Shown piece after piece: positions 1-64,000 of a stretch of 64,000 nt of DNA. The DNA is from Bradyrhizobium diazoefficiens. Lineage in GTDB: Bacteria > Pseudomonadota > Alphaproteobacteria > Rhizobiales > Xanthobacteraceae. The stretch spans positions 1,178,001 through 1,242,000 of the forward strand of contig NZ_CP067041.1 in the NCBI RefSeq assembly GCF_016599855.1, read 5' to 3'. Each line of letters starts with the position of its first letter. The first letter of the stretch is position 1. Under the pieces are notes generated by a model. It made no database searches. It was not told the origin of the DNA and was given only the letters and a program-made list of their open reading frames with translations. Made by a program: the position numbers and the translations under genes.

Positions 1-172
1 TCGAATTCAGCCGCCGCCATCTTCAACATCCTCAGCCGTAACTTCTTCTCCGCTGTCCATCAGCAACCGATCCCGCATCTGCCAAAGATGGCATCGCCTT
101 GACTGTGGCATTGCAAAGAGTTGCGGCCTCATTACAGTACAACTGATTTTCATAAGACATTCAGAGGAAACA

Positions 173-1831
173 ATGCCGAAGCGCAGGGTGGTCGACCTGT
201 ACCAACGTATTTTCGCGTCCGACCCGCTCTTGCTGCAACCCAAAAACCAGGAGGACTTCGGCAACGAAATACTTCGCAACCTTCTTGTCTTTCGTCCGCA
301 AGCGACAAGCGCGCCTCATCTTATCGATGTGCTGGCGCCGCTTACGACACCAAAGCCGGCGCCCCCGCCGAAGCCAGACAGAAATCTTATCAAACGATAT
401 TACGAGTCACTTCGCGATCGCACGAAGCTGTCCGCAGCCGACTTCAATGCCCTCGCCGACGTCACCATGATCGCGCGCGGAGAGCTTACCGAAGCGCGTG
501 GCGTCATTCATAAGTTCACGCATAAGGCGCAGACGGCCGCGGACAACAGCCTGACGACGCGTCAAAAGCACGACGCTTTTGAGGCGCGGCTGAAAATCGC
601 TGCGATCGGATACCGCGTGTTGATCGCGAAGCTGGATCCAGCCTATGTGAGTGAAGATCTGTCCCCGCTACCCACCTTCGACGATGCGATCGTCCAAAGG
701 ACGTCGGAATCCTTCAAGCAGTCCAGCGAGGTCGCGCGTACTGTCTTAAGGCCGAAGAGTGATCCACGCGATTGGGAGGAGGAATTCGCCAATCATCTCG
801 GCCTCGCTGTTAAGCAGCAGGCAGACTTGATCGTGTTCCCTGAGTTTAGTCTGCCACCCCAGCGCGTGAGGCCCGGCGAGACGCAGGACCAAGTTACGAA
901 ACGCCTCGAGGGGGAGCTGAACACAACGCCTCACGATCATTTTGTGTTCGCCGGCAGTCGCCATGAGGACCGCTATAATCGTGGTCTCATTTTGAAGAAA
1001 GAGGGGAGCCGAATTTCTTCGGAGTATTGGCACTACAAGCGCGCTTCGGCGCGGGGGCTCGGTGAAAATATTATCGGCACGCGCGCAACGACGATCCCGT
1101 CTTATACAACCAACATCTCGTTCCTGACTAAGGGAACATTCGCTGTTGGAATAGCGATTTGTTATGACACTTACGATCCGACCACCTTTCTCAGCTTAGT
1201 TCTTGAAGCCGCGTATTGCTCGCGCGAATATCTACCCAAAATCCTAATCGTACCATCGTTCAATACATCGCAGGACTTCGTCGCCTTGCTCCGCGACTTG
1301 AGCTTTGTCGCGCGGTGTTCGGTTGTTTATGTCAATGGCCTGCATGGCGACGCGGAAATGTTCGTCTGCGGTGTACGCATCTCCGATTTTGTGGACAATC
1401 GGCAAGTCATCCTGACGAGCCTAGCGGATAAGAGAACGGAGCTCGGTGATCAGCTCGACGACGAGAAGAAAGATTTCGTCCGACGAGCGACCACTTCGCC
1501 TGGTCTCGTGAGAACGCCGAAGGAGAAGGCTTGGGTCGAAAAGACTCAACGTGAACATGCGGCCGTTTCCGATCTCGAGCGAGAATTGATGCGCCTTGAA
1601 GCCGCGGGCGAGCTGGATTATATCGAAACCATCGAAGATTGCGGCCACTGCACCGGCGGAACGCATCTTCTTCCCGATCGGCGTTGCCGGCGGGATATCC
1701 TGTACTACAATCTCAACAAGGACCTAATCGCAGCTCTTCTGGAATTTCGTGCTGGCTATTTCGGCCAGGAAGAGTTCTTGCCTGGCCCGTTCCGCCGTGA
1801 CGAACTCGATGCCGTATGGGGATCTACGTAG
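173..1831 (+). CDS. Nitrilase-superfamily (carbon-nitrogen hydrolase fold) protein, stand-alone, 552 aa
   Basis: The middle of the protein carries the nitrilase Glu-Lys-Cys triad: Glu224 in VFPEFSLP, Lys289 in HYKRA and Cys330 in GIAICYDTYD. Family members hydrolyse non-peptide C-N bonds (nitrile, amide, carbamoyl) or act as amide-transferring domains. About 200 residues precede the catalytic fold and about 110 follow the last recognisable part, so it is much longer than an ordinary ~280-aa nitrilase. The C-terminus has a Cys/His-containing stretch (EDCGHCTGGTH) that may bind metal. The ATG is preceded by AGAGGAAA at good spacing, which fixes the start. No signal peptide or membrane segment is evident. 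The substrate is unknown. Similar long nitrilase-fold proteins occur as effector-like domains in some defence genes (for example the nitrilase part of DRT type 1 reverse transcriptases), but no reverse transcriptase is present here. Confidence 0.85.
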   Translation: MPKRRVVDLYQRIFASDPLLLQPKNQEDFGNEILRNLLVFRPQATSAPHLIDVLAPLTTPKPAPPPKPDRNLIKRYYESLRDRTKLSAADFNALADVTMIARGELTEARGVIHKFTHKAQTAADNSLTTRQKHDAFEARLKIAAIGYRVLIAKLDPAYVSEDLSPLPTFDDAIVQRTSESFKQSSEVARTVLRPKSDPRDWEEEFANHLGLAVKQQADLIVFPEFSLPPQRVRPGETQDQVTKRLEGELNTTPHDHFVFAGSRHEDRYNRGLILKKEGSRISSEYWHYKRASARGLGENIIGTRATTIPSYTTNISFLTKGTFAVGIAICYDTYDPTTFLSLVLEAAYCSREYLPKILIVPSFNTSQDFVALLRDLSFVARCSVVYVNGLHGDAEMFVCGVRISDFVDNRQVILTSLADKRTELGDQLDDEKKDFVRRATTSPGLVRTPKEKAWVEKTQREHAAVSDLERELMRLEAAGELDYIETIEDCGHCTGGTHLLPDRRCRRDILYYNLNKDLIAALLEFRAGYFGQEEFLPGPFRRDELDAVWGST

Positions 1832-2607
1832 ATCACAAACTTCTTTGAGACGCTCGCGACAGGTCACAGCAGTAGGCGCCGCCGGTGGCACGGAGGTGTT
1901 ACCGGAACAAGTCAAGCGATTTACCGAGCCGATTCGCGCTCTAAAGCGCGAGCTTAGTTCGCAGCTGTCCCTGCATGGGCGACGCCAGCACAACGTCAAC
2001 GAGCTCACGCGCATGTAGCACATCGGCTTCGATAATCCAAAAATTGTCGAAGTCTGGATGTGCCTTATCCCCTAAGGCCATGCGCAGCTCGGGGAAGGCA
2101 GGTCGCTGACAACGCCAACAATATCGCTCGATAGCCGTTGAGGGAGCAGTATTTGATCCGAGCGATAAAACCGAGAGCTATCTGCACAATGGTGGTCGAC
2201 TTGTCGCTGAGCGCACAGAATAAGTATACGAGGTTGCTCAATTCTTGGGCAGCGCGAATTGAAGGGAAGAAGGCTTGTCGGGACGCAGATCGGACGACTC
2301 GGATCTACCTCGATCTCTTTGGCTGGAGCGGTTAAAGGGAGGCGTGTGCACCGGGACATCAAAGGAAATCTGGTGTGAGCATACTCTTCCAGCGTGGAAT
2401 CCTACAGCTCCAGCGGGCGCGTATATCGACGGCCTCAGCCGAGGCTCTGCTCGGGCGGATGCAGGCCAGGAGTAAGCGCGAACCCGATACGCTGGCTTCA
2501 GAGTTAGAATGAATGTGCGAAGAAGCCTCCGGCTTGGAACGCAGGTTTGGATGGGATTGGACAGCAAAAAGGACGTCCATTTGGCCGGCTCCCCGGTAGG
2601 GCCGGTG
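1832..2607. other. Gene-poor stretch after the nitrilase gene
   Basis: No convincing gene is visible. A 14-bp perfect palindrome (GATCTACGTAGATC) overlaps the stop region of the nitrilase gene. Short open frames lack ribosome-binding sites and recognisable motifs. The composition fits degraded mobile DNA leading into the IS66 relic. Confidence 0.5.
2343..2371 (+). repeat. 29-bp imperfect direct repeat, copy 1 (brackets the IS66 relic)
   Basis: The sequence starting CGTGTGCACCGGGA recurs at 3655-3683 in the same orientation with about four mismatches. The two copies lie on either side of the IS66 TnpA relic and the kinase-like relic. They may be remnants of a transposon end or of a duplicated gene edge. 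Confidence 0.5.
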
Positions 2608-2852
2608 AGCCGGCTGGAGGTCCTCGAAGGACCGTCGGGGCGCCGTGTGCGTTCGGAGGCTGAGAGAGCCCGGATTGTCGCCGAGAGTCTCCTATCCGGT
2701 GCCCAGTGTCCGAGGTGGCGCGCAAGCATGGAGCGACGCGCTGGCAGATTTACGATTGGCGACAACGAGGCATGTTGGCGCCATGCGATGCATCGCAGTC
2801 GACATTCGCACCGGTAGGAACGCTGGGAGGCTTGGCGGACCAGCCATCTTGA
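2608..2852 (+). pseudogene. IS66-family TnpA (small DNA-binding transposition protein) relic with frameshift
   Basis: The first frame reads RLEVLEGPSGRR...SEAERARIVAESL, the typical N-terminus of IS66 TnpA. Near 2703 the reading frame changes. The continuation, VSEVARKHGATRWQIYDW followed by RQ and ending at TGA 2850-2852, is the helix-turn-helix part of the same family. The two halves are separated by a single frameshift. No TnpB or TnpC partner follows, so the element is a dead fragment. Its presence shows past IS activity at this edge of the accessory region. Confidence 0.75.
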
Positions 2853-3011
2853 TCTCGGGAAGTGCCCGCCGAATGTCTTTGGTTGGGTCATCACAAATCC
2901 GCAACGCCTATCGGAGCCGGTCCAGGCTTCCGGCAGTCGAGGGCTCTATTTCCCCGATGCGACGCTGGCGAGTCGATTAATTGCGCAGACGTTCGTCGGC
3001 GAAGACTACAG

Positions 3012-3395
3012 CTAAGTAGCACATTGGGAAACGCATCGAAGAAGTTCCGAGAGAATTTCGTCAGGTTCTTTGCTTGTCGTATCGATGGCGATCGAATTCA
3101 AAGGCGCTCTCAGGCGGTGCTCGTCGAGCGACCATCGCTGATCGAATAGCGCCGCATCTTGCCCTTCCGCAACGCGTCGGGACCGCGCTACCGATTTTTC
3201 CGCGCTTACAAAGAAGTGAATGTCTGCATCGAGAAAGATTTGGCTGACAGTTCGGCCATCTGCAACGAAGCTTTGGTGTCGCACGAACTGCTTGGCCGTG
3301 TGGACGAGAGACTTGCGAATGGAACGATATTGGATCCACGTTAGACGAGGTGAGCCGCCGATTGAATATTGGAATTCGCGCTGCTCGTAGGGCAT
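3012..3395 (-). pseudogene. Cytidylate-kinase-like C-terminal fragment
   Basis: The fragment shows the order seen in the C-terminal half of cytidylate kinases: a helix before VADGRT (family: LDGRDIGT), then IFLDADIHFFVSA (family: hydrophobic-PDAD-hydrophobic-TA), an SRRVAE motif, DEHRLRAPL (family: DxxRxxAPL) and a terminal IAIDTT. The N-terminal P-loop half is absent upstream in every frame, so this cannot be a functional kinase. Assignment rests on motif order only. It could also derive from a related nucleotide kinase. Confidence 0.5.
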
Positions 3396-4195
3396 TGCGT
3401 TTAGTGCGTGACCAGGGCGTTCGACGGGAGGCTCTTAGGCTTCTTGAAGCACTTGGTTTGCGCGAGCAAGTGCGCTGAATGCGGTCGGGACTACGGGTGC
3501 GCCGACGGCGTTGCGATGTTGTAGGCGAAGGTCTGCAGACGCGATTGTCGGCATGACGAGCTTGGGCCTTATTTGCTGGAGCTAACTCAAACTTGCCCAT
3601 GACGGATTGGAACGAGGTTCAAGTGTTTCAGACAGGATGGCGCCGTGTGCACGACGTGTGCACCGGGAGATCAAAGAAGATCTCATCACGGGTAGTGTAA
3701 ACAGGCGTGCTGAAGTGGGTTAGGCTGCCTCCTGAGCGCGTGCATCTTGGGGGGTGCGTAGCTTTTGGAGGTGGAAGCGCCCCCCCACCGCGCTTCCCGG
3801 GTCGTTGCTCGCGAATTTAGGTTCAAGCGCCTAGCGGGTTTTGGTCAGCCAGCATGCACTTCAACCGAAGGCGCGGCGGGAGATGTCGCGCATGTTCGGA
3901 ATCTCCGCCATGCGCCCCCCGGACGTCAGACTGGCCGGTACGAATTGCCATCGGCGACTTCTCTTCAGCAACCTCGGCCAGAGCCACAAGTCGACCGCTT
4001 TAGAGCGACCATTTGGTGCAGTTTACAGTCGCACCATCGTCGTCCATTTCGCAGGACTTCCTTGGACGCCACCGAGGAAGGGCGCGAGTGACCTTTTTGA
4101 GCGAGACATTTATATTTATAATGAGACACCGGGGTGCGAGCTTGGCGAGCCGCCACCCACCGACTAGGCTGATGGCTGCATTGCAGGAGGCGGAA
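3396..4195. other. Gene-poor stretch before the alpha/beta hydrolase gene
   Basis: Nothing gene-like is supported here. The region carries the second 29-bp direct repeat. The open frame that runs into the hydrolase gene from 4013 is considered non-coding up to 4195, because the only good ribosome-binding site is just before 4196. Confidence 0.5.
3655..3683 (+). repeat. 29-bp imperfect direct repeat, copy 2
   Basis: This is the partner of 2343-2371. The motif GACGTGTGCACC is immediately preceded by a partial tandem copy (CCGTGTGCAC), giving a short local duplication. Confidence 0.5.
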
Positions 4196-5833
4196 ATGAA
4201 TACTCCAGCGTCGGCAAACTCAGTGCGTTCCCTTGGGCTTCACTGCATCCGGAAGACGTCGAATGGGGCATGCGTAATCTTCGCTCACGGTGTTCTCTCG
4301 GACGGTGAAGCCGCATGGGGATTGCCGCCCTGGCCCGAACTGCTGGCCGGAGACCCTGCGTTGCCGGGGATTGGAATTTACAACTTCACGTACTTTACTA
4401 ACCCGGGATCGGGCTCATACAGCATCGACGATGTCGCAGACATGCTGCGCGAATTGTTCTCTGGCACTGAAGGCATGTGGGATCATTCAAAGCTTATCTT
4501 CGTGGGCCATAGTATGGGCGGAATCGTAGCACGTCGGTTCATCGTTGCGAATGCATTCCGCTTGATTGAGCATGGTACCAGGGTTGGGTTGATACTCCTC
4601 GCTTCGCCCACGCGAGGATCAGACTTGGCTAATCGTATCGCGATGCTCACCTGGTTACTCGGCCACAATCAGGCATCTGCACTGCGCATGTCAGCGAGCA
4701 ATATTTGGCTTGAGGGGCTTCATCGCGAGTTTTTAACGCTTAAAGAAAGCGGGCGTCTCTGGCTGAAGGGGCGGGAATTCGTTGAAGGCAAGCCGATGCG
4801 TATCCTGCGCTGGCTAGGAATATCTGACCGTGTGGTTGAACCGACTGAAGCCGCAGTCTATTTTGCAGACTCGCTGGTTTTGCCGGAAGACGATCACAGT
4901 TCCATCGCGAAACCCGGTGGCCGGAATCGGGTGCAATACAGCGCGGTGACACGCTTCATCGCGGAGTTCGGCAATCAACATCACTTGCAGCCCACGAACG
5001 CTTATGAGACGGAGGTCGCGGGCTCAGCCGTGAGTCGGCTAATGACGACCGATTTGGCGAAAGAAGAAGAGATCCCAAACAGCGCTCTCGCTGCACTTCA
5101 CGAAGCCATCCTGGAGACCCGACTGTACGTTGGCCGACGTGACCGTGGTGAACGGAACGCGGATGTTGAGGAGCGGCTAGCGCGGGTTTGGATGGATGTT
5201 GCAAATTCGTTGCCTCCGAGCCAGCAAGAGCTTGCGGACTTGTGCAGAATCAAGGGGCAGGCGTGGGCCGACCCGTCCTTGTGGAACGACCCGCGGTTTA
5301 AGAATTTGCCTGTCGAGCTCAACGATATTCTTGCGCGGATCAGCACCGCAGTAACGGCGCGGGCCTCTAAAGCTGCCGCTCCGGAGTTGAAGCGTGGCAT
5401 CGCCGCGATCCAATCTAGCCTTGAGCAATTTGAGGATGTCCGCCGCTACCTTGATGCCAAGGCGGGCCGGCCGACTTCAATCCGGACTGCAGTCACAAAC
5501 CGACTGGCTGACAACGGCGAGGCGGTTGAGTTTGAAGGCTTTGGAGAAGTGCGCCGTGTTACCGTAGCCGATCTTAAGGGACTGAGTCCGGAGGATCAGG
5601 AGGCCGTCGCGGCGGTCGAAGAAGCGATGCGCAAGCTGTCACTGGAGTGGCAGGCGGTTGTCAGGAAGGGGTTACTCTCGGAGGAAGACGAGCGGCAGCT
5701 AGCCATTATTTCGAAGCAAATGGCCCAGCGATTGCTCTTGATCTTCGGGATAGTTGAGGTTGCGTTGGGCGGTGCGCTGCAGGACCACTACGCGCAGCAG
5801 CGTACAATAGCAGAAAGCATGATCGGGCGATGA
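4196..5833 (+). CDS. Alpha/beta-hydrolase (lipase/esterase-like) with ~260-aa C-terminal extension, 545 aa
   Basis: The N-terminal ~270 residues form an alpha/beta hydrolase: an early VIFAHGV strand-turn (oxyanion region), the nucleophile elbow GHSMGG with Ser106, a SPTRGSD segment after it, and a DDHSSI motif that can supply the catalytic His. This resembles lipase/PGAP1-like serine hydrolases, so an ester of a lipid or small molecule is the likely substrate. The remaining ~260 residues are charged and mostly helical with no recognised domain. The start is set at the ATG preceded by GCAGGAGGCGGAA; an in-frame ATG at 4013 lacks such a site. No signal peptide is seen, so the protein is probably cytoplasmic. 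A strong hairpin lies 240 bp downstream. It could be a stand-alone lipase effector; nothing links it firmly to its neighbours. Confidence 0.8.
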   Translation: MNTPASANSVRSLGLHCIRKTSNGACVIFAHGVLSDGEAAWGLPPWPELLAGDPALPGIGIYNFTYFTNPGSGSYSIDDVADMLRELFSGTEGMWDHSKLIFVGHSMGGIVARRFIVANAFRLIEHGTRVGLILLASPTRGSDLANRIAMLTWLLGHNQASALRMSASNIWLEGLHREFLTLKESGRLWLKGREFVEGKPMRILRWLGISDRVVEPTEAAVYFADSLVLPEDDHSSIAKPGGRNRVQYSAVTRFIAEFGNQHHLQPTNAYETEVAGSAVSRLMTTDLAKEEEIPNSALAALHEAILETRLYVGRRDRGERNADVEERLARVWMDVANSLPPSQQELADLCRIKGQAWADPSLWNDPRFKNLPVELNDILARISTAVTARASKAAAPELKRGIAAIQSSLEQFEDVRRYLDAKAGRPTSIRTAVTNRLADNGEAVEFEGFGEVRRVTVADLKGLSPEDQEAVAAVEEAMRKLSLEWQAVVRKGLLSEEDERQLAIISKQMAQRLLLIFGIVEVALGGALQDHYAQQRTIAESMIGR

Positions 5834-6073
5834 CTCTCCGGGGCGGCTGCGAGCGCATTCTAGGATGCGTGTCCGACGGATCAATGTGCCTGGCACCATT
5901 CTAATCCGGGACAAAAGTCATGCACCTTGCTGATCATCAGCTCTCAACGACTTCGACATGCTTGGATGAGAGGAAGGTGCTCCTTTATCACGCGCCCCGT
6001 TGCTGTTCTAGGGAACCGCAAAAGGCCACCGAGGGAGCACACGGAGGGCAAGTTAATTACTGCCTTCCTTGTA

Positions 6074-6097
6074 GAGGCCCCTCCCGGAAGGGGCCTC
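6074..6097. terminator. Rho-independent-type hairpin between convergent genes
   Basis: A perfect 9-bp stem GAGGCCCCT / AGGGGCCTC with a 6-nt loop is followed on the plus strand by CACTTTT. It sits between the hydrolase gene (plus) and the amidase gene (minus), so it can serve as a shared terminator. The U-tract is short. Confidence 0.65.
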
Positions 6098-6139
6098 ACT
6101 TTTCATAGGTGAACTGAGCCATCAAGTTCTCTCGAAACG

Positions 6140-6751
6140 CTATGCAACCAGAGGCGCCGCGTCACGTACTCGTGCAAGCGTGTAGCTAACATTGGGAATA
6201 GCAACACTGTCCCATTCTTGACCAGCTTCGTTGCTTTGATCGCATCGGCATCGTGTGTGACACGCAATTCGTTTCTTTGCATCAGCGAGATACATCGCGG
6301 AATGACCGTATGCATTCACCGATGGATCCCAGTAGAAGATCAAATCCCCTGCGGCCAGTTGAGAAAGCTTATGCGCAGTTTGGTCGTGGCTAGCCTTTTG
6401 GAGTATTGATTCGATCAATCCGTCCTCGGTCAGCGTGCTGAACAATCGACGAGCACTGATCACTCCATAGATAGCCGACGGGAAGTCGCGTTGTATTGGC
6501 AATCCGCCGCCGGCTTCATTGGCTTCATGTCCAAGACAGCATGAGAGAAAGTGGGCACAATCATCGACGTTGTCGACCACCTTTCCGTCGGGTAAGTGCG
6601 CTGTCTCGTTAGTGTCTGTGCGGACAAAGACAGTCCCGTTCGGTACCTTAACGTAAGGAGTCGTTTCGCGCACGCCGACGTATCCATCGGAACATGACTT
6701 GGTCCAATACTTGCGGGCGTAGGCCAAAGCTTTGGCGCGATCGTATGTCAT
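6140..6751 (-). CDS. Papain-like putative amidase (Amidase_6 / NlpC-like), 203 aa
   Basis: The protein opens with YDRAKALAYARKYW, has Cys65 in DDCAHFLSCCLG and His150 in GDLIFYWDPSVNAYGHSAMY, and ends with a CHTRCRCDQ stretch. This is the layout of the 'putative amidase' family and NlpC/P60 relatives, thiol hydrolases acting on amide bonds, often in cell-wall peptides. No signal peptide is obvious, so export would need a helper or lysis. The ATG has GAGGTAAA directly upstream. It lies 141 bp downstream of the 2183-aa giant gene on the same strand, so it is probably the last gene of that operon, although the gap could hold its own promoter. As the giant-protein partner it could be a wall-opening or effector enzyme; that role is inferred. 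Confidence 0.75.
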   Translation of the reverse strand: MTYDRAKALAYARKYWTKSCSDGYVGVRETTPYVKVPNGTVFVRTDTNETAHLPDGKVVDNVDDCAHFLSCCLGHEANEAGGGLPIQRDFPSAIYGVISARRLFSTLTEDGLIESILQKASHDQTAHKLSQLAAGDLIFYWDPSVNAYGHSAMYLADAKKRIACHTRCRCDQSNEAGQEWDSVAIPNVSYTLARVRDAAPLVA

Positions 6752-6892
6752 TTTACCTCACAATTTGCACTATCAAAACCAAGTCGAAGAGCTTTGCTCG
6801 CACGTCATGGGAGCACGTCAAGAGCATCGCGCCTAGAACGTCGAATATATCTGTTCTTCTGACGCTTGCTGAATATATATCACCAGTTCACC

Positions 6893-9800
6893 TCATCCGC
6901 CTAGTCTTGCGACTGGAATTGGTAGCGACACCGCCACCACGCGCGCTTGCGCCTCACGCATCATGTTCAGGCTAGCGGGCGCAACACTGACGGCCGGCTC
7001 TTCGTCGCCGGCTGGCGAGAACAGCCAGTCGAAGTCGAGTCCGGCGCTGGCAATCTCGCCTGTCGAATGAAGCAGCGAAACGTCGGTCCAGCATTCATGC
7101 CCCGCCGGCATCGTCGTCTCAATCGATGCGAACAGGCCGCGATCGGTTATGCGCACCGGCGCAGGGAGCGAGTCGGTCACGACATCCATACTTCCATCTG
7201 AGCGCAGCAGTCGGGCTTCGACGGCGGTCGGCAAGTTCTCGGACGCCTTGCCCTTCTGTTGCAAGGTCAGGTGAATTCCCAAGACGAAGGATTGAGGCTG
7301 GTTGGTCCATTTAAGCGCGATGGGTTTCGGCGCGATCTTGTCGCCGAAAACGGCTGGCCGGAGATTGACCCGCAATCCGCTGAGCAGACGCTGATGCGAG
7401 GGAGGTCCGACGATCCGGAAATAGAGGTGGATACGGGTTGGATTTTCGCCATCAAAGCCAGTCGAGAGTAGATCGAAATAGGCTTCCTTGTACTTGAGCG
7501 ACACGTTGACGTTCCGGTCGCACAGGATCTGTGCGGGCGTTTCGAATTCGACGACGCGGATGGCGTGATCGCGCGGTAATTTCTTGCCAGTGTCGATGGT
7601 CGATCCATCGGGCGCGACCAAGATCACTTTCTTGTCCCGTACCAGCGCCGTTTGGGCGAACAGTTCTGCCGGCCGACCCAACTCCTTCAGAAAGTAGGAC
7701 GTAATTACCCCGAGGTGGCGATGAACATGAATCGGAAACGGATTGTCGAACGTCGACGGACATAGCCACGCTGCCTCCTCGACGCCGTTGAGACTGAAGG
7801 AGAGATGGCCGTCTTTGGGATCGAGCGCGGCAACCAGTTCGCGCACATGCCTGCGCTGGACTTTCCACGACTCCGTACCCTTGTCGTCCGTCTCGACCGC
7901 CGGCAAGTGCAGGAAGTCGAAATCTCGGCCGGTTCTGGTCCATCGGACGAAAGTCGGCGCACTTGCCAAGGTTGCGTAGGCCGACATCTTGTCCGCGCTT
8001 ATCGTGACCGACGTCGGCTTCGGGCGGCCGTCCGCGTCCTCTACCGGCGGCGACCATTCGAAACTCGCCAGCATCAACGGTGCATTGATCTCGCCGCGTT
8101 CGGTGTTGGCCGAGTTGTCGGTCACGAAGACCGACGTCGAGTACCGGCCGGGCGCGACGGGCTGGTGCAAGATCGCGAGGCTGAGGAGCCTCGACTTTTC
8201 GAACTTGAGGATCGTGACGAGGTCGCCTTCTTCATTGGTGACCGACGCGCCGACGCCGTCCACGGCAAGTCGAGACGTCTTTACTTCAACGCATTTATCG
8301 TTCTGCGCGAGAACCAAAAGCGAAAACGGCCGGTCATTGCCGGGCAGGAGATAGGACAGCAACTTCTCGGGCGGGCTTCCCGGCTGCTTGGGAACGATCC
8401 ACCAGCAGCGTTCGCCATCGAGGCCCAAGGCGTCCCGGCTGGCTCCGGTGGTCCAGTTGGGATCGATGTAGCGCCGCATCGCCGCACCGATGAACATTTC
8501 CTCGAACCACTGCTCGACCGCTGTACCGCCGTTCAGCGTGGCCGGCAGAAGCGAGAACATCGCGTTCTGATAGGCCGGCGCCGGGCCGTCGATATTATCG
8601 AAGGTGAGCCCCATTGGGCCCTCGCTCCTCAGGACCAGGCCGAACGCCGCCTCCCGGCCGAGCGGGCGATAGTCGACGCGCGGGTCCGGCCCGGCCTCTT
8701 TCCGGGAATCGATGATCTCGAGATGGTGGTCTTTGTCCGAAGGGTGCTCGCTCTCAAAATACGTGAACCCGTAGCTGAATCCGGTCTTTACCTCGAAGGC
8801 GATGCGGTCGGCGAGGCCGCCCCGAGCAAAGGGCGGCTCCTGAAGGATGGCCGCGACTGGGGGCGCGGGCCGGGCTAGCTCGTCGCCACCAGGAGCGGTG
8901 GTCAGCGGGATCAACGCGCGCAACTGCGGACGCGTCATCTTGACGTTCGCGAGGTCTGCCAGCACTGCAACGCGCATGCTCCACGCATGCGCCGGCGTCT
9001 TCGGAGTCTTGTCCCACCAGGTGACGACTTCGCCCCTATTGCGCAGCTTCAGCGCGTTTGCGTAACGTGATCGCAGCCGGAAGCGATGACGGAAATAGGT
9101 GGCCGACTCCGGATTCCAGTAGATTTCCTGAAGCGTGGTGCGCGCCGGCAACGGGTCGAGCGTCTTGGTGACGGTCTGCGCGTCAATATCCGGACGATCG
9201 AAGAACGCTTCGAGCTCGAACTGGGCAAGTTCTCCCTTGCCGTCGAGGTCGAGATCCAGCCGCAGTGCCGGGCAGGGGAGCGGCTCGGCATCCTTGCTCG
9301 CGCCACCGAATCTGAAGGGACGTGGATTCACATAATGGTAGATGGGCCGTCCAGTAGTCCGCCAGCGCTGGGTCGTGACGTCGATTTCCTGTAGCAACCG
9401 CCAATGGCGCCTGTCGGTGCCGTTGGTGGGCGTCCCCGTCATGATGTCGTATTTTCGGTTCTTCTCGACGCCCTGCATGACGATCATGCTTGCGGCGAGC
9501 GCGATCGCGATCTGGTTGTCTTTCGTCTTGTCGATTGCCGCGATCTCCTTGATGCCGTCATACATGGTTTCGATGCGAACGGCGGCGGCCGGGAAAGTGA
9601 GATAGCCCGTGGTCAGACTGCGCTGGGCATACTGCCGCATGTCCGGGTGGAAAACCGATGGGTGTGGCGAGGCGTCCTTGAAATGTTTATCCGGCACTAG
9701 CGAATCGAGCGACAGTCGCGCGACGACACCTTCGGGAACGTCTGCGGTGAAAGGCGCTGTGTCGGATCCCAGGCTGAGCGCTGTCCCAGGACGAAGCGTG

Positions 9801-12800
9801 ATCTTGAACTGAAACCGCTGGTCGAGCGGCTCAAACACGTATGTGCGCAGGCGCCGTGGAGACCACGGTATCGGGTCTGGCCGTGGCTGGCTAGGCTTCC
9901 AATGAAAGTCATTTGCGAGCATCTGGTCGACGCGATCGGAGAACTGGCGCGCAAATTCCTGCAATATCGCGCCAACCGGATGGAGCCGAGGCGCGATACT
10001 ATCGAGTTCGGGCATGATCCCTGTCAGTACGTCGTGAGGAGTCAACTCGATCCTGATCTGGTCGACCGCGGGATCTGGCAGTCTGTCAAGAGCGGCAGCG
10101 AGGCCAGGATCGAGGTGACGCATGACGTAGGCCGTGACTAGCATCTGCTCGAACAGCCTGATCGATGCCGTGTTCTTCGGCTTGTCCGGCGGAAAGAACA
10201 TTTCGTTGCGCAGGTCCGCATTGGCGAACCAGCGATCGAAGTCGAGATAGCCGACCCGCGGGGTCGAAACCGTGATTTCGACGGGTTTCGCAAGGCCGGC
10301 TGCCCAATCGGTTTCATTCAATGCCAGCAGCAGCAGCGGATCGTTGACGTTGTCGCTTTTCTGTGAGCCGAGTTTGGCAAAAGCGAAGGACGCTCGCTTG
10401 CCGTCGACCGATTGCAGCTCCAGTCTCAGCCAGCCGGCGACGCTGTTGCCGGGCGGGAACGCCTTTGGCGGGTCCACCTTATCCGGGTCGATGATTGTGA
10501 CGCCGCAGCGGACATAAAGGCGCCGCTCGCACAACCCTTTCTTATTTTTCTGCCTGAACTCGATCCCTATCTTGATTTCCGACAATCGCGCAAAACCCGG
10601 CGCCGAGCTCTCGTCGATCGTAAACCAGGCATCTCCCCTGTCGGTCGGATCGCTGGCGGGGCGCTCAAAGAATCGGAGGATCAGCTTGTCGGGCTTGCCG
10701 CCGAATTCGATGTCGCTGAGTCCCCATTCGAAATTTTGGCTGGCGACCATTTGGCCTGCGCCGTCGGCCTCGCGCATGATGTCGCGCACGGCAGATTCAA
10801 CCGGGCCAGCCAGCAGGCCGACGCGCGGATAGTCCTCGGCGAGCGGCTTGACGCCGGCAATGCTGGCACCGAGCCGCAGCGACCGGTGCGGCACAGGCGT
10901 CTCGATCAGCGGCATCTGCGCGATGGCGGTGCGGCGCTGATATTGGGCCGTCCCGACGAGGAGCGGCGATGCATGGACGTCATCCGTCCCGGGCGGTGCC
11001 GGTTCTAGCTTCGGCATCCACGGCGCAGCAGACCCGAGTTGCAGGGCAAGTGGTAGTGCTCCGGCGTTGCTGGTGACAAAGCTGAAGGTCTTGAAGTTGC
11101 GGCCATAGGCGATGCGCGGCACCGCTGTGAAGTCGTCGGCCGTGTGCGGGTCTTGCCGGTAGAACGGATGCTGGATCGTGGCTGGATCTTGGGCGTCGTT
11201 TTGAACAATACGGGCGTCGAGCGCGCGGTCAGCAAACGGGAAGCCCTGATACTCGACGAACATGGGATTGCGGCCGTCGCTTGCTGCCGGCAGCATCGGA
11301 TGGATTGCGCCCTTGACGTCGGTGCCGGGAAGGTCGAAGTCGCCGGTCCAGCCAAGATCGGCGAGATTTGCATAGGCCCATTTGTCAGGTGGCGATGTCC
11401 CTTCATCGGCGCGCTCGATGGCCATGGCAACGCCGTTGAGGTGTTTGCCGAAGTTGTCGAGCTTGCTACCGTCGATGTTGGCGGCGATCTGAACTGGAAT
11501 CGGTTGTGGCCCGCGGTCGGGGATGAAGCGGGCACCCGTGAGTTCCTCCATTGGAAGAATCGCGGCGTAGAACGCCTGCCGCAATCTGACTCTCAGTGCT
11601 GATCGCGTTGCAACCGGAAGCTTCGTAACGTCCGGCTTGAACAGCGCTTCCGCAATCCCCTTCAGTTTCTTTGGCGCCGCGAAGAAGCGCCGCTCGTAGA
11701 AGGCGCTGGCGCGCACGATCCAGCGCAAGAACTCAAGCGTCGTCCATGGTTTCTTTCGTTTGGGAGGGACGTGGCCTCCCTTGAAGTTGAGCAGCTCGAG
11801 GATAAACGTGCTGCTCGCTGCGCGCCGGATCGCCTCTGCGCCGTTGAACGGGCTGTCGAGCAAGGCCCGGTAGTCGCTCCACGCCGCATCGACCGCGCCC
11901 TGGATGTCCGCCGCGGCAACCTGAGTGCCCTTTGCGATCTCCTTTGCGAGCAATACCGCAAAGCGGTCGGTCCCGGTTTCTACCGTTTCGACTATGCGAA
12001 TGATCGCCGCTTCCGCGCCGGCCTCGTCGTAAAGAACCTGCTCAAGTTCGAGCAGCGCGCGCGAGACGCTTTGCGCCGAATGGCCATCAATCGACTTCAG
12101 AAAAGGAATGGACTGAGGGTCGATCTGCTGATTGGGATGTTGGAAATCCTCCAGCAGTGCGGTCACCAGGGTGCGCTCGTCAATGACCTTCGGGGGTGCG
12201 GAGAGGCCATAGACATGGCGTAGCGCGCCGACCAGCGCCGTCTCGGTGGGTGCTTTCGACATCAAGGGACTGTTATCGGTCAGCACCTTGCGGATCGCGA
12301 CCGTGAGTTGGGAGCTATCGAGCGCGTCACCGAGACGCTGTAGCAAGGCGCTCACGAGCGGCGCAAGGACGTCGCCCGCCGTCGTCCGGGCGCCAGCCGA
12401 CGCCGCGGTTGGCTTCAGGAGTGCAATGACGAAGTTGTCGAGCGCAGATGTCAGCCGTGCTGCGACATACCATGTCGCCGCCCCTTTGTTGTCCCACGTT
12501 GGGGCATCCTTGGGAACCACATTGATTGCGATCTTGAACAACTGCTCGAATTCTTCGTCGGCCTTGTTGTGGCCAAGCGGAAACAGCCCGGAATTAGCCG
12601 TCATCAGCGATGCCGCGCGCTCCTCGATCCATCCGAGCAGGCGGCGGACGCTTTCGGCATCAGGGTCGACAATGAAGTAACCGGTCTCGCTGATGCCATC
12701 GTCCACTTCCAACGGCAGTTGAAACGGTATCTTGGTGATTTTGTCACCGATCCAGTTGGTCCGGCAGACGGCATCGCCGAATCCGCCCTGTGGATTGTAG

Positions 12801-13444
12801 GCGTAGTCCAGCGCGACTTCGTCGGGCTGAGGAGGGGCGGGGCTAAGAGGCGGAACTGACAAGATGAAGTCAGGCTTTGTGCCGGCCGGCGGATCATCGA
12901 AATATGGGATGATGACGAAACGCTTTCCCGCAGCTTCGATCGTCGTTTGCGCGATCCTGACGATATGGGTCAGCGCAAATTTGTGACCGACGGGCGCGTT
13001 CCAGGATTGAACCGCGCGCAACCGATGAGCCGCCGAAGCGCTCTCGGCATTGACCGCGATCTCTGCCGTCGTCTTGCCGGCAGTTGGAACGACAATGGTC
13101 GACCAGTAAAGGCCGCCAGCAGAAGCCTCGAACCCTTGGAGCCAGTTGAAGAGGTTGTCTGCGACCGCATAGGGTCTTGCGGAGATAGTGTTGTCGACGA
13201 GGCCGACAGCGGTCAGCGTCGCATCGGTCGCCGAAAGCGAGAATACACGGAACTGGACGCGCTGCACGCATTGTAAAAACTTCTGAAATCTGCTTTTCGC
13301 ACTGGCTTCGTCGGCAGCCTCGGACTCATACTCGAAGCTCAGGTTTACTGCGAACGAGACCGTTGCTCCGTCGATATCGGACTGATGGAAGCTCGTCGGT
13401 TCCTGATCGGCCAAGCAGTGAATGATTGACTGGGGCAACGCCAT
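6893..13444 (-). CDS. Giant protein of unknown function, 2183 aa
   Basis: This very large protein has no signal peptide, no membrane segment and no family I recognise. It has no Rhs/YD repeats, no RTX glycine nonapeptides and no P-loop. The sequence looks beta-rich throughout, with many short alternating hydrophobic strands, Trp/Tyr/Pro-rich turns and helical patches around residues 380-620. The ATG lies 2 bases beyond the stop codon of the upstream 2581-aa gene, so the two are translationally coupled and probably made in fixed ratio. Base composition matches its partner. A structural component of a large secreted or surface assembly is one possibility; an enzyme is not excluded. Confidence is high that it is a real gene and low for any function. 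Confidence 0.9.
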   Translation of the reverse strand: MALPQSIIHCLADQEPTSFHQSDIDGATVSFAVNLSFEYESEAADEASAKSRFQKFLQCVQRVQFRVFSLSATDATLTAVGLVDNTISARPYAVADNLFNWLQGFEASAGGLYWSTIVVPTAGKTTAEIAVNAESASAAHRLRAVQSWNAPVGHKFALTHIVRIAQTTIEAAGKRFVIIPYFDDPPAGTKPDFILSVPPLSPAPPQPDEVALDYAYNPQGGFGDAVCRTNWIGDKITKIPFQLPLEVDDGISETGYFIVDPDAESVRRLLGWIEERAASLMTANSGLFPLGHNKADEEFEQLFKIAINVVPKDAPTWDNKGAATWYVAARLTSALDNFVIALLKPTAASAGARTTAGDVLAPLVSALLQRLGDALDSSQLTVAIRKVLTDNSPLMSKAPTETALVGALRHVYGLSAPPKVIDERTLVTALLEDFQHPNQQIDPQSIPFLKSIDGHSAQSVSRALLELEQVLYDEAGAEAAIIRIVETVETGTDRFAVLLAKEIAKGTQVAAADIQGAVDAAWSDYRALLDSPFNGAEAIRRAASSTFILELLNFKGGHVPPKRKKPWTTLEFLRWIVRASAFYERRFFAAPKKLKGIAEALFKPDVTKLPVATRSALRVRLRQAFYAAILPMEELTGARFIPDRGPQPIPVQIAANIDGSKLDNFGKHLNGVAMAIERADEGTSPPDKWAYANLADLGWTGDFDLPGTDVKGAIHPMLPAASDGRNPMFVEYQGFPFADRALDARIVQNDAQDPATIQHPFYRQDPHTADDFTAVPRIAYGRNFKTFSFVTSNAGALPLALQLGSAAPWMPKLEPAPPGTDDVHASPLLVGTAQYQRRTAIAQMPLIETPVPHRSLRLGASIAGVKPLAEDYPRVGLLAGPVESAVRDIMREADGAGQMVASQNFEWGLSDIEFGGKPDKLILRFFERPASDPTDRGDAWFTIDESSAPGFARLSEIKIGIEFRQKNKKGLCERRLYVRCGVTIIDPDKVDPPKAFPPGNSVAGWLRLELQSVDGKRASFAFAKLGSQKSDNVNDPLLLLALNETDWAAGLAKPVEITVSTPRVGYLDFDRWFANADLRNEMFFPPDKPKNTASIRLFEQMLVTAYVMRHLDPGLAAALDRLPDPAVDQIRIELTPHDVLTGIMPELDSIAPRLHPVGAILQEFARQFSDRVDQMLANDFHWKPSQPRPDPIPWSPRRLRTYVFEPLDQRFQFKITLRPGTALSLGSDTAPFTADVPEGVVARLSLDSLVPDKHFKDASPHPSVFHPDMRQYAQRSLTTGYLTFPAAAVRIETMYDGIKEIAAIDKTKDNQIAIALAASMIVMQGVEKNRKYDIMTGTPTNGTDRRHWRLLQEIDVTTQRWRTTGRPIYHYVNPRPFRFGGASKDAEPLPCPALRLDLDLDGKGELAQFELEAFFDRPDIDAQTVTKTLDPLPARTTLQEIYWNPESATYFRHRFRLRSRYANALKLRNRGEVVTWWDKTPKTPAHAWSMRVAVLADLANVKMTRPQLRALIPLTTAPGGDELARPAPPVAAILQEPPFARGGLADRIAFEVKTGFSYGFTYFESEHPSDKDHHLEIIDSRKEAGPDPRVDYRPLGREAAFGLVLRSEGPMGLTFDNIDGPAPAYQNAMFSLLPATLNGGTAVEQWFEEMFIGAAMRRYIDPNWTTGASRDALGLDGERCWWIVPKQPGSPPEKLLSYLLPGNDRPFSLLVLAQNDKCVEVKTSRLAVDGVGASVTNEEGDLVTILKFEKSRLLSLAILHQPVAPGRYSTSVFVTDNSANTERGEINAPLMLASFEWSPPVEDADGRPKPTSVTISADKMSAYATLASAPTFVRWTRTGRDFDFLHLPAVETDDKGTESWKVQRRHVRELVAALDPKDGHLSFSLNGVEEAAWLCPSTFDNPFPIHVHRHLGVITSYFLKELGRPAELFAQTALVRDKKVILVAPDGSTIDTGKKLPRDHAIRVVEFETPAQILCDRNVNVSLKYKEAYFDLLSTGFDGENPTRIHLYFRIVGPPSHQRLLSGLRVNLRPAVFGDKIAPKPIALKWTNQPQSFVLGIHLTLQQKGKASENLPTAVEARLLRSDGSMDVVTDSLPAPVRITDRGLFASIETTMPAGHECWTDVSLLHSTGEIASAGLDFDWLFSPAGDEEPAVSVAPASLNMMREAQARVVAVSLPIPVARLGG

Positions 13445-13446
13445 GC

Positions 13447-16400
13447 TTAATGTCTCGCCGATTCGAGTGTCTTGGCCGCCGACTGGAGTTTCTTTAGCGT
13501 CGGATCAGTTGGTTCGGCGGTAGCGTCGGCCGAAACGACGGTTTCGGACTTGCCACCGCGCATCTTGTATTTTGCGTTGGCGTGCGCCGTGATCTTGAAG
13601 AACCTCGAAATGCGGATCTCGACAGTGAGCGAGCCATCGGCATCGATCTGTCCATCGTCGCGGTAGGTCATCCGCAGCATCAGCACGATGCCGACGGTGA
13701 CGATGCCGGCCACATCCACGTGACCCGCGATCACCAGGACCGCCGAGATCGAGAGGCCGCCGCCCGGCTTGCCGATCACCTTGCGATAGGAGAGCGTGCC
13801 CGACAGGGCAATAAAGACCTGCCCCACGAATGGACCGAATGCGAAAGCAAGCGATGCCGAGCCTCCGGCGCCGGCCTCGACCGTGACGGTCAGTTCCTTG
13901 TCGAACGGGCGGTACTCCGCGTCGATCTGGATATAGCCCGCGCCGCCGATGACGAAGATCGAGAAGATGAAGGGCCGTTCGATCGTCGACAGGTTGAATC
14001 GGTTGGCCAGCATGAAGTCCGGAAAGGCCAGCAGCTTGAAGTGGTTCTCGATCGAGATATTCGATACGCCGCTGGTCCCGAAATTCAGCGATATCGGCGG
14101 TAGCGCGAAGTCGTGTTGCACCCCGACGGGAATGCCGTTTAGCTTGATGAGCTGCAGGCCGCCGACCTTGTCCGGAAAAAGCGTCCCCAGGAAATCTTGG
14201 ATGAACTTGAATGAAGGGTTGAGCCGAATGTTCTTCGGGTCGAACTCGATCTTCAGCCCGCTCTCGCGAGTGAAATTCAGCGCGAATTTCTCGAAGCGGA
14301 CCATCGACTGGCCGCCGACGACGAGGTCGACCGTGGTGCCGATGCGGCCGTAACCGGTCTCGGTGACCTTGTCCTGGTCTTTCGAGGCGTCAAGCCGCAC
14401 CTGTCCGGTCAGACGCATGTCGACGAAATCGGCCTTGAAGACCCCGACCGAGAATAGGCTTCGGCGGCCGCCCATCGGCGCGTCGATGTCGACCTGGACC
14501 CAGGCGCGCGCCTGCTTCTTGTCGAAATCATGCGTGACGCGGACCGCGTCACTAACGCCGGCCGGGATCTTGTAGCCGTTAAGCAGATTGTCGAGCTTCG
14601 TGCCACCGAAATTGCGGAACACCTTGCCGATGTCGAAATCCGACAGGCTGGCCGGCATCAGGCGATCGCCGATCTTGTCGAACGGCAGGGAGAGTCCGAG
14701 CGCCTTCAGCTCATCGCCGAGCCGGTTGAAGAGTGCGTTGGCCTTTGTGGTCTGGACGATGTCGTTGAGTTCGTCGAATCCGGAACGGATGCGGTCGATG
14801 TCCGCCTTCAGGGCTGCGATCTCGGGTGCACTCGTGACGGCTGAATAGAGTTTCAGGACGTTGCTCGGCGCGGCCATCAACCCGCCAGCATCCAGGCGGC
14901 TCGCCGCGTTGAACACTCGATCGGCATACATGCGGGCGGTCTCGGTCGACCGTGCTACGTCGTTTTGCAGCCCGCGAACCGAGTGATCGAACGCGTTGAT
15001 CGAGGAGAGCAGGTTCTCGCCTTGCTTCTCGAGCCCATCCACGGTGGCTAGCGCATCGTTGATGCTCGTTTGAACTCCGGCAAAGGCGTTCTGAAGATCC
15101 GCTACCTTGCCGTTCAGATACGACGTAGCATCAGTCTTGAGAGCCTCTAGGTAAGCCTTCGCCTTGTCGACGGTGTCAAAGGCCGCGCTGCAAGCAGTGG
15201 AAACTTGCGCGAGCGCGCCGAGTGCCTTGGTGTCAAGCTTCCGTATCGGTTCGCTGATGGCATCGCTCAGCGCAAGCAGATCTTCGCGTATGAGGGCAAG
15301 CGCCGTATCGACATTCTTAAAATCGTCGTCAGTCAATGACTTCAGCACTTCCTGCAGGGCAGGGCGAAGTACAGACTCCTTGACTGCCGTTTCCAGCAGC
15401 CCGCTCGGCGCCAACGCCAACTGCACCGCCCCGAGGGCATTCTGAACGTCGTCGATCAGTCTCCCAACCTTGCCTTCGACGCCGTGGACCACATCGCGGC
15501 ATTCAGCGACGGCGGCCCGCAAAGATGTCGTTGCGGACTGGACGAGGAAATCCAGCAGTTGCCCGGTTTCGACGAATTTCTGCTCGAGCGGCTTGATCTG
15601 CTCCTCGACCGCGGACTTCAGCTCGTTGATTTTGCTGTCGACGTCCGGCCAGATCGCCAGAAGCTCGTCCTTGATGTCGGAGAAGCCCGCGTCGGAGATA
15701 TCCTTGGCGATCTCGATCAGACCATCGGCTTTGCCGGCCAGCGACGTGACGATGCCGCTCAAGCTGGTGCCGAGGCGGTTGATCTCGGGTCCCGCCTGGT
15801 TGAGGAGGTCGTCGGACATTTGTCCGGCGTTGTCCACCTTGGTTTTGGCGGCGGCGATGGCGCTCTTAGCCTGGCTGGCGACCAATCTCAGGGTATCGAG
15901 CGCGTCCTTGGCCTTGCCCTTTAGTCCGGCGTCGATGCCGGTATGGCTGTTGATGTCTGCCGCTGCCTTGTCGATACCGGCAATCGCCGTGTCGATCGGG
16001 CCGTTGCCGGCTTGCGGAACGAGATTTCCCAGGATCTGTTGGGCTTTGGTGAAATATGGCGCAATGGTGCCTTTGAGAGAGCCAACGGCGGACAGCGCGT
16101 CGCTTTGCTTCGCGGCGATATCGCCCAGTGCCTTCACCAGATAGCCGCCGATGGCCTGACTGGCGTCGTTTAACCCGCTGGCAAAGTGCTGACGGGTCTC
16201 GTCGATGAGATTGGCAACGTCATCCGGGATATTGCTGGCACAGGCCCGCAAGCCCGCATGGAAAGCCTTACGACGATCGTCAGACCAAGGTTTCGTCCGG
16301 TCGTAGCCGGCGACGAACTGATTGATGCGCTGAATGGCGCGGTCGGCGGCGGCATCGAGCTCATTTTCGAGATTGATGACGACGGCGCGCGCCTTCTCCA

Positions 16401-19400
16401 CACCTTCTCCGGCCCTGCCGACGTCTTCGCCGGCTTCCTGGAACAACGGCTTCAAGTAGCTGACGCTGTCCGTCAGCAAGGCTTCAATGGCGCCGTTTTT
16501 GGTCATGATCGGCGTACCGGGGGGATACTCGAGCTTTGGGAGGATCTTTGCCGCGTCGGCGGTCCAGTCATGCAAAGCCGTGCGGACCAGCATTTCCTTG
16601 CGCTTGATGACGCCGACGGCGTCTTCCTTCAATTTGTCGCACGGGTTGCCGCAGGCTTGCAGGGCGTTGCCAAATTTCGCGTCTTGGAGAAAGCCCCTTA
16701 TCTCGGTCAATGGACCGGTCAGCGCTCCCGTAACTTTGGCGGGAAGGCCTGCATTCCACGTCGTTGCAAGCTGAGTGAGGGCTGGCGGGACCAGCGTAAG
16801 ATCCTTTTTTTCGATTGCCTCCTTGATCGCTTTCTTGAGCGCGACGATGTTTTGCGAGTATATCAGCGCGTCGCCGCTGCTGCCTGTTCCGTCGCTCGCC
16901 CAGTAGACCATGTCCTTGATCAATTGGGGATCGGCCGCGCGAGCGAGCGAGGATGCCGTATCGAGCAGCGTACCGAGTACCGGCTTCAGCGCTTGTCCAT
17001 CGCCTGTAGTGTGCGTTGCGCGCATGAAGCTAACGCTGTCGAGCCCGGCATAGACCGGCTTGTCGGCGCGGCCAGCGTTGATGGCGGCCTTTTGCGCGGC
17101 GGGCGCCAGGCGCCAGGTGAAGCGTCGGAGGCCCGGTAGGATGCGGCTGACCGCTGGACGTCTTTGCTCGAATTGCGCGGACGGGTCCGGCTGCTCGGAC
17201 GACCTGGCATCCGCCTTTTCAGCGATTGCCTGCGCTACCGGCATGTTGGGAAAGTCGAGATCCAGCCGCGATATCCAGCTGTCGGTGTCCGCCGTCGTTG
17301 CCGTGCTGACGTCGGCAAAGAAGAAAAGGTAGTCCGGATCGAGGCATTCCTGCGCGACGACAGGCTTGTCGCCATCGCCTTCGCATGTTGATACGAAGGC
17401 AACGTCAGGCATCGGATAGACCTGCGGACGCTCGCGCGCACTCAGACGGTTCCACAGCTGGATTTGCCAACCGTAATCGTCGACATCGCTGGCCCACGCG
17501 CTGTCGACGTTGATGATTTTCGAGTTAAAGCGCACGCGCTCCAAGAAACCGGCGCTTCGTTGCGCCGCTGTGTTGAAGTCGGGATAGTTCCGCTCCGGTT
17601 GGAGCAGCTCGACGTATTCGCGCACCTTGCGCAGGATCGGCCGGCGCGAACGCGTTTCTTTCGGATCTTCGTCCAACTTCGGCGCGAACTGCGCCGGCAA
17701 GTTCACCGTGCGCTCGTAGACCACGACGTGCTTTGCGCGGTGCCAGAACGCGCAGATGCGTCCGAGCACCTCGACCTGCTGACGCTGGACGTAGCCATTG
17801 CGCGTTTCACTAATGATCGTGACCTTGCCGCCGAGAAATTCGGCCTTTTGCGCGGCGTCACCGCCGGTTGGCGAAAGCGCGATCGATTCGATGGCACCGC
17901 CATTAGACTGCGGCGCGCGCAGCAGCGTCTTGAACAAATTGAGCGATTCGACTGGCCACAACGCTCCCCCGCTCAGGCCGTGCGGATGATGGCGGGGATT
18001 GGCCGCCAGTTCCGTCGGCACCTTTGCGGGGTCCATTCCTGCGACTTTTGGAACCGATTGGTAGTCCGCCTCGCTCTCGGGCTGGTCGGATGAATAATTG
18101 TCGATCACTGGCGCGCGATGCAGCGCAGTGTGACGCAACGCAAATTGCGCCCCGTCGGAAAAGCGCGCAGGCGTGAAATCGACGGTCGAATCGAGGTCGC
18201 GGGCCCAGACTTCTAGCCGCTCCGGCCGGCGTGCGACGGCGCTTCGAAGCGCGTTCCAGCGCGCGGACAGCCGCGCTTCGGCATTAGTCTCGTGTGCACG
18301 TCCGGTCAGCTTGCCTGTAAGGGCTTCGATTTCCGCGACGCGCGCGCCGCGGGCAATGGAGCGCTCCTTCGAAACGTCGATACCTACCGGCAAGCCGTAG
18401 AGAAATTCGGCGCGCAGGAATCCGAGTGCGGCGCCAAGACCATACTCCCCATGCTGCCGGAAGATCTCGTAGCTGGTCGATTCCGGCATGAAATAGCCGC
18501 GCAAGACGTCGCTCGGACTGATCCAGATCTCCGCCGCCGGCGTCAGACGGAATTCGACGGCGCGGCGTTTGATCTCTCGTCCGTTGTCGTTCTTTACGTC
18601 GTTCCCGTCCTTGTCCTTCACGTAGAGGAACGGACGCGGAGGCATTTCCGCCGCCGCAGCGTCGTCGGATAGGTCGTTGATTTCGAGACGGCGCGGCTTG
18701 TCGGCGCTTTCTCCGGCGGCCTGCGGCGGCAGGATGAAATGATAGTATTGGGAAACCCGTTTGTACTGCCAGACGCGGTCGTCGCCGGAATACTCCGCCA
18801 CCGAAGCATTGCTGGCATCGCCGCGGTCGTACAGCGCTTGGTGCGTGAACCGGAAGATCGTGAAGGGTTCGGACGACAGCACGACGTAAGAGCGGTTGCC
18901 GGACTCCTGACTGTCCTCGAGCACCGACGCCCGCAGGCTGCGATCCTGCGTCGGCGATAAGGTCTCCGTCGCCGTCAGCCAGAACCTGTTGTCGTTTTGG
19001 AGGTCGTCGTTCTGTCGCGGCGGATTGAGGGATATCAGAAGAGGAGCGGGGCGTTCGGTGCGGTCGTTGCGCGCGACGTCCACGCCGATCGGTTCGACCC
19101 ATGCTGCCGGCAGCCTCAGGTTCAGTTCGGTGGCGATCCTGCCGGACGGATAGACGTGTACGGGAGCGCCGTTGCCAAGCCCAAGTCTGGTCCCGCGGCC
19201 GCCGATCCGGATGTAACCCTGGCCGGTCCCGGAGTTGTTGGCCGGCTTGTTCTTGGTGCTTCCCGAGAACTGCAGCGACGACAGCCGGCCCCGCCAGGCC
19301 GTCGTCGCGTGAACGTCTGAAAATGCAAACGAGGCAAAGAACGGATCGCCGTCCTCGATTGCATTCGGGCCTTGGGGCGGCCATCCCAGATCGTGCTCGA

Positions 19401-21192
19401 GCGCCAGTTCGAGGTTGACATCTTCCTTGCTGACGGCGAACGTCGCGCCGTCCTTTACGATGCTTTGCTGGAAAAAGGTCAGCTTGCTCGCCCGTAGCTT
19501 TAACGGCTGCAGGTTCTGGATGTCTTCGCTATTGGCAATGAGATCGTCACGGTTGGCGAGGCTGAGGCGCATCGGCGGCCGCTTCCAGGGCGCAGCCGGC
19601 TGACCGACCCGCGGTGCCTGCCGTCCCCAGGTCCAGTGACCGGCCGCGTCGAAGCGTACAGGAATGGGGGAGCCATAGAGGGAGAAGCGGACGCGAGGTT
19701 TCGAAGGATTGGCCAGATCAGGGAGGAAAGATTGAGGTTGGCCTGCCTCGCCCGACTCGAGTCCACTGCGGGTGGCCCTTAGCGAATAGCCGGCCTCCCG
19801 CAACAAGCCGGAAGCAAACTGCGTATTTGGCGTGACGGGTGACGAAAGATCCGCACCGGTGCCGCTGCTCGCGACGGTCTCTGGCCAATGCAGGCGCACC
19901 GAGACGTGGAGGGACCAGTCGGTGTCGCGATGTTCACTCCAGATCTTGTCGGGCGCGATGTCCCACGACAGTTCGCAATCGGCCGAGAGCGTCTGGCCCA
20001 TCGTCAGCCAGCCCTCGACCTGCGCTTTTGCTTCCGAGTCCTCGGTATCCTGCTGGCCGAACTGGACTCCGTCGGTGCGGCGGCCACCAAGTTCATCCGC
20101 GAGGCGAAGGCGAAGCATCGTACCCGGACCGCTGCCGAGTGTTTGGAGATCCTGGTCGGTATCGGTATGCGGCACATTTTGATAGGGAACGACAGTGGCG
20201 CGGTAGACGATGCTGCTCCCCCGGTTCGGGAAACGCAGGCTGGAATCGGCAACCAGCAGCTTCGTGGCGCTCAGCCAGTCATATTGATCGTAACTGAGGT
20301 CGAAGCCGTAAGGCCACAGGATGTCCTGTACGACGGCCTGTCGGTTTAACGGCCAAAAGCGCTGGCTCTCGGTCGGGGTCGGACGGTTGTAGGAAGCGAA
20401 TTTTCCTTTTGGCGTGCGGTTGTATTCGGCGAAGTCGAACTTGCCAAGCACCATGGTTCCGGGACTGCGTCCATCCTTGAAAGGGAACGAAGTTGTCGTT
20501 GTATTGCCGAGATCCGGCAGGCCATCACCTGCAGTCCACCCTGCTACCAGCGTATCAATGCGTAGCCAGTCTGCCGGCTTTCGCGGCGCGAGATCGTAGA
20601 CAGCCGAAAAAGGAAACGCGGTCGCATTGATGTTGCTGCTGCCCTGCAGGCTCGTGCGGCGGACCGGGAGCGGGAGGTGGACATTGAAATAGAACAGCGG
20701 CTTCTGCTTGCGACAAATTCCGAGCACCGAATAGACGGGCTTGCCGCTGACATATTCGCTGCGTGTAACCAGCGGCCATTGCAGGCCGGGCGCGGGATTT
20801 GGCGCCTGGTCATCCAGCGTGGCGTATTGCTCCAGCAGGAACGCGCCCCTGAACACGAGCCAGGTGCCATCCACGAGGCTCGATGGAGGACTCGTGCTGT
20901 CCAGCCAGATCGCCGACGGCTCGTCGGCGTTGCCCTTGTCCTTGAACCAATCGGCCGCCTTGCCGGCCTCGAAGTTGAAGAGATGCTGGCTCGGATCGGC
21001 CGGATCCGAACTGCTTCCAAGCGCGGCCTTAGGCCACCACCGCAAATAGGCGAGACGCGGTGCATCCGTGGCGTTCTGGGCGGGCGGGTAATGGATTTCG
21101 ACCACGCCGTCTGCGGTGTCGGGAGTGGTCGGAGCATGCGCCGCCGTAGGGGGCCAGTTGAACTTGCCGTAGAGCCGGAATGCCAGAGCCAT
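13447..21192 (-). CDS. Giant protein of unknown function with long central helical rod, 2581 aa
   Basis: Three regions are visible. Residues 1 to about 1300 are beta-rich with many Trp, Pro and Tyr. About 1330-2080 is an Ala/Asp/Lys-rich, heptad-like helical stretch with long runs of A, D, L and K and almost no Pro, as in coiled-coil rods or tape-measure proteins. About 2080-2581 returns to beta structure with glycine-rich hydrophobic strands (for example AGAGGSASLAFAFGPFVGQV) and ends in a short charged helical tail. No signal peptide, Rhs repeats or catalytic motif were found. The gene follows the 313-aa membrane protein by 110 bp and is coupled to the 2183-aa gene. The beta-rod-beta layout suggests a long spanning or lipid-contacting structure. 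No known family was recognised. Confidence 0.9.
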   Translation of the reverse strand: MALAFRLYGKFNWPPTAAHAPTTPDTADGVVEIHYPPAQNATDAPRLAYLRWWPKAALGSSSDPADPSQHLFNFEAGKAADWFKDKGNADEPSAIWLDSTSPPSSLVDGTWLVFRGAFLLEQYATLDDQAPNPAPGLQWPLVTRSEYVSGKPVYSVLGICRKQKPLFYFNVHLPLPVRRTSLQGSSNINATAFPFSAVYDLAPRKPADWLRIDTLVAGWTAGDGLPDLGNTTTTSFPFKDGRSPGTMVLGKFDFAEYNRTPKGKFASYNRPTPTESQRFWPLNRQAVVQDILWPYGFDLSYDQYDWLSATKLLVADSSLRFPNRGSSIVYRATVVPYQNVPHTDTDQDLQTLGSGPGTMLRLRLADELGGRRTDGVQFGQQDTEDSEAKAQVEGWLTMGQTLSADCELSWDIAPDKIWSEHRDTDWSLHVSVRLHWPETVASSGTGADLSSPVTPNTQFASGLLREAGYSLRATRSGLESGEAGQPQSFLPDLANPSKPRVRFSLYGSPIPVRFDAAGHWTWGRQAPRVGQPAAPWKRPPMRLSLANRDDLIANSEDIQNLQPLKLRASKLTFFQQSIVKDGATFAVSKEDVNLELALEHDLGWPPQGPNAIEDGDPFFASFAFSDVHATTAWRGRLSSLQFSGSTKNKPANNSGTGQGYIRIGGRGTRLGLGNGAPVHVYPSGRIATELNLRLPAAWVEPIGVDVARNDRTERPAPLLISLNPPRQNDDLQNDNRFWLTATETLSPTQDRSLRASVLEDSQESGNRSYVVLSSEPFTIFRFTHQALYDRGDASNASVAEYSGDDRVWQYKRVSQYYHFILPPQAAGESADKPRRLEINDLSDDAAAAEMPPRPFLYVKDKDGNDVKNDNGREIKRRAVEFRLTPAAEIWISPSDVLRGYFMPESTSYEIFRQHGEYGLGAALGFLRAEFLYGLPVGIDVSKERSIARGARVAEIEALTGKLTGRAHETNAEARLSARWNALRSAVARRPERLEVWARDLDSTVDFTPARFSDGAQFALRHTALHRAPVIDNYSSDQPESEADYQSVPKVAGMDPAKVPTELAANPRHHPHGLSGGALWPVESLNLFKTLLRAPQSNGGAIESIALSPTGGDAAQKAEFLGGKVTIISETRNGYVQRQQVEVLGRICAFWHRAKHVVVYERTVNLPAQFAPKLDEDPKETRSRRPILRKVREYVELLQPERNYPDFNTAAQRSAGFLERVRFNSKIINVDSAWASDVDDYGWQIQLWNRLSARERPQVYPMPDVAFVSTCEGDGDKPVVAQECLDPDYLFFFADVSTATTADTDSWISRLDLDFPNMPVAQAIAEKADARSSEQPDPSAQFEQRRPAVSRILPGLRRFTWRLAPAAQKAAINAGRADKPVYAGLDSVSFMRATHTTGDGQALKPVLGTLLDTASSLARAADPQLIKDMVYWASDGTGSSGDALIYSQNIVALKKAIKEAIEKKDLTLVPPALTQLATTWNAGLPAKVTGALTGPLTEIRGFLQDAKFGNALQACGNPCDKLKEDAVGVIKRKEMLVRTALHDWTADAAKILPKLEYPPGTPIMTKNGAIEALLTDSVSYLKPLFQEAGEDVGRAGEGVEKARAVVINLENELDAAADRAIQRINQFVAGYDRTKPWSDDRRKAFHAGLRACASNIPDDVANLIDETRQHFASGLNDASQAIGGYLVKALGDIAAKQSDALSAVGSLKGTIAPYFTKAQQILGNLVPQAGNGPIDTAIAGIDKAAADINSHTGIDAGLKGKAKDALDTLRLVASQAKSAIAAAKTKVDNAGQMSDDLLNQAGPEINRLGTSLSGIVTSLAGKADGLIEIAKDISDAGFSDIKDELLAIWPDVDSKINELKSAVEEQIKPLEQKFVETGQLLDFLVQSATTSLRAAVAECRDVVHGVEGKVGRLIDDVQNALGAVQLALAPSGLLETAVKESVLRPALQEVLKSLTDDDFKNVDTALALIREDLLALSDAISEPIRKLDTKALGALAQVSTACSAAFDTVDKAKAYLEALKTDATSYLNGKVADLQNAFAGVQTSINDALATVDGLEKQGENLLSSINAFDHSVRGLQNDVARSTETARMYADRVFNAASRLDAGGLMAAPSNVLKLYSAVTSAPEIAALKADIDRIRSGFDELNDIVQTTKANALFNRLGDELKALGLSLPFDKIGDRLMPASLSDFDIGKVFRNFGGTKLDNLLNGYKIPAGVSDAVRVTHDFDKKQARAWVQVDIDAPMGGRRSLFSVGVFKADFVDMRLTGQVRLDASKDQDKVTETGYGRIGTTVDLVVGGQSMVRFEKFALNFTRESGLKIEFDPKNIRLNPSFKFIQDFLGTLFPDKVGGLQLIKLNGIPVGVQHDFALPPISLNFGTSGVSNISIENHFKLLAFPDFMLANRFNLSTIERPFIFSIFVIGGAGYIQIDAEYRPFDKELTVTVEAGAGGSASLAFAFGPFVGQVFIALSGTLSYRKVIGKPGGGLSISAVLVIAGHVDVAGIVTVGIVLMLRMTYRDDGQIDADGSLTVEIRISRFFKITAHANAKYKMRGGKSETVVSADATAEPTDPTLKKLQSAAKTLESARH

Positions 21193-21302
21193 CTATTCCC
21201 CCGAATATCGATGTGCTTTCCTAAGCCGTGCCATTTTTGCTCCGTCGCCGGACCGTCTTGCCGTGCAAATCGACTTCCCGCGCGAACTCATTGGATGACA
21301 CG

Positions 21303-22244
21303 CTAGGTAGCGACGGCGAAATAGATGTCCGTCCTGTGCGCCGCGAGCGTCGCGTCGTCGTAGGGGTGCGGCACTCCGCGATCGAAGTTCCAGATATTGC
21401 GATCGGCTTGACCCGCAGCAGCTGCGTCGAAGATGATCTTGTTAATGCTAAGCTTGGTGACTTGCTCGGCGGTGGCCACCGATGGCAATAGTTTCGCGGC
21501 AATATCCTCGTTGCCGATCGCCACCGCCCGCCCGTTGACGTGATCATCATCCCCAGTCGTCTGCAGAAGCTCGCTGATACATATCGGGTCCCGCGACTGC
21601 GTCGCCAAAGCGAGCACGAGCGACTGCAGCTTCGGGGAAATCAGTGGGCCGCTGTTCTTGCGCAGCAATTGTTCTCGCAGATCAGCCTTTCCGGGTTCGA
21701 AGGTGATTTTTCCTTGGTCGAGCGCTTGCTGGAGCTGAGCCTCGATGCTTTCCGCCGGCGTGGATTTCGCGTCCTGTTTGTCGCTCTTGGTCTCGGTAGG
21801 CTGGATGCCGAAATAGGCGTAGGCGGCTGTCACCGCCAAACCCAGCCAGGTTGTGCCAAGGTCGGTAATCGTCTTGTTTCCATCGGGACAAATCATCACG
21901 CCGACGACAAGTGCGGCGATGCCAGTGAAAACCCAGGCGAACAGGTAAATCCCAACAACGGTATTGGTCGCATAAATCCCCAGATCAGATTCTGGCTTTG
22001 TGCCCCCGATGGTGGGTGTCGAGCCTGGTTTCGTTACACTCAACTGCGCAATGACCAGGGCAGAAACGAGACCGCCGACGGTGGTCAGCACATAGATGTA
22101 GCCGCCCTCGTATCCCGCGGGCTTGCCGCAAACGCCACTGAGAGGATAGATTTGGTAAATAAGATAGAGCGCCGACGAACAATAGAGGGCGAGCAACACA
22201 AGCGCCAATGTAGCGCTGAAAACCGCGCCAAATCGTGAACTCAT
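21303..22244 (-). CDS. Membrane protein with soluble C-terminal domain, first gene of the giant-protein operon, 313 aa
   Basis: Four hydrophobic segments occupy the N-terminal half (near residues 8-30, 48-66, 97-118 and 130-148). After them comes a hydrophilic domain of about 160 residues rich in Lys, Gln, Asp and Ala, ending with HPYDDATLAAHRTDIYF. No enzyme motif is present. The position at the head of the operon, 110 bp before the 2581-aa gene, suggests a membrane anchor, receptor or export component for the giant proteins. It is transcribed divergently from the patatin gene across a 300-bp gap. The family was not recognised. Confidence 0.8.
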   Translation of the reverse strand: MSSRFGAVFSATLALVLLALYCSSALYLIYQIYPLSGVCGKPAGYEGGYIYVLTTVGGLVSALVIAQLSVTKPGSTPTIGGTKPESDLGIYATNTVVGIYLFAWVFTGIAALVVGVMICPDGNKTITDLGTTWLGLAVTAAYAYFGIQPTETKSDKQDAKSTPAESIEAQLQQALDQGKITFEPGKADLREQLLRKNSGPLISPKLQSLVLALATQSRDPICISELLQTTGDDDHVNGRAVAIGNEDIAAKLLPSVATAEQVTKLSINKIIFDAAAAGQADRNIWNFDRGVPHPYDDATLAAHRTDIYFAVAT

Positions 22245-22332
22245 GCCACGCCCCCCAAAAAATCGTATGCAAATAAAGTCCCGAAAATTATGAGACTATC
22301 AATACAACCTGGGATAAGTCAAACTAGAAGTT

Positions 22333-22382
22333 GTAGGGCGGGCCAGCAAGGATTGCCCGCACGCGCTCATCGCGAGCCCTAC
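22333..22382. repeat. Nested inverted repeat in the divergent intergenic region
   Basis: An outer 7-bp pair GTAGGGC / GCCCTAC encloses an inner pair GCGGGC / GCCCGC. Together they form a compact branched hairpin resembling the short GTAGGG-type palindromic elements scattered through Bradyrhizobium-like genomes. It may be a repeat element, or a structure in the 5' leader of the patatin gene. Confidence 0.4.
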
Positions 22383-22544
22383 GGAATCCTGTCGCTTGAG
22401 AGGCCATCGATTGCAGCGCGAAATCCGCCGGCCGGGGGCGCGCCGGTTGCGTGGGCCGAGGATTTCGAAAGCAAACGTGATCGACGGGCTTTACAAGCCG
22501 CAAAACGCAACTCATGATAGCGGCGTTTTTCCTTTTGATTTTGG

Positions 22545-25349
22545 GTGCCGGCGATGTCGGCGAATTTTTTAGATAAGCTCCTGAGTGGGGAGCCTCCAAA
22601 AGATCCGGCGTCGTTCAACGACGTCTTTAGTGAAGAGCTGGACGCGGTCAAAGTGCGGCGCGCACGCCTCGGCGTGGATGGTGTGAACGGGGCTTGCTGC
22701 AGTACGGCCGCCCCCTCGCAACCGGTGAATCAACGGGCCCACTCGCTTGAACTTTCCGCTTTATGTCTCTCGGGCGGAGGTATACGTAGTGCTGCTTTCG
22801 CGCTTGGGATCGTGCAGGCGCTGGCAACGCGAGGTGTGCTGCCGAAGTTCGATTATCTCTCCACCGTCTCCGGCGGCGGTTACACGGGCGCGTTCCTTAC
22901 AACATGGGTGCACCGTGCTGGCTACGAGCAGGTTGCCAAGGCGCTGCGGGTGGACGCTTCTCCTGCACCTAATGCACCGCTTGCTTACATTCGTAGATAT
23001 AGCAAATATCTAACGCCGCACGCAGGGCTGCTATCGGCCGATTTTCTCGCGGTACTTGCGTTGTTCACGCGGAATCTCTTCCTGAATTGGCTGATCATAT
23101 TTCCATTCGTGTTGGCCGGAGTCATTCTCGTCAAGCTACTAGCGGTCGTTGTCTGGTCGCTGGCTCAAACCCCGTTGCTCGACAGTTATTCGGCACTGTT
23201 TGCTGCTATCACAACGGCATACGTCGGCGCTGCATACGTCGACTCGCTGCGGCAGCGGCCAGGATGGGAAAGTGAAGGATCCGAAAATCTCAACTTTCTT
23301 CGTCACGAACTCCTTCCAATATGTTGTGCCGCTCTCTTCGCGACAATAGCTGGCGCATACTACTTCCTGCATCAGTCTCCGCTGCCTTGGCATTTGATTG
23401 CGCTCAATATTGGCCTGACGGGCTTTGTCACCGCTCTTACAGTCTGGCTCGTCGCATTCTTTCTTTCTCGAGATCGGTCGGAGGCTGAGCGGAAACCATC
23501 GACCAGGTCATCCCTTAGAAGGGAATCCACTAAGCGGCATATCTTGGCGACCGCCTTCGGTTTTTCGTTCTCCGGTGCGATGAGCGGGCTGGTAATCGCA
23601 CTCATGATGTATGTCACGAGCCTGCTGTTTCCTCATCTTGACGCGGAACTGGCTATCGTCGTGTTTGGACCGCCGGCCTTCATCTCTGCGTTGTTTGCGG
23701 GGGAGCTGATCTACACAGGGATTACCAGTTATACGCCCTGGGCAGATGGTGAACGGGAGTGGCTCGCGCGCGCAGCCGGTTATCATGGTCTTGCGGCGGG
23801 CACTTATCTTATTCTGACCGGGCTTATCTTGTTCGGTTCAATGGGCGTGTTTTACTCACTTTCATACGTTCACATGCGTGTTCCGTATCTGATCGCGGCG
23901 GCTGGCGGGGTCTCAGGAGTAACAATAGCTATTCTGGGAAAGGCGCCTTCGACGGCGGCCATGGTCGACAAGGAGATAAAATCGTTTCGTAGCGCGTCAT
24001 ACGATGCGATCCTGAAGCTCGCGACGCCGATCTTTATCACCAGCGCGACTGTGTTGATTTCAGCTGGGATCGACTATTTGCTCTTCAGCGGGAGCTATTT
24101 ATCGCTCTTCTCCCTTCGGAAAGAAGGCTCAATAGGGCCAGCGGGCTTGCTTTCGATCATTGCCGCGTTGGTGGCTTTCGGATATGTGGCGGCTCGTCTG
24201 GTCAACATCAATCGGTTCTCGCTCCATAGCGTATACCGCAACAGGCTGATCCGGGCGTTTCTTGGCGCGTCAAACAACGACAGGCACCCCAACCCGTTCA
24301 TCGATTTTGATGAGAGAGACAACGTCAGGCTTGCGGAGCTCTGGCCAAACAACGTCGGCGATAAAGACCTTTGGCCGCCCCAGATCCTCGTCGTGAACAT
24401 GGCGCTAAACGTGCTGGCGTCTACCGAATTGCAGCTTCAGGAGCGACGCGCAATTCCCTTTTTTGCGACCTCAATGTGGGCCGGAACGTGCGATCGCGAG
24501 TGGATCGCCGGCAAAGCTCCGGGCACTTTGGTGCGGGGCGCCTTTCGCCCTGCTGCGACCTACGCGCGCGGACTAACTCTCGGCAGCGCCATGTCGATAT
24601 CTGGAGCTGCTGCCAGTCCCAACATGGGCTATCATTCCTCTCCGGCATTAGGCGTGTTGCTGACGTTGTTTAACGTGCGGCTCGGAGCATGGCTAGGCAA
24701 TCCGGGACCGGAAGGAGCCGAGACATTTATGAGGGATGGGCCCAAAGTAGCTGCGCGGTCTCTTTTGAGCGAAGCTCTGGGCCTGACTAATGCGAAAGAT
24801 GAGTATGTTTATCTTTCAGATGGAGGGCATTTCGAAAATCTCGGCGCCTATGAGATGCTTCGTCGGAGATGCAAGCGAATCCTGATCTGCGACGCGGGCT
24901 GCGATCCGCGGTATGCCTATGAGGATTTGGGAAATCTCGTGCGGAAGGCGTTCATCGATTTTGGCATTCGCATAGAGTTTCGTGTGCCGCGTGGCGCAAA
25001 GGAGAGGGGGGCTCCGAGCAAGGGAGCATCGATCTGGATTGCTGATGTTTACTATCCATCTGAGGAAGCCACCCGCGGCGATGGATGTCCTAAAGGTCTC
25101 CTTGTTTACGTCAAGCCGGATATTGTCGGGAGCGAGCCGGCCTCTGTGCGTGCGTACCTGAGCATGCACCCGGAATTTCCACATGAATCGACGGCCAATC
25201 AATGGTTCGGAGAGTCACAGTTCGAAGCCTATCGCGCACTGGGTGCATACGTCATGCGTGGTGCTTCGCTCACGGGACAAAATGAGGACATCTCAGGTTT
25301 CTTTAACTCATTGGATAACCAATTCCCTGTCGGAGGAGCGGAAACATGA
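22545..25349 (+). CDS. Patatin-like phospholipase with multiple membrane segments, 934 aa
   Basis: The patatin catalytic dyad is present: the oxyanion motif CLSGGGIRS (residues 74-82), the nucleophile Ser109 in STVSGGGYTG, and the Asp in LSDGGHFENLG near the C-terminus. Patatins are Ser/Asp lipid acyl hydrolases. About 500 residues between the two halves of the site carry about eight or more hydrophobic segments, so the enzyme is embedded in the membrane with its active site on one side, unlike the short soluble patatins. The start is GTG 22545 or ATG 22554; neither has a strong ribosome-binding site. Its stop overlaps the next gene by ATGA, indicating an operon of three. It is divergent from the giant-protein operon, which suggests joint function. 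The acyl substrate is unknown. Confidence 0.88.
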   Translation: MPAMSANFLDKLLSGEPPKDPASFNDVFSEELDAVKVRRARLGVDGVNGACCSTAAPSQPVNQRAHSLELSALCLSGGGIRSAAFALGIVQALATRGVLPKFDYLSTVSGGGYTGAFLTTWVHRAGYEQVAKALRVDASPAPNAPLAYIRRYSKYLTPHAGLLSADFLAVLALFTRNLFLNWLIIFPFVLAGVILVKLLAVVVWSLAQTPLLDSYSALFAAITTAYVGAAYVDSLRQRPGWESEGSENLNFLRHELLPICCAALFATIAGAYYFLHQSPLPWHLIALNIGLTGFVTALTVWLVAFFLSRDRSEAERKPSTRSSLRRESTKRHILATAFGFSFSGAMSGLVIALMMYVTSLLFPHLDAELAIVVFGPPAFISALFAGELIYTGITSYTPWADGEREWLARAAGYHGLAAGTYLILTGLILFGSMGVFYSLSYVHMRVPYLIAAAGGVSGVTIAILGKAPSTAAMVDKEIKSFRSASYDAILKLATPIFITSATVLISAGIDYLLFSGSYLSLFSLRKEGSIGPAGLLSIIAALVAFGYVAARLVNINRFSLHSVYRNRLIRAFLGASNNDRHPNPFIDFDERDNVRLAELWPNNVGDKDLWPPQILVVNMALNVLASTELQLQERRAIPFFATSMWAGTCDREWIAGKAPGTLVRGAFRPAATYARGLTLGSAMSISGAAASPNMGYHSSPALGVLLTLFNVRLGAWLGNPGPEGAETFMRDGPKVAARSLLSEALGLTNAKDEYVYLSDGGHFENLGAYEMLRRRCKRILICDAGCDPRYAYEDLGNLVRKAFIDFGIRIEFRVPRGAKERGAPSKGASIWIADVYYPSEEATRGDGCPKGLLVYVKPDIVGSEPASVRAYLSMHPEFPHESTANQWFGESQFEAYRALGAYVMRGASLTGQNEDISGFFNSLDNQFPVGGAET

Positions 25350-26206
25350 TGACAAAGCGCGCGACTGTGGCGGCTATTCGCTTATGCATAGTCTGCGCAG
25401 TGAATCAAATTGGGCTCGCTTATGCCGACGCTGTCTGCGACAGCCTGTCAGGTCGTTCGCGTGGCCTGTACATGAGCCAACCAGACGGAACAATACGGGA
25501 TTTAGGGAAACCTGCGCCGTATATCGCTGGCGCTCGGCTCTACTATGTAACGGGTGAGAGTGCCCTTGCGGCAGGCAAGGAAGCAGTGTGGCACATTCGA
25601 TCGCAGACTATGACGACCACCGGCAGCACGTCGGACCGCGCGTTCGTGTATCGACCGGCTGTACGAACGATGTGTCGAGGAGGTCGCCTTGGCGCGCTAG
25701 CGGAGGGGGACTTCTTTGATGAGTTCCAGCCCGCCGAACGCTTGATTCCGCTAAACAGATATATCGACTATCACGCGGATACCGTTGGAGAGCAACGGTC
25801 GGATTTCGGGCTCAAGACCTATTTCCACTTCCAGGTCAGCAACTCGGAGAGCGGACGGTGCTTCCGAACTGACGATTTTGCCGCGGTCGGTTCACTGCGC
25901 CAAATCTACGGCTTTTCCGATGTCGATCGCGTTGCAAACCGACTGACAAAGTGGACATCATTGGTTCCGCCAGCGCGCGCTGCAGAGGCGTCACACAGAT
26001 ACGCCGGACTTTCCTCAGAGCTTGCTTATCTGTCAGGGCCCGCCCCGTCTTGCTTTAGCTTCAATATGCCGGTTTCGACAAAGTCGGACGGATGGGGATT
26101 TTTCGGCGCGTCCGCGGGGGATTGGCAGCCTGAAGTCACTGAAATCACTATACGTCGGCTTCCAAGGGGCGCGCCCATGGCGCTGAGAATAACATGGCAA
26201 CATTGA
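25346..26206 (+). CDS. Secreted protein of unknown function, 286 aa
   Basis: The N-terminus has a classic signal peptide: charged MMTKR, a hydrophobic core, and a likely cut after GLAYA before DAVCDS. The mature part contains several Cys (likely disulfides), a WHIRSQ stretch and no catalytic motif I know. The ATG overlaps the patatin stop (ATGA), so translation is coupled. It could be a periplasmic partner or inhibitor of the patatin. The family was not recognised. Confidence 0.75.
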   Translation: MMTKRATVAAIRLCIVCAVNQIGLAYADAVCDSLSGRSRGLYMSQPDGTIRDLGKPAPYIAGARLYYVTGESALAAGKEAVWHIRSQTMTTTGSTSDRAFVYRPAVRTMCRGGRLGALAEGDFFDEFQPAERLIPLNRYIDYHADTVGEQRSDFGLKTYFHFQVSNSESGRCFRTDDFAAVGSLRQIYGFSDVDRVANRLTKWTSLVPPARAAEASHRYAGLSSELAYLSGPAPSCFSFNMPVSTKSDGWGFFGASAGDWQPEVTEITIRRLPRGAPMALRITWQH

Positions 26207-26213
26207 GGTCGGT

Positions 26214-26879
26214 GTGAGCGACACCAGCGCGCCAGGAGCGCCATGCAGGCTCGGACTAGATTGGCTCACCATGCTTGTTTCGTTTCCCATCGACCGGCTC
26301 ACTGCCAACAGCGATCTCGAACGCCACATTGCCAATTGGATTTGGGCGGCCGTACCTATTCAGTATTGTCTTTTTACTCGCATCGCCGGAGGCGCTGCTG
26401 CCGGAGCATGGTTTAGTATAGCCGTGTCGGTGCTCTTGTGCTTTGTATGCATGCTGGTGATTAGCGCGCTGCTCGCAATTGTACCGGTCAAGAATTTTGG
26501 AGTTGATTATGGAGCGCGTGTTCGGGCATGGACGTTTTCGCTTGCGGTGACGTGGACCGCCGCTAGCACTTTGCTTGCGTTATCGTACCTGTTGACCGCA
26601 CTGACAAGCTCCGGCACAAATGACATAGTTCAGACGCTGCTGTGCGGATCCTTTCTTCGCTGTGCCGAATATCCCGCGGAGCTGTCATTTGGTACGTGGC
26701 TTATCTACTTTGTCTACTCCCTGCTGGGTGTGAGCGCGATCATCGCAATCGCATCAGCGTTTGGCAATGTGCCGCCAGACTCGCAAGGAGGACGCATCAC
26801 AGCACCGCTGACTATCGTTGTAGCAGCGATAGCTGCGGTGTTGTTAATGCTGCTATATAGTTCTCAGACTTGGACATGA
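26214..26879 (+). CDS. Multi-pass membrane protein of unknown function, 221 aa
   Basis: Roughly four or five hydrophobic segments are visible (around residues 35-55, 62-85, 100-125, 155-175 and 190-212). The GTG start lies 7 bp after the previous gene's stop, so it is the last member of the patatin operon. It has no signature motif. A role as a membrane partner of the patatin and the secreted protein is inferred from the operon alone. Confidence 0.7.
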   Translation: MSDTSAPGAPCRLGLDWLTMLVSFPIDRLTANSDLERHIANWIWAAVPIQYCLFTRIAGGAAAGAWFSIAVSVLLCFVCMLVISALLAIVPVKNFGVDYGARVRAWTFSLAVTWTAASTLLALSYLLTALTSSGTNDIVQTLLCGSFLRCAEYPAELSFGTWLIYFVYSLLGVSAIIAIASAFGNVPPDSQGGRITAPLTIVVAAIAAVLLMLLYSSQTWT

Positions 26880-26965
26880 GCGGGTTCGTGCCATAGTCGC
26901 TCTCCGATCCAGTAATAATGGAAACCACTATCTCGACGGCGGTAATCGAAACGATGCCCGACGAG

Positions 26966-27187
26966 TCAATCGATACGAAGACGTGTGGAGGTTGACGGTC
27001 CCATGCGGCATCTGCGCGCCAATGAGAATGGCACTGCATGAGCCAAAGACAATGTCCGATCCTTTACTCCAGAGGCGTGAGTCTCTCGGAGTGCAGGAGG
27101 GGAGAACATGGCATGTCCTTCCCGATCAGCAAGCCACCTGACCTTCACCGCTCTCATAAAACTCGCCGTCCCACGCGCACGCGTCAA
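26966..27187 (-). pseudogene. Fragment resembling the C-terminus of the 57.1-kb sigma-partner membrane protein
   Basis: The minus-strand frame contains DREGHAMFSPPA followed by VKDRTLSLAHAVP. This matches DREGHVMFSPPA...VRDRTLSLAHAVP in the membrane protein at 57134-57892. At DNA level about 105 bp (27022-27130 versus 57262-57370) align with few changes. Only the tail of the gene is present here, so it is a duplicated remnant. Confidence 0.6.
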
Positions 27188-27239
27188 TCAGGCGTTCTTC
27201 GTCGTGTGCGTGCCCTATGAGAAGAGAGCTGAATGCATC

Positions 27240-27656
27240 TCAGAAAATTATCGCAGCTAGCGTGCCGAGCGCGCCGAACACCAGCCCGATCAGCGAACCG
27301 GCTGTCGGCACGTCTCGAAAGAGCAGAAGCGCCAGAATCGGTTCCACCACTAAAATTGCGCCCACCGATATTGCGAGAATGATCCAGATATTCTTGAGAT
27401 ACATGTAGCCGAGTGCGTATCCGCAGACGAGCAGGATACCACCGACTGATATCAGCAGGAACATCGGTAGAAGTGTTGTGAGATGCCCGCCGGCTTTCCC
27501 AAACTGCCTTGAGGCAATCAACTCGGCGATTATCGAAAGGGCTTCTCCAAAGAAAATCGCTCCCACCGCCACAATTTTCAGTATTGAGCTCATCGCCTGA
27601 CTCAAAAGCAATGTGAAAGTCCGGGCATCATCGTGCTCGAGAGACTTCATGACCAT
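27240..27656 (-). CDS. Small DMT/EamA-like membrane protein (four segments), 138 aa
   Basis: Four hydrophobic segments are separated by short loops. The last pair, with a VVEPILALLLF turn and a GLVFGALGTLAAI helix, closely resembles the final two helices of drug/metabolite transporters of the EamA and SMR type. The length suits a half-size transporter that would function as a dimer. The N-terminus (MVMKSLEHDDARTF) is soluble. It stands alone on the minus strand, and the substrate is unknown. Confidence 0.65.
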   Translation of the reverse strand: MVMKSLEHDDARTFTLLLSQAMSSILKIVAVGAIFFGEALSIIAELIASRQFGKAGGHLTTLLPMFLLISVGGILLVCGYALGYMYLKNIWIILAISVGAILVVEPILALLLFRDVPTAGSLIGLVFGALGTLAAIIF

Positions 27657-28137
27657 GCCGCGGCTCTCGAGGCTTGCTGCGGGTGGGCTTAGAGCTGCAG
27701 CGCACGAAAAGCAGTGACGGTCGAGCCGTTACCGGTCGATCGTCGTATCCCGGGGCAGCGCCCGGCTCTCTGCGAATCATCGACCAGCGCATCTCCACTC
27801 ATCTCGACAGAAGTGCCAGCTGCTGTGCCCACCCAGCTCACAACCGCGCGATCAACGATGTCCATTGTTTGAGTGGGCTCTATAACATTAGAGACCGTTC
27901 GGCGAGATCGCTCCTTGAAAAGAAGTTGCGCCACGTTGGTCCTGAAGATGGTGAACTCCAGTTCATCGTGCCGGCTCCCGCCCCAGGTAAGAACATCACA
28001 GCTTAAGCTGCAATCTGCACTGGGAGTGCGGAATAACCGTTACAAAGTTAGGCACAGTTCGTTTCTGGTTCACCCATCGACCGCAAGAATGTGCGTCAAC
28101 ATCTCTCGTTCGGAGTCGGCATCCATCGCTACGTACC
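27657..28137. other. Gap with a possible decayed open frame
   Basis: A minus-strand frame is open from about 28026 to 27689 and reads protein-like in part (DELEFTIFRTNVAQLLF, then SNVIEPTQTMD). It lacks a start codon with a ribosome-binding site and matches nothing I recognise. It may be a gene remnant. Confidence 0.3.
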
Positions 28138-28881
28138 TCAATTCAGGCGATGGCTCCATCTGTCTCGCTCTACGACCTGGAGAGGTTTTTCGACATTTCT
28201 CAGGATCGCGACGCGGCATTTTTCGAGCAACTCCTTCGTGTATACGGCGCCGAAATAGTCCAGCAGGAAGGTGCCAGTGTAGCTCAGATCATCAAGGTGC
28301 TTGATTACCCGATCGAGCATTGCACCAATTTCTCCAACGCGGTCGCGATAGCATGCGCGGATCACGTTAACGGCGTTCATCGAGTGAACCGCCTCGTCGG
28401 CAACCACCTCTCGCAGCCAACGAAGGAAGATGTCGTTGCGAAGTGCGGTATAGAACGGCTTCTCTGCAGCATAGGCATGGCAAGTGCACATCTCATCGAA
28501 TGCGATAATAACCATCACAGAGAATTCGTCGGTGAGGTAGTCAGTGATCGTACCGAAAGCATGCGGTCGAGCCTCCAATCTCTCTCGGAGGTTCCTCTCG
28601 GATCCATTGGCGACAAGTTCAATGATACGGACAAAGCCATCGGTGTGACGCTCTTCGTCCGCGGCCCAGACAGTAAAAAACGCCCGAGCTTCATCGGTGG
28701 CAATCAGATTGCGGACGGATAACTCGGCTTTCAAATGCCTGGCGTCATACTCCGTGTACAGGTCAGGCCACAATTTATTCCAACGTGTGCGCATAACTGA
28801 CGGTTCGGCGCTGAACATCGCCGGCGTAAGAGCCTTGAACAATTCTTTTGGATTCCAGTTCCGTCGAAGCGGCGTGATCAT
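28138..28881 (-). CDS. Ferritin-like diiron-carboxylate protein, 247 aa
   Basis: Two iron-binding signatures are visible: EERH (Glu76/77 to His79) after an upstream helix with Glu53, and VVADEAVHS in the second half. The spacing fits a four-helix bundle of the ferritin-like oxygenase/desaturase group. This includes acyl-ACP desaturases (EENRH, DEKRH) and AurF-type N-oxygenases. Either a hydroxylating/desaturating oxygenase or an N-oxygenase is possible. The ATG at 28881 is chosen because AGGAG lies 8 bases before it; a longer frame from 28968 adds an implausible Arg/Leu-rich leader. No partner reductase is adjacent, and it is not part of a clear operon. Confidence 0.7.
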   Translation of the reverse strand: MITPLRRNWNPKELFKALTPAMFSAEPSVMRTRWNKLWPDLYTEYDARHLKAELSVRNLIATDEARAFFTVWAADEERHTDGFVRIIELVANGSERNLRERLEARPHAFGTITDYLTDEFSVMVIIAFDEMCTCHAYAAEKPFYTALRNDIFLRWLREVVADEAVHSMNAVNVIRACYRDRVGEIGAMLDRVIKHLDDLSYTGTFLLDYFGAVYTKELLEKCRVAILRNVEKPLQVVERDRWSHRLN

Positions 28882-29422
28882 CCGACTGCTCCTAAGCGTA
28901 AGCGCTACGAGCGGCTCTGTTGGACGAATGTCCTTCCAAATGTTGGCAAACAAGTGTGCCACACACAAGACATTGCCGTCGCCTCCTTGTTTGGGTGGGG
29001 TACAATTCCGGACGCTGCACCTTTCGACTCAGCATGAAGTATTGCCTTGAACGGCGCAGTACGGAATCTTCGGGGCGCACCGCCGAGCCAACAATGGTCG
29101 CGATTCCGGAAGATTTGGGGATGACTTCATCAGCTCAGGCTGTCTGACCAGGCCTCAGGTCGTGGGCCATTTCTATGGGGCGGATTGATCAACCTCGATA
29201 TCGCACGCACTGTTGACGGAGCATGGCGAGCTCATGATCGCGCCGCATACCATGGGTGCTCCACCAGGCGTGATCTGTGCCCCAATCGGGCTCTTCGTCA
29301 GCCTGACAGCGCGACCTTCTTTTTCAAGCGACGCACGCCTGCTTGCTATTGGCGGTGACCTATTTTCTCTTTTCCAAGACCAAACTTCAATTCGATCCCA
29401 AGCGCATTGTCTTCAGCGATGA

Positions 29423-29884
29423 TGGCAAAAATGTCCTGTCGACCGGCAGCAAGACATCCTTGTATCGCGTAAACCGTGCGAAGCGTGGTGGGGTAGTGCT
29501 GCTCCCGTTGGCAGCGATTTCGGTAACGCGAGCGATGGTGCGTTTCTCGAGAAGAACGCTATTATTTTATCAAGGTCTTCGGAAGACTTGGAAGTGCGAT
29601 CCTTATCGAATCGGTTGATAGGTCAACCTCTGTTGGGCAAGGATGAGGACTGGGTCTTCACCGACGCCGCAGGTCGCTTTGATCTCGATGAAATCGAGAA
29701 ACAGGCAGCAGGATACTGGGTAATGCCCGACGACCCCTTGCGGGCTCTGCCACCCGCCATTTTCATGCGAGATTACTATGAGCCGCGCCTAGGCCCACGC
29801 ACTTCCGCCGCCAGCGCGAACCCCCGCGTAGATTGTGTTGATGGTCACGGCATCGATCTTAAAGTCCTGCATCGCAAATTTTAA
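29423..29884 (+). pseudogene. Gene remnant of unknown family
   Basis: A frame open from 29423 reads convincingly like protein: CEAWWGSAAPVGSDFG, then LIGQPLLGKDEDWVFTDAAG, then YWVMPDDPLRALPPAIFMRD. It has no start codon with a ribosome-binding site, and its last ~30 codons run antisense into the DUF1353 gene. It is probably the truncated 3' part of a lost gene. Confidence 0.35.
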
Positions 29885-30297
29885 TGTCATATCCGACGTG
29901 TCTTTGGACCGATCCTGCTCCCAATAGAGCCAATCATGGATGACCGCCGCATAGGCGTATATCCCGTCCGGCCGAAGGAGCGACCAGAAGGCACGCGGGA
30001 TGCTGGCGAAGTCCGTCACAAAACCGACCGGTACGGTCACCGGCTTGTACTTTTCCTGTCCCGGGTTGGGCTTCCAGCTTATAGGCTTCGTTATAAATAG
30101 GTTGGGTCGGCAAAGCGCCCGAGGTACAACGCGCCTTCGACTGCTCGCGCATCGTTGATCCATTTGTCCATCCACTCTGCGGGAGTAGGAATGGGCTGTC
30201 GCTTCGGCTTGGCGGCCAGCGTAGGACCACTCAGAAAGGTGGCGCCCCCAAGTAATGCCGATTGAGCTAGAAATTTACGGCGATCGAAACTATCCAT
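29789..30297 (-). pseudogene. Tat-exported DUF1353 protein split by a one-base frameshift
   Basis: The first frame starts at 30297 with a twin-arginine signal (MDSFDRRKFLAQSALLGG) and runs to GRFADPTYL before a stop at about 30091. The next frame continues ITKPISWKPNPGQEKY, then VPVGFVTDFASIPRAFW and AAVIHDWLYW, the core of DUF1353. Restoring one T near 30091 would rejoin them as DPTYFITKPISW. This is either a recent single-base deletion or a sequencing error. The intact product would be an exported small protein of unknown activity; DUF1353 proteins often occur in phage and mobile contexts. Confidence 0.75.
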
Positions 30298-31333
30298 GCT
30301 GCAACTCCAGAAAGAAAATTCGGTTGTTCTGAAATATCGAACCGATCTCGAAGAGCCCTGCTGTATAAGCGTGCAATTCTAATTTGCAATCAAGGAATAT
30401 GCACGTTTCAAGCGCGCGAGAGCTCTGCCGGCTCGAAAACGGACTTCCGATCATCTTTCGGAACGCCTGGCGTTGTTGCCGGGTTTCAAAGTGTCTATGC
30501 GGAGACCCGAATTAAATATCGCAAGTTTGCGTGGTCTGCATTGCCAACACCAGCAAGCGGCGATGGGTCTGCCTAGACGGCTTCGCCGGCGATTAGCCCT
30601 TACCGCCCAGCTATTCGATCGAGGATCTCCTAGGCGCGCGCCCTCACAAAGGTAGGCTTCCGAATTCGTGACTACTGGTATGGGGATCTAATCACTCCAA
30701 ACTCGATCCGCAAAAGACGGCGATATGGCTGCCGCAGCGGAAGGCCGACCCAAACAGCATCCGCTCCGTTAGGCGTCGGCGCCGCCATCACGACCTTTTC
30801 TGATTGCACCAGATGTGCAACACTAGGCAACTAAGTAATTGATTTTACTTGCTCCAAGGCGGTTTCCTAAACCGTACGTCAGATGTCTGCAGATCGTAAC
30901 TGTCGATATCCCTTTTTCTAGCAATCGTGTACTCATACGAGCTGCGTCGTGGCCTCTTCGTAAGGGGCCGTTCACACAGGAAGCCGCGACGATAGATGCT
31001 CTAGATGCGCGCGGGGTGAGAGTGCGTCGTTTCAAGACTCTGAATTTAGACAATAATTATGCAACCTTCCGCCATAATAAAGCAGCGTTGAGAAAGCTCC
31101 TTAAAATAAAAAATAAGGTCTTGCTGCGCGCCAGAGCTCTCTGGTGTGGTCCAGCAGAACCGCCATCTTGCGAGGCCGCTTCGCCTGACTCGTCGGTTCG
31201 TTCGCCTCCGGTCCCGCGCTCGGGGCGGATTCCCTTTACCTTGCTAGCTAATTGATGAGCCGCCGGCGAAACAGCCGCGAGACAGCCCTTCCGAAATCGC
31301 CTATTCAACCATCGGTAGCGGAGATCCGCAAAA
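30298..31333. other. About 1 kb without a supported gene, left flank of the 31-47 kb island
   Basis: It holds AT-richer sequence, a short hairpin AAGTAA/TTACTT near 30834-30851 and a 17-nt stretch at 30859-30875 that folds like a tRNA anticodon arm. No full tRNA can be drawn. No integrase or clear open frame is seen. This is presumably the promoter region and boundary of the island. Confidence 0.4.
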
Positions 31334-33217
31334 GTGCCCGTTCAAACTTCCGAATTGCCCGATGGATTGATCATTCCCGTGGACGTTCCGTCCATCGAAG
31401 ATTTTAAGAGCCAGTTCGAGGCCGCCGTTCAGGATCCAGGCTGCCATTTCTACATCGATACCTCCATCCTCGTATGGCTGACGCAGATCGCCAAACCGGC
31501 ACGGGCGCAATTCAAAGATTGGATGAAGCAGGTCGGCGAGACCCGGTTTCACGTGCCGGTCTGGAGCGCCCACGAGTTCTTCAATCACCACGTCAACGAT
31601 CTGATCGGTCGGAAGCTATCCGAAGCGGCAGAGGCCATGCGACAGACCGCGGACCGGACGTACTCGGAGATCAGGCCATTTCTCGGCGAGCCCGTCGACG
31701 AACGGTCGCCCCGGGATCTCCATCTGCAGGCGAGAGATATCCTCGTTCAGCTCAAGCGGTTGGCGACGGACGTCGGGCGCTGGAAGGAGAAGCACTACCA
31801 GCAGCACCTGCAGGAGGTGGTGGATCTGATCACGTCGCTGCGGCTCAGGCAAAGGCCGAGCATCATCGACTTCATGACCGACATCGACGTCTTGGAACGG
31901 AATCGGTATTCCGGACGGATTCCTCCCGGATTCAAGGACAAGCATAAGCGTCCGAAGAACTCGGAGCCCACGAAGACCGGCGCCGGAACCGAGCTTCTGG
32001 GAGACAATCGTTACGGCGACCTGATGTTCTGGCGCGAGGTGTTGGAGCATGCCTCGGCGGACGAGGCGATCACCGCGGTCGTCATCATCTCCAACGACGG
32101 CAAGAACGACTGGCAGATGGGCGCCAGCAGATCGCCCGACGAAGACCAGGAAATGCGCGAGTTGCGGAAGGGGTGGCCTCCGATCCCGACCGTGCACCCC
32201 ATGCTGCGGTATGAAGCCAACTATGCGGCCGCAACGACTTCCGTCATGCTGATCGACTGCGAATACCTGGCGCTGCTGCTCCGGAAGACCGGGGTCGATG
32301 CCGACGATTTCGTGGAAGCCGCGATCGCGACGCGGCTGCCGGATCCGCGCGGCGACGCCAAGGAGAAGCGGAAGTCCAAGGTTCGCGAGGCCTTGGCAAA
32401 ATCCCCGGCCGGCGCGCCCGAAAGCGATCGGATCGTTACGAGCACTCTCGCGCTGGTGCGGGCCTCGCGCGAGAAACGGATCGGTTCGGCCACGGAGGCG
32501 ATGATCTCCGCGATGTTCGACGATGCGACCAGCGGCCAGGTCGTTCCGCCCACCGAAGCTTTCCTTTCGGGCGCGACGACCACCGACCTGGTGCAGCTCG
32601 GCCGCTTTGTCCACTCGCGCGCCGCCTCCAGAGATGCACTCGGCGTAACCAGACTCTCGGATCTGACGGCGGCTCTCGCCGATCTGCCCGACAGGACCGC
32701 CACCTGCATCTATTTCGGCATTCTCATCTCGATCTATTTCGACGAGAACAACGGCGTTAGACTGCCCCCCGCGGCGCTTGGACTGGACGGTCTCGTTCGT
32801 CTTCGTACCAAGAGCTTCGCATCGCGAAGTTTCGAGGCGTTGGAATTCCGCTTCAAGAACGAGCCGAAGCGATCGCCGTTCGTGGTCGACAGGACGAAGG
32901 ACAGGCTCGAAGTCTCGGTGCGGACGAAGGAGGTGGCGACGAGCGAATGTCCGGTGATCACGAGCCTGCAGATCGATGGAATCGAATTGCTCACGGCGGC
33001 TCAGTCGGAGGCCGGATCGCGTCTGAAGACGCAGTTCGACGACAGGACGCCGGTGTCGCTTCAGGAATTGGTGGACGTCGCCGCACGATGCTTCGGGATC
33101 TCCACGCTTCTGATCGGGATCGGCGATCAGGCCCACCGGAAATTCGCGTACGAAGACCTGACGGGATTCGAGGCGCCGGACGCAGTGTTTCTAACCAAGG
33201 AGAACGTCGGTGCCTGA
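31334..33217 (+). CDS. PIN-like (PIN_8) nuclease-domain protein, first gene of the island, 627 aa
   Basis: The N-terminal ~300 residues match the PIN_8 layout: Asp42 in YIDTSILVWL, Glu81 in WSAHEFFNHH, then RIPPGFKDKHK, GDLMFWREVLEHA and VVIISNDGKNDWQ. These supply the acidic metal-binding residues of a PIN ribonuclease fold. Roughly 300 C-terminal residues show no domain I recognise. The GTG start is preceded by GGAG at good spacing. The last 8 bases overlap the HSP90-like gene, so the two are co-translated. In conflict systems PIN domains usually cleave RNA (tRNA, mRNA) or act as flap-type nucleases; target and regulation here are inferred. The GC-rich composition matches the rest of the island and contrasts with the gap upstream. 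Confidence 0.8.
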   Translation: MPVQTSELPDGLIIPVDVPSIEDFKSQFEAAVQDPGCHFYIDTSILVWLTQIAKPARAQFKDWMKQVGETRFHVPVWSAHEFFNHHVNDLIGRKLSEAAEAMRQTADRTYSEIRPFLGEPVDERSPRDLHLQARDILVQLKRLATDVGRWKEKHYQQHLQEVVDLITSLRLRQRPSIIDFMTDIDVLERNRYSGRIPPGFKDKHKRPKNSEPTKTGAGTELLGDNRYGDLMFWREVLEHASADEAITAVVIISNDGKNDWQMGASRSPDEDQEMRELRKGWPPIPTVHPMLRYEANYAAATTSVMLIDCEYLALLLRKTGVDADDFVEAAIATRLPDPRGDAKEKRKSKVREALAKSPAGAPESDRIVTSTLALVRASREKRIGSATEAMISAMFDDATSGQVVPPTEAFLSGATTTDLVQLGRFVHSRAASRDALGVTRLSDLTAALADLPDRTATCIYFGILISIYFDENNGVRLPPAALGLDGLVRLRTKSFASRSFEALEFRFKNEPKRSPFVVDRTKDRLEVSVRTKEVATSECPVITSLQIDGIELLTAAQSEAGSRLKTQFDDRTPVSLQELVDVAARCFGISTLLIGIGDQAHRKFAYEDLTGFEAPDAVFLTKENVGA

Positions 33218-34775
33218 TACAGCCCGGACAGGCCGAAGCCTCCCGATCGAACCGTACTTCGGAGGCTTTATTCTCGAGACGCTGACTCTCGGCATGTACG
33301 GGGAGTCGCGCAACGCGATAAGGGAGTATCTGCAGAACGCATTCGATGCGATCATGCAGGCGCTCAAGGAGGGCCACATCAAGGGTTCGGAAGGCAAGGT
33401 CCGCCTGATCGTGACCGAAGACGGGCTGACGATTCGGGACAACGGTACAGGTCTTCGATCTCGCGTGGCGGTCGACACGCTGACTTCAATAGGTGCCTCG
33501 AAGAAGGACTACCGTAAGGAGGCGGGATTCCGCGGGATCGGGCGGCTTGCGGGGATCGCGCTCTGCGACAAGCTGACGTTCCGCACGAAGGCCCGCAAGG
33601 AGACGATCGAGACGATCGTCGAGATCGATGCCAGGAATCTACGGAGCGAGATGTCGCCGGCGCGCGGGGGTCATCTCCCGCTGGAGGAATTGATGATGAA
33701 CAACATCAAGGCCTCTCAAAGCGAAAGCGACGAGCGCGAGCAGGACGGGTTCTTCGAGGTGATACTTCAGGATTTCGTCGACAGTGCTCCTCTCGAATGC
33801 TCGGACACGAAGCTCCTCTCGGAATTCGTAGGACAGGTCGCGCCGGTGCCGTACGCGAAGGAGTTCACGTTCGCCGAAGACATACTTCGACAGGGCAAGA
33901 AGCGCAACGTTTCCATCGATCAGGTCAGGGTTGTCCTGGAGGAGGGCGACAACAAGACGGAAATCTTCAAGCCGTACAGGAATAGCTTCGCGGTCGTGAA
34001 GGACTCGGTCGAACTGAACGAAGTGACGTACATCGAATCGAAGTCGGACAAGTGGTGGGGCTGGGTCGGCCACAAGACCGAGCCGGGTGCCTATAAGGAC
34101 GACACCACGAAAGGAATCCGCATTCGCGTCAGGAACCTTCAGATCGACGGCACGCAGATCATCGGCAGGATATTCGAGAACGACATCGAAGGTGCGACCA
34201 GCTACGGTAGATTCAACGATTGGTTCGTCGGAGAGATATTCGTGGATCCCACCTATCTCGTTCCGAACGCCAGACGAGATCACTTCGAGGACGACAAGAA
34301 TTGGCGCGAAATGCGCAAGGAGTTGGGAACGGTCTGCGAAGGATTGGGAAAAGAGGCCTATGAGATCTCGCGCAAAAACCAGCACTCGTTGAAGAAGCTC
34401 GCATCGGACACGAAGGAGTTGCAGGACGATGGCAAGAAGCTGTTCGTATCCGACGATCCCTCTCCCGACAAGCTCATCGAGATATCCAGCCGAGCGAACA
34501 AGATTCAGAGGCGGATCGCTCGGGCGTTGCGCAACGCCGACAACGAGACGACCAGCCAGCTTAGATCGCTCGAGAACAAACTCTTGGACGTCAAGACGGA
34601 CGCCGTGCGCAAGCTCGGCCTGACGCAGGCCCTGGACATCGACGAAGCGAGGCAGGAGGCTCAGGACGAGCTTGCATCCAGCCTCGTCGAGGCCTTCAAG
34701 GAAGTGCTGGACTCGCGTTGCTATGGAAAGGCACGCAAGGCGATGGAAGATGTTCTCGGTCGGTCGGATTTCTAG
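33210..34775 (+). CDS. HSP90-like (GHKL) ATPase, copy 1, 521 aa
   Basis: The Bergerat ATP-binding fold is clear: N-box AIREYLQNAFDAI (residues 36-48), IRDNGTGL (75-82, with the Asp-x-Gly-x-Gly signature) and the lid motif GFRGIGRLAG (106-115). A middle region carries LVPNARRDHFE, which is shared with the second HSP90-like protein at 45748. The C-terminal ~130 residues are helical and Lys/Glu-rich. The charged loop SESDEREQDG is a likely linker. Such proteins use ATP-driven N-domain closure to clamp clients or DNA. It is co-translated with the PIN gene through an 8-base overlap, so it may control PIN activity. No histidine-kinase or gyrase/MutL-specific domain is present. Confidence 0.88.
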   Translation: MPDTARTGRSLPIEPYFGGFILETLTLGMYGESRNAIREYLQNAFDAIMQALKEGHIKGSEGKVRLIVTEDGLTIRDNGTGLRSRVAVDTLTSIGASKKDYRKEAGFRGIGRLAGIALCDKLTFRTKARKETIETIVEIDARNLRSEMSPARGGHLPLEELMMNNIKASQSESDEREQDGFFEVILQDFVDSAPLECSDTKLLSEFVGQVAPVPYAKEFTFAEDILRQGKKRNVSIDQVRVVLEEGDNKTEIFKPYRNSFAVVKDSVELNEVTYIESKSDKWWGWVGHKTEPGAYKDDTTKGIRIRVRNLQIDGTQIIGRIFENDIEGATSYGRFNDWFVGEIFVDPTYLVPNARRDHFEDDKNWREMRKELGTVCEGLGKEAYEISRKNQHSLKKLASDTKELQDDGKKLFVSDDPSPDKLIEISSRANKIQRRIARALRNADNETTSQLRSLENKLLDVKTDAVRKLGLTQALDIDEARQEAQDELASSLVEAFKEVLDSRCYGKARKAMEDVLGRSDF

Positions 34776-34809
34776 CGCCGTCCCTCGCAGACACGTGCCG
34801 ATCGGAATT

Positions 34810-35547
34810 TCATTGGTTGTGTGGCGATACCCATTGGCGAGCGTCGCAATGGAGACACTTGCCATCGTGACCTTTCCGCGACCGGTTTAAAGCGTCGTAT
34901 ACGACACCATTCTTAGCATTGCAGAACCGGCAGTCGACTAACGCGGCGACATCGGACTGTGCGCTCAATCCGCAGCAGTGGCAGAAATACGTGTCGGAGA
35001 CCCGCAAGCTGAGCGCGTCGGCCTTGCATTCCCAGCACCGCAGGACGGTTTCGGTGTCGGGATCGTCGAATGCGCTGTCGACCGCCTCGTTCCGATAGGG
35101 CACGAAGGTCGTCAGAATGCCCAGTGCTGCGCCGCTCAGCAGTCGCGCATGATTGGCGAACTCGCCGGTGTCTCTCCAACCGGCCGATGCGAAGCGGTTC
35201 AGAGCGCGGACCGCGAGATGCGCGCTGGTTACCCGTACCTCCGCCAGATCGAGGTCACCTGCGAAGTGGACCAGTTTGTTGCGGAGCGATGCTGCCTCGT
35301 CGAACAGTTCCTTGTCCAGCGGAGACAGCGCCTCGACGTCTTCCAAGGCTTCGAGGGTTCGGCGGTAAGTGATGCTGCGGAATGCTCCTGACCGCACGCG
35401 CGCCAGATCGGCGCACCACGGCCCATCGACCAATTTGGCGAAACCCAGTGCTTCGACCAGACGAAACTTCGCGAGCAGTTCCATGCTGGTTTGTATCGAG
35501 ACGATCGCTATCTTGGCGGTCCGGGAGTCGGCTGCGTTCGAGAACAT
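34810..35547 (-). CDS. HEPN-like domain with C-terminal zinc ribbons, 245 aa
   Basis: The N-terminal half is helical, with SMELLAKFRLVEALGF and SLRNKLVHFAGDL. The second contains the R-x4-H motif (Arg89-His94) typical of HEPN ribonucleases. The C-terminal ~90 residues hold four CxxC pairs (CWEC, CHCC, CRFC, CLHC), enough for two zinc ribbons, a common nucleic-acid-binding add-on. It converges on the first HSP90-like gene with a 34-bp gap and follows the GTPase gene on the minus strand. An upstream ATG at 35630 opens a 21-codon frame (ending in LLFENAADS) whose end resembles this protein's own start (MFSNAADS). This may mark a small duplication or the remains of an altered start. A toxin-like RNase activity is inferred, not shown. 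Confidence 0.65.
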   Translation of the reverse strand: MFSNAADSRTAKIAIVSIQTSMELLAKFRLVEALGFAKLVDGPWCADLARVRSGAFRSITYRRTLEALEDVEALSPLDKELFDEAASLRNKLVHFAGDLDLAEVRVTSAHLAVRALNRFASAGWRDTGEFANHARLLSGAALGILTTFVPYRNEAVDSAFDDPDTETVLRCWECKADALSLRVSDTYFCHCCGLSAQSDVAALVDCRFCNAKNGVVYDALNRSRKGHDGKCLHCDARQWVSPHNQ

Positions 35548-35659
35548 TAGCTCGATCCCGCCACTCAGGAATCTGCCGCGTTTTCGAACAGCAAGTTCAT
35601 TGCGGTCACGTCGATTTCGGTCCAGTTCATTGCATCCTCCACGCTGCTGCGAGACGCGT

Positions 35660-37918
35660 TCACGATAGCTCCACGCCCGCTTCGTCGGCAGCGCCCTGCA
35701 CGACGTCGACGACGTCCCTCAGGAAGAGATTGCGTTCGGGAGAGGGCATGACATCAGGAATCGGCGCGGCGGGATCGAAGATCCTGTTCCCTATGATTCG
35801 GGCACGACGGAAGGTGGAGCCGTCGCGCCTCTCGTCGTAGGCTTCCCGCCACTCGAGTGCCCGGTCGGTCCACACCCTCCGAGTCGACAGTCCCAGAAGC
35901 CGCTTGGCGATGGCAACCGCGAACGTGTCGAAGCACGCGAGTTTGGATTCCCCTTCCGGCTCGCCTTCCGTCCATCCGATCGGGTTCTGCACGAAGACGT
36001 AGATGCGATCGAGAAGATCCTTCCGGAGATCGGCGACGGGATGCAGCGTATCGTAGTGGTCGGACATGCCGGTGGCCAATCTGCGCGACAGCGCTTTGAC
36101 TCTTTGCCAAGGCTCCTTGGCCCACCCCGCTCGTGACTCGAGCCCGAGCCTGGCAAACCACGAATTGTGGAACGCTTCGGCCGCGCTCTTAACCGTAAGG
36201 ACCAGGTCGATCCGATCGTATCGCGGCCTCGACGGCAACGGCTCAGGCCGCTCGACGGTGCGATCGATCAAGCTCAGGAGCTTCTCGAACTGCGAGATCG
36301 TCCTCGACCCCCACGTTTTGTCGTTCGAGAGCGGCTTGTCGATCTGTGCGAGGAATACGCGGGCATTGCCGATCCTGTCGCGGACCGCGCGCTCGGCCGC
36401 CGGACCGAGCTCCTCTCCGAGCGCAGCCGTCACGTTCTCGGCCGACGCAAGAACATGGTCGACCCGCGAAGAGGCGGTCGGAAAGTTGTCTCCCGTGACC
36501 AGGTCGAAGTGCGTGAAGGCGAAAATCAGCTTCGGCGTGTTTCCGGAGGTGACGAGTTCTCGCATCACGGCGATCGGTGCGGCCTGCATCGGTTGGGTGG
36601 AGTTGTCGACGAGAACGACGGCGTCCACCGCCTCGATCCGTCGGATCACGCCGGTCGCCAAGGCGCTCGACGTCCGCGGCGTGTGACCCAGCCCCTCGCC
36701 GTCGAACAGCACGAGCTTCGGAAGCGGGCCCGACGACCAGCTCGGCCGGAATGGACCCGCGACGCGGACGCCGTTCACTAGAGGCGTCAGGAGCCTGCCC
36801 CAATGGAGCGCATGGTTGCCCGAAAATCGAACCACGGCTGTGATGAGCTTGGACCTGTCGTCGGTCGAGCATGTCCACGACGTCGGCCAACCCTGTTTGG
36901 TCCTCCGGAGCTGACCGAATCCTTCGAGCTGGTCGAACCGCTTCTCCATCTCGTCGAGCAGAGAATCGTTCAGGCGATGGAATTCCTCGTCCTGGCGGAC
37001 CAGATCGTCGAGTTCCTCTTCTAGGATCTCGTCGACGACCCGTTCGTCGGATTCCGACTTCGCGCCCAGGCTCTCCTTCACCTGCTTCCCGTGCCTTTCG
37101 GCGATGGATCTGACGGTGCCGACGGCCAGCGTGAGGATCCGGTTGGTCGCGTCGAGGTCGATCCCAATGACTTCGTCATCCGTCTCCACCGCGACCTCTC
37201 CGTCATCGTCGAAATCGCCTGTCTTCGGCTGCGGTCCGTTCCCGAGCACGTAGCTGAAGCGATACCGCTGGTTGACGTGGTTCAGGAGCCTCCTGAGTAT
37301 CTCCCTGTCCGCCGCCCCTCGATGCGCGGCGAGAACGGCGGCCGACGCGCATTCCGCGAGATATTCGCGTATCTCGTCGACCGGGACGAACGTGACGACC
37401 GCGCGCCAGTCGCCTTCGGCGATGACGATCTCCGTATCGTGCACGGTGGTCTTTCCGGCCGACGCGGATGGAAAACGTTCGCGTACCGGATCGGCGCCGA
37501 TCATCTGTCGGACGACGGTGGTCTTGCCGGCTCCGGTCGTGCCCAACAGCAGCACGCGGCGGTAATCGTCCTTCTCCGCATCGGGAAGCGGGATCGCCTC
37601 GTCGCGGATCGCGCCGAAGTCGATTTCGTCCGGAGACATCTTGTCGAAGAACATCTCGACGATGCGCTCGTCGAAGCCGCGGAGAAGTGCCTCGGCCCTC
37701 ATCGCCGGATCGTGGAATTTGGTGTTGGCCAGTAGCTGATTCAGCCCTTCGCAAAGTCGTTCGGCTTCGGCGCGGTCGCGCGTGCCGAGCCCCCGACGGA
37801 TACGGAGGCCCGGTTTGCCGGTCGCTTCGTCCTTCCGCACGGGATGTCTGAAAATCACCGAATAGCCGGTTCGCCCTTGGCTTTGGCTCAGCGTGGCAAC
37901 GTAACCAGTAGGAGACAC
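35660..37918 (-). CDS. Large GTPase with N-terminal recombinase-arm-like region, 752 aa
   Basis: The P-loop GTTGAGKT is at residues 126-133. Later motifs VVLVDNSTQ and IFAFTHFDLVTG fit the G3 and G4 positions of a P-loop GTPase, with THFD replacing the usual NKxD. Long helical regions follow on both sides, as in dynamin-like or immunity-related GTPases. The first 70 residues (YSVIFRHPVRK, then RRGLGTRDRAEAERLCEGL) resemble the arm-binding N-domain of tyrosine recombinases (pattern LGTxDxxEAE), suggesting DNA contact. The likely start is GTG, because no ATG is in a suitable place. The gene is divergent from the first ParB-like gene across a 180-bp region with a large inverted repeat, and precedes the HEPN-like gene by 112 bp. 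It may be a nucleotide-driven sensor or remodeller for the island. Confidence 0.75.
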   Translation of the reverse strand: MSPTGYVATLSQSQGRTGYSVIFRHPVRKDEATGKPGLRIRRGLGTRDRAEAERLCEGLNQLLANTKFHDPAMRAEALLRGFDERIVEMFFDKMSPDEIDFGAIRDEAIPLPDAEKDDYRRVLLLGTTGAGKTTVVRQMIGADPVRERFPSASAGKTTVHDTEIVIAEGDWRAVVTFVPVDEIREYLAECASAAVLAAHRGAADREILRRLLNHVNQRYRFSYVLGNGPQPKTGDFDDDGEVAVETDDEVIGIDLDATNRILTLAVGTVRSIAERHGKQVKESLGAKSESDERVVDEILEEELDDLVRQDEEFHRLNDSLLDEMEKRFDQLEGFGQLRRTKQGWPTSWTCSTDDRSKLITAVVRFSGNHALHWGRLLTPLVNGVRVAGPFRPSWSSGPLPKLVLFDGEGLGHTPRTSSALATGVIRRIEAVDAVVLVDNSTQPMQAAPIAVMRELVTSGNTPKLIFAFTHFDLVTGDNFPTASSRVDHVLASAENVTAALGEELGPAAERAVRDRIGNARVFLAQIDKPLSNDKTWGSRTISQFEKLLSLIDRTVERPEPLPSRPRYDRIDLVLTVKSAAEAFHNSWFARLGLESRAGWAKEPWQRVKALSRRLATGMSDHYDTLHPVADLRKDLLDRIYVFVQNPIGWTEGEPEGESKLACFDTFAVAIAKRLLGLSTRRVWTDRALEWREAYDERRDGSTFRRARIIGNRIFDPAAPIPDVMPSPERNLFLRDVVDVVQGAADEAGVELS

Positions 37919-37929
37919 AGGATCACCAA

Positions 37930-38011
37930 TGTTGTTCCGATGTTGTACTGAGATGGTTATAGAACGTCGCTATAGGCGCATCAACCGTAATGGTACAACC
38001 TTGGAACAACA
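37930..38011. promoter_or_regulatory. Large inverted repeat in the divergent GTPase/ParB promoter region
   Basis: A 19-bp left arm (37930-37948, starting TGTTGTTCCGATGTTGTAC) is matched by its reverse complement at 37993-38011 with 17 of 19 identical bases and a 44-bp spacer. Each arm holds two TGTTGT-type boxes 11 bp apart, about one helical turn, giving four boxes in all. A second short palindrome, TATAG-N7-CTATA, lies between the arms (37958-37974). The layout fits a looping or cooperative operator that would control both the GTPase and the ParB operons. The cognate regulator is unknown. Confidence 0.75.
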
Positions 38012-38097
38012 ACTCTGGAAAAAAATCCCTTGGAACTTCGACTGGTCTATGCAGTATTAGTTGGTATCGACGATTTAAAATGATACTGGAGCGCCCG

Positions 38098-39114
38098 ATG
38101 GCTCGTCTTTCGCTTGGCGGCAAATCGACGGAAGTCATCCACGAGGATGTCGGGATCGAGACGTTGCTCCTCAATCCCGAGAATCCGCGGATCCGCTTCA
38201 TGCTGAACAAGACCAAGGGCAAGAAGGATCAGGCATCGCTGATGACGCTCATCCGCGCGCAGCCGGGATACGACGACATTCACAAATCCATCCGCAAGGC
38301 GGACGGTCTGCATGATCCGATCATCATCAGCCACGATGGGCTTGTGGTCGAGGGCAACACCAGGACGACCGCGGTGAAGGCGCTTCATGAAGGCGCCAAG
38401 CAGGACAAGCGGTGGCTCACCGTGCCCGTGATGCGTCTGCCGCGCAACGTCGACGAGAAGGGGATGGGTCTCCTGATGGCGGCCTACCACATCGGCGGAA
38501 AGAACCGCTGGCGCGCCTTCGCGCAGGCCGAGCATATCCATACACTGGTGAACACCCACAAAGTCGCGATCGCGACGATCGCCGACGAAGCGCGGATGAG
38601 CGAGGGGAAAATCCGGCAATATCTCGAAGCGTTCGCTTTCCTGGTCGACGAAGTTCTGCCCGAGGCCGAAGAAGGCGACGTCACCGAAATCCTCGAGAAG
38701 AAGTGGAGTCACGCGCTCGAGTTCATCGCGGGAAAGCCGAACGCCGCGCATCGGAGCAGCAAGTCGACCCGCAAGGAAGTGGCGAAGCTCATCGCGACGA
38801 CCAAGATCAAGGGCGCCGAAGTCCGCAATATCGGCGCGATACTCTCGAATCCGAAGGCGAAGACGGAGCTCAAGAAGGCGGGTCTGGCCAGCGCCAAGAA
38901 GGTGCTGGCGGCCGACGACCCGGTCGCGGACTCCAAGTTCCTGCGGCAGGTGCAGGCCATGACCGCAACTCTGGAGAATCTGAAGGGTGGAGACATCGAG
39001 CTTCTCCGGAAGCACGCGGCTGCGCGCAAGATCGTGAAGGAATTGAAGGAGGCCGTTGAGAACGTCATCGACGTGGCCGGCGCCGGCAGGAGTGGCAAGA
39101 ATGGCAAAGCGTAG
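38098..39114 (+). CDS. ParB-like protein 1, 338 aa
   Basis: A ParB/Srx-type N-domain is indicated by LLLNPENPRIRF, GLHDPIIISHDGLVVEGNTR and the helix after it. The usual GERRxxA of ParB is replaced here by EGNTRTTA. Next come AYHIGGKNRWRAFAQAEHI and a helix-turn-helix-like stretch (IATIADEARMSEGKIRQYL), as in the linker and HTH of ParB. The remainder is helical and Lys-rich. It is paralogous to the next two genes. I choose ATG 38098 because GGAG precedes it; the in-frame ATG at 37990 lies inside the operator. Its 3' end overlaps the second ParB-like gene by 14 bases. A chromosome-partition role is unlikely, since there is no ParA and no parS-like array. Confidence 0.8.
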   Translation: MARLSLGGKSTEVIHEDVGIETLLLNPENPRIRFMLNKTKGKKDQASLMTLIRAQPGYDDIHKSIRKADGLHDPIIISHDGLVVEGNTRTTAVKALHEGAKQDKRWLTVPVMRLPRNVDEKGMGLLMAAYHIGGKNRWRAFAQAEHIHTLVNTHKVAIATIADEARMSEGKIRQYLEAFAFLVDEVLPEAEEGDVTEILEKKWSHALEFIAGKPNAAHRSSKSTRKEVAKLIATTKIKGAEVRNIGAILSNPKAKTELKKAGLASAKKVLAADDPVADSKFLRQVQAMTATLENLKGGDIELLRKHAAARKIVKELKEAVENVIDVAGAGRSGKNGKA

Positions 39115-40150
39115 CCGTACGGCCGAGGCCGAGCGGGTCGTGATCGAGCAGGTCGAGGAGATCACGCTCGACAAGATGAAGGTTCAGGTCCGGGGTCAGG
39201 ACCTTCCGCTGGACGATGTCATTCTCGACGCCACCAATCCGCGGGTCGCCAACACGGTCGCTGCGGGACAGCACGGCGACGACGACGCGGCGCAAGCCGC
39301 GCTGCGCGACATTCTCTGGTCTGACCCCGACGTGCAGGATCTCTACCGGTCGATCCAGTCGAACCGGGGTCTGATCGAACGCATCATCGTGCGCAGCAAT
39401 CTGGTGGTCGCGGAGGGCAACTGCCGCACGGTGGTCTACAGGAAGCTCCGGGAGAACTTCCCAGACGATCCGACATGGAAGTCGATCCCGGCACGCGTGC
39501 TTCCCGAAGACGTCTCCGATCGGCAGATCGCCATCCTGCTGGGCGAACTCCATGTCGGCGGCAAGAACAAGTGGTCCGCCTTCGAGAAGGCCGGTCACAT
39601 CCATCAGATGTACGTGCGGTTCGGCATGGTCCAGGAGGAGATCGCCAAGCTCCTCAAGACCTCGAAGACATCGGTCAATCACAACGTCCGCGCGTTCGAG
39701 GCGATGAAGAACAAGTATCTCGTCGCCTTCCCGGGGCCGGGAGCAGTCCGCAAGTTCAGCTATTTCTATGAGTTGTTCAACAAACCGGAGTTGCGCGACT
39801 GGATCACGCGCTCGCCCGAGTCGCTGGACGATTTCGTGAAATGGGTCGGTACCGACAAGATCTCTCAGGGGCAGCACGTCAGAGAACTGAAGGACATCGT
39901 TTCGAATCCCAGAGCGCTGGCGGCGTTCAGCGGACAGGGACGCGAAGCGGCGATGAAGGTGTTGAAGCAGGATCGGCCGGAGCTCACGTCGCCACTCTTC
40001 AAGATGATGCTGGACATGACGCAGGCGCTGGAAGACGCGCGATTGGACGACATCCAGCGCGTGAGGAAGGGCGACAACGAGAGCGCGCGCTCCATCGTGC
40101 GCGGTCTCAACGAAGCTCTCGAGCGTTTTGTAGATCTTTGCGGAATTTGA
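39101..40150 (+). CDS. ParB-like protein 2, 349 aa
   Basis: It has the same order as its neighbours: VILDATNPRVAN, GLIERIIVRSNLVVAEGNCR, ELHVGGKNKWSAFEKAGHI and an HTH-like segment (MVQEEIAKLLKTSKTSVNHNV). The EGNxR motif again replaces ParB GERR. A C-terminal ~130 residues are helical and differ from the other copies. The ATG is at 39101 with GGAG upstream and lies inside the end of the previous gene. It probably forms hetero-oligomers with the other two. Whether it binds CTP, ATP or a modified nucleotide cannot be read from sequence. Confidence 0.8.
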   Translation: MAKRSRTAEAERVVIEQVEEITLDKMKVQVRGQDLPLDDVILDATNPRVANTVAAGQHGDDDAAQAALRDILWSDPDVQDLYRSIQSNRGLIERIIVRSNLVVAEGNCRTVVYRKLRENFPDDPTWKSIPARVLPEDVSDRQIAILLGELHVGGKNKWSAFEKAGHIHQMYVRFGMVQEEIAKLLKTSKTSVNHNVRAFEAMKNKYLVAFPGPGAVRKFSYFYELFNKPELRDWITRSPESLDDFVKWVGTDKISQGQHVRELKDIVSNPRALAAFSGQGREAAMKVLKQDRPELTSPLFKMMLDMTQALEDARLDDIQRVRKGDNESARSIVRGLNEALERFVDLCGI

Positions 40151-40163
40151 TCGGAGATTACCC

Positions 40164-41210
40164 ATGGCGCGGTACGTGCGGAACATCCAGAACAACAGGG
40201 TCGAGCTCGAGCTGATCGAGATCGATCCCGACGACGTCGTGCTCGATCCGACCAACCCGCGCGTCGGCTTCTCAATGCGGCAGCTCGGCGACGTCGGAGG
40301 AGACGATGCCGCCTGCACCCTTCTGCTCACTAGCCAGGAGGACACCGAATCCCTGAAGCGGTCGATCATGCTGTCGGGTGGCGTCCAGGAACCGATCTAT
40401 CTGCGGCACGACCGGACGGTGGCCGAAGGCAACAGGCGCGTGGTGGCGCTGCGTGCGGCAAAGGAGGAGCATCCCGACAACCCCGCGTTCGGCACGATGC
40501 CGGCATGGATCATTCCCGAAGGCACGCCCGAACACGTCGTGCAGGATCTCCTCAATGAGATACATCTCGGCTCCGTGCGGGGCTGGGCTCCGTACGAGAA
40601 GGCGCTCCAGATGCGGGCTCTGGTCGCGAGCGGCCTCATCGAGGCGGAGGTCGCCGAGCGCTACAGGATGACGACCAACGACGTCCGCCAGCACATCGAG
40701 GCCGCCAATCTCATGGACCGGCTCTATTTCCCCATCACCAACGATCCGACCGACACCGAACACCGCAGCAAGTACTCCTACTTCCTGGAATTCGCGAAGA
40801 ACGGGCGCATCCAGCGCCATCGCGAGGCAATGCCAGATCTGCCGCAGCGGTTCGCCGGCTGGGTGCGCGACGGACGTCTTGACACCGGCATGAAGGTCCG
40901 CAGGCTACCGAAGATCCTCGACGCCAAGGAGGCGGTCCGGCTGCTCGAGGTCGACGGCTTCGATGCAGCCGAGGAGTATCTCGCCGAGCGCAATCCGCGC
41001 GAGCAGGAGATGTACCTTCTGATGGAGCGCGTCCGCGCGCGGCTGGCGGAGATGTCAGTCGTCGAACTGGTCGAGGCCAAGCAGAGCGCCGAGCGCGTCG
41101 AGATCCTCGAGGCCTTGCGCCAGACCGTCACCGACGTGCTGGACAACATCGAGCGCGTCGCCGTGCGGGAAACCGGGCGCAAGGCCGGGGCCGGCCGGCG
41201 GAGGCGCTGA
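40164..41210 (+). CDS. ParB-like protein 3, 348 aa
   Basis: The key blocks are VVLDPTNPRVGF, GGVQEPIYLRHDRTVAEGNR, EIHLGSVRGWAPYEKALQM and a recognition-helix-like stretch (LIEAEVAERYRMTTNDVRQHI). It is the most diverged of the three: the GGKN of the linker is changed to GSVRG, and the motif reads EGNRRV. Its end is Arg/Gly-rich (TGRKAGAGRRRR), a possible DNA-contacting tail. The stop TGA shares a base with the ATG of the next gene. Three different ParB-like copies in tandem suggest subunits with distinct roles in one complex. Confidence 0.8.
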   Translation: MARYVRNIQNNRVELELIEIDPDDVVLDPTNPRVGFSMRQLGDVGGDDAACTLLLTSQEDTESLKRSIMLSGGVQEPIYLRHDRTVAEGNRRVVALRAAKEEHPDNPAFGTMPAWIIPEGTPEHVVQDLLNEIHLGSVRGWAPYEKALQMRALVASGLIEAEVAERYRMTTNDVRQHIEAANLMDRLYFPITNDPTDTEHRSKYSYFLEFAKNGRIQRHREAMPDLPQRFAGWVRDGRLDTGMKVRRLPKILDAKEAVRLLEVDGFDAAEEYLAERNPREQEMYLLMERVRARLAEMSVVELVEAKQSAERVEILEALRQTVTDVLDNIERVAVRETGRKAGAGRRRR

Positions 41211-41641
41211 TGGCGGGCAGCGTGCACCAGAGCCTGCTTCTCTGGGCGGCGAGGCGCATGTCGGCGGACGGCTTCATCGTCTCGGGCTTCGACGGAAGCG
41301 CGGAGCGCGGTGGGCGGTTCAACGGTCTGCCGTCGCCCTTCCTTCTCCGAGGCAGGCGGCCGGACGCATGGGGCGCGGACGACAACGGCTCGCTTCTCGC
41401 GTTCGCGGAAGCGAAGTCCGCCGGCGACATCCGCTCGTCCAGGACGCTCGACCAGTTCCGGATATTCGGCGCGGTCCGCACCATGCGCGGCGTGCTGTGC
41501 CCCCTCTACGTCGCGGTGCCGCGCGAGTCCGCGCCGGCGCTGGATTGGGCGCTTCGCGCCGCCGGGCTCGCGTCGGCGCGCAACGTCGTCAGGATCCACG
41601 TTCCGGAGATACTTCTGAAGGAGGGCCGCCGTGCCGCGTGA
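41210..41641 (+). CDS. Small PD-(D/E)xK-like nuclease, 143 aa
   Basis: The short protein contains RRPDAWG (Pro51-Asp52), then FAEAKS (Glu67-Ala-Lys69) and a following helix with Arg and Asp (DIRSSRTLDQF). This is the signature spacing of the PD-(D/E)xK nuclease fold. It is small, as are VRR-NUC or Holliday-resolvase-like members. It is wedged between ParB3 (TGATG junction) and the SNF2-type gene (11-base overlap), so it is very probably translated with them. A DNA-cleaving partner of the helicase is the likeliest role. The assignment rests on motif and context only. Confidence 0.6.
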   Translation: MAGSVHQSLLLWAARRMSADGFIVSGFDGSAERGGRFNGLPSPFLLRGRRPDAWGADDNGSLLAFAEAKSAGDIRSSRTLDQFRIFGAVRTMRGVLCPLYVAVPRESAPALDWALRAAGLASARNVVRIHVPEILLKEGRRAA

Positions 41642-43067
41642 CACCGATCTGGTGCTTCCTCATCAGGTCGAGGGCACCGACTTCCTGCGCAACAACCCGC
41701 GCGCGGCCCTGTTCGACGAGCAGGGGCTCGGCAAGAGCAAGCAGCTCATCGACGCCATCGCCGCTCAGATCCGTACGGGCGAGATCGCGGGCGCGGTCAT
41801 CGTGTGCCCGAACGGACTGAAGACGAATTGGGCGCAGGAGATCGCCAAGTTCAGCGATCTTCCCGTCGCCGTCTTCGGCGCCGGCCGGAAGGCGCGGCGC
41901 TCGTCGTTTGCCAAGCTGCGGGCCGCGTTCTACGTCATCAACTACGAAGCGATCGGAGCCGAGTTCGCCTCGCTGAAGGCTCTTCTGCGGTTCAAGCCGA
42001 TGGCTCTCGTGCTCGACGAGAGCCACCGCATCAAGACGCCCGAGGCGAAGGTGACCGCGGCCGTGCTCCAGCTCCGGGAGAGCGCCCGCCGCCGGTACAT
42101 CCTGTCGGGCACGCCGGTCGCCAACAAGCCCGACGACCTCTGGAGCCAGTTCTACTTCCTGGATGACGGCCAATCCTTGGGTCAGACGCTCGACGAGTTC
42201 AGAAGCCGGTACCGCAGCGCCGGCGGCGGCTACGTCGCGTTGGACGACCTGCGGGAGCGGGTCGGCGCGATGTCGAAGCGACGGCTCAAGGATACGGCCG
42301 TCGCGCTGCCGGCCAAGAAGGTCAGCCGGGTGCGTCTGTCGATGACGGGTCGGCAACTCGCGCTCTACGACGGCATGAGGAACGAACTGGCCGTCTGGGT
42401 GCAGTCGATGGACGGCGAGCAGGTGCTGGCCGAGGCCGAGGCGATTCTCGCGAGGCTCGTCCGCCTGTTGCAGCTCGCCTCCGAGCCCTCGATGCTCGAC
42501 GCCTCCTACGACGAGGATCCCTGCAAGCTCGTGGCTCTGGATGCGCTTCTCGACGACGTCCTGTCGCGCCCGGATGCCCGCAAGGTCATCGTCTGGACCT
42601 CGTTCGTGGCCAACATCGCCTCTCTCGAGCGTCGCTACGCGCGCTACCGGCCAGTGTCCCTGCACGGGGCGCTCCGGGGAGAGGAGCGCGACGCCTCCGT
42701 GCGCGCGTTCAAGCAGAATCCGGAGGTCAGGCTCATGGTGGCGAACCCGGCGGCGGCCCGCGAGGGATTGACGCTGACCGAGGCGAACGTCGCCGTCTAT
42801 CTCGACAGAACGTTCAATCTCGTCGATTACCTGCAATCGCAGGACCGGATCCACCGCATCTCGCAGACGAAGGACTGCGAGATCGTGCTGCTGCTCGCCA
42901 AGGATTCAATTGACGAGTTCGTCGACTTCTGCCTCGAGCAGAAGACCAGGCTCGCCCGCTTCGTCCAGCAGGACGCCGATGCCATTCTTCCTGCGGACGC
43001 CGCCCTCGAGAAGCCGGACATCCTGCGGGCGCTGTTGTGGCCGGAAGCGGAGGCTCAGGAGCAATAG
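41631..43067 (+). CDS. Compact SNF2-type (SF2) DNA translocase/helicase, 478 aa
   Basis: Motif I is FDEQGLGKSK (residues 28-37), motif II is VLDESH, motif III is ILSGTP, and the C-domain has VIVWTSF, VANPAAAREGLTL and motif VI YLQSQDRIHRISQ. These are SNF2-family motifs. The protein has both RecA-like lobes but no long accessory domains, so it is shorter than most SNF2 proteins. It likely moves along double-stranded DNA using ATP. The overlap with the small nuclease gene suggests a nuclease-translocase pair, as in several restriction-like systems. A multi-pass membrane pseudogene converges on its 3' end. Confidence 0.88.
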   Translation: MPRDTDLVLPHQVEGTDFLRNNPRAALFDEQGLGKSKQLIDAIAAQIRTGEIAGAVIVCPNGLKTNWAQEIAKFSDLPVAVFGAGRKARRSSFAKLRAAFYVINYEAIGAEFASLKALLRFKPMALVLDESHRIKTPEAKVTAAVLQLRESARRRYILSGTPVANKPDDLWSQFYFLDDGQSLGQTLDEFRSRYRSAGGGYVALDDLRERVGAMSKRRLKDTAVALPAKKVSRVRLSMTGRQLALYDGMRNELAVWVQSMDGEQVLAEAEAILARLVRLLQLASEPSMLDASYDEDPCKLVALDALLDDVLSRPDARKVIVWTSFVANIASLERRYARYRPVSLHGALRGEERDASVRAFKQNPEVRLMVANPAAAREGLTLTEANVAVYLDRTFNLVDYLQSQDRIHRISQTKDCEIVLLLAKDSIDEFVDFCLEQKTRLARFVQQDADAILPADAALEKPDILRALLWPEAEAQEQ

Positions 43068-43905
43068 GCGGACCAGTGCGAGAAGTCCCAGAGCTTGAGG
43101 ACGTACGGCATCCATCCGTCGAGAAGGATGATGGCGCCCCCGAGCACGAGCAGAACGCGCGGCGTCCGGGCGTCGCCATCCAGGTCAGCGCCGCGAGCAC
43201 CTGGTTCTGCCGGGTTGGCCATCGGGTAGAGGAATGGCCAAGCCCAACGGAAGTCCAGAATGTCGCGCACCAGCGCCACGATGCCGAAGCCATAAAGAAA
43301 CCAGGCGCCTGACCCGTCCCGGGATGCCCGAACAGGACCGGCCCGACGATGAGTACCAGAACCCGACCGGCAGCAGAAGGATGGCGCTGTTCATCACCAT
43401 CCACTAGGCGTGTAGCTGGCCTTCGCGGGCTATTTCCTTCGGCGTCGATATCTTCTTTCCAGATCCCACGGCGGATGAGGGAGGAGTGTCTGAACTCGCT
43501 GATCACGAGCAGGACGAGGCCGAAGCCGAGCAGCACGACCTAGGGAGCGAGAAGTACCGACGTAGCCGAGCTTGTGGGTCACGTCGCTCGCGAGCGAGTT
43601 CGCCATCAGGAAGAACGGGGCGGCGGTCAGAACCAATTGGATGAGTCGGCTGCGAAGCCCCAAGGATGAGCCTCGGAATGCGGCGCCTTGGCGTACCGGA
43701 TGTCGAGGAACTTGACGCTCTGATGGTAGAACACGGCCGCAGTGATGAGAAAGACCGTCATCGTCTCGATGTTGAGGGCCCACAACCAGCCAGGAGACGA
43801 CTTTCCCGAAACCAGGACGGGTTTCAGCTTCGCGTAGGCGCCGTTACCGGCTATCCCGAAACTCAAGGCGAACACCACGGCGAACAATCGCTTCAGATTG
43901 TCCAT
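43055..43905 (-). pseudogene. Multi-pass membrane protein gene broken by several frameshifts
   Basis: Minus-strand pieces in different frames form one plausible membrane protein when read in order. It begins at ATG 43905 (MDNLKRLFAVVFALSFGIAG, then NIETMTVFLITAAVFYHQS). It continues as LIQLVLTAAPFFLMANSLAS, LLGFGLVLLVISEFRHSS, MNSAILLLPVGFW and FRWAWPFLYPMANP, then ILLDGWMPYVLKLWDFSHW. About six hydrophobic segments result. At least four frame changes are needed, so the gene is decayed or the assembly is poor here. It may have been the membrane effector of the island. Confidence 0.6.
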
Positions 43906-44131
43906 TGTGCGCTCGCCCTGCCTGACCCGGTCGGCCGTCAGCTTGGCGGCATCCTCCGGGGGGCGTGCCGCTCGGCTGCGCGCCGGTTTGCGTCATGGTG
44001 ACATCCGCGGAATCGGCGGCTAGAACGGCCCGAACCGGGCGTCGCGGGGGAGAAATGCGGCCGAATCACAACTTTGCGATCGCATTCTGGACCGTGCACG
44101 TGTAGTGTCGTACGGGACGGGGAAAGTGGCA

Positions 44132-45751
44132 ATGCCGAACAAGCGTATTCTATTGATCGAGCCGGGGTACAAGAACAAGTACCCGCCTATCGGACTCATG
44201 AAAATCGCCCAGTATCACGGTCCGCGAGGCAAGCGCGACAACGTGGTGTTCGTCAAGGGCGTCGACCGTTCCGTCCTTCTGTCGCACTGGGATCGGGTCT
44301 ACGTCACCACTCTGTTCTCGTTCGAGTACGCCAAGATCGCCGAAACCATCGACTTCGCGATTGAAGCCGTTCATGGCCAGACTCAACGGGTCTTCGTCGG
44401 CGGCATCGCGGCGTCTCTGATGCATTCGCGCTTTGTCGCCGAACCTCGCTGGCGCGGCATCCGATTCATCAAGGGCCTTCTTGACAAGCCGCCGGCCATC
44501 GCGTTGGGGCTCGACGAGTACGACGGCGATTTCTATGCCGGTGACACCTCCGGAACTCCCATCGAAGATCTGGTGCCGGACTACGGCATTCTAGAGCAGA
44601 TCGACTATGATTATCCCGTCCGCGACGCCTATTTCGCCTACGCTTCGCGCGGGTGCATCCGCAAATGCCACTTCTGCGGCGTCCCCAAGCTCGAAGGGGC
44701 GCAGCGCGATGCCACTCCGCTTACCGCTTTCGTCAATGCGGTCGATGCGATCTACGGGCCGCGCCGCGACATGCTGCTGATGGACAACAATGTGGTGGCA
44801 TCGACCCGCTTCAAGGAGATCATCGCCGAGATCCGCGATCTCGGCTTCACGCCCGGCGCGAAGCTCCGCCGCGGCGACCGCAGCGTCCAGCGCCGCGTCG
44901 ACTTCAACCAGGGCGTCGATGCGCGCATCCTCTGCAAGGATCGCATGTATCTGCGGGAGCTGTCGTCGATCTGCCTGAGTCCCCTGCGCATCGCGTTCGA
45001 CCACCTCGGACTCAAGGGGCCGTACGAGACGGCCATCCGGTATTCGAACGAGTTCGGCATGAACGATCTGTCGAACTACATGCTGTATAATTTCCACGAC
45101 ACTCCGCTCGATCTGTTCGAGCGCATGCATCTTAACGTCCGTCTCAACGAGGAGCTCGGCATCCGCATCTACTCCTTCCCGATGCGGTATCAGCCGACGG
45201 ACCTTCCGGATCGCTCTCACGTCGGCGCCAAGTGGAACAGGTATTTCCTGCGGTCCGTCCAGATCGTGCTGCAGGCGACCCAGGGTGTGGTCTCGGGCGA
45301 GCCGGAGTTCTTCAAGGCGGCGTTCGGCGACAGCGCGGATCAGTTCGAGGACATCCTTCTGCGTCCCCATCACATGATCTTCAATCGCCGATGGTTCGAA
45401 TTCTACGAAGGGCGCGCCGAATTCGACGAGTACCTTTCGGCGATGCGCAAGCTCTCCGTTTCCGAGAGGTCGGAGCTGCTCGAATTCCTCTGCGGCCGCA
45501 TGCCGGGACGATACAAGCAGGATCTCGGCTCACTGAGCGGCAGCGTCCTCCAGGCCGCGAGGTTCTACGTGCCGATGGAGCGCGAACGCGAGCTGGAGGT
45601 CCGTCGGCTGCAGCGCGAACGGCGAGGGGTCGCTCCGGACATCCGTCTGTCGTCGGCCGAAATCGTCGAGGATGCCGGTCTCGAGGAGACGGAGTTCGCC
45701 GCTCCGGTCAAGCCGGCCCCGCGCCGCAGGTCCAAGGAGGTTGCCGCATGA
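44132..45751 (+). CDS. B12-binding-domain-type radical SAM protein, 539 aa
   Basis: The radical SAM cluster motif is Cys175-x3-Cys179-x2-Cys182 in ASRGCIRKCHFCGVP. The preceding ~150 residues have the look of a cobalamin-binding Rossmann-like domain (RILLIEPGYKNKYPPIGLMK, then VYVTTLFSFEY and VFVGGIAAS), as in MiaB-unrelated B12-type enzymes. Such enzymes do methylation or other radical chemistry. The ~200 C-terminal residues are helical and end in a basic tail (PAPRRRSKEVAA). The ATG at 44132 follows GGGGA. Its stop overlaps the second HSP90-like start (ATGA). A radical SAM enzyme beside nucleases and ParB-like proteins hints at modification of nucleic acid or a small-molecule signal; the substrate is unknown. 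Confidence 0.85.
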   Translation: MPNKRILLIEPGYKNKYPPIGLMKIAQYHGPRGKRDNVVFVKGVDRSVLLSHWDRVYVTTLFSFEYAKIAETIDFAIEAVHGQTQRVFVGGIAASLMHSRFVAEPRWRGIRFIKGLLDKPPAIALGLDEYDGDFYAGDTSGTPIEDLVPDYGILEQIDYDYPVRDAYFAYASRGCIRKCHFCGVPKLEGAQRDATPLTAFVNAVDAIYGPRRDMLLMDNNVVASTRFKEIIAEIRDLGFTPGAKLRRGDRSVQRRVDFNQGVDARILCKDRMYLRELSSICLSPLRIAFDHLGLKGPYETAIRYSNEFGMNDLSNYMLYNFHDTPLDLFERMHLNVRLNEELGIRIYSFPMRYQPTDLPDRSHVGAKWNRYFLRSVQIVLQATQGVVSGEPEFFKAAFGDSADQFEDILLRPHHMIFNRRWFEFYEGRAEFDEYLSAMRKLSVSERSELLEFLCGRMPGRYKQDLGSLSGSVLQAARFYVPMERERELEVRRLQRERRGVAPDIRLSSAEIVEDAGLEETEFAAPVKPAPRRRSKEVAA

Positions 45752-47238
45752 AGCTGAACGCGAAGCCGGATGCATCGACCCGAACGGTGTCTCCCGAGGA
45801 CGTGCGGGTCGGAAAGGACGTCGTCGAGATCTTGACGAGCGGCATGTACGTGTCTCCGCTGTCGATATATCGCGAATACGTGCAGAACTCCGCTGATTCC
45901 ACCGACGCCGCGAAAGGCAGGGGCGGCGCAGCCAGGGCGGGGCGGGTCGCCATCGACATCGACCATTCGGCGAGAAGCGTCACCATTCGCGACGACGGTG
46001 GCGGCGTTCCCGCCGACAAGGCGGCCGACGTGCTCCTGGCGGTCGGCGGATCGCGGAAGCGGGGCACGGAAGCGAGAGGGTTTCGCGGAGTCGGCCGCCT
46101 GTCGGGCCTGGCCTATTGCCGGCAGATCGAATTCGTCACCAAGGCGAAGGATGCCGACCGGATCGCGCGGATCGTCTGGGACTGCCGCAAGCTGAGGGAG
46201 ATGATCTCCGCGAACGGAGGCGCCGACGATCTGCGGACCGTGATGGCCAGCGCCGTTTCCGTCGCCACCGAAAGCGTCGCGGCCGGCCAGCCGTCCTTCT
46301 TCGAGGTGCGCATGAGCGATGTGGCGCGTCTGCGCAGCGATCTTCTGCTGAACGAGCACCTGATCGAGGAGTATCTTTCGCAGGTGGCTCCGGTGCCTTT
46401 TTCGTCCGACTTCTCCTTCGCCTCGCAGATCGACGACGAGTTGAGCAAGCGGATGAAGCTGTCCCGGCTCGATCTCTCCGTCAACGGGAAGACCATCACG
46501 CGGCCTCATCGCGACGAACTGCTCCCGGGATCGGCCGAGAAGGCATCCCGCATCAGGGAAGTCGAGTTCTTCGAGTTGGCCGACGTCGACGGCGAGGTCG
46601 GCGCCGTGGGATGGCTGGGCCATCACGACTACGTCCGAAGCCTTCCAGCCAATCTGGGGGTGCGCGGACTGCGCGCCCGCGTCGGAGACCTGCAGGTCGG
46701 CGAGTCCAATCTCTTCGAGGAGTCCTACAAGGAGACGCGATTCAATTCGTGGACTGTCGGCGAGATCCACATGCTCGACCGCCGGATCGTCCCGAACGCC
46801 CGACGCGACAACTTCGAAGCCAACCATCACTATGCGAACATGCTCGTGCAGATCGGACCGGTCGCGGCCAAGATCTCCCAGCGTTGCCGGCAGGCGTCGT
46901 TGTCGCGGACCGCGCTGCAGGTGGTCGAAAATCTCATCCATCAGATCGAGGATCGCCTGAAGCAGAAGAAGCCGCGCATCGAGCGGGCGGAACTCTCCCG
47001 ACTGAAGGCCGCGGCCGTCCGCGCGGAGGCGAAGGCCGAGAAGATCGAAGACGAGACCGATCGGAAGAAGTCGCTGGCGCGGCTCGCGAAGGCCCAGAAG
47101 AAGCTCTCCGCGTTGACGCCGCGCCGCGGGCCGGCCACCGTCGCGGTATCCGAGGTCGCGTCGCTCATCGCGAAATTCGTGACGAGCCGAGAACAGCGCG
47201 AGAAACTCGTGGCGGCAATCGGAAAGCTCGTCGAGTAG
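45748..47238 (+). CDS. HSP90-like (GHKL) ATPase, copy 2, 496 aa
   Basis: The Bergerat-fold motifs are N-box REYVQNSADSTDA (residues 42-54), IRDDGGGVP (80-88) and lid GFRGVGRLSG (111-120). Its middle region has IVPNARRDNFE, shared with the copy at 33210. The C-terminus is a long charged coiled coil (about residues 400-455) followed by a short globular end. I choose ATG 45748, four bases overlapping the radical SAM stop; a longer frame reaching back to 45232 is antiparallel noise inside the radical SAM gene. The two copies share motif order but differ widely elsewhere, so they are old paralogues. This one is paired with the radical SAM enzyme as the first is paired with the PIN protein. Confidence 0.88.
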   Translation: MKLNAKPDASTRTVSPEDVRVGKDVVEILTSGMYVSPLSIYREYVQNSADSTDAAKGRGGAARAGRVAIDIDHSARSVTIRDDGGGVPADKAADVLLAVGGSRKRGTEARGFRGVGRLSGLAYCRQIEFVTKAKDADRIARIVWDCRKLREMISANGGADDLRTVMASAVSVATESVAAGQPSFFEVRMSDVARLRSDLLLNEHLIEEYLSQVAPVPFSSDFSFASQIDDELSKRMKLSRLDLSVNGKTITRPHRDELLPGSAEKASRIREVEFFELADVDGEVGAVGWLGHHDYVRSLPANLGVRGLRARVGDLQVGESNLFEESYKETRFNSWTVGEIHMLDRRIVPNARRDNFEANHHYANMLVQIGPVAAKISQRCRQASLSRTALQVVENLIHQIEDRLKQKKPRIERAELSRLKAAAVRAEAKAEKIEDETDRKKSLARLAKAQKKLSALTPRRGPATVAVSEVASLIAKFVTSREQREKLVAAIGKLVE

Positions 47239-47498
47239 TCGTTCGATCCCGCCAAAAGACGGTGTCGCATTGGATTTGAGCCGAACTATAATTTTAAAGA
47301 GCGCCAAAAGCGCCACGGCGATCGCTCGATCGGACGCCAGCCGGAGTGCAACGCCAAACGGTCTGGTCCGCGGTCGGAGCCGCTCGGGCCGGCGGGCAGG
47401 TACGAAGGTCGAATAGCCTGAAGCTCTGAAGAAGGCGCGCTGGTATTCGGCCGGAAGATCACGCGCATGGAAACTAGAAAGAGGGAGGGGAACTCATT

Positions 47499-47975
47499 AT
47501 GGAGGCAGCAGGAATTTCGGCGCTCGCAGCATGGGCGGCTGCGGCGGTCGCCGCGACAGGCGCGGGCTTTCAGTTTTTCATCGGCCGCAAGCAGGCAAAT
47601 GCAGCTTTGCTGACCGCGAATGCCGCACTCAGGAATTCGGAAAATGCTGGCCGACACAAGAAAGCTGAATTTCGACAAGCATGGATCAACAGAGTTATAG
47701 ACACCCTCTGCGACCACCACGCGATCGTCTCTACGATACTTCCCGGCCAGCCGGCGAGCAGCGAAGACGAACGCAAGTTGGCTGGCTTAAGAACGAAACT
47801 GGGCATCCTTCTCAACCCCGACGAACCGGATACAGTTGAGCTGCTCGGCGTAATCGAGAAGATTGATACGATTTCAAACGACGCAGACTTCGCCGGCGCC
47901 GAGGCCAGGATGCTCTCTGTGTCAAGGCGTCTTTTGAAGCGCGAGTGGGTACGTATCAAGGAAGAGCTCACCTGA
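47499..47975 (+). CDS. Membrane-anchored protein of unknown function, 158 aa
   Basis: It has an N-terminal hydrophobic segment (LAAWAAAAVAATGAGFQFFI), then a helical region and a charged C-terminal domain with RQAWINRVIDTLCDHHA and KREWVRIKEEL. This type occurs as a lone anchored helical protein in many rhizobia. A strong GGGAGGGG sits 10 bases before ATG. It lies 260 bp beyond the second HSP90-like gene on the same strand and may or may not belong to the island. The function is unknown. Confidence 0.7.
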   Translation: MEAAGISALAAWAAAAVAATGAGFQFFIGRKQANAALLTANAALRNSENAGRHKKAEFRQAWINRVIDTLCDHHAIVSTILPGQPASSEDERKLAGLRTKLGILLNPDEPDTVELLGVIEKIDTISNDADFAGAEARMLSVSRRLLKREWVRIKEELT

Positions 47976-48096
47976 ACAGCCAGACGAGCCTTCTGCCTCC
48001 CCGCAACCTTCCTTTCTTCGCACGAACAGATCATCGAGCTATCAACTTGGCGAGCGAGCTACTCGACGCCGGGCAGCGGATAACACAAGGCGAGCG

Positions 48097-48476
48097 CTAG
48101 TTCTCGCGGTATGTCCACTGATCGATGGATTCAATTGTCCGAAACACCGCGACAGCGCCCGCTTCGAGTGGATCGTGTGCCGTGAGACCCTCGCGTGCCC
48201 AAACGATCCATTCACCGACCGTTCTATCGTCGATCGTCCAAAATTTCCAGCTGTCCGGTTCCCCAATGCATTGACCAGTCAGCCGGAGTGCCAGCTGGTC
48301 TTCCAAAGTTCGCTGATGTTAAGGCCGACCTCGACAAGGTCAGCTCCTTTGTTGCCGCCGCGAACGCTCGTCGGAAAGCCCACGAAAAAGAAGGGCAAGT
48401 CTTCGAGGCTGGACCCATCGCGGCTGACGTTCTCAACTAGCCATCTCGGAAGGCCTCGCACCACTGCGGGTTGCAA
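48097..48476 (-). pseudogene. Small gene of unknown function split by a frameshift
   Basis: The first part (48476 down to about 48310) ends in VEVGLNISEL. A second frame continues LEDQLALRLTGQCIGE, then WKFWTIDDRTVGEWIVW and a terminal IDQWTYREN. The join needs one frameshift near 48310. The parts read like one ~125-aa protein. No family was recognised. Confidence 0.45.
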
Positions 48477-48852
48477 CGACCGGCGAATCCGGTCGTGCGC
48501 GTCAAAGGCCCGCTTCTCGCGTCATCTACGGTACAGCAATGCGGAGCTTGTTTTCGAGTGGCGGAGGATAACGCGCGTCGGCGTTCGCCACCAGGCTCTC
48601 GTGAACCGAGCCGCTTGGGTGCGTCTCGGCCTTCGGCTTCGATCCTTCGCGCAAGAGCAGATCATGCCTTTGGCCGGGTAGAAACAAAGACCGGGCCACT
48701 ATGCAGCAGCCATCTGCACAAAAGCCCGGCCTAATCTTACTTTGCCGCGATACCGAACGGCTGCAAAGGACAATTCAGATCCTTTGGAAAGGTTTCGCTT
48801 TGCGTCCGGGGTTGCGAGCAAGAGGTGGCAATGTCTCGGCCGCGGGTCCCGA
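48477..48852. other. Gap without a supported gene
   Basis: No frame has a believable start and ribosome-binding site. A minus-strand stretch reads HESLVANADARYPPPLENKL, which may be a fragment of a lost gene. Confidence 0.3.
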
Positions 48853-48939
48853 CTACTTCTTTTTCTTTGAGCTCTTCTTTGCCACCTTCTTGGTTGCTGC
48901 CTTCGTGGTCTTCTTTGCCTTCTTCGCTTTCTTGGCCAT
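48853..48939 (-). CDS. Lysine/alanine-rich histone-H1-like micro-protein, 28 aa
   Basis: The frame reads MAKKAKKAKKTTKAATKK and then VAKKSSKKKK before TAG: 16 of 28 residues are Lys, the rest mostly Ala, Ser and Thr. AGAGGA lies 6 bases before the ATG. This is the composition of bacterial H1-like C-terminal tails, which bind DNA non-specifically. It is much shorter than full H1-like proteins, so it may be a complete micro-protein or a truncated tail. Clean start and stop favour a real gene. Confidence 0.6.
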   Translation of the reverse strand: MAKKAKKAKKTTKAATKKVAKKSSKKKK

Positions 48940-49098
48940 GTCGTCCTCTGTAAAAAAACAGACTCAGTGAACGTGCGCACGCCATGCATCGACTTGCGCA
49001 ACGCTGACACGATATCACGAATGCAAAACTGATACCAACCACGTCGCCGAAGCCGCTCTTGACTCGCTCGCCGGGGGCGATCCGTCCGCGTCGCGCCT

Positions 49099-49471
49099 TT
49101 GACGACGCTGGCTGACATTCCTGCGGCTGCCGTATGCACATCCTTGACGTCCGCTGGAGAGGTGAACCATGACGATGGCCGCATGATTTGCCGCGGCCCG
49201 CGTCTCGTCCAGCCGCCCGGAGGAGGCAAAGTCATCGTCCAATTGCCGGACTCGCCGCCTGCACAGTTTTCGTGGCGCAACAGAACGCGCAGCGTGAAGG
49301 CCGATGGTCCCGAGCGCATTCTGGGCGAATGGTAGGCGTTCGATAAGGACATCGGCGTGCTGCGCGACGACTATCGGGTCGAATGTTCAAGCGGCGAGCG
49401 TTTCTGGCTATTCCAGACACGCCCAGCCGAAGCGGGCGGCCGCAGGTGGTTGTGGGAAATTGGCGAAGCAT
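49099..49471 (+). pseudogene. ImuB (error-prone polymerase-like accessory factor) C-terminal relic
   Basis: The frame reads a PPAQFSWRNRTRSVKADGPERI block, then an in-frame stop at 49333-49335, then DKDIGVLRDDYRVECSSGE and RFWLFQTRP. This matches the ImuB tail (family pattern ADGPERI-x-PEWW ... RDYFRVED ... RFWLFR). Only about 120 codons remain, and they are interrupted. The final WEIGEA lies inside the left direct repeat that brackets the prm operon. Confidence 0.65.
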
Positions 49472-49747
49472 GAGGTGAGCCAAAATCGACATCGAGATGG
49501 GAATCTCGCGCCAGTCGGGAGCCGCGGCGCGAATCTCGTTTGAATTGCAATTTGCTTTCCTTGAGCAATCGCCATCGCGCGATCCGAAATCCAGAACGTG
49601 GCTCGCCTTACTGAGTAACGACAGGCTTGATGGAGGCGTTTTGGGTGCTTGAGGCGCAAGGATATATCGCAATTTCGGTCATCTATTTGGTCGTCGCCTG
49701 GGTTCATTGGCTGTCTTCAAACAAAGCTCACGTTGCGACCGGCCAAT
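49445..49747 (+). repeat. Direct repeat DR-L, ~303 bp, left of the prm operon
   Basis: It aligns with 56651-56956 in the same orientation at roughly 93-95% identity with a few single-base indels. It contains the last codons of the ImuB-like gene (WEIGEA and stop) and most of a micro-membrane-protein gene. The repeat ends abruptly at GGCCAAT, where IS110-related DNA begins. Confidence 0.9.
49630..49747 (+). pseudogene. Truncated copy of the micro-membrane-protein gene
   Basis: It starts MEAFWVLEAQGYIAISVIYL and follows the intact copy at 56839 up to the repeat end. It then runs into IS110-related DNA, so the native C-terminus and the overlapping second small gene are lost. Confidence 0.65.
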
Positions 49748-49844
49748 TCGGCGTTCGAGCGCTGCGCACGCAGGTGAAAGCTGCCTCGGAGGACGGGACG
49801 GCATTGCAGCGGGCACGGAACGAAGCGCAGATGGATCACCGTCC

Positions 49845-50060
49845 TCCAGATCGCGACCCTTGGAAAAGGTCTCCGCTGAGGGCACCAAGGCCTCTATCGC
49901 TGTGGCGCAGATTGCTCCGACCCCCGGAATGGTCATTAAACGTGAAGCGACCTCGTCCCGTCTGGCGCATGCGTAGTCCTTTCTCCAGTTCTGCTATTTG
50001 CTCCGACAGGGCCTCCACATGCTTCAAGAGATTCTGGCAGAGGGTCTGGACAGACGTCAT
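49845..50060 (-). pseudogene. IS110-family transposase fragment
   Basis: One frame shows LLKHVEALSEQIAELEKGL and a second shows MTIPGVGAICATAIEALVP followed by FSKGRD. These are the coiled-coil helix and the C-terminal IPGVGxxTA motif of IS110 (Transposase_20) enzymes. The two are in different frames, and the rest of the gene is missing. Confidence 0.75.
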
Positions 50061-50094
50061 ATCCTGTCCCGTCCCATAGCAGCCAACACAATGG

Positions 50095-50125
50095 GGTGCT
50101 TTCCGTGCCGCTCTCGGAAAGCACC
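50095..50125 (-). terminator. Hairpin downstream of groEL (possible prm operon terminator)
   Basis: A perfect 11-bp stem GGTGCTTTCCG / CGGAAAGCACC encloses a 9-nt loop, 46 bp past the groEL stop codon. There is no U-tract after it on the minus strand, so termination would be weak or need Rho. It may instead protect the 3' end of the mRNA. Confidence 0.5.
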
Positions 50126-50170
50126 GCTCGGAGCGGAACGAACGTCATGGCGATCGTCGGTTCGCGCCGA

Positions 50171-51808
50171 TCAGCTCCGGCCGTAAACTTCGGCACCGCC
50201 GCCGCGCGCAGGGCCGGCGGTAGGATCGACGCCTTCAGGAAGATCGACGACGAGCGAATGGGTCGTCAGGATCAGCTTGGCCACCGACACCGCATTCTCG
50301 AGAGCGGCGCAGGTAACCTTGACGGGATCAATGACGCCGGCTTCGAACATGTCTGTAAATCTGCCGCTCCTGGCATCGAAGCCCGTGCCGGGTTGCTCGG
50401 CTACGACCCGTGTCACGATCATAGCGCTATCCTGTCCGGCATTGCCGGCGATGATCGCCAATGGGCGCTTGATCGCGTCGCGGACCAGCATCGCACCGGC
50501 TTGTGCGCCATCAACCTCCTGATCCACCAACGGATCGAGCCGCGCTGCGACCTGCGCGAGGGCAGTACCGCCACCGGCCACCACACCTTCGCCACGGGCA
50601 GCCCGGGCTGCGTTAAGACCATCTTCGAGGAGTTGCGCCGTGCGTTTTTGCTCGACCGGCGTGGCGCCGCCTGCGAGCAGGAGTGCGGTCCCGCGGGTGA
50701 GCTTTGCAAGGCGATCGGCCAGCTTGTCGCGCTCGATATTCTGCGGTGCCTCGTCCCACAGCTTCTGGACCAGTTGCCGCCGCCCGTCGATGGCCGCCTT
50801 GTCGCCATTGCCGCCCAGGATCACGGTCGCGGACGCGGATACCCTCGCGCGCGTCGCATTGCCCAGATCGGCGATCGTCACCTCCTCGATCCGGGCACCC
50901 AGGTCGCGCGCGATCACCCGGCCACCCGTCATGATCGCGAGATCCTCCATCATCGCCTTGCGCCAATGGCCGAATTCCGGCGGATTGATCGCGACGACGG
51001 TGCCACGTCCCTGAAGCCGAGCCTGCATCACCGCCGCGATGACCTCAGGCGCGATCTCGTCCGCTACCAGCAGCAGCTGACGCCCGCTTTTCTTGAGCTG
51101 GTCGAGGATACGCAGGATCGGCTCGGCCGATGGCATTTTGTGGTCGGTCAGCAGGATCGCCGGATTGTCGAGTTCGGCGGCGAGGCTTGAACTGTCGGTC
51201 GCCATATGGTGTGATACGAATCCGCGATCGAGCACGAGCCCTTCGTCGACTTCCAGCCGCGTCGGTGAGCCCGGCAACGCATATTCGACATGGACGACGC
51301 CTTCGATGCCGACCCGCTCGAGCGCTTCCGCTACAAGCTCTCCCAGTGACGTCTCGGTGGCCGCGACGCTTGCAACCATGCGCAATTCGCCCTGACGCAG
51401 CGGCCGAGAGCCCTCTCGCAGTGCTTTGATGACCAGATCGCGGGCGTGGTCCATGCCGGCGACAACGTCGACCGCCTTGTGCTTGTGCTCGACCAGTTTC
51501 ACGCCATCCTGCACCAGCGCATTGGCGAGCGCTATCGCGGTCGTGGTGCCGTCACCGGCGATCTTATTGGTCTGGGCGGACACCTCGCGAACAACCTGCG
51601 CGCCCAGATTCTCGAACCGGCAGGGTAACTCGATCTCGGCCGCGATGCTGACACCATCCCGCGACACCAACGGCGTCCCGATCGGGCGATCCATGATGAC
51701 GTTCGTTCCCTTGGGGCCGAGCGTACCGACTACAGCGCGGGCAAGCTGGTCCACGCCGCGCGCAAGCGCCGCCCTAGCTTCAGCATCGTAAAGCATGATC
51801 TTGGCCAT
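50171..51808 (-). CDS. prmG: GroEL-type chaperonin of the prm operon, 545 aa
   Basis: The protein is a full-length Hsp60: LGPKGTNVIMD near residue 31, DGTTTAIALANAL at about 86-98 (ATP site) and VVAGGGTALAQVAA at about 410. It lacks the GGM-repeat tail of housekeeping GroEL and ends ARGGGAEVYGRS. No groES is nearby. GroEL-like genes are a regular part of propane/phenol monooxygenase (prm/mim) operons, where they are needed to fold the hydroxylase. It is the last gene of the operon, 106 bp after prmD. Confidence 0.93.
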   Translation of the reverse strand: MAKIMLYDAEARAALARGVDQLARAVVGTLGPKGTNVIMDRPIGTPLVSRDGVSIAAEIELPCRFENLGAQVVREVSAQTNKIAGDGTTTAIALANALVQDGVKLVEHKHKAVDVVAGMDHARDLVIKALREGSRPLRQGELRMVASVAATETSLGELVAEALERVGIEGVVHVEYALPGSPTRLEVDEGLVLDRGFVSHHMATDSSSLAAELDNPAILLTDHKMPSAEPILRILDQLKKSGRQLLLVADEIAPEVIAAVMQARLQGRGTVVAINPPEFGHWRKAMMEDLAIMTGGRVIARDLGARIEEVTIADLGNATRARVSASATVILGGNGDKAAIDGRRQLVQKLWDEAPQNIERDKLADRLAKLTRGTALLLAGGATPVEQKRTAQLLEDGLNAARAARGEGVVAGGGTALAQVAARLDPLVDQEVDGAQAGAMLVRDAIKRPLAIIAGNAGQDSAMIVTRVVAEQPGTGFDARSGRFTDMFEAGVIDPVKVTCAALENAVSVAKLILTTHSLVVDLPEGVDPTAGPARGGGAEVYGRS

Positions 51809-51914
51809 CTATCGTCTCCTGTGGCGCTGCCATCCGCTGGGCGGAGCCTTGTCATTCCGGTCTGGCTAGTGGGATGGCACGCGCCGGTGGCGCGGCCGCC
51901 GGCGCGTGATCGTG

Positions 51915-52271
51915 TCATTCGTATTGGAGCGCCTCGTCCATGTCCCCGAAGAGGATCACGGTGTTCTCGTCGATCATCACCATCCGGCCGTAATGGGTGG
52001 CGGTGGAAATCTCGAAGATGTGCGGTGTCATCTCGCGGCCGAGCGCCTCGCTGATCTCGGCCATGTCGAAGACGATCTTACCCTCGCCGTCCACACGGAT
52101 CATCGCCGGCAGGTAGGTGATCTTGATTCCGGGACGCTGTTCCATGATCTCGGCGATGCAGCGTGCCTCGACGCTGTCGTTCATCGTCACCCCGCATTGA
52201 TGCGAGATGGTGCGTTCCTGGGTGATGTCCTTGAGCGGCGTGAAGAGCTGCTGCTCGGTGGTAACGGCCAT
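51915..52271 (-). CDS. prmD: Monooxygenase coupling (effector) protein, 118 aa
   Basis: The sequence MAVTTEQQLFTPLKDITQER, then DSVEARCIAEIMEQRPGIKI and TYLPAMIRVDGEGKIVFDM, has the layout of MmoB/DmpM-type coupling proteins, small cofactor-free subunits that bind the hydroxylase and gate oxygen activation. The C-terminus keeps HYGRMVMIDENTVILFGDMD, as in prm/mim coupling proteins. The ATG at 52271 is preceded by AAGGAA; an upstream in-frame extension overlaps prmC and is rejected. It lies 26 bp after the hydroxylase beta gene. Confidence 0.9.
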   Translation of the reverse strand: MAVTTEQQLFTPLKDITQERTISHQCGVTMNDSVEARCIAEIMEQRPGIKITYLPAMIRVDGEGKIVFDMAEISEALGREMTPHIFEISTATHYGRMVMIDENTVILFGDMDEALQYE

Positions 52272-52296
52272 GTTGTGGGTTCCTTTCGTGGCGCGA

Positions 52297-53406
52297 TTAT
52301 TCGACGGGCTCGGCAACCTGCAGCTCCGGCATCGGAATTTGCGTCGAGAAGACGCCGATCTCCGACACGATCGCCTGCAGGCGGTTGATCGCTGACGCAT
52401 AAGATTCGGCGAACTGCGCGGATTTCACCCGCGGTTGTGACCAGATGGGTTGCAGATCGAGCGCCGCCTGGGTCGCGATCGGCGAATATTTGTCGAACCA
52501 GTCCTGCAGCAGGCGCCGATTGTCCTCACCATGCGCGGCATCGCGCACGAGCGTCGCAAACAGCTCAACCGTATTGGCTAGGTTGCGCTCGTAATCCGCT
52601 TCCGCCGCTGAGATGACGGCGGGCGACGAATAGTCGCTCTGTGTCGCCGCGACCTGCATGATGAAACCAGAGCGGAACAACTCGCCTACCAGTGGCTCGA
52701 ATAGCACGTTGACGATGAAATACTGCTCCAGGAAATCCTCGGCGCCGCGTGCAGATTCCACGAGTTCGCGAGCCTTCTGCCAGATCGAGTTCTCCAGCCA
52801 ATTGCGCTTGCCGGCGTAGACGTCGAAGCCTTCGATGTCGAGCGCGATCTCGCCGAGATAGAGCGTTAGATCCTGCGCCAGCCGCAGCTTGTAGGACGAG
52901 TTGGTCAGGATCGCGTTGTTGACCATTTGGGTATAGCCGTAGCGCTGCGCGCGCATCAGCGCGGTGCCCAGGCCATATTCGGCATGCTTGAAGGCACCCA
53001 GATGATCTTGCAGTATTTTCACCCACGCCTTGTCGAAGCGCCTCGGTGCGCCGGCGCGCCGCGCGTTGTCGACTACGTTCTTGATCGTGCCGCAGATGGT
53101 CGACTGGCGTTGATAGTGCGTCCGTTCCCATTCCTGGTCGGGCGCGCGATAGAGGTGCCAGTCGCTGCTCTTCAGCGCGGTCCACTCCTTCGAGTATGTC
53201 GGCGTGCCGTCCCCGAAGGAAATGATCCAATTCTGGAGGAGGTAGCGTTCGGGGTCCGGCTGGACGTCAACGGTGACGTCCTCGTAATGCGTCGCCCGGC
53301 GCCCCTTCGGCTCGAAATAATTATAGGCTCGGCTATCCGATCCCGGAAAGGTCTTGGCGCCCGCCGCTGCGGACCTCTGCTCCTGCTCCATCACTCGTCC
53401 AGACAT
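52297..53406 (-). CDS. prmC: Diiron monooxygenase hydroxylase beta subunit, 369 aa
   Basis: It shows typical beta-subunit features: RRATHYEDVTVDVQPDPERYL near the start, then WTALKSSDWHLYRAPDQEWE, EYGLGTALMRAQRYG and QDLTLYLGEIALD, as in MimC/PrmC. It has the four-helix-bundle fold of the alpha subunit but lacks the iron ligand pairs. It forms the alpha-beta core with PrmA. ATG 53406 is chosen because GGGAGAAG lies upstream; the ATG at 53433 lacks one. It follows the reductase gene closely on the minus strand. Confidence 0.93.
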   Translation of the reverse strand: MSGRVMEQEQRSAAAGAKTFPGSDSRAYNYFEPKGRRATHYEDVTVDVQPDPERYLLQNWIISFGDGTPTYSKEWTALKSSDWHLYRAPDQEWERTHYQRQSTICGTIKNVVDNARRAGAPRRFDKAWVKILQDHLGAFKHAEYGLGTALMRAQRYGYTQMVNNAILTNSSYKLRLAQDLTLYLGEIALDIEGFDVYAGKRNWLENSIWQKARELVESARGAEDFLEQYFIVNVLFEPLVGELFRSGFIMQVAATQSDYSSPAVISAAEADYERNLANTVELFATLVRDAAHGEDNRRLLQDWFDKYSPIATQAALDLQPIWSQPRVKSAQFAESYASAINRLQAIVSEIGVFSTQIPMPELQVAEPVE

Positions 53407-53439
53407 CGTCTTCTCCCTCTCTCTCTTGGGCATTCGGCC

Positions 53440-54498
53440 TCATGCTTGGGTGGCGGGCGTGAACTTGTCGAAATATATCCTGGCCGGGTCGATATCGGCC
53501 ATTTGTAGGGTCGGCAGTGCGGCATCGATCATCGGCGGTGGACCGCAGCTATAGGCGTCCGCTTCCTCGGTATTCTCCATGTCGAGCAGGTGGCGGCGCA
53601 GCACGTCGTGGATGAATCCGGTTTCGCCATTCCACTCCGAATCCGCTTCGACATGTGACAAGGCGGGAATGAACTTGAAGTCGGGCATCCGCGCTTCAAG
53701 GTCGGCGAAGACGTCGAGCGCGAACAGATCATGCGTTGTCCGGGCGCCATAGAAGAAGCGAACCGGGCGCGTCTCGCCCCTTGCCGCCTGGTCGAGCAGG
53801 ATCGACATCAACGGTGCCATGCCCGATCCGCTGCCGACCAGGATCATCGGCCCGTCGCGCTGCTCGCGACGGAAGCAAGAGCCATAAGGCCCCTTCACCG
53901 TGATCGGATCACCGATCTTCGCCTCGCCGATCGCGGTCGAGAAGGCCCCGCCGGGATAACGCTTGATGATGAACTCCAGGCGATCGGGCTCACTCGGTGG
54001 ATTGCTCATCGAATAGGAGCGCGTGATCTCCGCACCATGGAGCGTCAGGTCCGCAAACTGTCCGGCCCAGAACTTCATCGGCTCGTCCAGGTCGATCGCG
54101 ATGCGAACGATGTCGTGCGTCAGCGGCTCGACGCTCGCCAGCTTTCCGTTGAACGCCTTGACTGCGATCGAGCGCGACAGCAGGTCCTCGTCATAGTTGA
54201 GCAGCTCGACCTCGGCGTCGCTATAGACGAGCGTCCGGCACAACAGGACCTGACCGCTTTCCTTCTCCGGGTCGGACAGCGCGAAGGTCGAATATTTGAG
54301 CATCTCCACATCCCCTTCCTTGAGGATGCATTTGCACGCGGAGCACTGCCCTTCCTTGCAGCCGTGCGGCAGGGCGACGCCCTGGCGGAAGGCTGCGTCG
54401 AGGACGGTCTCACCTTCCTCCACTTCCATCTCGACCCCTACCGGCTCGAGGCGCACCTTGTGCACCGCCGGCCTGCGCTGAGGCATTTCCCGTCCCAT
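53440..54498 (-). CDS. prmB: Monooxygenase reductase (2Fe-2S, FAD, NADH), 352 aa
   Basis: The N-terminal plant-type ferredoxin domain has Cys47, Cys52, Cys55 (GCKEGQCSACKC) and Cys87 (LLCRTL). The FAD domain has RSYSMSNPPSE, and the NAD domain has VGSGSGMAPLMSIL and later a YSCGPPPMIDAAL tail. Electrons go from NADH through FAD and the cluster to the diiron hydroxylase. I set the start at ATG 54498, with CGGAG seven bases upstream; ATG 54504 is too close to it. It lies 71 bp after prmA. Confidence 0.95.
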   Translation of the reverse strand: MGREMPQRRPAVHKVRLEPVGVEMEVEEGETVLDAAFRQGVALPHGCKEGQCSACKCILKEGDVEMLKYSTFALSDPEKESGQVLLCRTLVYSDAEVELLNYDEDLLSRSIAVKAFNGKLASVEPLTHDIVRIAIDLDEPMKFWAGQFADLTLHGAEITRSYSMSNPPSEPDRLEFIIKRYPGGAFSTAIGEAKIGDPITVKGPYGSCFRREQRDGPMILVGSGSGMAPLMSILLDQAARGETRPVRFFYGARTTHDLFALDVFADLEARMPDFKFIPALSHVEADSEWNGETGFIHDVLRRHLLDMENTEEADAYSCGPPPMIDAALPTLQMADIDPARIYFDKFTPATQA

Positions 54499-54575
54499 GA
54501 TCATTCTCCGTGAGGCAGTCGCAGCGGATGCCGGGGAGGCGGCGACGCCACCTCCCCGGCCGCCGGTGGGGGGGG

Positions 54576-56240
54576 TCAGATCCGGCGGATCTTGAAACCC
54601 TTGCGATAATCCTCGACATGTTTGGCCCGCGCCTCGGGCTTCAGTTCGCGCAGCGCGAGCAGCGGGCTGCGGATGGTGTGGCCTCGGACATGGTCAAGCG
54701 TCCACATGTCCTTCTCCTCGAACGACATGTGCGGCTGAGCGATCAGCGTCTTGCCGTCAGGACGCAAGAAGCCCATGTCAACGATGGCGTCGGCGAGATC
54801 CCAGCCGTCATAGACCTCTTCCCACTGGCGGCGGCCTGAGAAGCGGCCCATCGCCGGGGTCGGACGGCCCTGATATTCGGCGGCGAACGCTTCCTTGTGG
54901 GTCCAACGGTCGACCTCGCTGGCATAAGTGAACAGCTCGCCGTCCACCTCGTCGACGCAGAAGTCCTCGCGGATGACGCACGGCACCAGGCTCGACCAGC
55001 AGCGATGCGGATAAACGTAGCCGGTGTCGGCGAAGGTGATGATCTCGCTGCCGGGTTTGGAGAGTTTCTCGTAATTCTCCCACCAGGCGCCGAACTCGTC
55101 GTACCAGCCCGGATACTTGCCCTCGAACCATTCGAAGTCGCGCTCGGTCTGCGCCTCGATCCGCCAGAAATTCGCCCACCAGCCAGCCGAGATGGCCTGC
55201 GCGAACTTGTGGACATAGCCCTTCTTGACGATCGAATCGAACGCCTCATGGACGTCGTCGTGGTGAATCTTGATGCCGTATTTTTCGAGCGGCAGCATAT
55301 AAGTGCGATAATAGTCCTCGAAAATCCAGCGGTGCCACAGCTCCGCGTAGCTCTCCTTATTCTTGTCGCGATTCTTGGTGCCATATTCGATGATCGTACC
55401 GATCACCGCGTCAACGATCATGTGGTTCTGCCAGAAGGAATAACGAATATCGCGTTCCAACAGCAGATGATTATCTGGCTCCTTCAGTACCGACATCAGC
55501 ATCGAATGGCCGTTGCCGATATGGCGGCTTTCGTCGCTCTGGACCGAGAGGAACACGGTCGGCAACGCGTAGTCGCCGTTGCGTGCGGCCTCCGACGGCA
55601 TCGCCACAAACAGCGTGTTGGTGAACGCCGTCTCGGCGGCGACTTGGAGATAGATATTCGATGCGGTGATCGCATCACCGGTCAGGAAGGCCTCGCCAAA
55701 CTGCCGCCCGATCGTCGTCGCAGCGCATTTGCCGAACGCCTTCTCAGTGATGTCGAACCCGGCCGGATCGATATAATTCTCCATGTACCATTTCTTGAGG
55801 TTCATCTGGATGGTCGAGTGCCGGAACTCGTCCACCATCTGCATCGTCAAGCCGGTGCGCAGATGATCGCCGGGGGCGAGCTGCCCGAGCGGCGCCATTG
55901 ATCGGGCAGCCGAGATCTCGGGGAAGGGGATGATTGCCAGGAACAGCTTCATCCATTCAATCCAGCGCGGCTCGACGTTGCGGAACATGTCGCCGCGCAA
56001 GGCTGCGTCGAGCGCGCCATAGACGCGATTGTCCTTCTCTTCCTGCATAGGGAAATAGGAACGCAGCACCTGCTTCATCGGGTCGCGCGGCGACTTGCTG
56101 ATCTTGTAGTCGGTCGGGACCGCCATCGCGTCCTGCACATAGGACGGGGTCCAGCCCAGATCGGCGATGAGGCGCGTCGCCTCCCCGATACTGATGCCCT
56201 TCTGGCTTGTGATCTTGTTGAGTGTGAGTGGCTCAGTCAT
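54576..56240 (-). CDS. prmA: Soluble diiron monooxygenase hydroxylase alpha subunit (propane/acetone/phenol type), 554 aa
   Basis: Both iron motifs are present: Glu108 then Glu138-x2-His141 (DEFRH), and Glu203 then Glu237-x2-His240 (DESRH). Length and gene order (alpha, reductase, beta, coupling protein, GroEL) match the PrmABCD/MimABCD group rather than methane or toluene monooxygenases. Known members hydroxylate propane at C2, acetone to acetol, and phenol; which substrate applies here cannot be read off. The stretch CWSSLVPCVIREDFCVD near the C-terminus is typical of the group. The ATG follows AAAGGAGATGAGCG. A sigma-54 promoter lies 97 bp upstream. Confidence 0.95.
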   Translation of the reverse strand: MTEPLTLNKITSQKGISIGEATRLIADLGWTPSYVQDAMAVPTDYKISKSPRDPMKQVLRSYFPMQEEKDNRVYGALDAALRGDMFRNVEPRWIEWMKLFLAIIPFPEISAARSMAPLGQLAPGDHLRTGLTMQMVDEFRHSTIQMNLKKWYMENYIDPAGFDITEKAFGKCAATTIGRQFGEAFLTGDAITASNIYLQVAAETAFTNTLFVAMPSEAARNGDYALPTVFLSVQSDESRHIGNGHSMLMSVLKEPDNHLLLERDIRYSFWQNHMIVDAVIGTIIEYGTKNRDKNKESYAELWHRWIFEDYYRTYMLPLEKYGIKIHHDDVHEAFDSIVKKGYVHKFAQAISAGWWANFWRIEAQTERDFEWFEGKYPGWYDEFGAWWENYEKLSKPGSEIITFADTGYVYPHRCWSSLVPCVIREDFCVDEVDGELFTYASEVDRWTHKEAFAAEYQGRPTPAMGRFSGRRQWEEVYDGWDLADAIVDMGFLRPDGKTLIAQPHMSFEEKDMWTLDHVRGHTIRSPLLALRELKPEARAKHVEDYRKGFKIRRI

Positions 56241-56336
56241 CGCTCATCTCCTTTCCCTGGCCCGGCGGGGCTTTTGCGGTTTGGCTGTGACGACATGGCC
56301 CGATCATCAGGCACGGCCACCGCTTGAGTCCGCTCA

Positions 56337-56351
56337 GCAACATACGTGCCA
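56337..56351 (-). promoter_or_regulatory. Sigma-54 (-24/-12) promoter of the prm operon
   Basis: On the minus strand the sequence is TGGCAC-GTATG-TTGC, which matches the RpoN consensus TGGCAC-N5-TTGC at every fixed position. It lies 97 bp upstream of the prmA start. Such promoters need an enhancer-binding activator (MimR/AcoR type in related operons), which is not encoded here. Confidence 0.88.
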
Positions 56352-56421
56352 AGGGAGAAGTGCTGGATTTCTTGGAATAGGCGGAGCGGGGCACGTCATC
56401 GATGCGACACGGCCCGCAACA

Positions 56422-56565
56422 CTATTGTCCCGTCGGTGACGCAGATCTGTTCCGCTGATGCGCGATGCGGGTCCGCCGATCGTCTTCGGCTCTGCACAGA
56501 AACGACCTGTTTCGGTCACCCAAGCGCCTCACCTCCTGCCTGGCATCAAGCATGGCATTTGCCAT
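56422..56565 (-). CDS. Possible 47-aa peptide with strong ribosome-binding site upstream of the prm promoter
   Basis: The frame MANAMLDARQEVRRLG continues to TAG and is Arg-rich. GGGAGGAGGTGAAGCG directly precedes the ATG, an unusually good site. A near-copy of that site (GGAGGTGAGGCG) recurs inside the frame, so the stretch may be a decayed tandem duplication. Coding status is doubtful. Confidence 0.25.
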   Translation of the reverse strand: MANAMLDARQEVRRLGDRNRSFLCRAEDDRRTRIAHQRNRSASPTGQ

Positions 56566-56650
56566 CGCTTCACCTCCTCCCATCAGCTCATGCCAGCCTG
56601 TATCCCAAGCGAACCGCGCGATGACGAGGTGGAGGCTTCATGCCGGTTAC

Positions 56651-56956
56651 GGTGGTTTTGGGAAATTGGCGAAGCATGAGGTGAACCAAAATCGACATCG
56701 AGATGGGAATCTCGCGCCAGTTGGGAGCCGCGGCGCGAACATCTCATTTGAAATTGCAATTTGCTTTTCTTGAGCGATCGCCATCGCGCGATCCGAAATC
56801 CAGAACCTAGGCCGCCTTACTGAGTAACGACAGGCTTGATGGAGGCGTTTTGGATGCTTGAGGCGCAAGGATATATCGCAATTTCGGTCATCTATTTGGT
56901 CGTTGCCTGGGTTCATTGGCGGTTTTCAAACAAAGCTCACGTTGCGACCGGCCAAT
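56651..56956 (+). repeat. Direct repeat DR-R, ~306 bp, right of the prm operon
   Basis: This is the partner of 49445-49747. It begins with the same WEIGEA-stop end of an ImuB-like frame and runs to GGCCAAT in the first micro-gene. Here the sequence continues into intact small genes. Confidence 0.9.
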
Positions 56957-56997
56957 CGACGGCGAACGAATCGAATGAGCAAGGAGCCAGAGAATGA
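56839..56997 (+). CDS. Micro-membrane protein 1, 52 aa
   Basis: The start is MEAFWMLEAQGYIAISVIYL, continuing through a hydrophobic VVAWVHW segment: one transmembrane helix of about 20 residues and a polar tail ending QGARE. It ends TGA inside the ATGA that starts the next small gene. A truncated paralogous copy sits in DR-L. The conservation of the frame between the repeats (changes mostly silent or mild) supports coding. Confidence 0.6.
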   Translation: MEAFWMLEAQGYIAISVIYLVVAWVHWRFSNKAHVATGQSTANESNEQGARE

Positions 56998-57086
56998 CCA
57001 AGGAGACCCTGATCATCTGCGCGAGTTACGCTGCCATCGCACTGATCTACTTCGCGATGGCGATTGCTCATGCGCTGGGCATTTAG
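56994..57086 (+). CDS. Micro-membrane protein 2, 30 aa
   Basis: It reads MTKETLIICASYAAIALIYF and then AMAIAHALGI before TAG: a single transmembrane helix with almost nothing else. AAGGAG lies within the preceding gene's end, and the start overlaps its stop by four bases, so it is translationally coupled. Size and layout recall small accessory subunits of membrane complexes (CydX, KdpF types). No partner complex is next to it. Confidence 0.55.
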   Translation: MTKETLIICASYAAIALIYFAMAIAHALGI

Positions 57087-57133
57087 AAGAAGCCGGCGAG
57101 TGAGAGTGCACTCGCGGGCTCGATTGCTAGCTC

Positions 57134-57892
57134 TCAGGGTTGGGTTTTGTCGGTACTGGCTGGCAATGGCGAGCACCGAACACTACCCATATAACCGAGT
57201 TTCTCAAGGTCGATGGACGAGTTAACGTCGCGATTCAATCTCGGCATCTCCATGACCTTCGATGGGGATGGCACTGCATGAGCCAAAGACAATGTCCGAT
57301 CCCTCACCCCGGCGGCTTGAGTCTGTGCAGGAGGGGAGAACATGACATGTCCTTCCCGATCGCCAAAGGAAGCCCGCACTGTCCTGATCTGTAAGGCGAT
57401 TTCGGAAATCTCATTTTGCCTGTTCTTTAGCTCTGCTGTGACTTTCTCTTGCTGCTTCACAAACGCGGCGAGGACATTCGACAGCGATTCCGAGCGCTCC
57501 GCCTTAAGAGACTGGTTGATCCAGTGCATCTCGGCGACTTCAAATCGCAACTGGAGCGAGAATACGGTCATCGTAATCGTACTCCCAATGAGAGCGACGC
57601 CAGTTATTCCAAACGCCAGACGCAAGCACCATCGACTAGTGAGTATGCGTGCAATGGAGTCTGCAGCAGCGCCGAACCGCCCCTGTGAGTGGAGTTCCTG
57701 AGGCTTCGGATCGCCATGAGACTTTCCCGTCAGCTCGCGCAAGGCTGGCGGCATTTCGGGGCGCAGTCCCGCTGCTCGCAGCTCCTCTCGAACGACGGCG
57801 TCCGGATAATCGAGGATATCCGTATGATCTTCCGGCGGGTTCGCATCGAGGCGAGCCAAGATCGTTTCGATAAGCGATTTACCCATGTTCAC
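57134..57892 (-). CDS. One-pass membrane protein coupled to a sigma factor (putative anti-sigma or sensor), 252 aa
   Basis: About 90 soluble residues (cytoplasmic if an anti-sigma, with a DAVVREELRAAGLRPEMPP block) come first. One hydrophobic segment (LRLAFGITGVALIGSTITM region) follows, then a heptad-like helix (about 120-165, KQQEKVTAELKNRQNEI). The tail contains DREGHVMFSPPA and RDRTLSLAHAVP. Its start overlaps the stop of the sigma-factor gene by four bases, the usual arrangement for sigma and anti-sigma pairs. No ZAS-type HxxxCxxC zinc motif is visible, so the anti-sigma role is inferred from position only. The same tail motif occurs as a fragment at 27.0 kb. Confidence 0.65.
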   Translation of the reverse strand: MNMGKSLIETILARLDANPPEDHTDILDYPDAVVREELRAAGLRPEMPPALRELTGKSHGDPKPQELHSQGRFGAAADSIARILTSRWCLRLAFGITGVALIGSTITMTVFSLQLRFEVAEMHWINQSLKAERSESLSNVLAAFVKQQEKVTAELKNRQNEISEIALQIRTVRASFGDREGHVMFSPPAQTQAAGVRDRTLSLAHAVPSPSKVMEMPRLNRDVNSSIDLEKLGYMGSVRCSPLPASTDKTQP

Positions 57893-58449
57893 TCCTCCAG
57901 ATCGGCGATCTTGGTGCCAGACGGCGGCTTGCGTTTGACGCGCACCTCGTTCCTTCCAAGCTCCAGAATGATGCGGCGCAAATTCTTCTTGAGCGCGTCC
58001 ACTTTTTGAGGAGAAACACTCATGGCCTCGGCTATTTCACGCGAGGTTCTCAGTCCTGCGAGCATATGCATCGCCACCTGGTTGGCCCCTGGATCCTGTT
58101 GTTCGATGAGTTGCGAAAGACTCGCGATCGACAGCGCGTCGTCTTGAGTGGGACGCGCCGGGAAGCGGATCACCGCTTCATCATCGAAATCGAACAACCT
58201 TGCGCCTGGTGACCTCATCTGATCGCTGCGAATGCTTCGCATGATGCCGACGAGATAGACGAAGAGCTCGTATCTTTTTAAGTCAACCGTCCTGGTTGTG
58301 AAGCTCCGCGTAATAGCTTCTTGCGCAAGTTGTTCGGCTTCGTGCCGCCTGTTCGCTCGGCCGGCATTCATCCGATAGGCGACAGCGAGGACTCTCGGAT
58401 AGAGGTCGTCCCAATCGATGTCGTCCACCCAGTCCGGTCGTTCTTGCAT
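57889..58449 (-). CDS. Sigma-70-like (ECF-type) factor, 186 aa
   Basis: The N-terminal half has EQLAQEAITRSFTTR and YLVGIMRSIRSDQMR, the position and character of sigma region 2. The C-terminal half has MLAGLRTSREIAEAMSVSPQ then KVDALKKNLRR, a region-4-like helix-turn-helix. Length is right for a group IV (ECF) factor, although the linker is acidic and long. It is co-translated with the membrane protein downstream. Target promoters are unknown. Confidence 0.75.
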   Translation of the reverse strand: MQERPDWVDDIDWDDLYPRVLAVAYRMNAGRANRRHEAEQLAQEAITRSFTTRTVDLKRYELFVYLVGIMRSIRSDQMRSPGARLFDFDDEAVIRFPARPTQDDALSIASLSQLIEQQDPGANQVAMHMLAGLRTSREIAEAMSVSPQKVDALKKNLRRIILELGRNEVRVKRKPPSGTKIADLEE

Positions 58450-58605
58450 TCTTCACCGCCTTGATCGAGGCAATTCTATTGCCCGCGCCCCATCGGGTTC
58501 GCGAACAGCTGAATCTCATTGGGATAGGCGACCCTGCGGCACGTTTTCATCGCCACTTACACCAAATAAATTCGAGAACATAAAAGTCTTTGCAAAAACA
58601 GCGGC

Positions 58606-58868
58606 TTGTTGTTTTGGCAAGAGACTTCCGGCGGTACCGGCTCGGCGATCCGCGAGCTCGGCTTCGAGGTGTTCAGCTATGGGCTCTTCACGAAGGGCAC
58701 CGTCAAGCAGACGCTCGGGGTGATCATCAGCCGGTCGTCAGGTTGCCGTCCAGCCCGGGCGACATCGTCAGCGCGGATGATGACGGCGTGATGGTCGTGC
58801 CGAAGGCGACCAGCGCCGCTATCGTGAAAATCGCAGCACGAATTGAAACGCCGCTTTCCCGGGCGTGA
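58606..58868 (+). pseudogene. RraA-family (HMG/CHA aldolase-like) C-terminal relic
   Basis: One frame reads SAIRELGFEVFSYGLFTKGT then VKQTLGVI. After a frameshift near 58740 a second reads SSPGDIVSADDDGVMVVPKA. Together they match the 3' part of 4-hydroxy-4-methyl-2-oxoglutarate aldolase/RraA proteins (family: RELG-x-PVF...G...GTVKxTLG...PGDxVxADDDGVVVVP). The N-terminal two thirds are missing. Confidence 0.7.
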
Positions 58869-59337
58869 AGTCCGCATGCTCGACGTGAGCGCGATCCTCA
58901 ACGGCGTGGGTGGCATCAGGCGCCTGACGCAGCCGGTGCCGATGTGAGCGCTCGGTCCAGCTGGCCTACCGGGCAGAGGTAGCCGTCGTGTAAGCGCCTG
59001 AGCTCCCTACGAGTAACGCAGTCCCATTGCCATCACTTGCGAAACCACGGTTGGTTGGGCTTGTGCGGCCAAGCGCGACGGGAGCATTTTGGTATTACCG
59101 CAAGCTCAGCGAGACTTTCGATGCCGTCCTGCCGGGCGCGCCGGCTCAGCAACTCGCTCGGACGGTTTTCATCTTCCCGCTGATCAAATCGGTTCCGCGG
59201 ACGGGTCATCCCGACATTGGCCTTTGGGCTGATCAGGTCCGACGTTCGCGACGACATCTTCTTGTCTTGAAAATCCGCAAGTTCGGATGGATACTTGCCT
59301 CAAGTCGTTGGCCATCATTAATCCGAGGAAGACGATC
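58869..59337. other. Gap with gene fragments
   Basis: A short frame after the aldolase relic reads MLDVSAILNGVGGIRRLTQP before a stop, which may be another gene end. A further open stretch (59027-59260, FWYYRKLSETFDAVLPGAPA) has no start context. No intact gene is supported. Confidence 0.3.
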
Positions 59338-59559
59338 ATGGCGATCCAGATCGTGATGGATAGTACTGGCGACAGCCGTTACTTTTTCAATCCAGACGAT
59401 GCACGAGAGCTCGCAAAGGCGGAGCGGCGGTTCTACGAACTGACCGACGCCGGCTTCACCGCGGCGGCACGGACAGGTCCGGGTCACCTATCGCAAATGC
59501 GATCGTTCGACCCCAACGCGGAAGAAACCGTCTTCTTCCCCAGGCTGGTCGGCGGGTGA
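59338..59559 (+). CDS. Small protein of unknown function, 73 aa
   Basis: It starts MAIQIVMDSTGDSRYFFNPD and continues with a charged helix (AKAERRFYELTDAGFTAAA) and a polar end. It looks like a small soluble cytoplasmic protein with a first beta strand and a helix. The ATG is preceded by CGAGGAAGACG. It lies 12 bp before the next gene on the same strand, so the two are likely co-transcribed. Family not recognised. Confidence 0.7.
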   Translation: MAIQIVMDSTGDSRYFFNPDDARELAKAERRFYELTDAGFTAAARTGPGHLSQMRSFDPNAEETVFFPRLVGG

Positions 59560-59571
59560 TCGGCTCGCGCC

Positions 59572-59994
59572 ATGTTCGGCTTCAGATCATCTCATTCGCG
59601 TGAACGCCGGCGTGCGAGAGCCATTCGAGTTCTCTTCATCAGACACGGCGCCGACAGAACTCCGGAGGGCCGCTCGCTGCAGCTCTTGCGGGAGTGGCTA
59701 TCGCCGGCCCAGCGTGCACAGTTCGCGGGAAGGGGCTATTTCGAGGTCATCGGTGGCGAGACTGGCAGGCAATATAGGATCTACCCGGGTGGGTCGACGA
59801 ACGTCTGCGAGGTCGACGAAAAGGGCTATCCGACGCGCGGCCTGTGTTTCATGCCGCGTGGTGATCTGCCGATCGGAGATGTTATGCTTTCCCAAAAGAT
59901 CGCGCTGGAATGCTGCGAGAACCGCGCGCTCCAGGTGGCCAGGAGGTTCGCACCGACCGGTTTCATGTTCCGGCGAAGCCGGCTCCTTGGTTGA
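59572..59994 (+). CDS. Protein of unknown function, 140 aa
   Basis: After a basic N-terminus (residues 1-45) comes a well-ordered core: LREWLSPAQRAQFAGRGYFE, VIGGETGRQYRIYPGGSTNV, then RGLCFMPRGDLPIGDVMLSQ and KIALECCENRA. Alternating strands and a final helix suggest a compact globular domain. The core may start from a later codon, since the first 35 residues are Arg-rich. It pairs with the 73-aa gene upstream. No enzyme motif was found. Confidence 0.7.
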   Translation: MFGFRSSHSRERRRARAIRVLFIRHGADRTPEGRSLQLLREWLSPAQRAQFAGRGYFEVIGGETGRQYRIYPGGSTNVCEVDEKGYPTRGLCFMPRGDLPIGDVMLSQKIALECCENRALQVARRFAPTGFMFRRSRLLG

Positions 59995-60088
59995 GCCGCA
60001 ACGGCCCTCGCTTAGGCACCGGCGAAAGATGTTGCGTAGCGGAGACCAGGACGTGCTGAATTCGATCGGAACACCTGTGAGTGCCCGG

Positions 60089-60310
60089 ATGACCACAGCA
60101 ACTAAGCTGACATTCGAGGCTATACGTCCTGGGTGTCAATTTCTGATCGCCATCTCCTTCGAGCGGCTCCGACGTGGTGCACACGGGGAGCACGAGATCG
60201 ATCTTGCAGACGACGCCAGTCGGCTCGAACAGGATCTCGTCCGACTGCCGAACTGGCCGAGGGCGCGCGACAGAAGGCGCAGTCCCAATTCGCTTTTCGG
60301 CGGAGCGTAG
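60089..60310 (+). CDS. Possible small protein, 73 aa
   Basis: The frame MTTATKLTFEAIRPGCQFLI continues with ISFERLRRG and IDLADDASRLEQDLVRLPNW. These have helix-like and strand-like periodicity, but the last 25 residues are Arg-rich and the ribosome-binding site is weak. It could be the N-terminal part of a damaged gene. Confidence 0.35.
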   Translation: MTTATKLTFEAIRPGCQFLIAISFERLRRGAHGEHEIDLADDASRLEQDLVRLPNWPRARDRRRSPNSLFGGA

Positions 60311-60345
60311 ACCGGCAGCCATTTCCCTTTCTCTGGACCGAAGGG

Positions 60346-61503
60346 TCAGCCCCTCCCATTGGCGAAGCCAAACCAGGCGAACGGGAGCGCGACGACGCAG
60401 AGCGCCGCCATGCAAAAGAATGCCGCCCCGGCATAGGAAGCATATAGTGCGCCTGACAAGTAGATCAGTACTGCCGTTAGCAAGCCTGAGCCAAAGGCAT
60501 AGAGAGCTTGCGCAGTTGCGGCGACGCTTGCTGCGACGAGCACCCCCATCATTCGCATGCAGGCGAGATGAAGCAGAGCGAACGTTAATCCGTGTAACGG
60601 CTGTATCAACGAGAGCAGCAACACGGAGGTGGTCACGCCCGCTACAGACCAGCGGACGATTCCGGCCGCAGCTGCCAAGACAGCCGCGCCACGCACGCCA
60701 AACCTATCCAGGAGTGCTGGACCGGCGAGCATGAACACCAACACTTCAGCAACCACCGCTTCCGACCACAGGAAGCTGATCGTCGAAGTGCTGATGCCCG
60801 CATCGCTCCACCTGATGACTGCAAATACATCGTGCACTGCATGACTGCCATAGATCAAGGCTGATGCGATAATCATCATTCGAAACTGCGACAGACTGAT
60901 CAGCGCTTTCATCTCTGACACAGCAAAGGGCGGCGACCTCTGCGATCGGGCTTGCCCAGGTAGCAATGCAGTGGCGCCAGTGGCGGCGATCAGAAAGGCA
61001 GCGTTCATCCAGATAACCGGCGTGAGATCGGCTGGGCTTACGAGTTGTCCGGCGATCAGTGTTCCCAGGACGAAAGCCGCGGAGGCAGCCCCTCGTATCC
61101 AACCGTACTCGAATGGCCTTCCGGCAAGCCGAGGCCTCACAGTATTGACCGATAACGCATCGGCGATCGAGGTGGTGGGGGCGAGAGCGGCAGCCTGAGC
61201 CAACGCGACAACAAGCAATAACCAGAATGTATCAGCCCAGAGCAACGCGACGGCTGCTGAGGCCGCCACGGCAGCGCAGGCTGCGAGCACGGCGCGCAAT
61301 GACCCGAGCCGATCCCCCAGCATAGCAACTAACGGTCCGGAAACGAGCCGCGTCAGCATCGCGGCGGCGAGGATCAGGCCGATCTGCTGAGACGCCAGAG
61401 CTCTCGTTTCGAAAAATTTTGGCCAGAACGGAGATGCGGCGCCGAACGCCGCGTAGAGGGCAACGTAGACGACTATATAGGCGATTGGTGCGGGAATGCG
61501 CAC
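60346..61503 (-). CDS. MFS permease (HcaT/MFS_1-like), 385 aa
   Basis: Twelve hydrophobic segments are spread over the length. Key stretches are PFWPKFFETRALASQQIGLI, LVAMLGDRLGSLRAV (the loop 2-3 motif of MFS, with GDRxG), FEYGWIRGAASAAFVLGTLI and LHGLTFALLHLACM. These match the 3-phenylpropionate transporter-like branch, proton-driven uptake of aromatic or organic acids. The GTG start lacks a strong ribosome-binding site. It stands alone, convergent with the small genes at 59-60 kb. Confidence 0.8.
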   Translation of the reverse strand: MRIPAPIAYIVVYVALYAAFGAASPFWPKFFETRALASQQIGLILAAAMLTRLVSGPLVAMLGDRLGSLRAVLAACAAVAASAAVALLWADTFWLLLVVALAQAAALAPTTSIADALSVNTVRPRLAGRPFEYGWIRGAASAAFVLGTLIAGQLVSPADLTPVIWMNAAFLIAATGATALLPGQARSQRSPPFAVSEMKALISLSQFRMMIIASALIYGSHAVHDVFAVIRWSDAGISTSTISFLWSEAVVAEVLVFMLAGPALLDRFGVRGAAVLAAAAGIVRWSVAGVTTSVLLLSLIQPLHGLTFALLHLACMRMMGVLVAASVAATAQALYAFGSGLLTAVLIYLSGALYASYAGAAFFCMAALCVVALPFAWFGFANGRG

Positions 61504-61799
61504 AGGGAGGGCCCTATATCGGTTACTCTATTGCCTGCACGACCCTGGGGACGGTTCAGGCGAGGAACGCAAACCAATCGGAGAACCGGCTGCCAAGGCG
61601 AAGTCTGGCCGTATCGCACCAGTCGGATGTCAAGTCGATCTGCGCTGCTCGGTTCGCCAAGTGACGGGCGCCTTCTCAGTTGTACCAGCACTCCGGACGA
61701 CGCCAAAAAAACGAGTCCTGTAGGTCAGTCATGCCGACCAACGCCGATTACGGTCCGCTCAGCGAGTCAGGACGCACCTTGAGTCGCTGATCCCGAGGA

Positions 61800-61978
61800 T
61801 CACTTCGCCATCTCCCGAACAAATTGTGCCGCATCTTGCCGAAAAGTAATTGGGCGCACCGGCTCTTCAATGGGGCGGTCATGGAGAGCTCTGCGTTCTC
61901 CGCGTTCCCGCGCGGCATAATTTCGCGCGTCGCGTTGGTACCGACCAGTTCAATGACCTTGTAGACGCTGTCGGGCGT
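61800..61978 (-). pseudogene. Dodecin relic with mutated start codon and frameshift
   Basis: After a good ribosome-binding site (GGAGGACGAC) the codon is ACG instead of ATG. Then comes PDSVYKVIELVGTNAT, the hallmark N-terminus of dodecins (small flavin-binding dodecamers). A frameshift follows, and the second frame (YAARERGERRALHDR) resembles the helix and strand that come next in dodecins. The gene has lost both start and frame. Confidence 0.6.
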
Positions 61979-62334
61979 GTCGTCCTCCTATTCGCTAGGC
62001 GCAGGAGATCTGGCATCGCGATCTCGACGGTGATACGTCTCGGAATGCCGCGGCAAAGAGTGCGACTGGCTGTCGCTTTCGTCTTTGAGCAAAAGCAGGA
62101 GCCGGGCGGCCCTCCGTCGGGGGATACGTTCGCATTTCAGCCCCTAGGGACGCTCACATGGAATCTTCTTCCCGCCAGTTAGCTTGAGCACATATATTTG
62201 CCGGCTGCGTTCGTCGCGGAAACCGCGTGCCTCGTGTGAAGCTTGGCTTGATGCACGGGTAAATTGACCTTCGGCCCGCCAACTGCGGCGGGTGACAACG
62301 CGAATGCATGTCTCTTCGTCGCAAGCGTTTACGC
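61979..62334. other. Gap without a supported gene
   Basis: No frame shows a convincing start and ribosome-binding site. The sequence probably holds the 3' flank of the 62.3-kb membrane protein gene. Confidence 0.3.
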
Positions 62335-63036
62335 CTACGGCGTCGAGATCAATCCACGAGCTGTTGCAACTATCCAGCGGTTGCCCCAACGCACGATAGA
62401 ATCGATTCGGCCGATGCCGGGGACCACGTCCCCCCGTGCTGCCATTCGAATCCCATCGGGTCCTTCGAGCACCGCCGTTCCGCCGCGAACCTCAAGGACT
62501 GCCCACCCCCCAATAGTCGTTGGTCTTGTCTCCGGGACCGACAGGAGCGGCCCCGGAGGCTCGAGCGAGCCGGTCACAGACGTATCCGCCTCGAAAACCG
62601 AAGAAGTTGGGTTCAAAGCTTCCGGCGATTGCCCCCCACTCGACGCTTTGGCCAGAGGCTTCGGAGCAAGGCTCGCGCTGACTGTGGAGGGCTGACCTAA
62701 ACCGGGCGGTGCTCGCGAGGTTGCTATCTTTCGGGCGCTTTCGGCCTTACCGCCTGACTTTGTGTCCGGCATGCGGCGCGAAGCCGGTTCTATCCGAGCA
62801 TTTGGATTGAGAGCCGAGATGGTTGCAGGAGCATACCAGGCACCGGCCCATCCCAATCCAAAACCTGTAGCCAATGCGACCGCGACGAGCCAAATAGTGG
62901 GTTTTGAATGACCGCTTGGCGCCAACAGCGCCAGGACCTCATCTCGGTTGGAGGGCGAGAAATCCGATCGGTCGAGCGTGACGGGCCACGGGACCGTCTC
63001 GATTATTTCCAAGGTATTGGCATGGTGCAATTGCAT
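62335..63036 (-). CDS. One-pass membrane protein with C-terminal beta domain, 233 aa
   Basis: A cytoplasmic N-terminus (about 45 residues) precedes one hydrophobic segment (TIWLVAVALATGFGLGWAGA). Then follow a Pro/Ser/Ala-rich linker and a compact C-terminal domain (GGWAVLEVRGGTAVLEGPDG, then RGDVVPGIGRIDSIVRWGNR). The last domain resembles the PilP/SH3-like periplasmic beta fold that links secretion-system layers, but no pilus gene is near. The ATG at 63036 is preferred over an upstream TTG. Similar anchor-linker-beta proteins are common in rhizobia, with unknown function. Confidence 0.7.
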   Translation of the reverse strand: MQLHHANTLEIIETVPWPVTLDRSDFSPSNRDEVLALLAPSGHSKPTIWLVAVALATGFGLGWAGAWYAPATISALNPNARIEPASRRMPDTKSGGKAESARKIATSRAPPGLGQPSTVSASLAPKPLAKASSGGQSPEALNPTSSVFEADTSVTGSLEPPGPLLSVPETRPTTIGGWAVLEVRGGTAVLEGPDGIRMAARGDVVPGIGRIDSIVRWGNRWIVATARGLISTP

Positions 63037-63327
63037 GCTCGGGTCCCTTGTGGTCCCCAATGATCATGCCGGGAACTAAACCAACCCTTAACGACCGATG
63101 CATCTCGGCATGAATAAGACAGCGGTTGATCACGCAGGCCGGGACCTCGACCACATGATCATGGGTTGTGTTTTGCAACCTTGAGCGGCTGGACCGGCGT
63201 TGTATTCGGACCCGTGGCTCACGTCCGGAGCACAATGAATCCATGGCGCCGCCAGATTTGAGCCGCATGGCTGCCTATGTCGGTACGAAGGGTCATGCCG
63301 GGCGGGGCGCAACACCGGGAGTTTTCG

Positions 63328-64000
63328 ATGTCCGGTTATTTGCGAATGTGCTTCGTCAGTTTGGTTCTTGTTGAAACTCTTTCGACAGGCCCTGCGTCTT
63401 CCAATCCTCTTGCTGATATCTTCAATACTGCTGCACCCCAGCCTACGGTGACCTCTCCGCCGCAAGCGGAATGCTTGGGACGCCCCGGCAACTCGACCCC
63501 CGATAGCCTGCATTGGGTCTACCGAATGGACGGGCACCACAAATGCTGGTTCCTGACCGAGGGTGCGGCGAAGGTAAAGAAGACCGTTCGTCGGCGCGTG
63601 GCGAAAGCTAACACCGCCAGTTTGGACGAGAACGGAGCCGCGCGGCCCAGGCAGAGCGGGGTCGTTGATGCGCGCGCGGAGTTGCTGCGCTCTGCACCGG
63701 CCGAGCCGTCTCAGCCGCCTCACCCCGAAGTCAAGGTAGCTGATGCTGCCTCCGATCTCGATACGGGCACCACTCTGATGTCGGCGCCCCCCATCGCTGA
63801 GCACGGCCGGCCCACGCACTCCGTGCCGAACCAAGTCGATGTTGAGCAACCTCTCGCGGCCGCGCCGGCCAACGATGTGGTGACTTCGCCCGAACCTCCG
63901 ACTATCCCGATCGGCGTGCTTGTGCTCACTGCAGAGGCTCGTAACGAGGCGCCGAGCCAGACGGCAACTTGGCTTGGCGTACTACTGATGATGCTGGGGA
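63328..64000 (+). CDS. Exported Pro/Ala-rich protein, incomplete at the window end, at least 224 aa
   Basis: From ATG 63328 the frame stays open to the last base, so the 3' end lies outside. It starts with a signal-peptide-like stretch (MSGYLRMCFVSLVLVETLST). It then has two Cys (ECLGRPGN and HHKCWFL) around a HWVYRMDGHHKCWF motif, typical of small exported rhizobial proteins. A long Pro/Ala/Ser-rich low-complexity region follows, and a hydrophobic segment (WLGVLLMMLG) begins at the edge, probably a membrane anchor. The function is unknown. Confidence 0.7.
   Translation, partial: MSGYLRMCFVSLVLVETLSTGPASSNPLADIFNTAAPQPTVTSPPQAECLGRPGNSTPDSLHWVYRMDGHHKCWFLTEGAAKVKKTVRRRVAKANTASLDENGAARPRQSGVVDARAELLRSAPAEPSQPPHPEVKVADAASDLDTGTTLMSAPPIAEHGRPTHSVPNQVDVEQPLAAAPANDVVTSPEPPTIPIGVLVLTAEARNEAPSQTATWLGVLLMMLG

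Follow-up and report, generated by a model that had tools for sequence, protein, structure and literature searches.

A recurrent, horizontally moving gene set with a radical SAM and HSP90-like core and two exclusive nuclease modules, a candidate immune system

Comparison of the locus with the closest described systems

DndB and DpdB, two proteins of DNA modification, carry the DGQHR domain (TIGR03187). DndB is described as a ParB-superfamily protein found next to DNA-modifying enzymes (PMC10853773), and DpdB is reportedly dispensable in some Dpd clusters (PMC12839542). Here we describe a gene set that shares single parts with these systems. It lies in a 64,000-nucleotide stretch of the Bradyrhizobium diazoefficiens genome (contig NZ_CP067041.1, positions 1,178,001 to 1,242,000), here called the window, and is laid out as follows.

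g1, 31334..33217, plus strand: PIN_8-domain protein, 627 aa; candidate RNase-like effector; pairs with g2
g2 (HSPb), 33210..34775, plus strand: HSP90-like GHKL ATPase, 521 aa; 8-bp overlap with g1
g3, 34810..35547, minus strand: HEPN-like protein with zinc-ribbon cysteines, 245 aa; passenger, outside the recurrent set
g4, 35660..37918, minus strand: P-loop GTPase-like protein, 752 aa; passenger
g5, 38098..39114, plus strand: ParB-like protein 1 with EGNxR box; ATG at 38098 is the proposed start, the longest ORF beginning at 37990
g6, 39101..40150, plus strand: ParB-like protein 2
g7, 40164..41210, plus strand: ParB-like protein 3
g8, 41210..41641, plus strand: small PD-(D/E)xK nuclease by sequence motif, 143 aa
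g9, 41631..43067, plus strand: SNF2-type DNA translocase/helicase, 478 aa
Decayed, frameshifted membrane-protein gene, 43068..44104, minus strand: tblastn pieces of a protein of locus L022
g10, 44132..45751, plus strand: radical SAM enzyme, system core, 539 aa
g11 (HSPa), 45748..47238, plus strand: HSP90-like GHKL ATPase, system core, 496 aa; 4-bp overlap with g10

All eleven ORFs are open at these positions, as the initial annotation had them. It had also presented the genes as one tight run of uniformly GC-rich composition. They are not a single operon: the plus strand carries three tight groups, g1-g2 (spacing −8), g5-g9 (−14, +13, −1, and −11), and g10-g11 (−4), g3 and g4 are on the minus strand, and the GC content of the individual genes ranges from 0.58 to 0.71. 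The 1,064-bp gap between g9 and g10 contains the decayed membrane-protein gene, which matches the L022 protein at 50% over 98 aa (2e-23), 28% over 83 aa, and 45% over 38 aa. In loci L022 and L045, an intact relative of this gene adjoins the restriction-endonuclease-like (REase)-DGQHR module described below.

None of the papers retrieved in literature searches describes this gene set, and no PADLOC system was matched by the set as a whole. The claim that Dpd, Dnd, DISARM, BREX, Gabija, and CBASS do not have this set held, although several resemblances were apparent. First, the DGQHR protein of locus L016 is related to DpdB (NF041060, 62.7 bits, missing the equivalog cut-off of 300), the g9 SNF2 helicase is related to DpdE (131 bits), and a writer plus a cutter would follow a similar restriction-modification-like logic. 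However, the part of the writer would here fall to a radical SAM enzyme and its HSP90-like ATPase, and the TGT-like DpdA is absent from the seven clusters that more than 10 of the 96 loci share (the common clusters), from the PADLOC matches listed for g1 to g10, and from those of ten proteins of related loci. Second, the DGQHR domain is shared with DndB of Dnd/Ssp; the small DGQHR protein scores 45 bits against TIGR04172 (cut-off 450), but the DndB model is matched only by the large fusion of locus L018 (24.7 bits, cut-off 328), and no DndC, DndD, DndE, or Ssp writer occurs in the common clusters or among the PADLOC matches listed. Third, the SNF2 part of g9 matches ZorD of type I Zorya (157 bits), and the L018 fusion weakly resembles the Mrr-like end of ZorD (E 0.002), whereas the ZorD equivalog gives 79.7 bits against a cut-off of 1500; ZorA/ZorB motor genes were found neither in the common clusters nor among the matches listed for g1 to g10. 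Fourth, g9 is similar to DrmD of DISARM (74 bits), yet the DrmD models score 37 and 29.5 bits against cut-offs of 610 and 950, and the same two sets contain no DrmA, DrmB, DrmC, or methyltransferase. The resemblance of g9 to BrxH of BREX is as a helicase only, and PglZ-BrxC, GajA-GajB, and a CD-NTase core do not appear among the matches listed for g1 to g10, where the list for g9 comprises its best 25.

TmtA (PADLOC) and the BbrUII/HgiDII-type restriction enzymes (NCBIfam) have a GHKL ATPase domain in common with the set, but these matches cover the ATPase domain only (BbrUII, 14 to 22.5 bits against a cut-off of 550), and the L016 relative of g11 has no PADLOC match. To our knowledge, neither protein type has a radical SAM partner. 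Finally, the phage family phrog_9298 contains a radical SAM protein related over residues 14 to 385 (1.1e-37), surrounded in one phage by methyltransferases and a PAPS reductase. This protein is shorter, lacks the EDAGL tail in the one member aligned, and has no HSP90-like partner annotated in three annotated phage regions, whereas such a partner is present in MT836743, a gut contig recorded as phage that carries no annotation.

A radical SAM enzyme and an HSP90-like ATPase form the invariant core

The g10 and g11 families make up the invariant core of the set. With a [4Fe-4S] CxxxCxxC site in a radical SAM domain, g10 belongs to the radical SAM superfamily, and the site is present in 96 of 96 members, in agreement with the cluster first read in this gene. 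All 25 members scanned match Pfam Radical_SAM weakly (E ≤ 0.1, best 1e-5), g10 itself at 14.2 bits and so below the curated cut-off of 29.5, and five of the 25 match the B12-binding family (best E 0.008), which makes the B12-type label given in the initial annotation tentative. Identity between g10 and 24 relatives is 57 to 82%. The C-terminal tail, [VI]ED[AS]xL, is found in 89 of the 96 by the strict pattern, with six more variants and one protein cut by a contig end. Among solved chains, the best match of g10 is chlorophyll catabolite reductase, on the C-terminal part (E 0.007) and probably by chance, and the core matches RimO (E 0.01); this comparison found no close characterized relative, and the substrate may be DNA, RNA, a nucleotide, or a protein.

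The g11 gene immediately follows the radical SAM gene on its 3′ side in 79 of 80 genome loci (a contig end interrupts the 80th), 8 of 8 viral loci, and 7 of 7 plasmid loci. The two families are also adjacent in all three further genomes from evenly drawn samples and, in reversed gene order, on a distant gut contig. The residues of the HSPa ATP-site motif are invariant in 21 rows, and three strict ATPase-motif patterns are found in 95, 87, and 91 of 95 proteins. Two GHKL folds had been seen in the window, and both were confirmed: the g2 and g11 families carry the HSP90/GHKL ATP-site motifs (E/N, DxGxG, GxxGxG), g2 exceeds the Pfam cut-off for HATPase_c_3 (35.2 bits against 25), and the g11 family profile matches HtpG chains at 4.7e-12. 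The invariance of the radical SAM and HSP90 pair had been overlooked in the initial annotation.

The gene set recurs on plasmids and chromosomes

In a search of 72,556 plasmid records, the g10 family (at ≥60% identity) and the g11, PIN, and DGQHR families were all found in the same 12, in one of which the PIN match has a coverage of only 32%. This reciprocity and the locus counts show an association of the genes far beyond chance. Independent scatter of the genes, which would have spoken against a system, was thus not what we found. Nine of the eleven window genes recur together, and the claim of an undescribed multi-gene system largely stands. The exceptions, g3 and g4, had been counted in the set and are better seen as passengers. 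The HEPN-like R-x4-H and zinc ribbons are readable in g3, with similarity to PADLOC HEC-08 (2e-13) and DUF3644 (6e-10), and its profile has no match in the other 95 loci or in the plasmid records. In g4 the P-loop is readable, and all Pfam matches are under the cut-off; one relative occurs among the other 95 loci (L018), and 8 of the 11 plasmid records with this family are without the radical SAM gene.

Of the best 7,998 scored candidates, at least 7,935 are significant radical SAM relatives, and the protein is encoded in 254 stretches of a species-level genome collection; therefore, the system is not rare. The host genus has one full copy among 265 genomes. Seven of the 12 plasmids are typed conjugative, neighboring genes include integrases and resolvases (cluster annotation, Pfam), and the modules invert and reorder freely between loci. 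The data support a recurrent, horizontally moving multi-gene system. The flanks are rich in defense genes, with 119 PADLOC families for 140 flank ORFs compared to 10 for 140 control ORFs, the controls being from chromosomes of one genus rather than mobile islands; the weak generic models mad3, mad8, and AriA match flank and control ORFs alike.

Such mobility would also suit a role in plasmid or island competition or maintenance (entry exclusion, anti-plasmid action, or protection of its own DNA) rather than anti-phage defense, and ParB-like proteins are common on plasmids. The concern that the set belongs to a plasmid region is true of the 12 plasmid copies; others are chromosomal, as in the window, and the family is also on contigs of many phyla, some of them megabases long. 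No ParA family is among the common clusters, and we regard this account as decidedly unlikely. It is extremely improbable that there is no single system but only separate defense modules sharing islands. The free inversion and reordering and the gain and loss of the PIN and SNF2 blocks would fit, but independent islands would not yield four families in the same 12 of 72,556 plasmids or two nuclease modules, S and D, that exclude each other and jointly cover 12 of 12.

Two nuclease modules exclude each other behind the same core

The S module consists of the ParB-like proteins, the small PD-(D/E)xK nuclease, and the SNF2 translocase, and the D module is a REase-like/DGQHR fusion. Seven of the 12 plasmids have S and the other five have D. 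Among 91 loci, 53 have S, 16 have D, and none has both (Fisher 8.5e-8; tree-aware median p 0.016), with a D-profile threshold of 300 bits that leaves out a 38-bit match in the S locus L100. Neither module is visible in the available sequence of 22 of the 91; when at least 7 kb is available on both sides, this holds for 11 of 60 loci, and 6 of these 11 have PIN. In most loci, the core, often together with a DndB/DpdB-like DGQHR gene, is linked to one or the other of these exclusive modules.

The reading frames of the S and PIN modules are intact in the window. Across the genome loci, 42 of 80 have the SNF2-ParB block. The SNF2 motifs noted in g9 correspond to SNF2-rel_dom (6e-27) and Helicase_C (5e-13), and Walker A is kept in 54 of 54 family members. 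Similarly, the PD-(D/E)xK motif proved sound: g8 matches no Pfam family, and its family shows the pattern PD-x14-E-A-K, with D52, E67, A68, K69, D73, and Q82 in 49 of 49 profile members including g8, which is 59% identical to the nuclease of locus L013. As for the ParB-like triplet, the EGNxR box is present, its E, G, N, and R invariant in 24 rows, but the likeness to ParB is weak (family profile against ParB chains, ∼1e-3). Identities to L013 proteins are 49.9% for g5 (L013_hypC), 74.9% for g6 (L013_hypB, Bradyrhizobium sp. 187 plasmid), and 81.7% for g7 (L013_hyp1). The D module does not have its catalytic lysine at the usual position.

In 36 of 80 loci, the radical SAM gene is preceded by a DGQHR gene, and the small DGQHR protein scores 152 bits against TIGR03187, above the curated cut-off of 58.85. 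This adjacent gene is the main link to DNA modification, yet it is missing from the clade of the window and from four or more others. A profile search that was positive in 3 of 3 control genomes found no DGQHR gene in the window's genome; therefore, the core must work without one there. The DGQHR partner and the swappable REase-DGQHR module had been overlooked in the initial annotation of the window, whose clade is without DGQHR. Mapped on the radical SAM tree, the state of DGQHR switches 5 times, compared to 24 switches for the SNF2 block, 13 for D, and 16 for PIN, which points to a stable writer side and swapping cutters. Mean column identities are 65% for radical SAM, 61% for DGQHR, 47% for HSPa, 37% for HSPb, 34% for ParB, and 28% for PIN, the row sets differing per family and the ParB paralogues being mixed.

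Exchange of effectors around a constant core would also suit a sensor-effector design without a self mark, in which an infection-triggered radical SAM signal, a toxic nucleotide, or modification of a partner protein activates the nuclease and PIN modules. The conserved radical SAM tail resembles a docking peptide, and viperin-type radical SAM defense acts through a toxic nucleotide. However, g10 has no PADLOC match at E ≤ 0.1, and the DGQHR and PD-(D/E)xK/SNF2 modules indicate DNA handling rather than nucleotide signaling, so that such a design seems unlikely.

A PIN protein and a second HSP90-like ATPase form a third module

A frequent third module pairs the PIN RNase-like protein with the second HSP90-like ATPase; 23 of the 80 genome loci have it. 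The PIN_8 domain reported for g1 is well above its cut-off (81.9 bits against 26.1). In HSPb, residues E39, N43, D46, D77, G79, and GFRGIGR are invariant in 18 rows, the three strict ATPase-motif patterns occur in 19, 31, and 31 of 32 proteins, and g2 and its pNL1 plasmid copy share 50% identity.

The PIN family is present in 12 of 12 plasmids, and the weak best matches to the radical SAM core include MiaB/RimO-type methylthiotransferases. Both would fit an RNA-centered explanation, with a tRNA or rRNA modifier and a PIN RNase that protect or sacrifice translation on infection and the DNA modules as add-ons. This is very unlikely: PIN is found in only 26 of 91 loci compared to 69 of 91 for the DNA-cutting modules, and DGQHR belongs to DNA-modification proteins.

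Proposed function and significance

The reading we prefer, plausible though still tentative, is a mobile restriction-modification-like immune system in which the core makes a self mark or license and swappable nuclease modules cut unmarked DNA. A defense role is likely, as indirectly suggested by the sporadic spread, mobile setting, and defense-rich flanks. The core would use radical chemistry to act on nucleic acid, with host DNA the likeliest target, and so yield the self mark or licensing product, and the HSP90-like ATPase may load, clamp, or remodel the writer complex. The ParB-like and DGQHR proteins could be NTP-dependent DNA clamps or mark sensors, and the nuclease module would translocate along and then cut unmarked incoming DNA. 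PIN-HSP90 might be an RNA-cutting backup that fires on failure of this first line. More speculatively, the set could be a new immune class, in which an HSP90-driven radical SAM enzyme writes a new DNA mark, the interchangeable modules destroy unmarked DNA, and HSP90-PIN is a suicide backup. In that case, the mark would be a carbon-centered radical modification of a base or sugar, and the modules would be SNF2-nuclease or REase-DGQHR.

If the set is an immune system, it would extend the known writer cores by two protein classes, radical SAM enzymes and HSP90-type ATPases. A radical SAM DNA mark, if true, would be a new epigenetic chemistry, readable by nucleoside mass spectrometry, and an HSP90 motor in bacterial immunity would inform the origin of HSP90-like proteins in immune signaling. 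The two exclusive nuclease modules behind one core are a natural experiment on the message passed from core to cutter.

Genes of the window locus

The initial annotation had placed eleven genes at positions 31334 to 47238 of the window, which sits within a 7.10-Mb single-contig genome, and all eleven ORFs (g1 to g11) are indeed open. Nine of them form three closely packed groups on the + strand: g1-g2 (spacing, -8 bp), g5-g9 (-14, +13, -1, and -11 bp), and g10-g11 (-4 bp). Between these groups lie the - strand genes g3 and g4 plus 1,064 bp that hold a decayed gene. The domain calls made for PIN_8 (g1), GHKL (g2), and SNF2 (g9) stand above the Pfam cut-offs, and the PD-(D/E)xK motif seen in g8 is shared by all 49 profile members. 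For g10, the proposed radical SAM cluster is present as CxxxCxxC in 96 of 96 proteins (all 25 members scanned also match Pfam weakly), and the GHKL fold claimed for g11 agrees with a g11-family profile that finds HtpG. The reading of g5 to g7 as a ParB-like triplet held in part: the EGN-R box is invariant, while the matches to ParB are weak. In unseeded clustering, g8 fell outside the nuclease cluster, and it is linked to that cluster only by profile and by blastp to L013 (59%) and L014 (36%, 67 residues).

Recurrence of the set in plasmids and genomes

A tblastn search of g10 against 72,556 plasmid records matched 15 records, 12 at 60 to 80% identity and 3 distant; the 12 represent ten organism names, with near-duplicates among them (two N. 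aromaticivorans, two Mesorhizobium NZP2077, and two Rhizobium AB2/73 plasmids). Co-occurrence, which the initial annotation had proposed as a check, was found: each of the 12 records with g10 also holds the HSP90-like, small DGQHR, and PIN families, the PIN match spanning only 32% of the query in one of them, and at the 1e-10 limit none of these three families was found in plasmid records beyond the 12. In all seven with annotated neighborhoods, the radical SAM gene is directly flanked by a DGQHR-domain gene on its 5′ side and by an HSP90-like ATPase gene on its 3′ side. A PIN/HSP90-like pair is near this core in six, and the seventh (Roseomonas) has PIN elsewhere on the plasmid. Five of the seven carry a nuclease-SNF2-ParB block and two a large DGQHR protein.

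When the species-level genome collection was scanned with the radical SAM family alignment, 254 encoding stretches were found; the best 80 of 254 were kept, and these therefore lean to this subfamily. Their record titles include Alpha- and Gammaproteobacteria, Acidobacteriota, Verrucomicrobiota, Gemmatimonadota, Chloroflexota, Nitrospirota, and Latescibacterota. With 8 viral loci, 7 plasmid loci, and the window, 96 loci were compared; five other phage records (H18, H21, and H23 to H25) also matched. Family profiles were seeded with window and plasmid genes, and the ORFs were also clustered label-free, which gave radical SAM in 96 loci, HSP90-like in 95, ParB-like in 57, SNF2 in 54, DGQHR in 52, nuclease in 39, and PIN in 30; the eighth-ranked cluster, read as integrase, is in 10 of 96.

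Neither the HEPN-like g3 nor the GTPase g4, both counted as members by the initial annotation, is among these seven common clusters. A single system of all eleven genes was thus ruled out, as g3 and g4 do not recur across loci; they seem to belong to other things. Among plasmids, 11 records carry the g4 GTPase family (from Rhodococcus, Caballeronia, Azospirillum, and others), and the radical SAM system is also present in 3 of the 11. The features concerned, together with the stretch before g10, are as follows.

Window 34810-37918 (-): g3, HEPN/zinc-ribbon gene, and g4, 752-aa P-loop GTPase-like gene, inside the system span
Window 43068-44104 (-): frameshifted remnant of a membrane protein of ~290 to 360 aa, with relatives in L022 and L045

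A broken DGQHR gene was considered as the content of the 1-kb gap upstream of g10 and was ruled out. In the window, tblastn of nine DGQHR proteins gave chance scores only (E of at least 0.27), and a profile search that was positive in 3 of 3 control genomes found no DGQHR gene in the window's whole genome; the gap is a decayed membrane-protein gene. Intact relatives of this protein adjoin the restriction-endonuclease-like/DGQHR fusion (D module) in L022 and L045. Because they stand by the D module, the ParB-like, small nuclease, and SNF2 genes (S block) of the window may have replaced a D-type arrangement, as these three loci suggest. Plasmid records searched with the DNA of the relic stretch gave no match.

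The core pair

The most constant feature is the pair of radical SAM gene (g10 family) and HSP90-like ATPase gene (HSPa, g11 family). All 8 viral and all 7 plasmid loci have an HSP90-like gene immediately 3′ of the radical SAM gene, as do 79 of the 80 genome loci; in the one exception, L023, the contig stops inside the radical SAM gene. Even genome draws were made as a guard against best-match choice. From the class, 2 of 385 genomes were positive, the window's own included, and from the phylum 4 of 398, including the same two; the core pair is in all three further genomes (in one, where the locus is at a contig end, the HSP90-like gene is split over two ORFs). On a contig from the human gut, whose radical SAM protein is distant (36% identity), the pair is present as well, in reversed order.

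The radical SAM proteins carry a C-terminal tail, [VI]ED[AS]xL, behind a variable linker. The strict pattern occurs in 89 of 96 and variants in 6 more, so that the tail is kept in 95 of 96 proteins, and the 96th is cut by a contig end. The tail may be a docking peptide.

Two further arrangements were seen. First, L130 and L131 have the order HSPb (the second HSP90-like ATPase)-radical SAM-HSPa and no PIN by the PIN profile, which would mean that their PIN is divergent or that the core exists in a variant with two HSP90-like ATPases. Second, Phocaeicola phage PV4-TP1 (L124) has a short radical SAM relative amid methyltransferases and a PAPS reductase; it is the enzyme's counterpart on the phage side, perhaps in DNA modification.

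Mutually exclusive nuclease modules

The SNF2 gene is in 7 of the 12 plasmid records (E ≤ 1e-60), six of which have the small nuclease by one query and the seventh the g8 type. The other five (E ≤ 1e-40) have a ~780-residue protein with a restriction-endonuclease-like N-terminal part followed by a DGQHR domain; this D-module protein is identical in both Rhizobium AB2/73 records and Agrobacterium S7/73. Across 91 locus rows (without the duplicates L063, L065, L030, and L035, the partial L010, and the distant L015, L019, and L020), the SNF2 block is in 53, the fusion in 16, both in 0, and neither in 22 (Fisher p 8.5e-8), with the fusion counted at 300 bits at least, a threshold chosen after the SNF2 locus L100 showed a 38-bit match to the fusion profile. 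At a 30-bit threshold, 17 rows have D and 1 row has both modules. Nine tree-independent row pairs on supported branches were opposite in 7.3 cases on average, the same in 0, and without difference in 1.7, giving a tree-aware sign test of exclusivity with a median p of 0.016 (range, 0.008 to 0.06). The 60 rows with at least 7 kb on each side comprise 37 S, 12 D, and 11 neither, and PIN is in 6 of these 11.

Of 18 fusion proteins, 17 keep D109 and E122; the lysine is away from its usual place, and the Mrr-like match has an E of 0.002. The case for a nuclease is weaker for the fusion than for g8.

A third nuclease module was considered in L032, L066, and L079 and rejected. Because parts of this HerA-like/HSP90-like/methyltransferase-like cassette also adjoin the D module in L044, it is probably a neighbor system.

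13-18 kb in L032 and L079, 4-10 kb in L066, also L044: CxxxCxxC protein, methyltransferase-like protein, and HSP90-like ATPase; HerA-like ATPase also present in L032, L066, and L079

The CxxxCxxC protein resembles phage Gp37/Gp68, and in this cassette a cysteine-cluster protein is once more paired with an HSP90-like ATPase. Extra divergent DGQHR-type proteins stand by the S block or core at L085:17233-18390, L025:13185-14180, and ~17.1 kb in L100, and a further variant module may exist.

Stability of the core and the version in the window

The minimum number of changes on the radical SAM tree (91 rows) was 5 for the adjacent DGQHR gene, 24 for the SNF2 block, 13 for the fusion, and 16 for PIN. 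Mean column identity was 65% for radical SAM, 61% for DGQHR, 47% for HSPa, 37% for HSPb, 34% for ParB-like, and 28% for PIN proteins, in alignments of 18 to 25 rows whose row sets differ and in which ParB-like paralogues are mixed. A stable putative writer side with fluid putative cutters is the pattern expected of a modification core whose restriction parts can be exchanged, and this is the main argument for the mechanism proposed below.

The window holds the core, the PIN pair, and an S block in the form ParB-ParB-ParB-nuclease-SNF2, which is found in 5 of 54 blocks; the usual ParB-nuclease-SNF2-ParB accounts for 41. Its clade of five (L003, L021, L022, L023, and the window; support, 100) is without an adjacent DGQHR gene, L021 holding only 1.9 kb upstream, and one member, L022, carries the D module.

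Mobile and defense setting

A full copy is in 1 of 265 genomes of the genus, where the sole other match is a 30-bit fragment, and the system is in 1 of 120 relatives; records very near the window's genome may be missing from several of the searched collections. The 1-in-265 figure understates strain-level presence, because a protein search named, among the matches listed, three further Bradyrhizobium copies at 81 to 90% identity, the nearest named relatives of g10.

Integrases and resolvases, as read, are among the common neighbors (clusters 7, 8, and 13). From 482 flank ORFs of 73 loci, 140 were scanned, with Pfam matches to Phage_integrase (4) and Resolvase (2). Against PADLOC, these matched 119 families at E ≤ 1e-10 (among the matches listed, PD-T7-1, AbiEii, Aga_Nuclease, capP, HEC-01A, and AriA), compared to 10 (mad3, mad2, mad8, GlgB-like, NYN, Csa3 twice, RmrA twice, and AriA) for 140 scanned of 304 control ORFs from twenty 20-kb stretches of same-genus genomes; the counts are inflated where several models match one protein, and the control is of a single genus whereas the flanks are from mixed organisms. 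On a Mesorhizobium plasmid, a CD-NTase/ThiF/Mov34 set and a patatin are annotated ~5 kb beyond the PIN pair.

At the window itself, an empty-site comparison by the right flank gave matches in 35 of 41 genomes, mostly short ones to the chaperonin, and no shared site was seen. There were no direct repeats of at least 14 bp between 25001-31333 and 47239-52000, and no tRNA or Rfam features across the window. Other features of the window are listed here.

Window 6893-21192 (-): two giant adjacent ORFs (2,183 and 2,581 aa), no Pfam family above cut-off
Window 28138-28968 (-): ORF matching GAP1-C (GTPase-associated protein 1 C-terminal domain) below threshold, at 21.8 bits against a cut-off of 27.9
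Window 50171-56240 (-): chaperonin, methane/phenol/alkene hydroxylase subunits, and reductase, an alkene/propane-type monooxygenase cluster right of the island

The GAP1-C-like ORF is perhaps a relic of another conflict system.

Relation to known systems and proposed mechanism

A known system was ruled out by PADLOC, NCBIfam, Pfam, and PHROGs searches. In line with the earlier claim that known systems sharing single parts do not have this set, g1, g8, and g10 had no PADLOC match at E ≤ 0.1, nor did HSPa and PIN of L016 match PADLOC models. No curated NCBIfam cut-off was reached by g1 to g10 or by the L016 relative of g11. No description of the gene set was found in the open PubMed Central literature, a scope in which a subscription-journal or preprint account could be missed, and the main text of the 2026 DefensePredictor paper has no mention of radical SAM, HSP90, ParB, SNF2, or DGQHR (PMC13092281).

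In Dpd, insertion of the modified base is described as proceeding through DpdB, a ParB-like ATPase dispensable in some clusters (PMC12839542), and DndB is described as a ParB-superfamily regulator of phosphorothioation (PMC10853773). A DndB-like protein is described as binding ATP and GTP, with the ParB fold as a versatile NTP binder (PMC12704722). DGQHR is a domain of both DndB and DpdB, and a DGQHR gene accompanies the core in many loci; a PDB profile search with the DGQHR family gave no match. On the observed gene content, motifs, co-occurrence, exclusivity, and mobile setting we place a reading drawn by analogy with Dpd and Dnd, in which the core would be a machine that marks or licenses DNA, with the S and D modules as cutters. 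DNA would be the target of the core, which would leave a mark or licence on it, and the S and D cutters would read that mark. HSPa may power the writer, and the PIN-HSPb pair may act as a backup. We regard the gene system as new in make-up, and its mode of action could turn out to represent a new branch of immunity based on modification.
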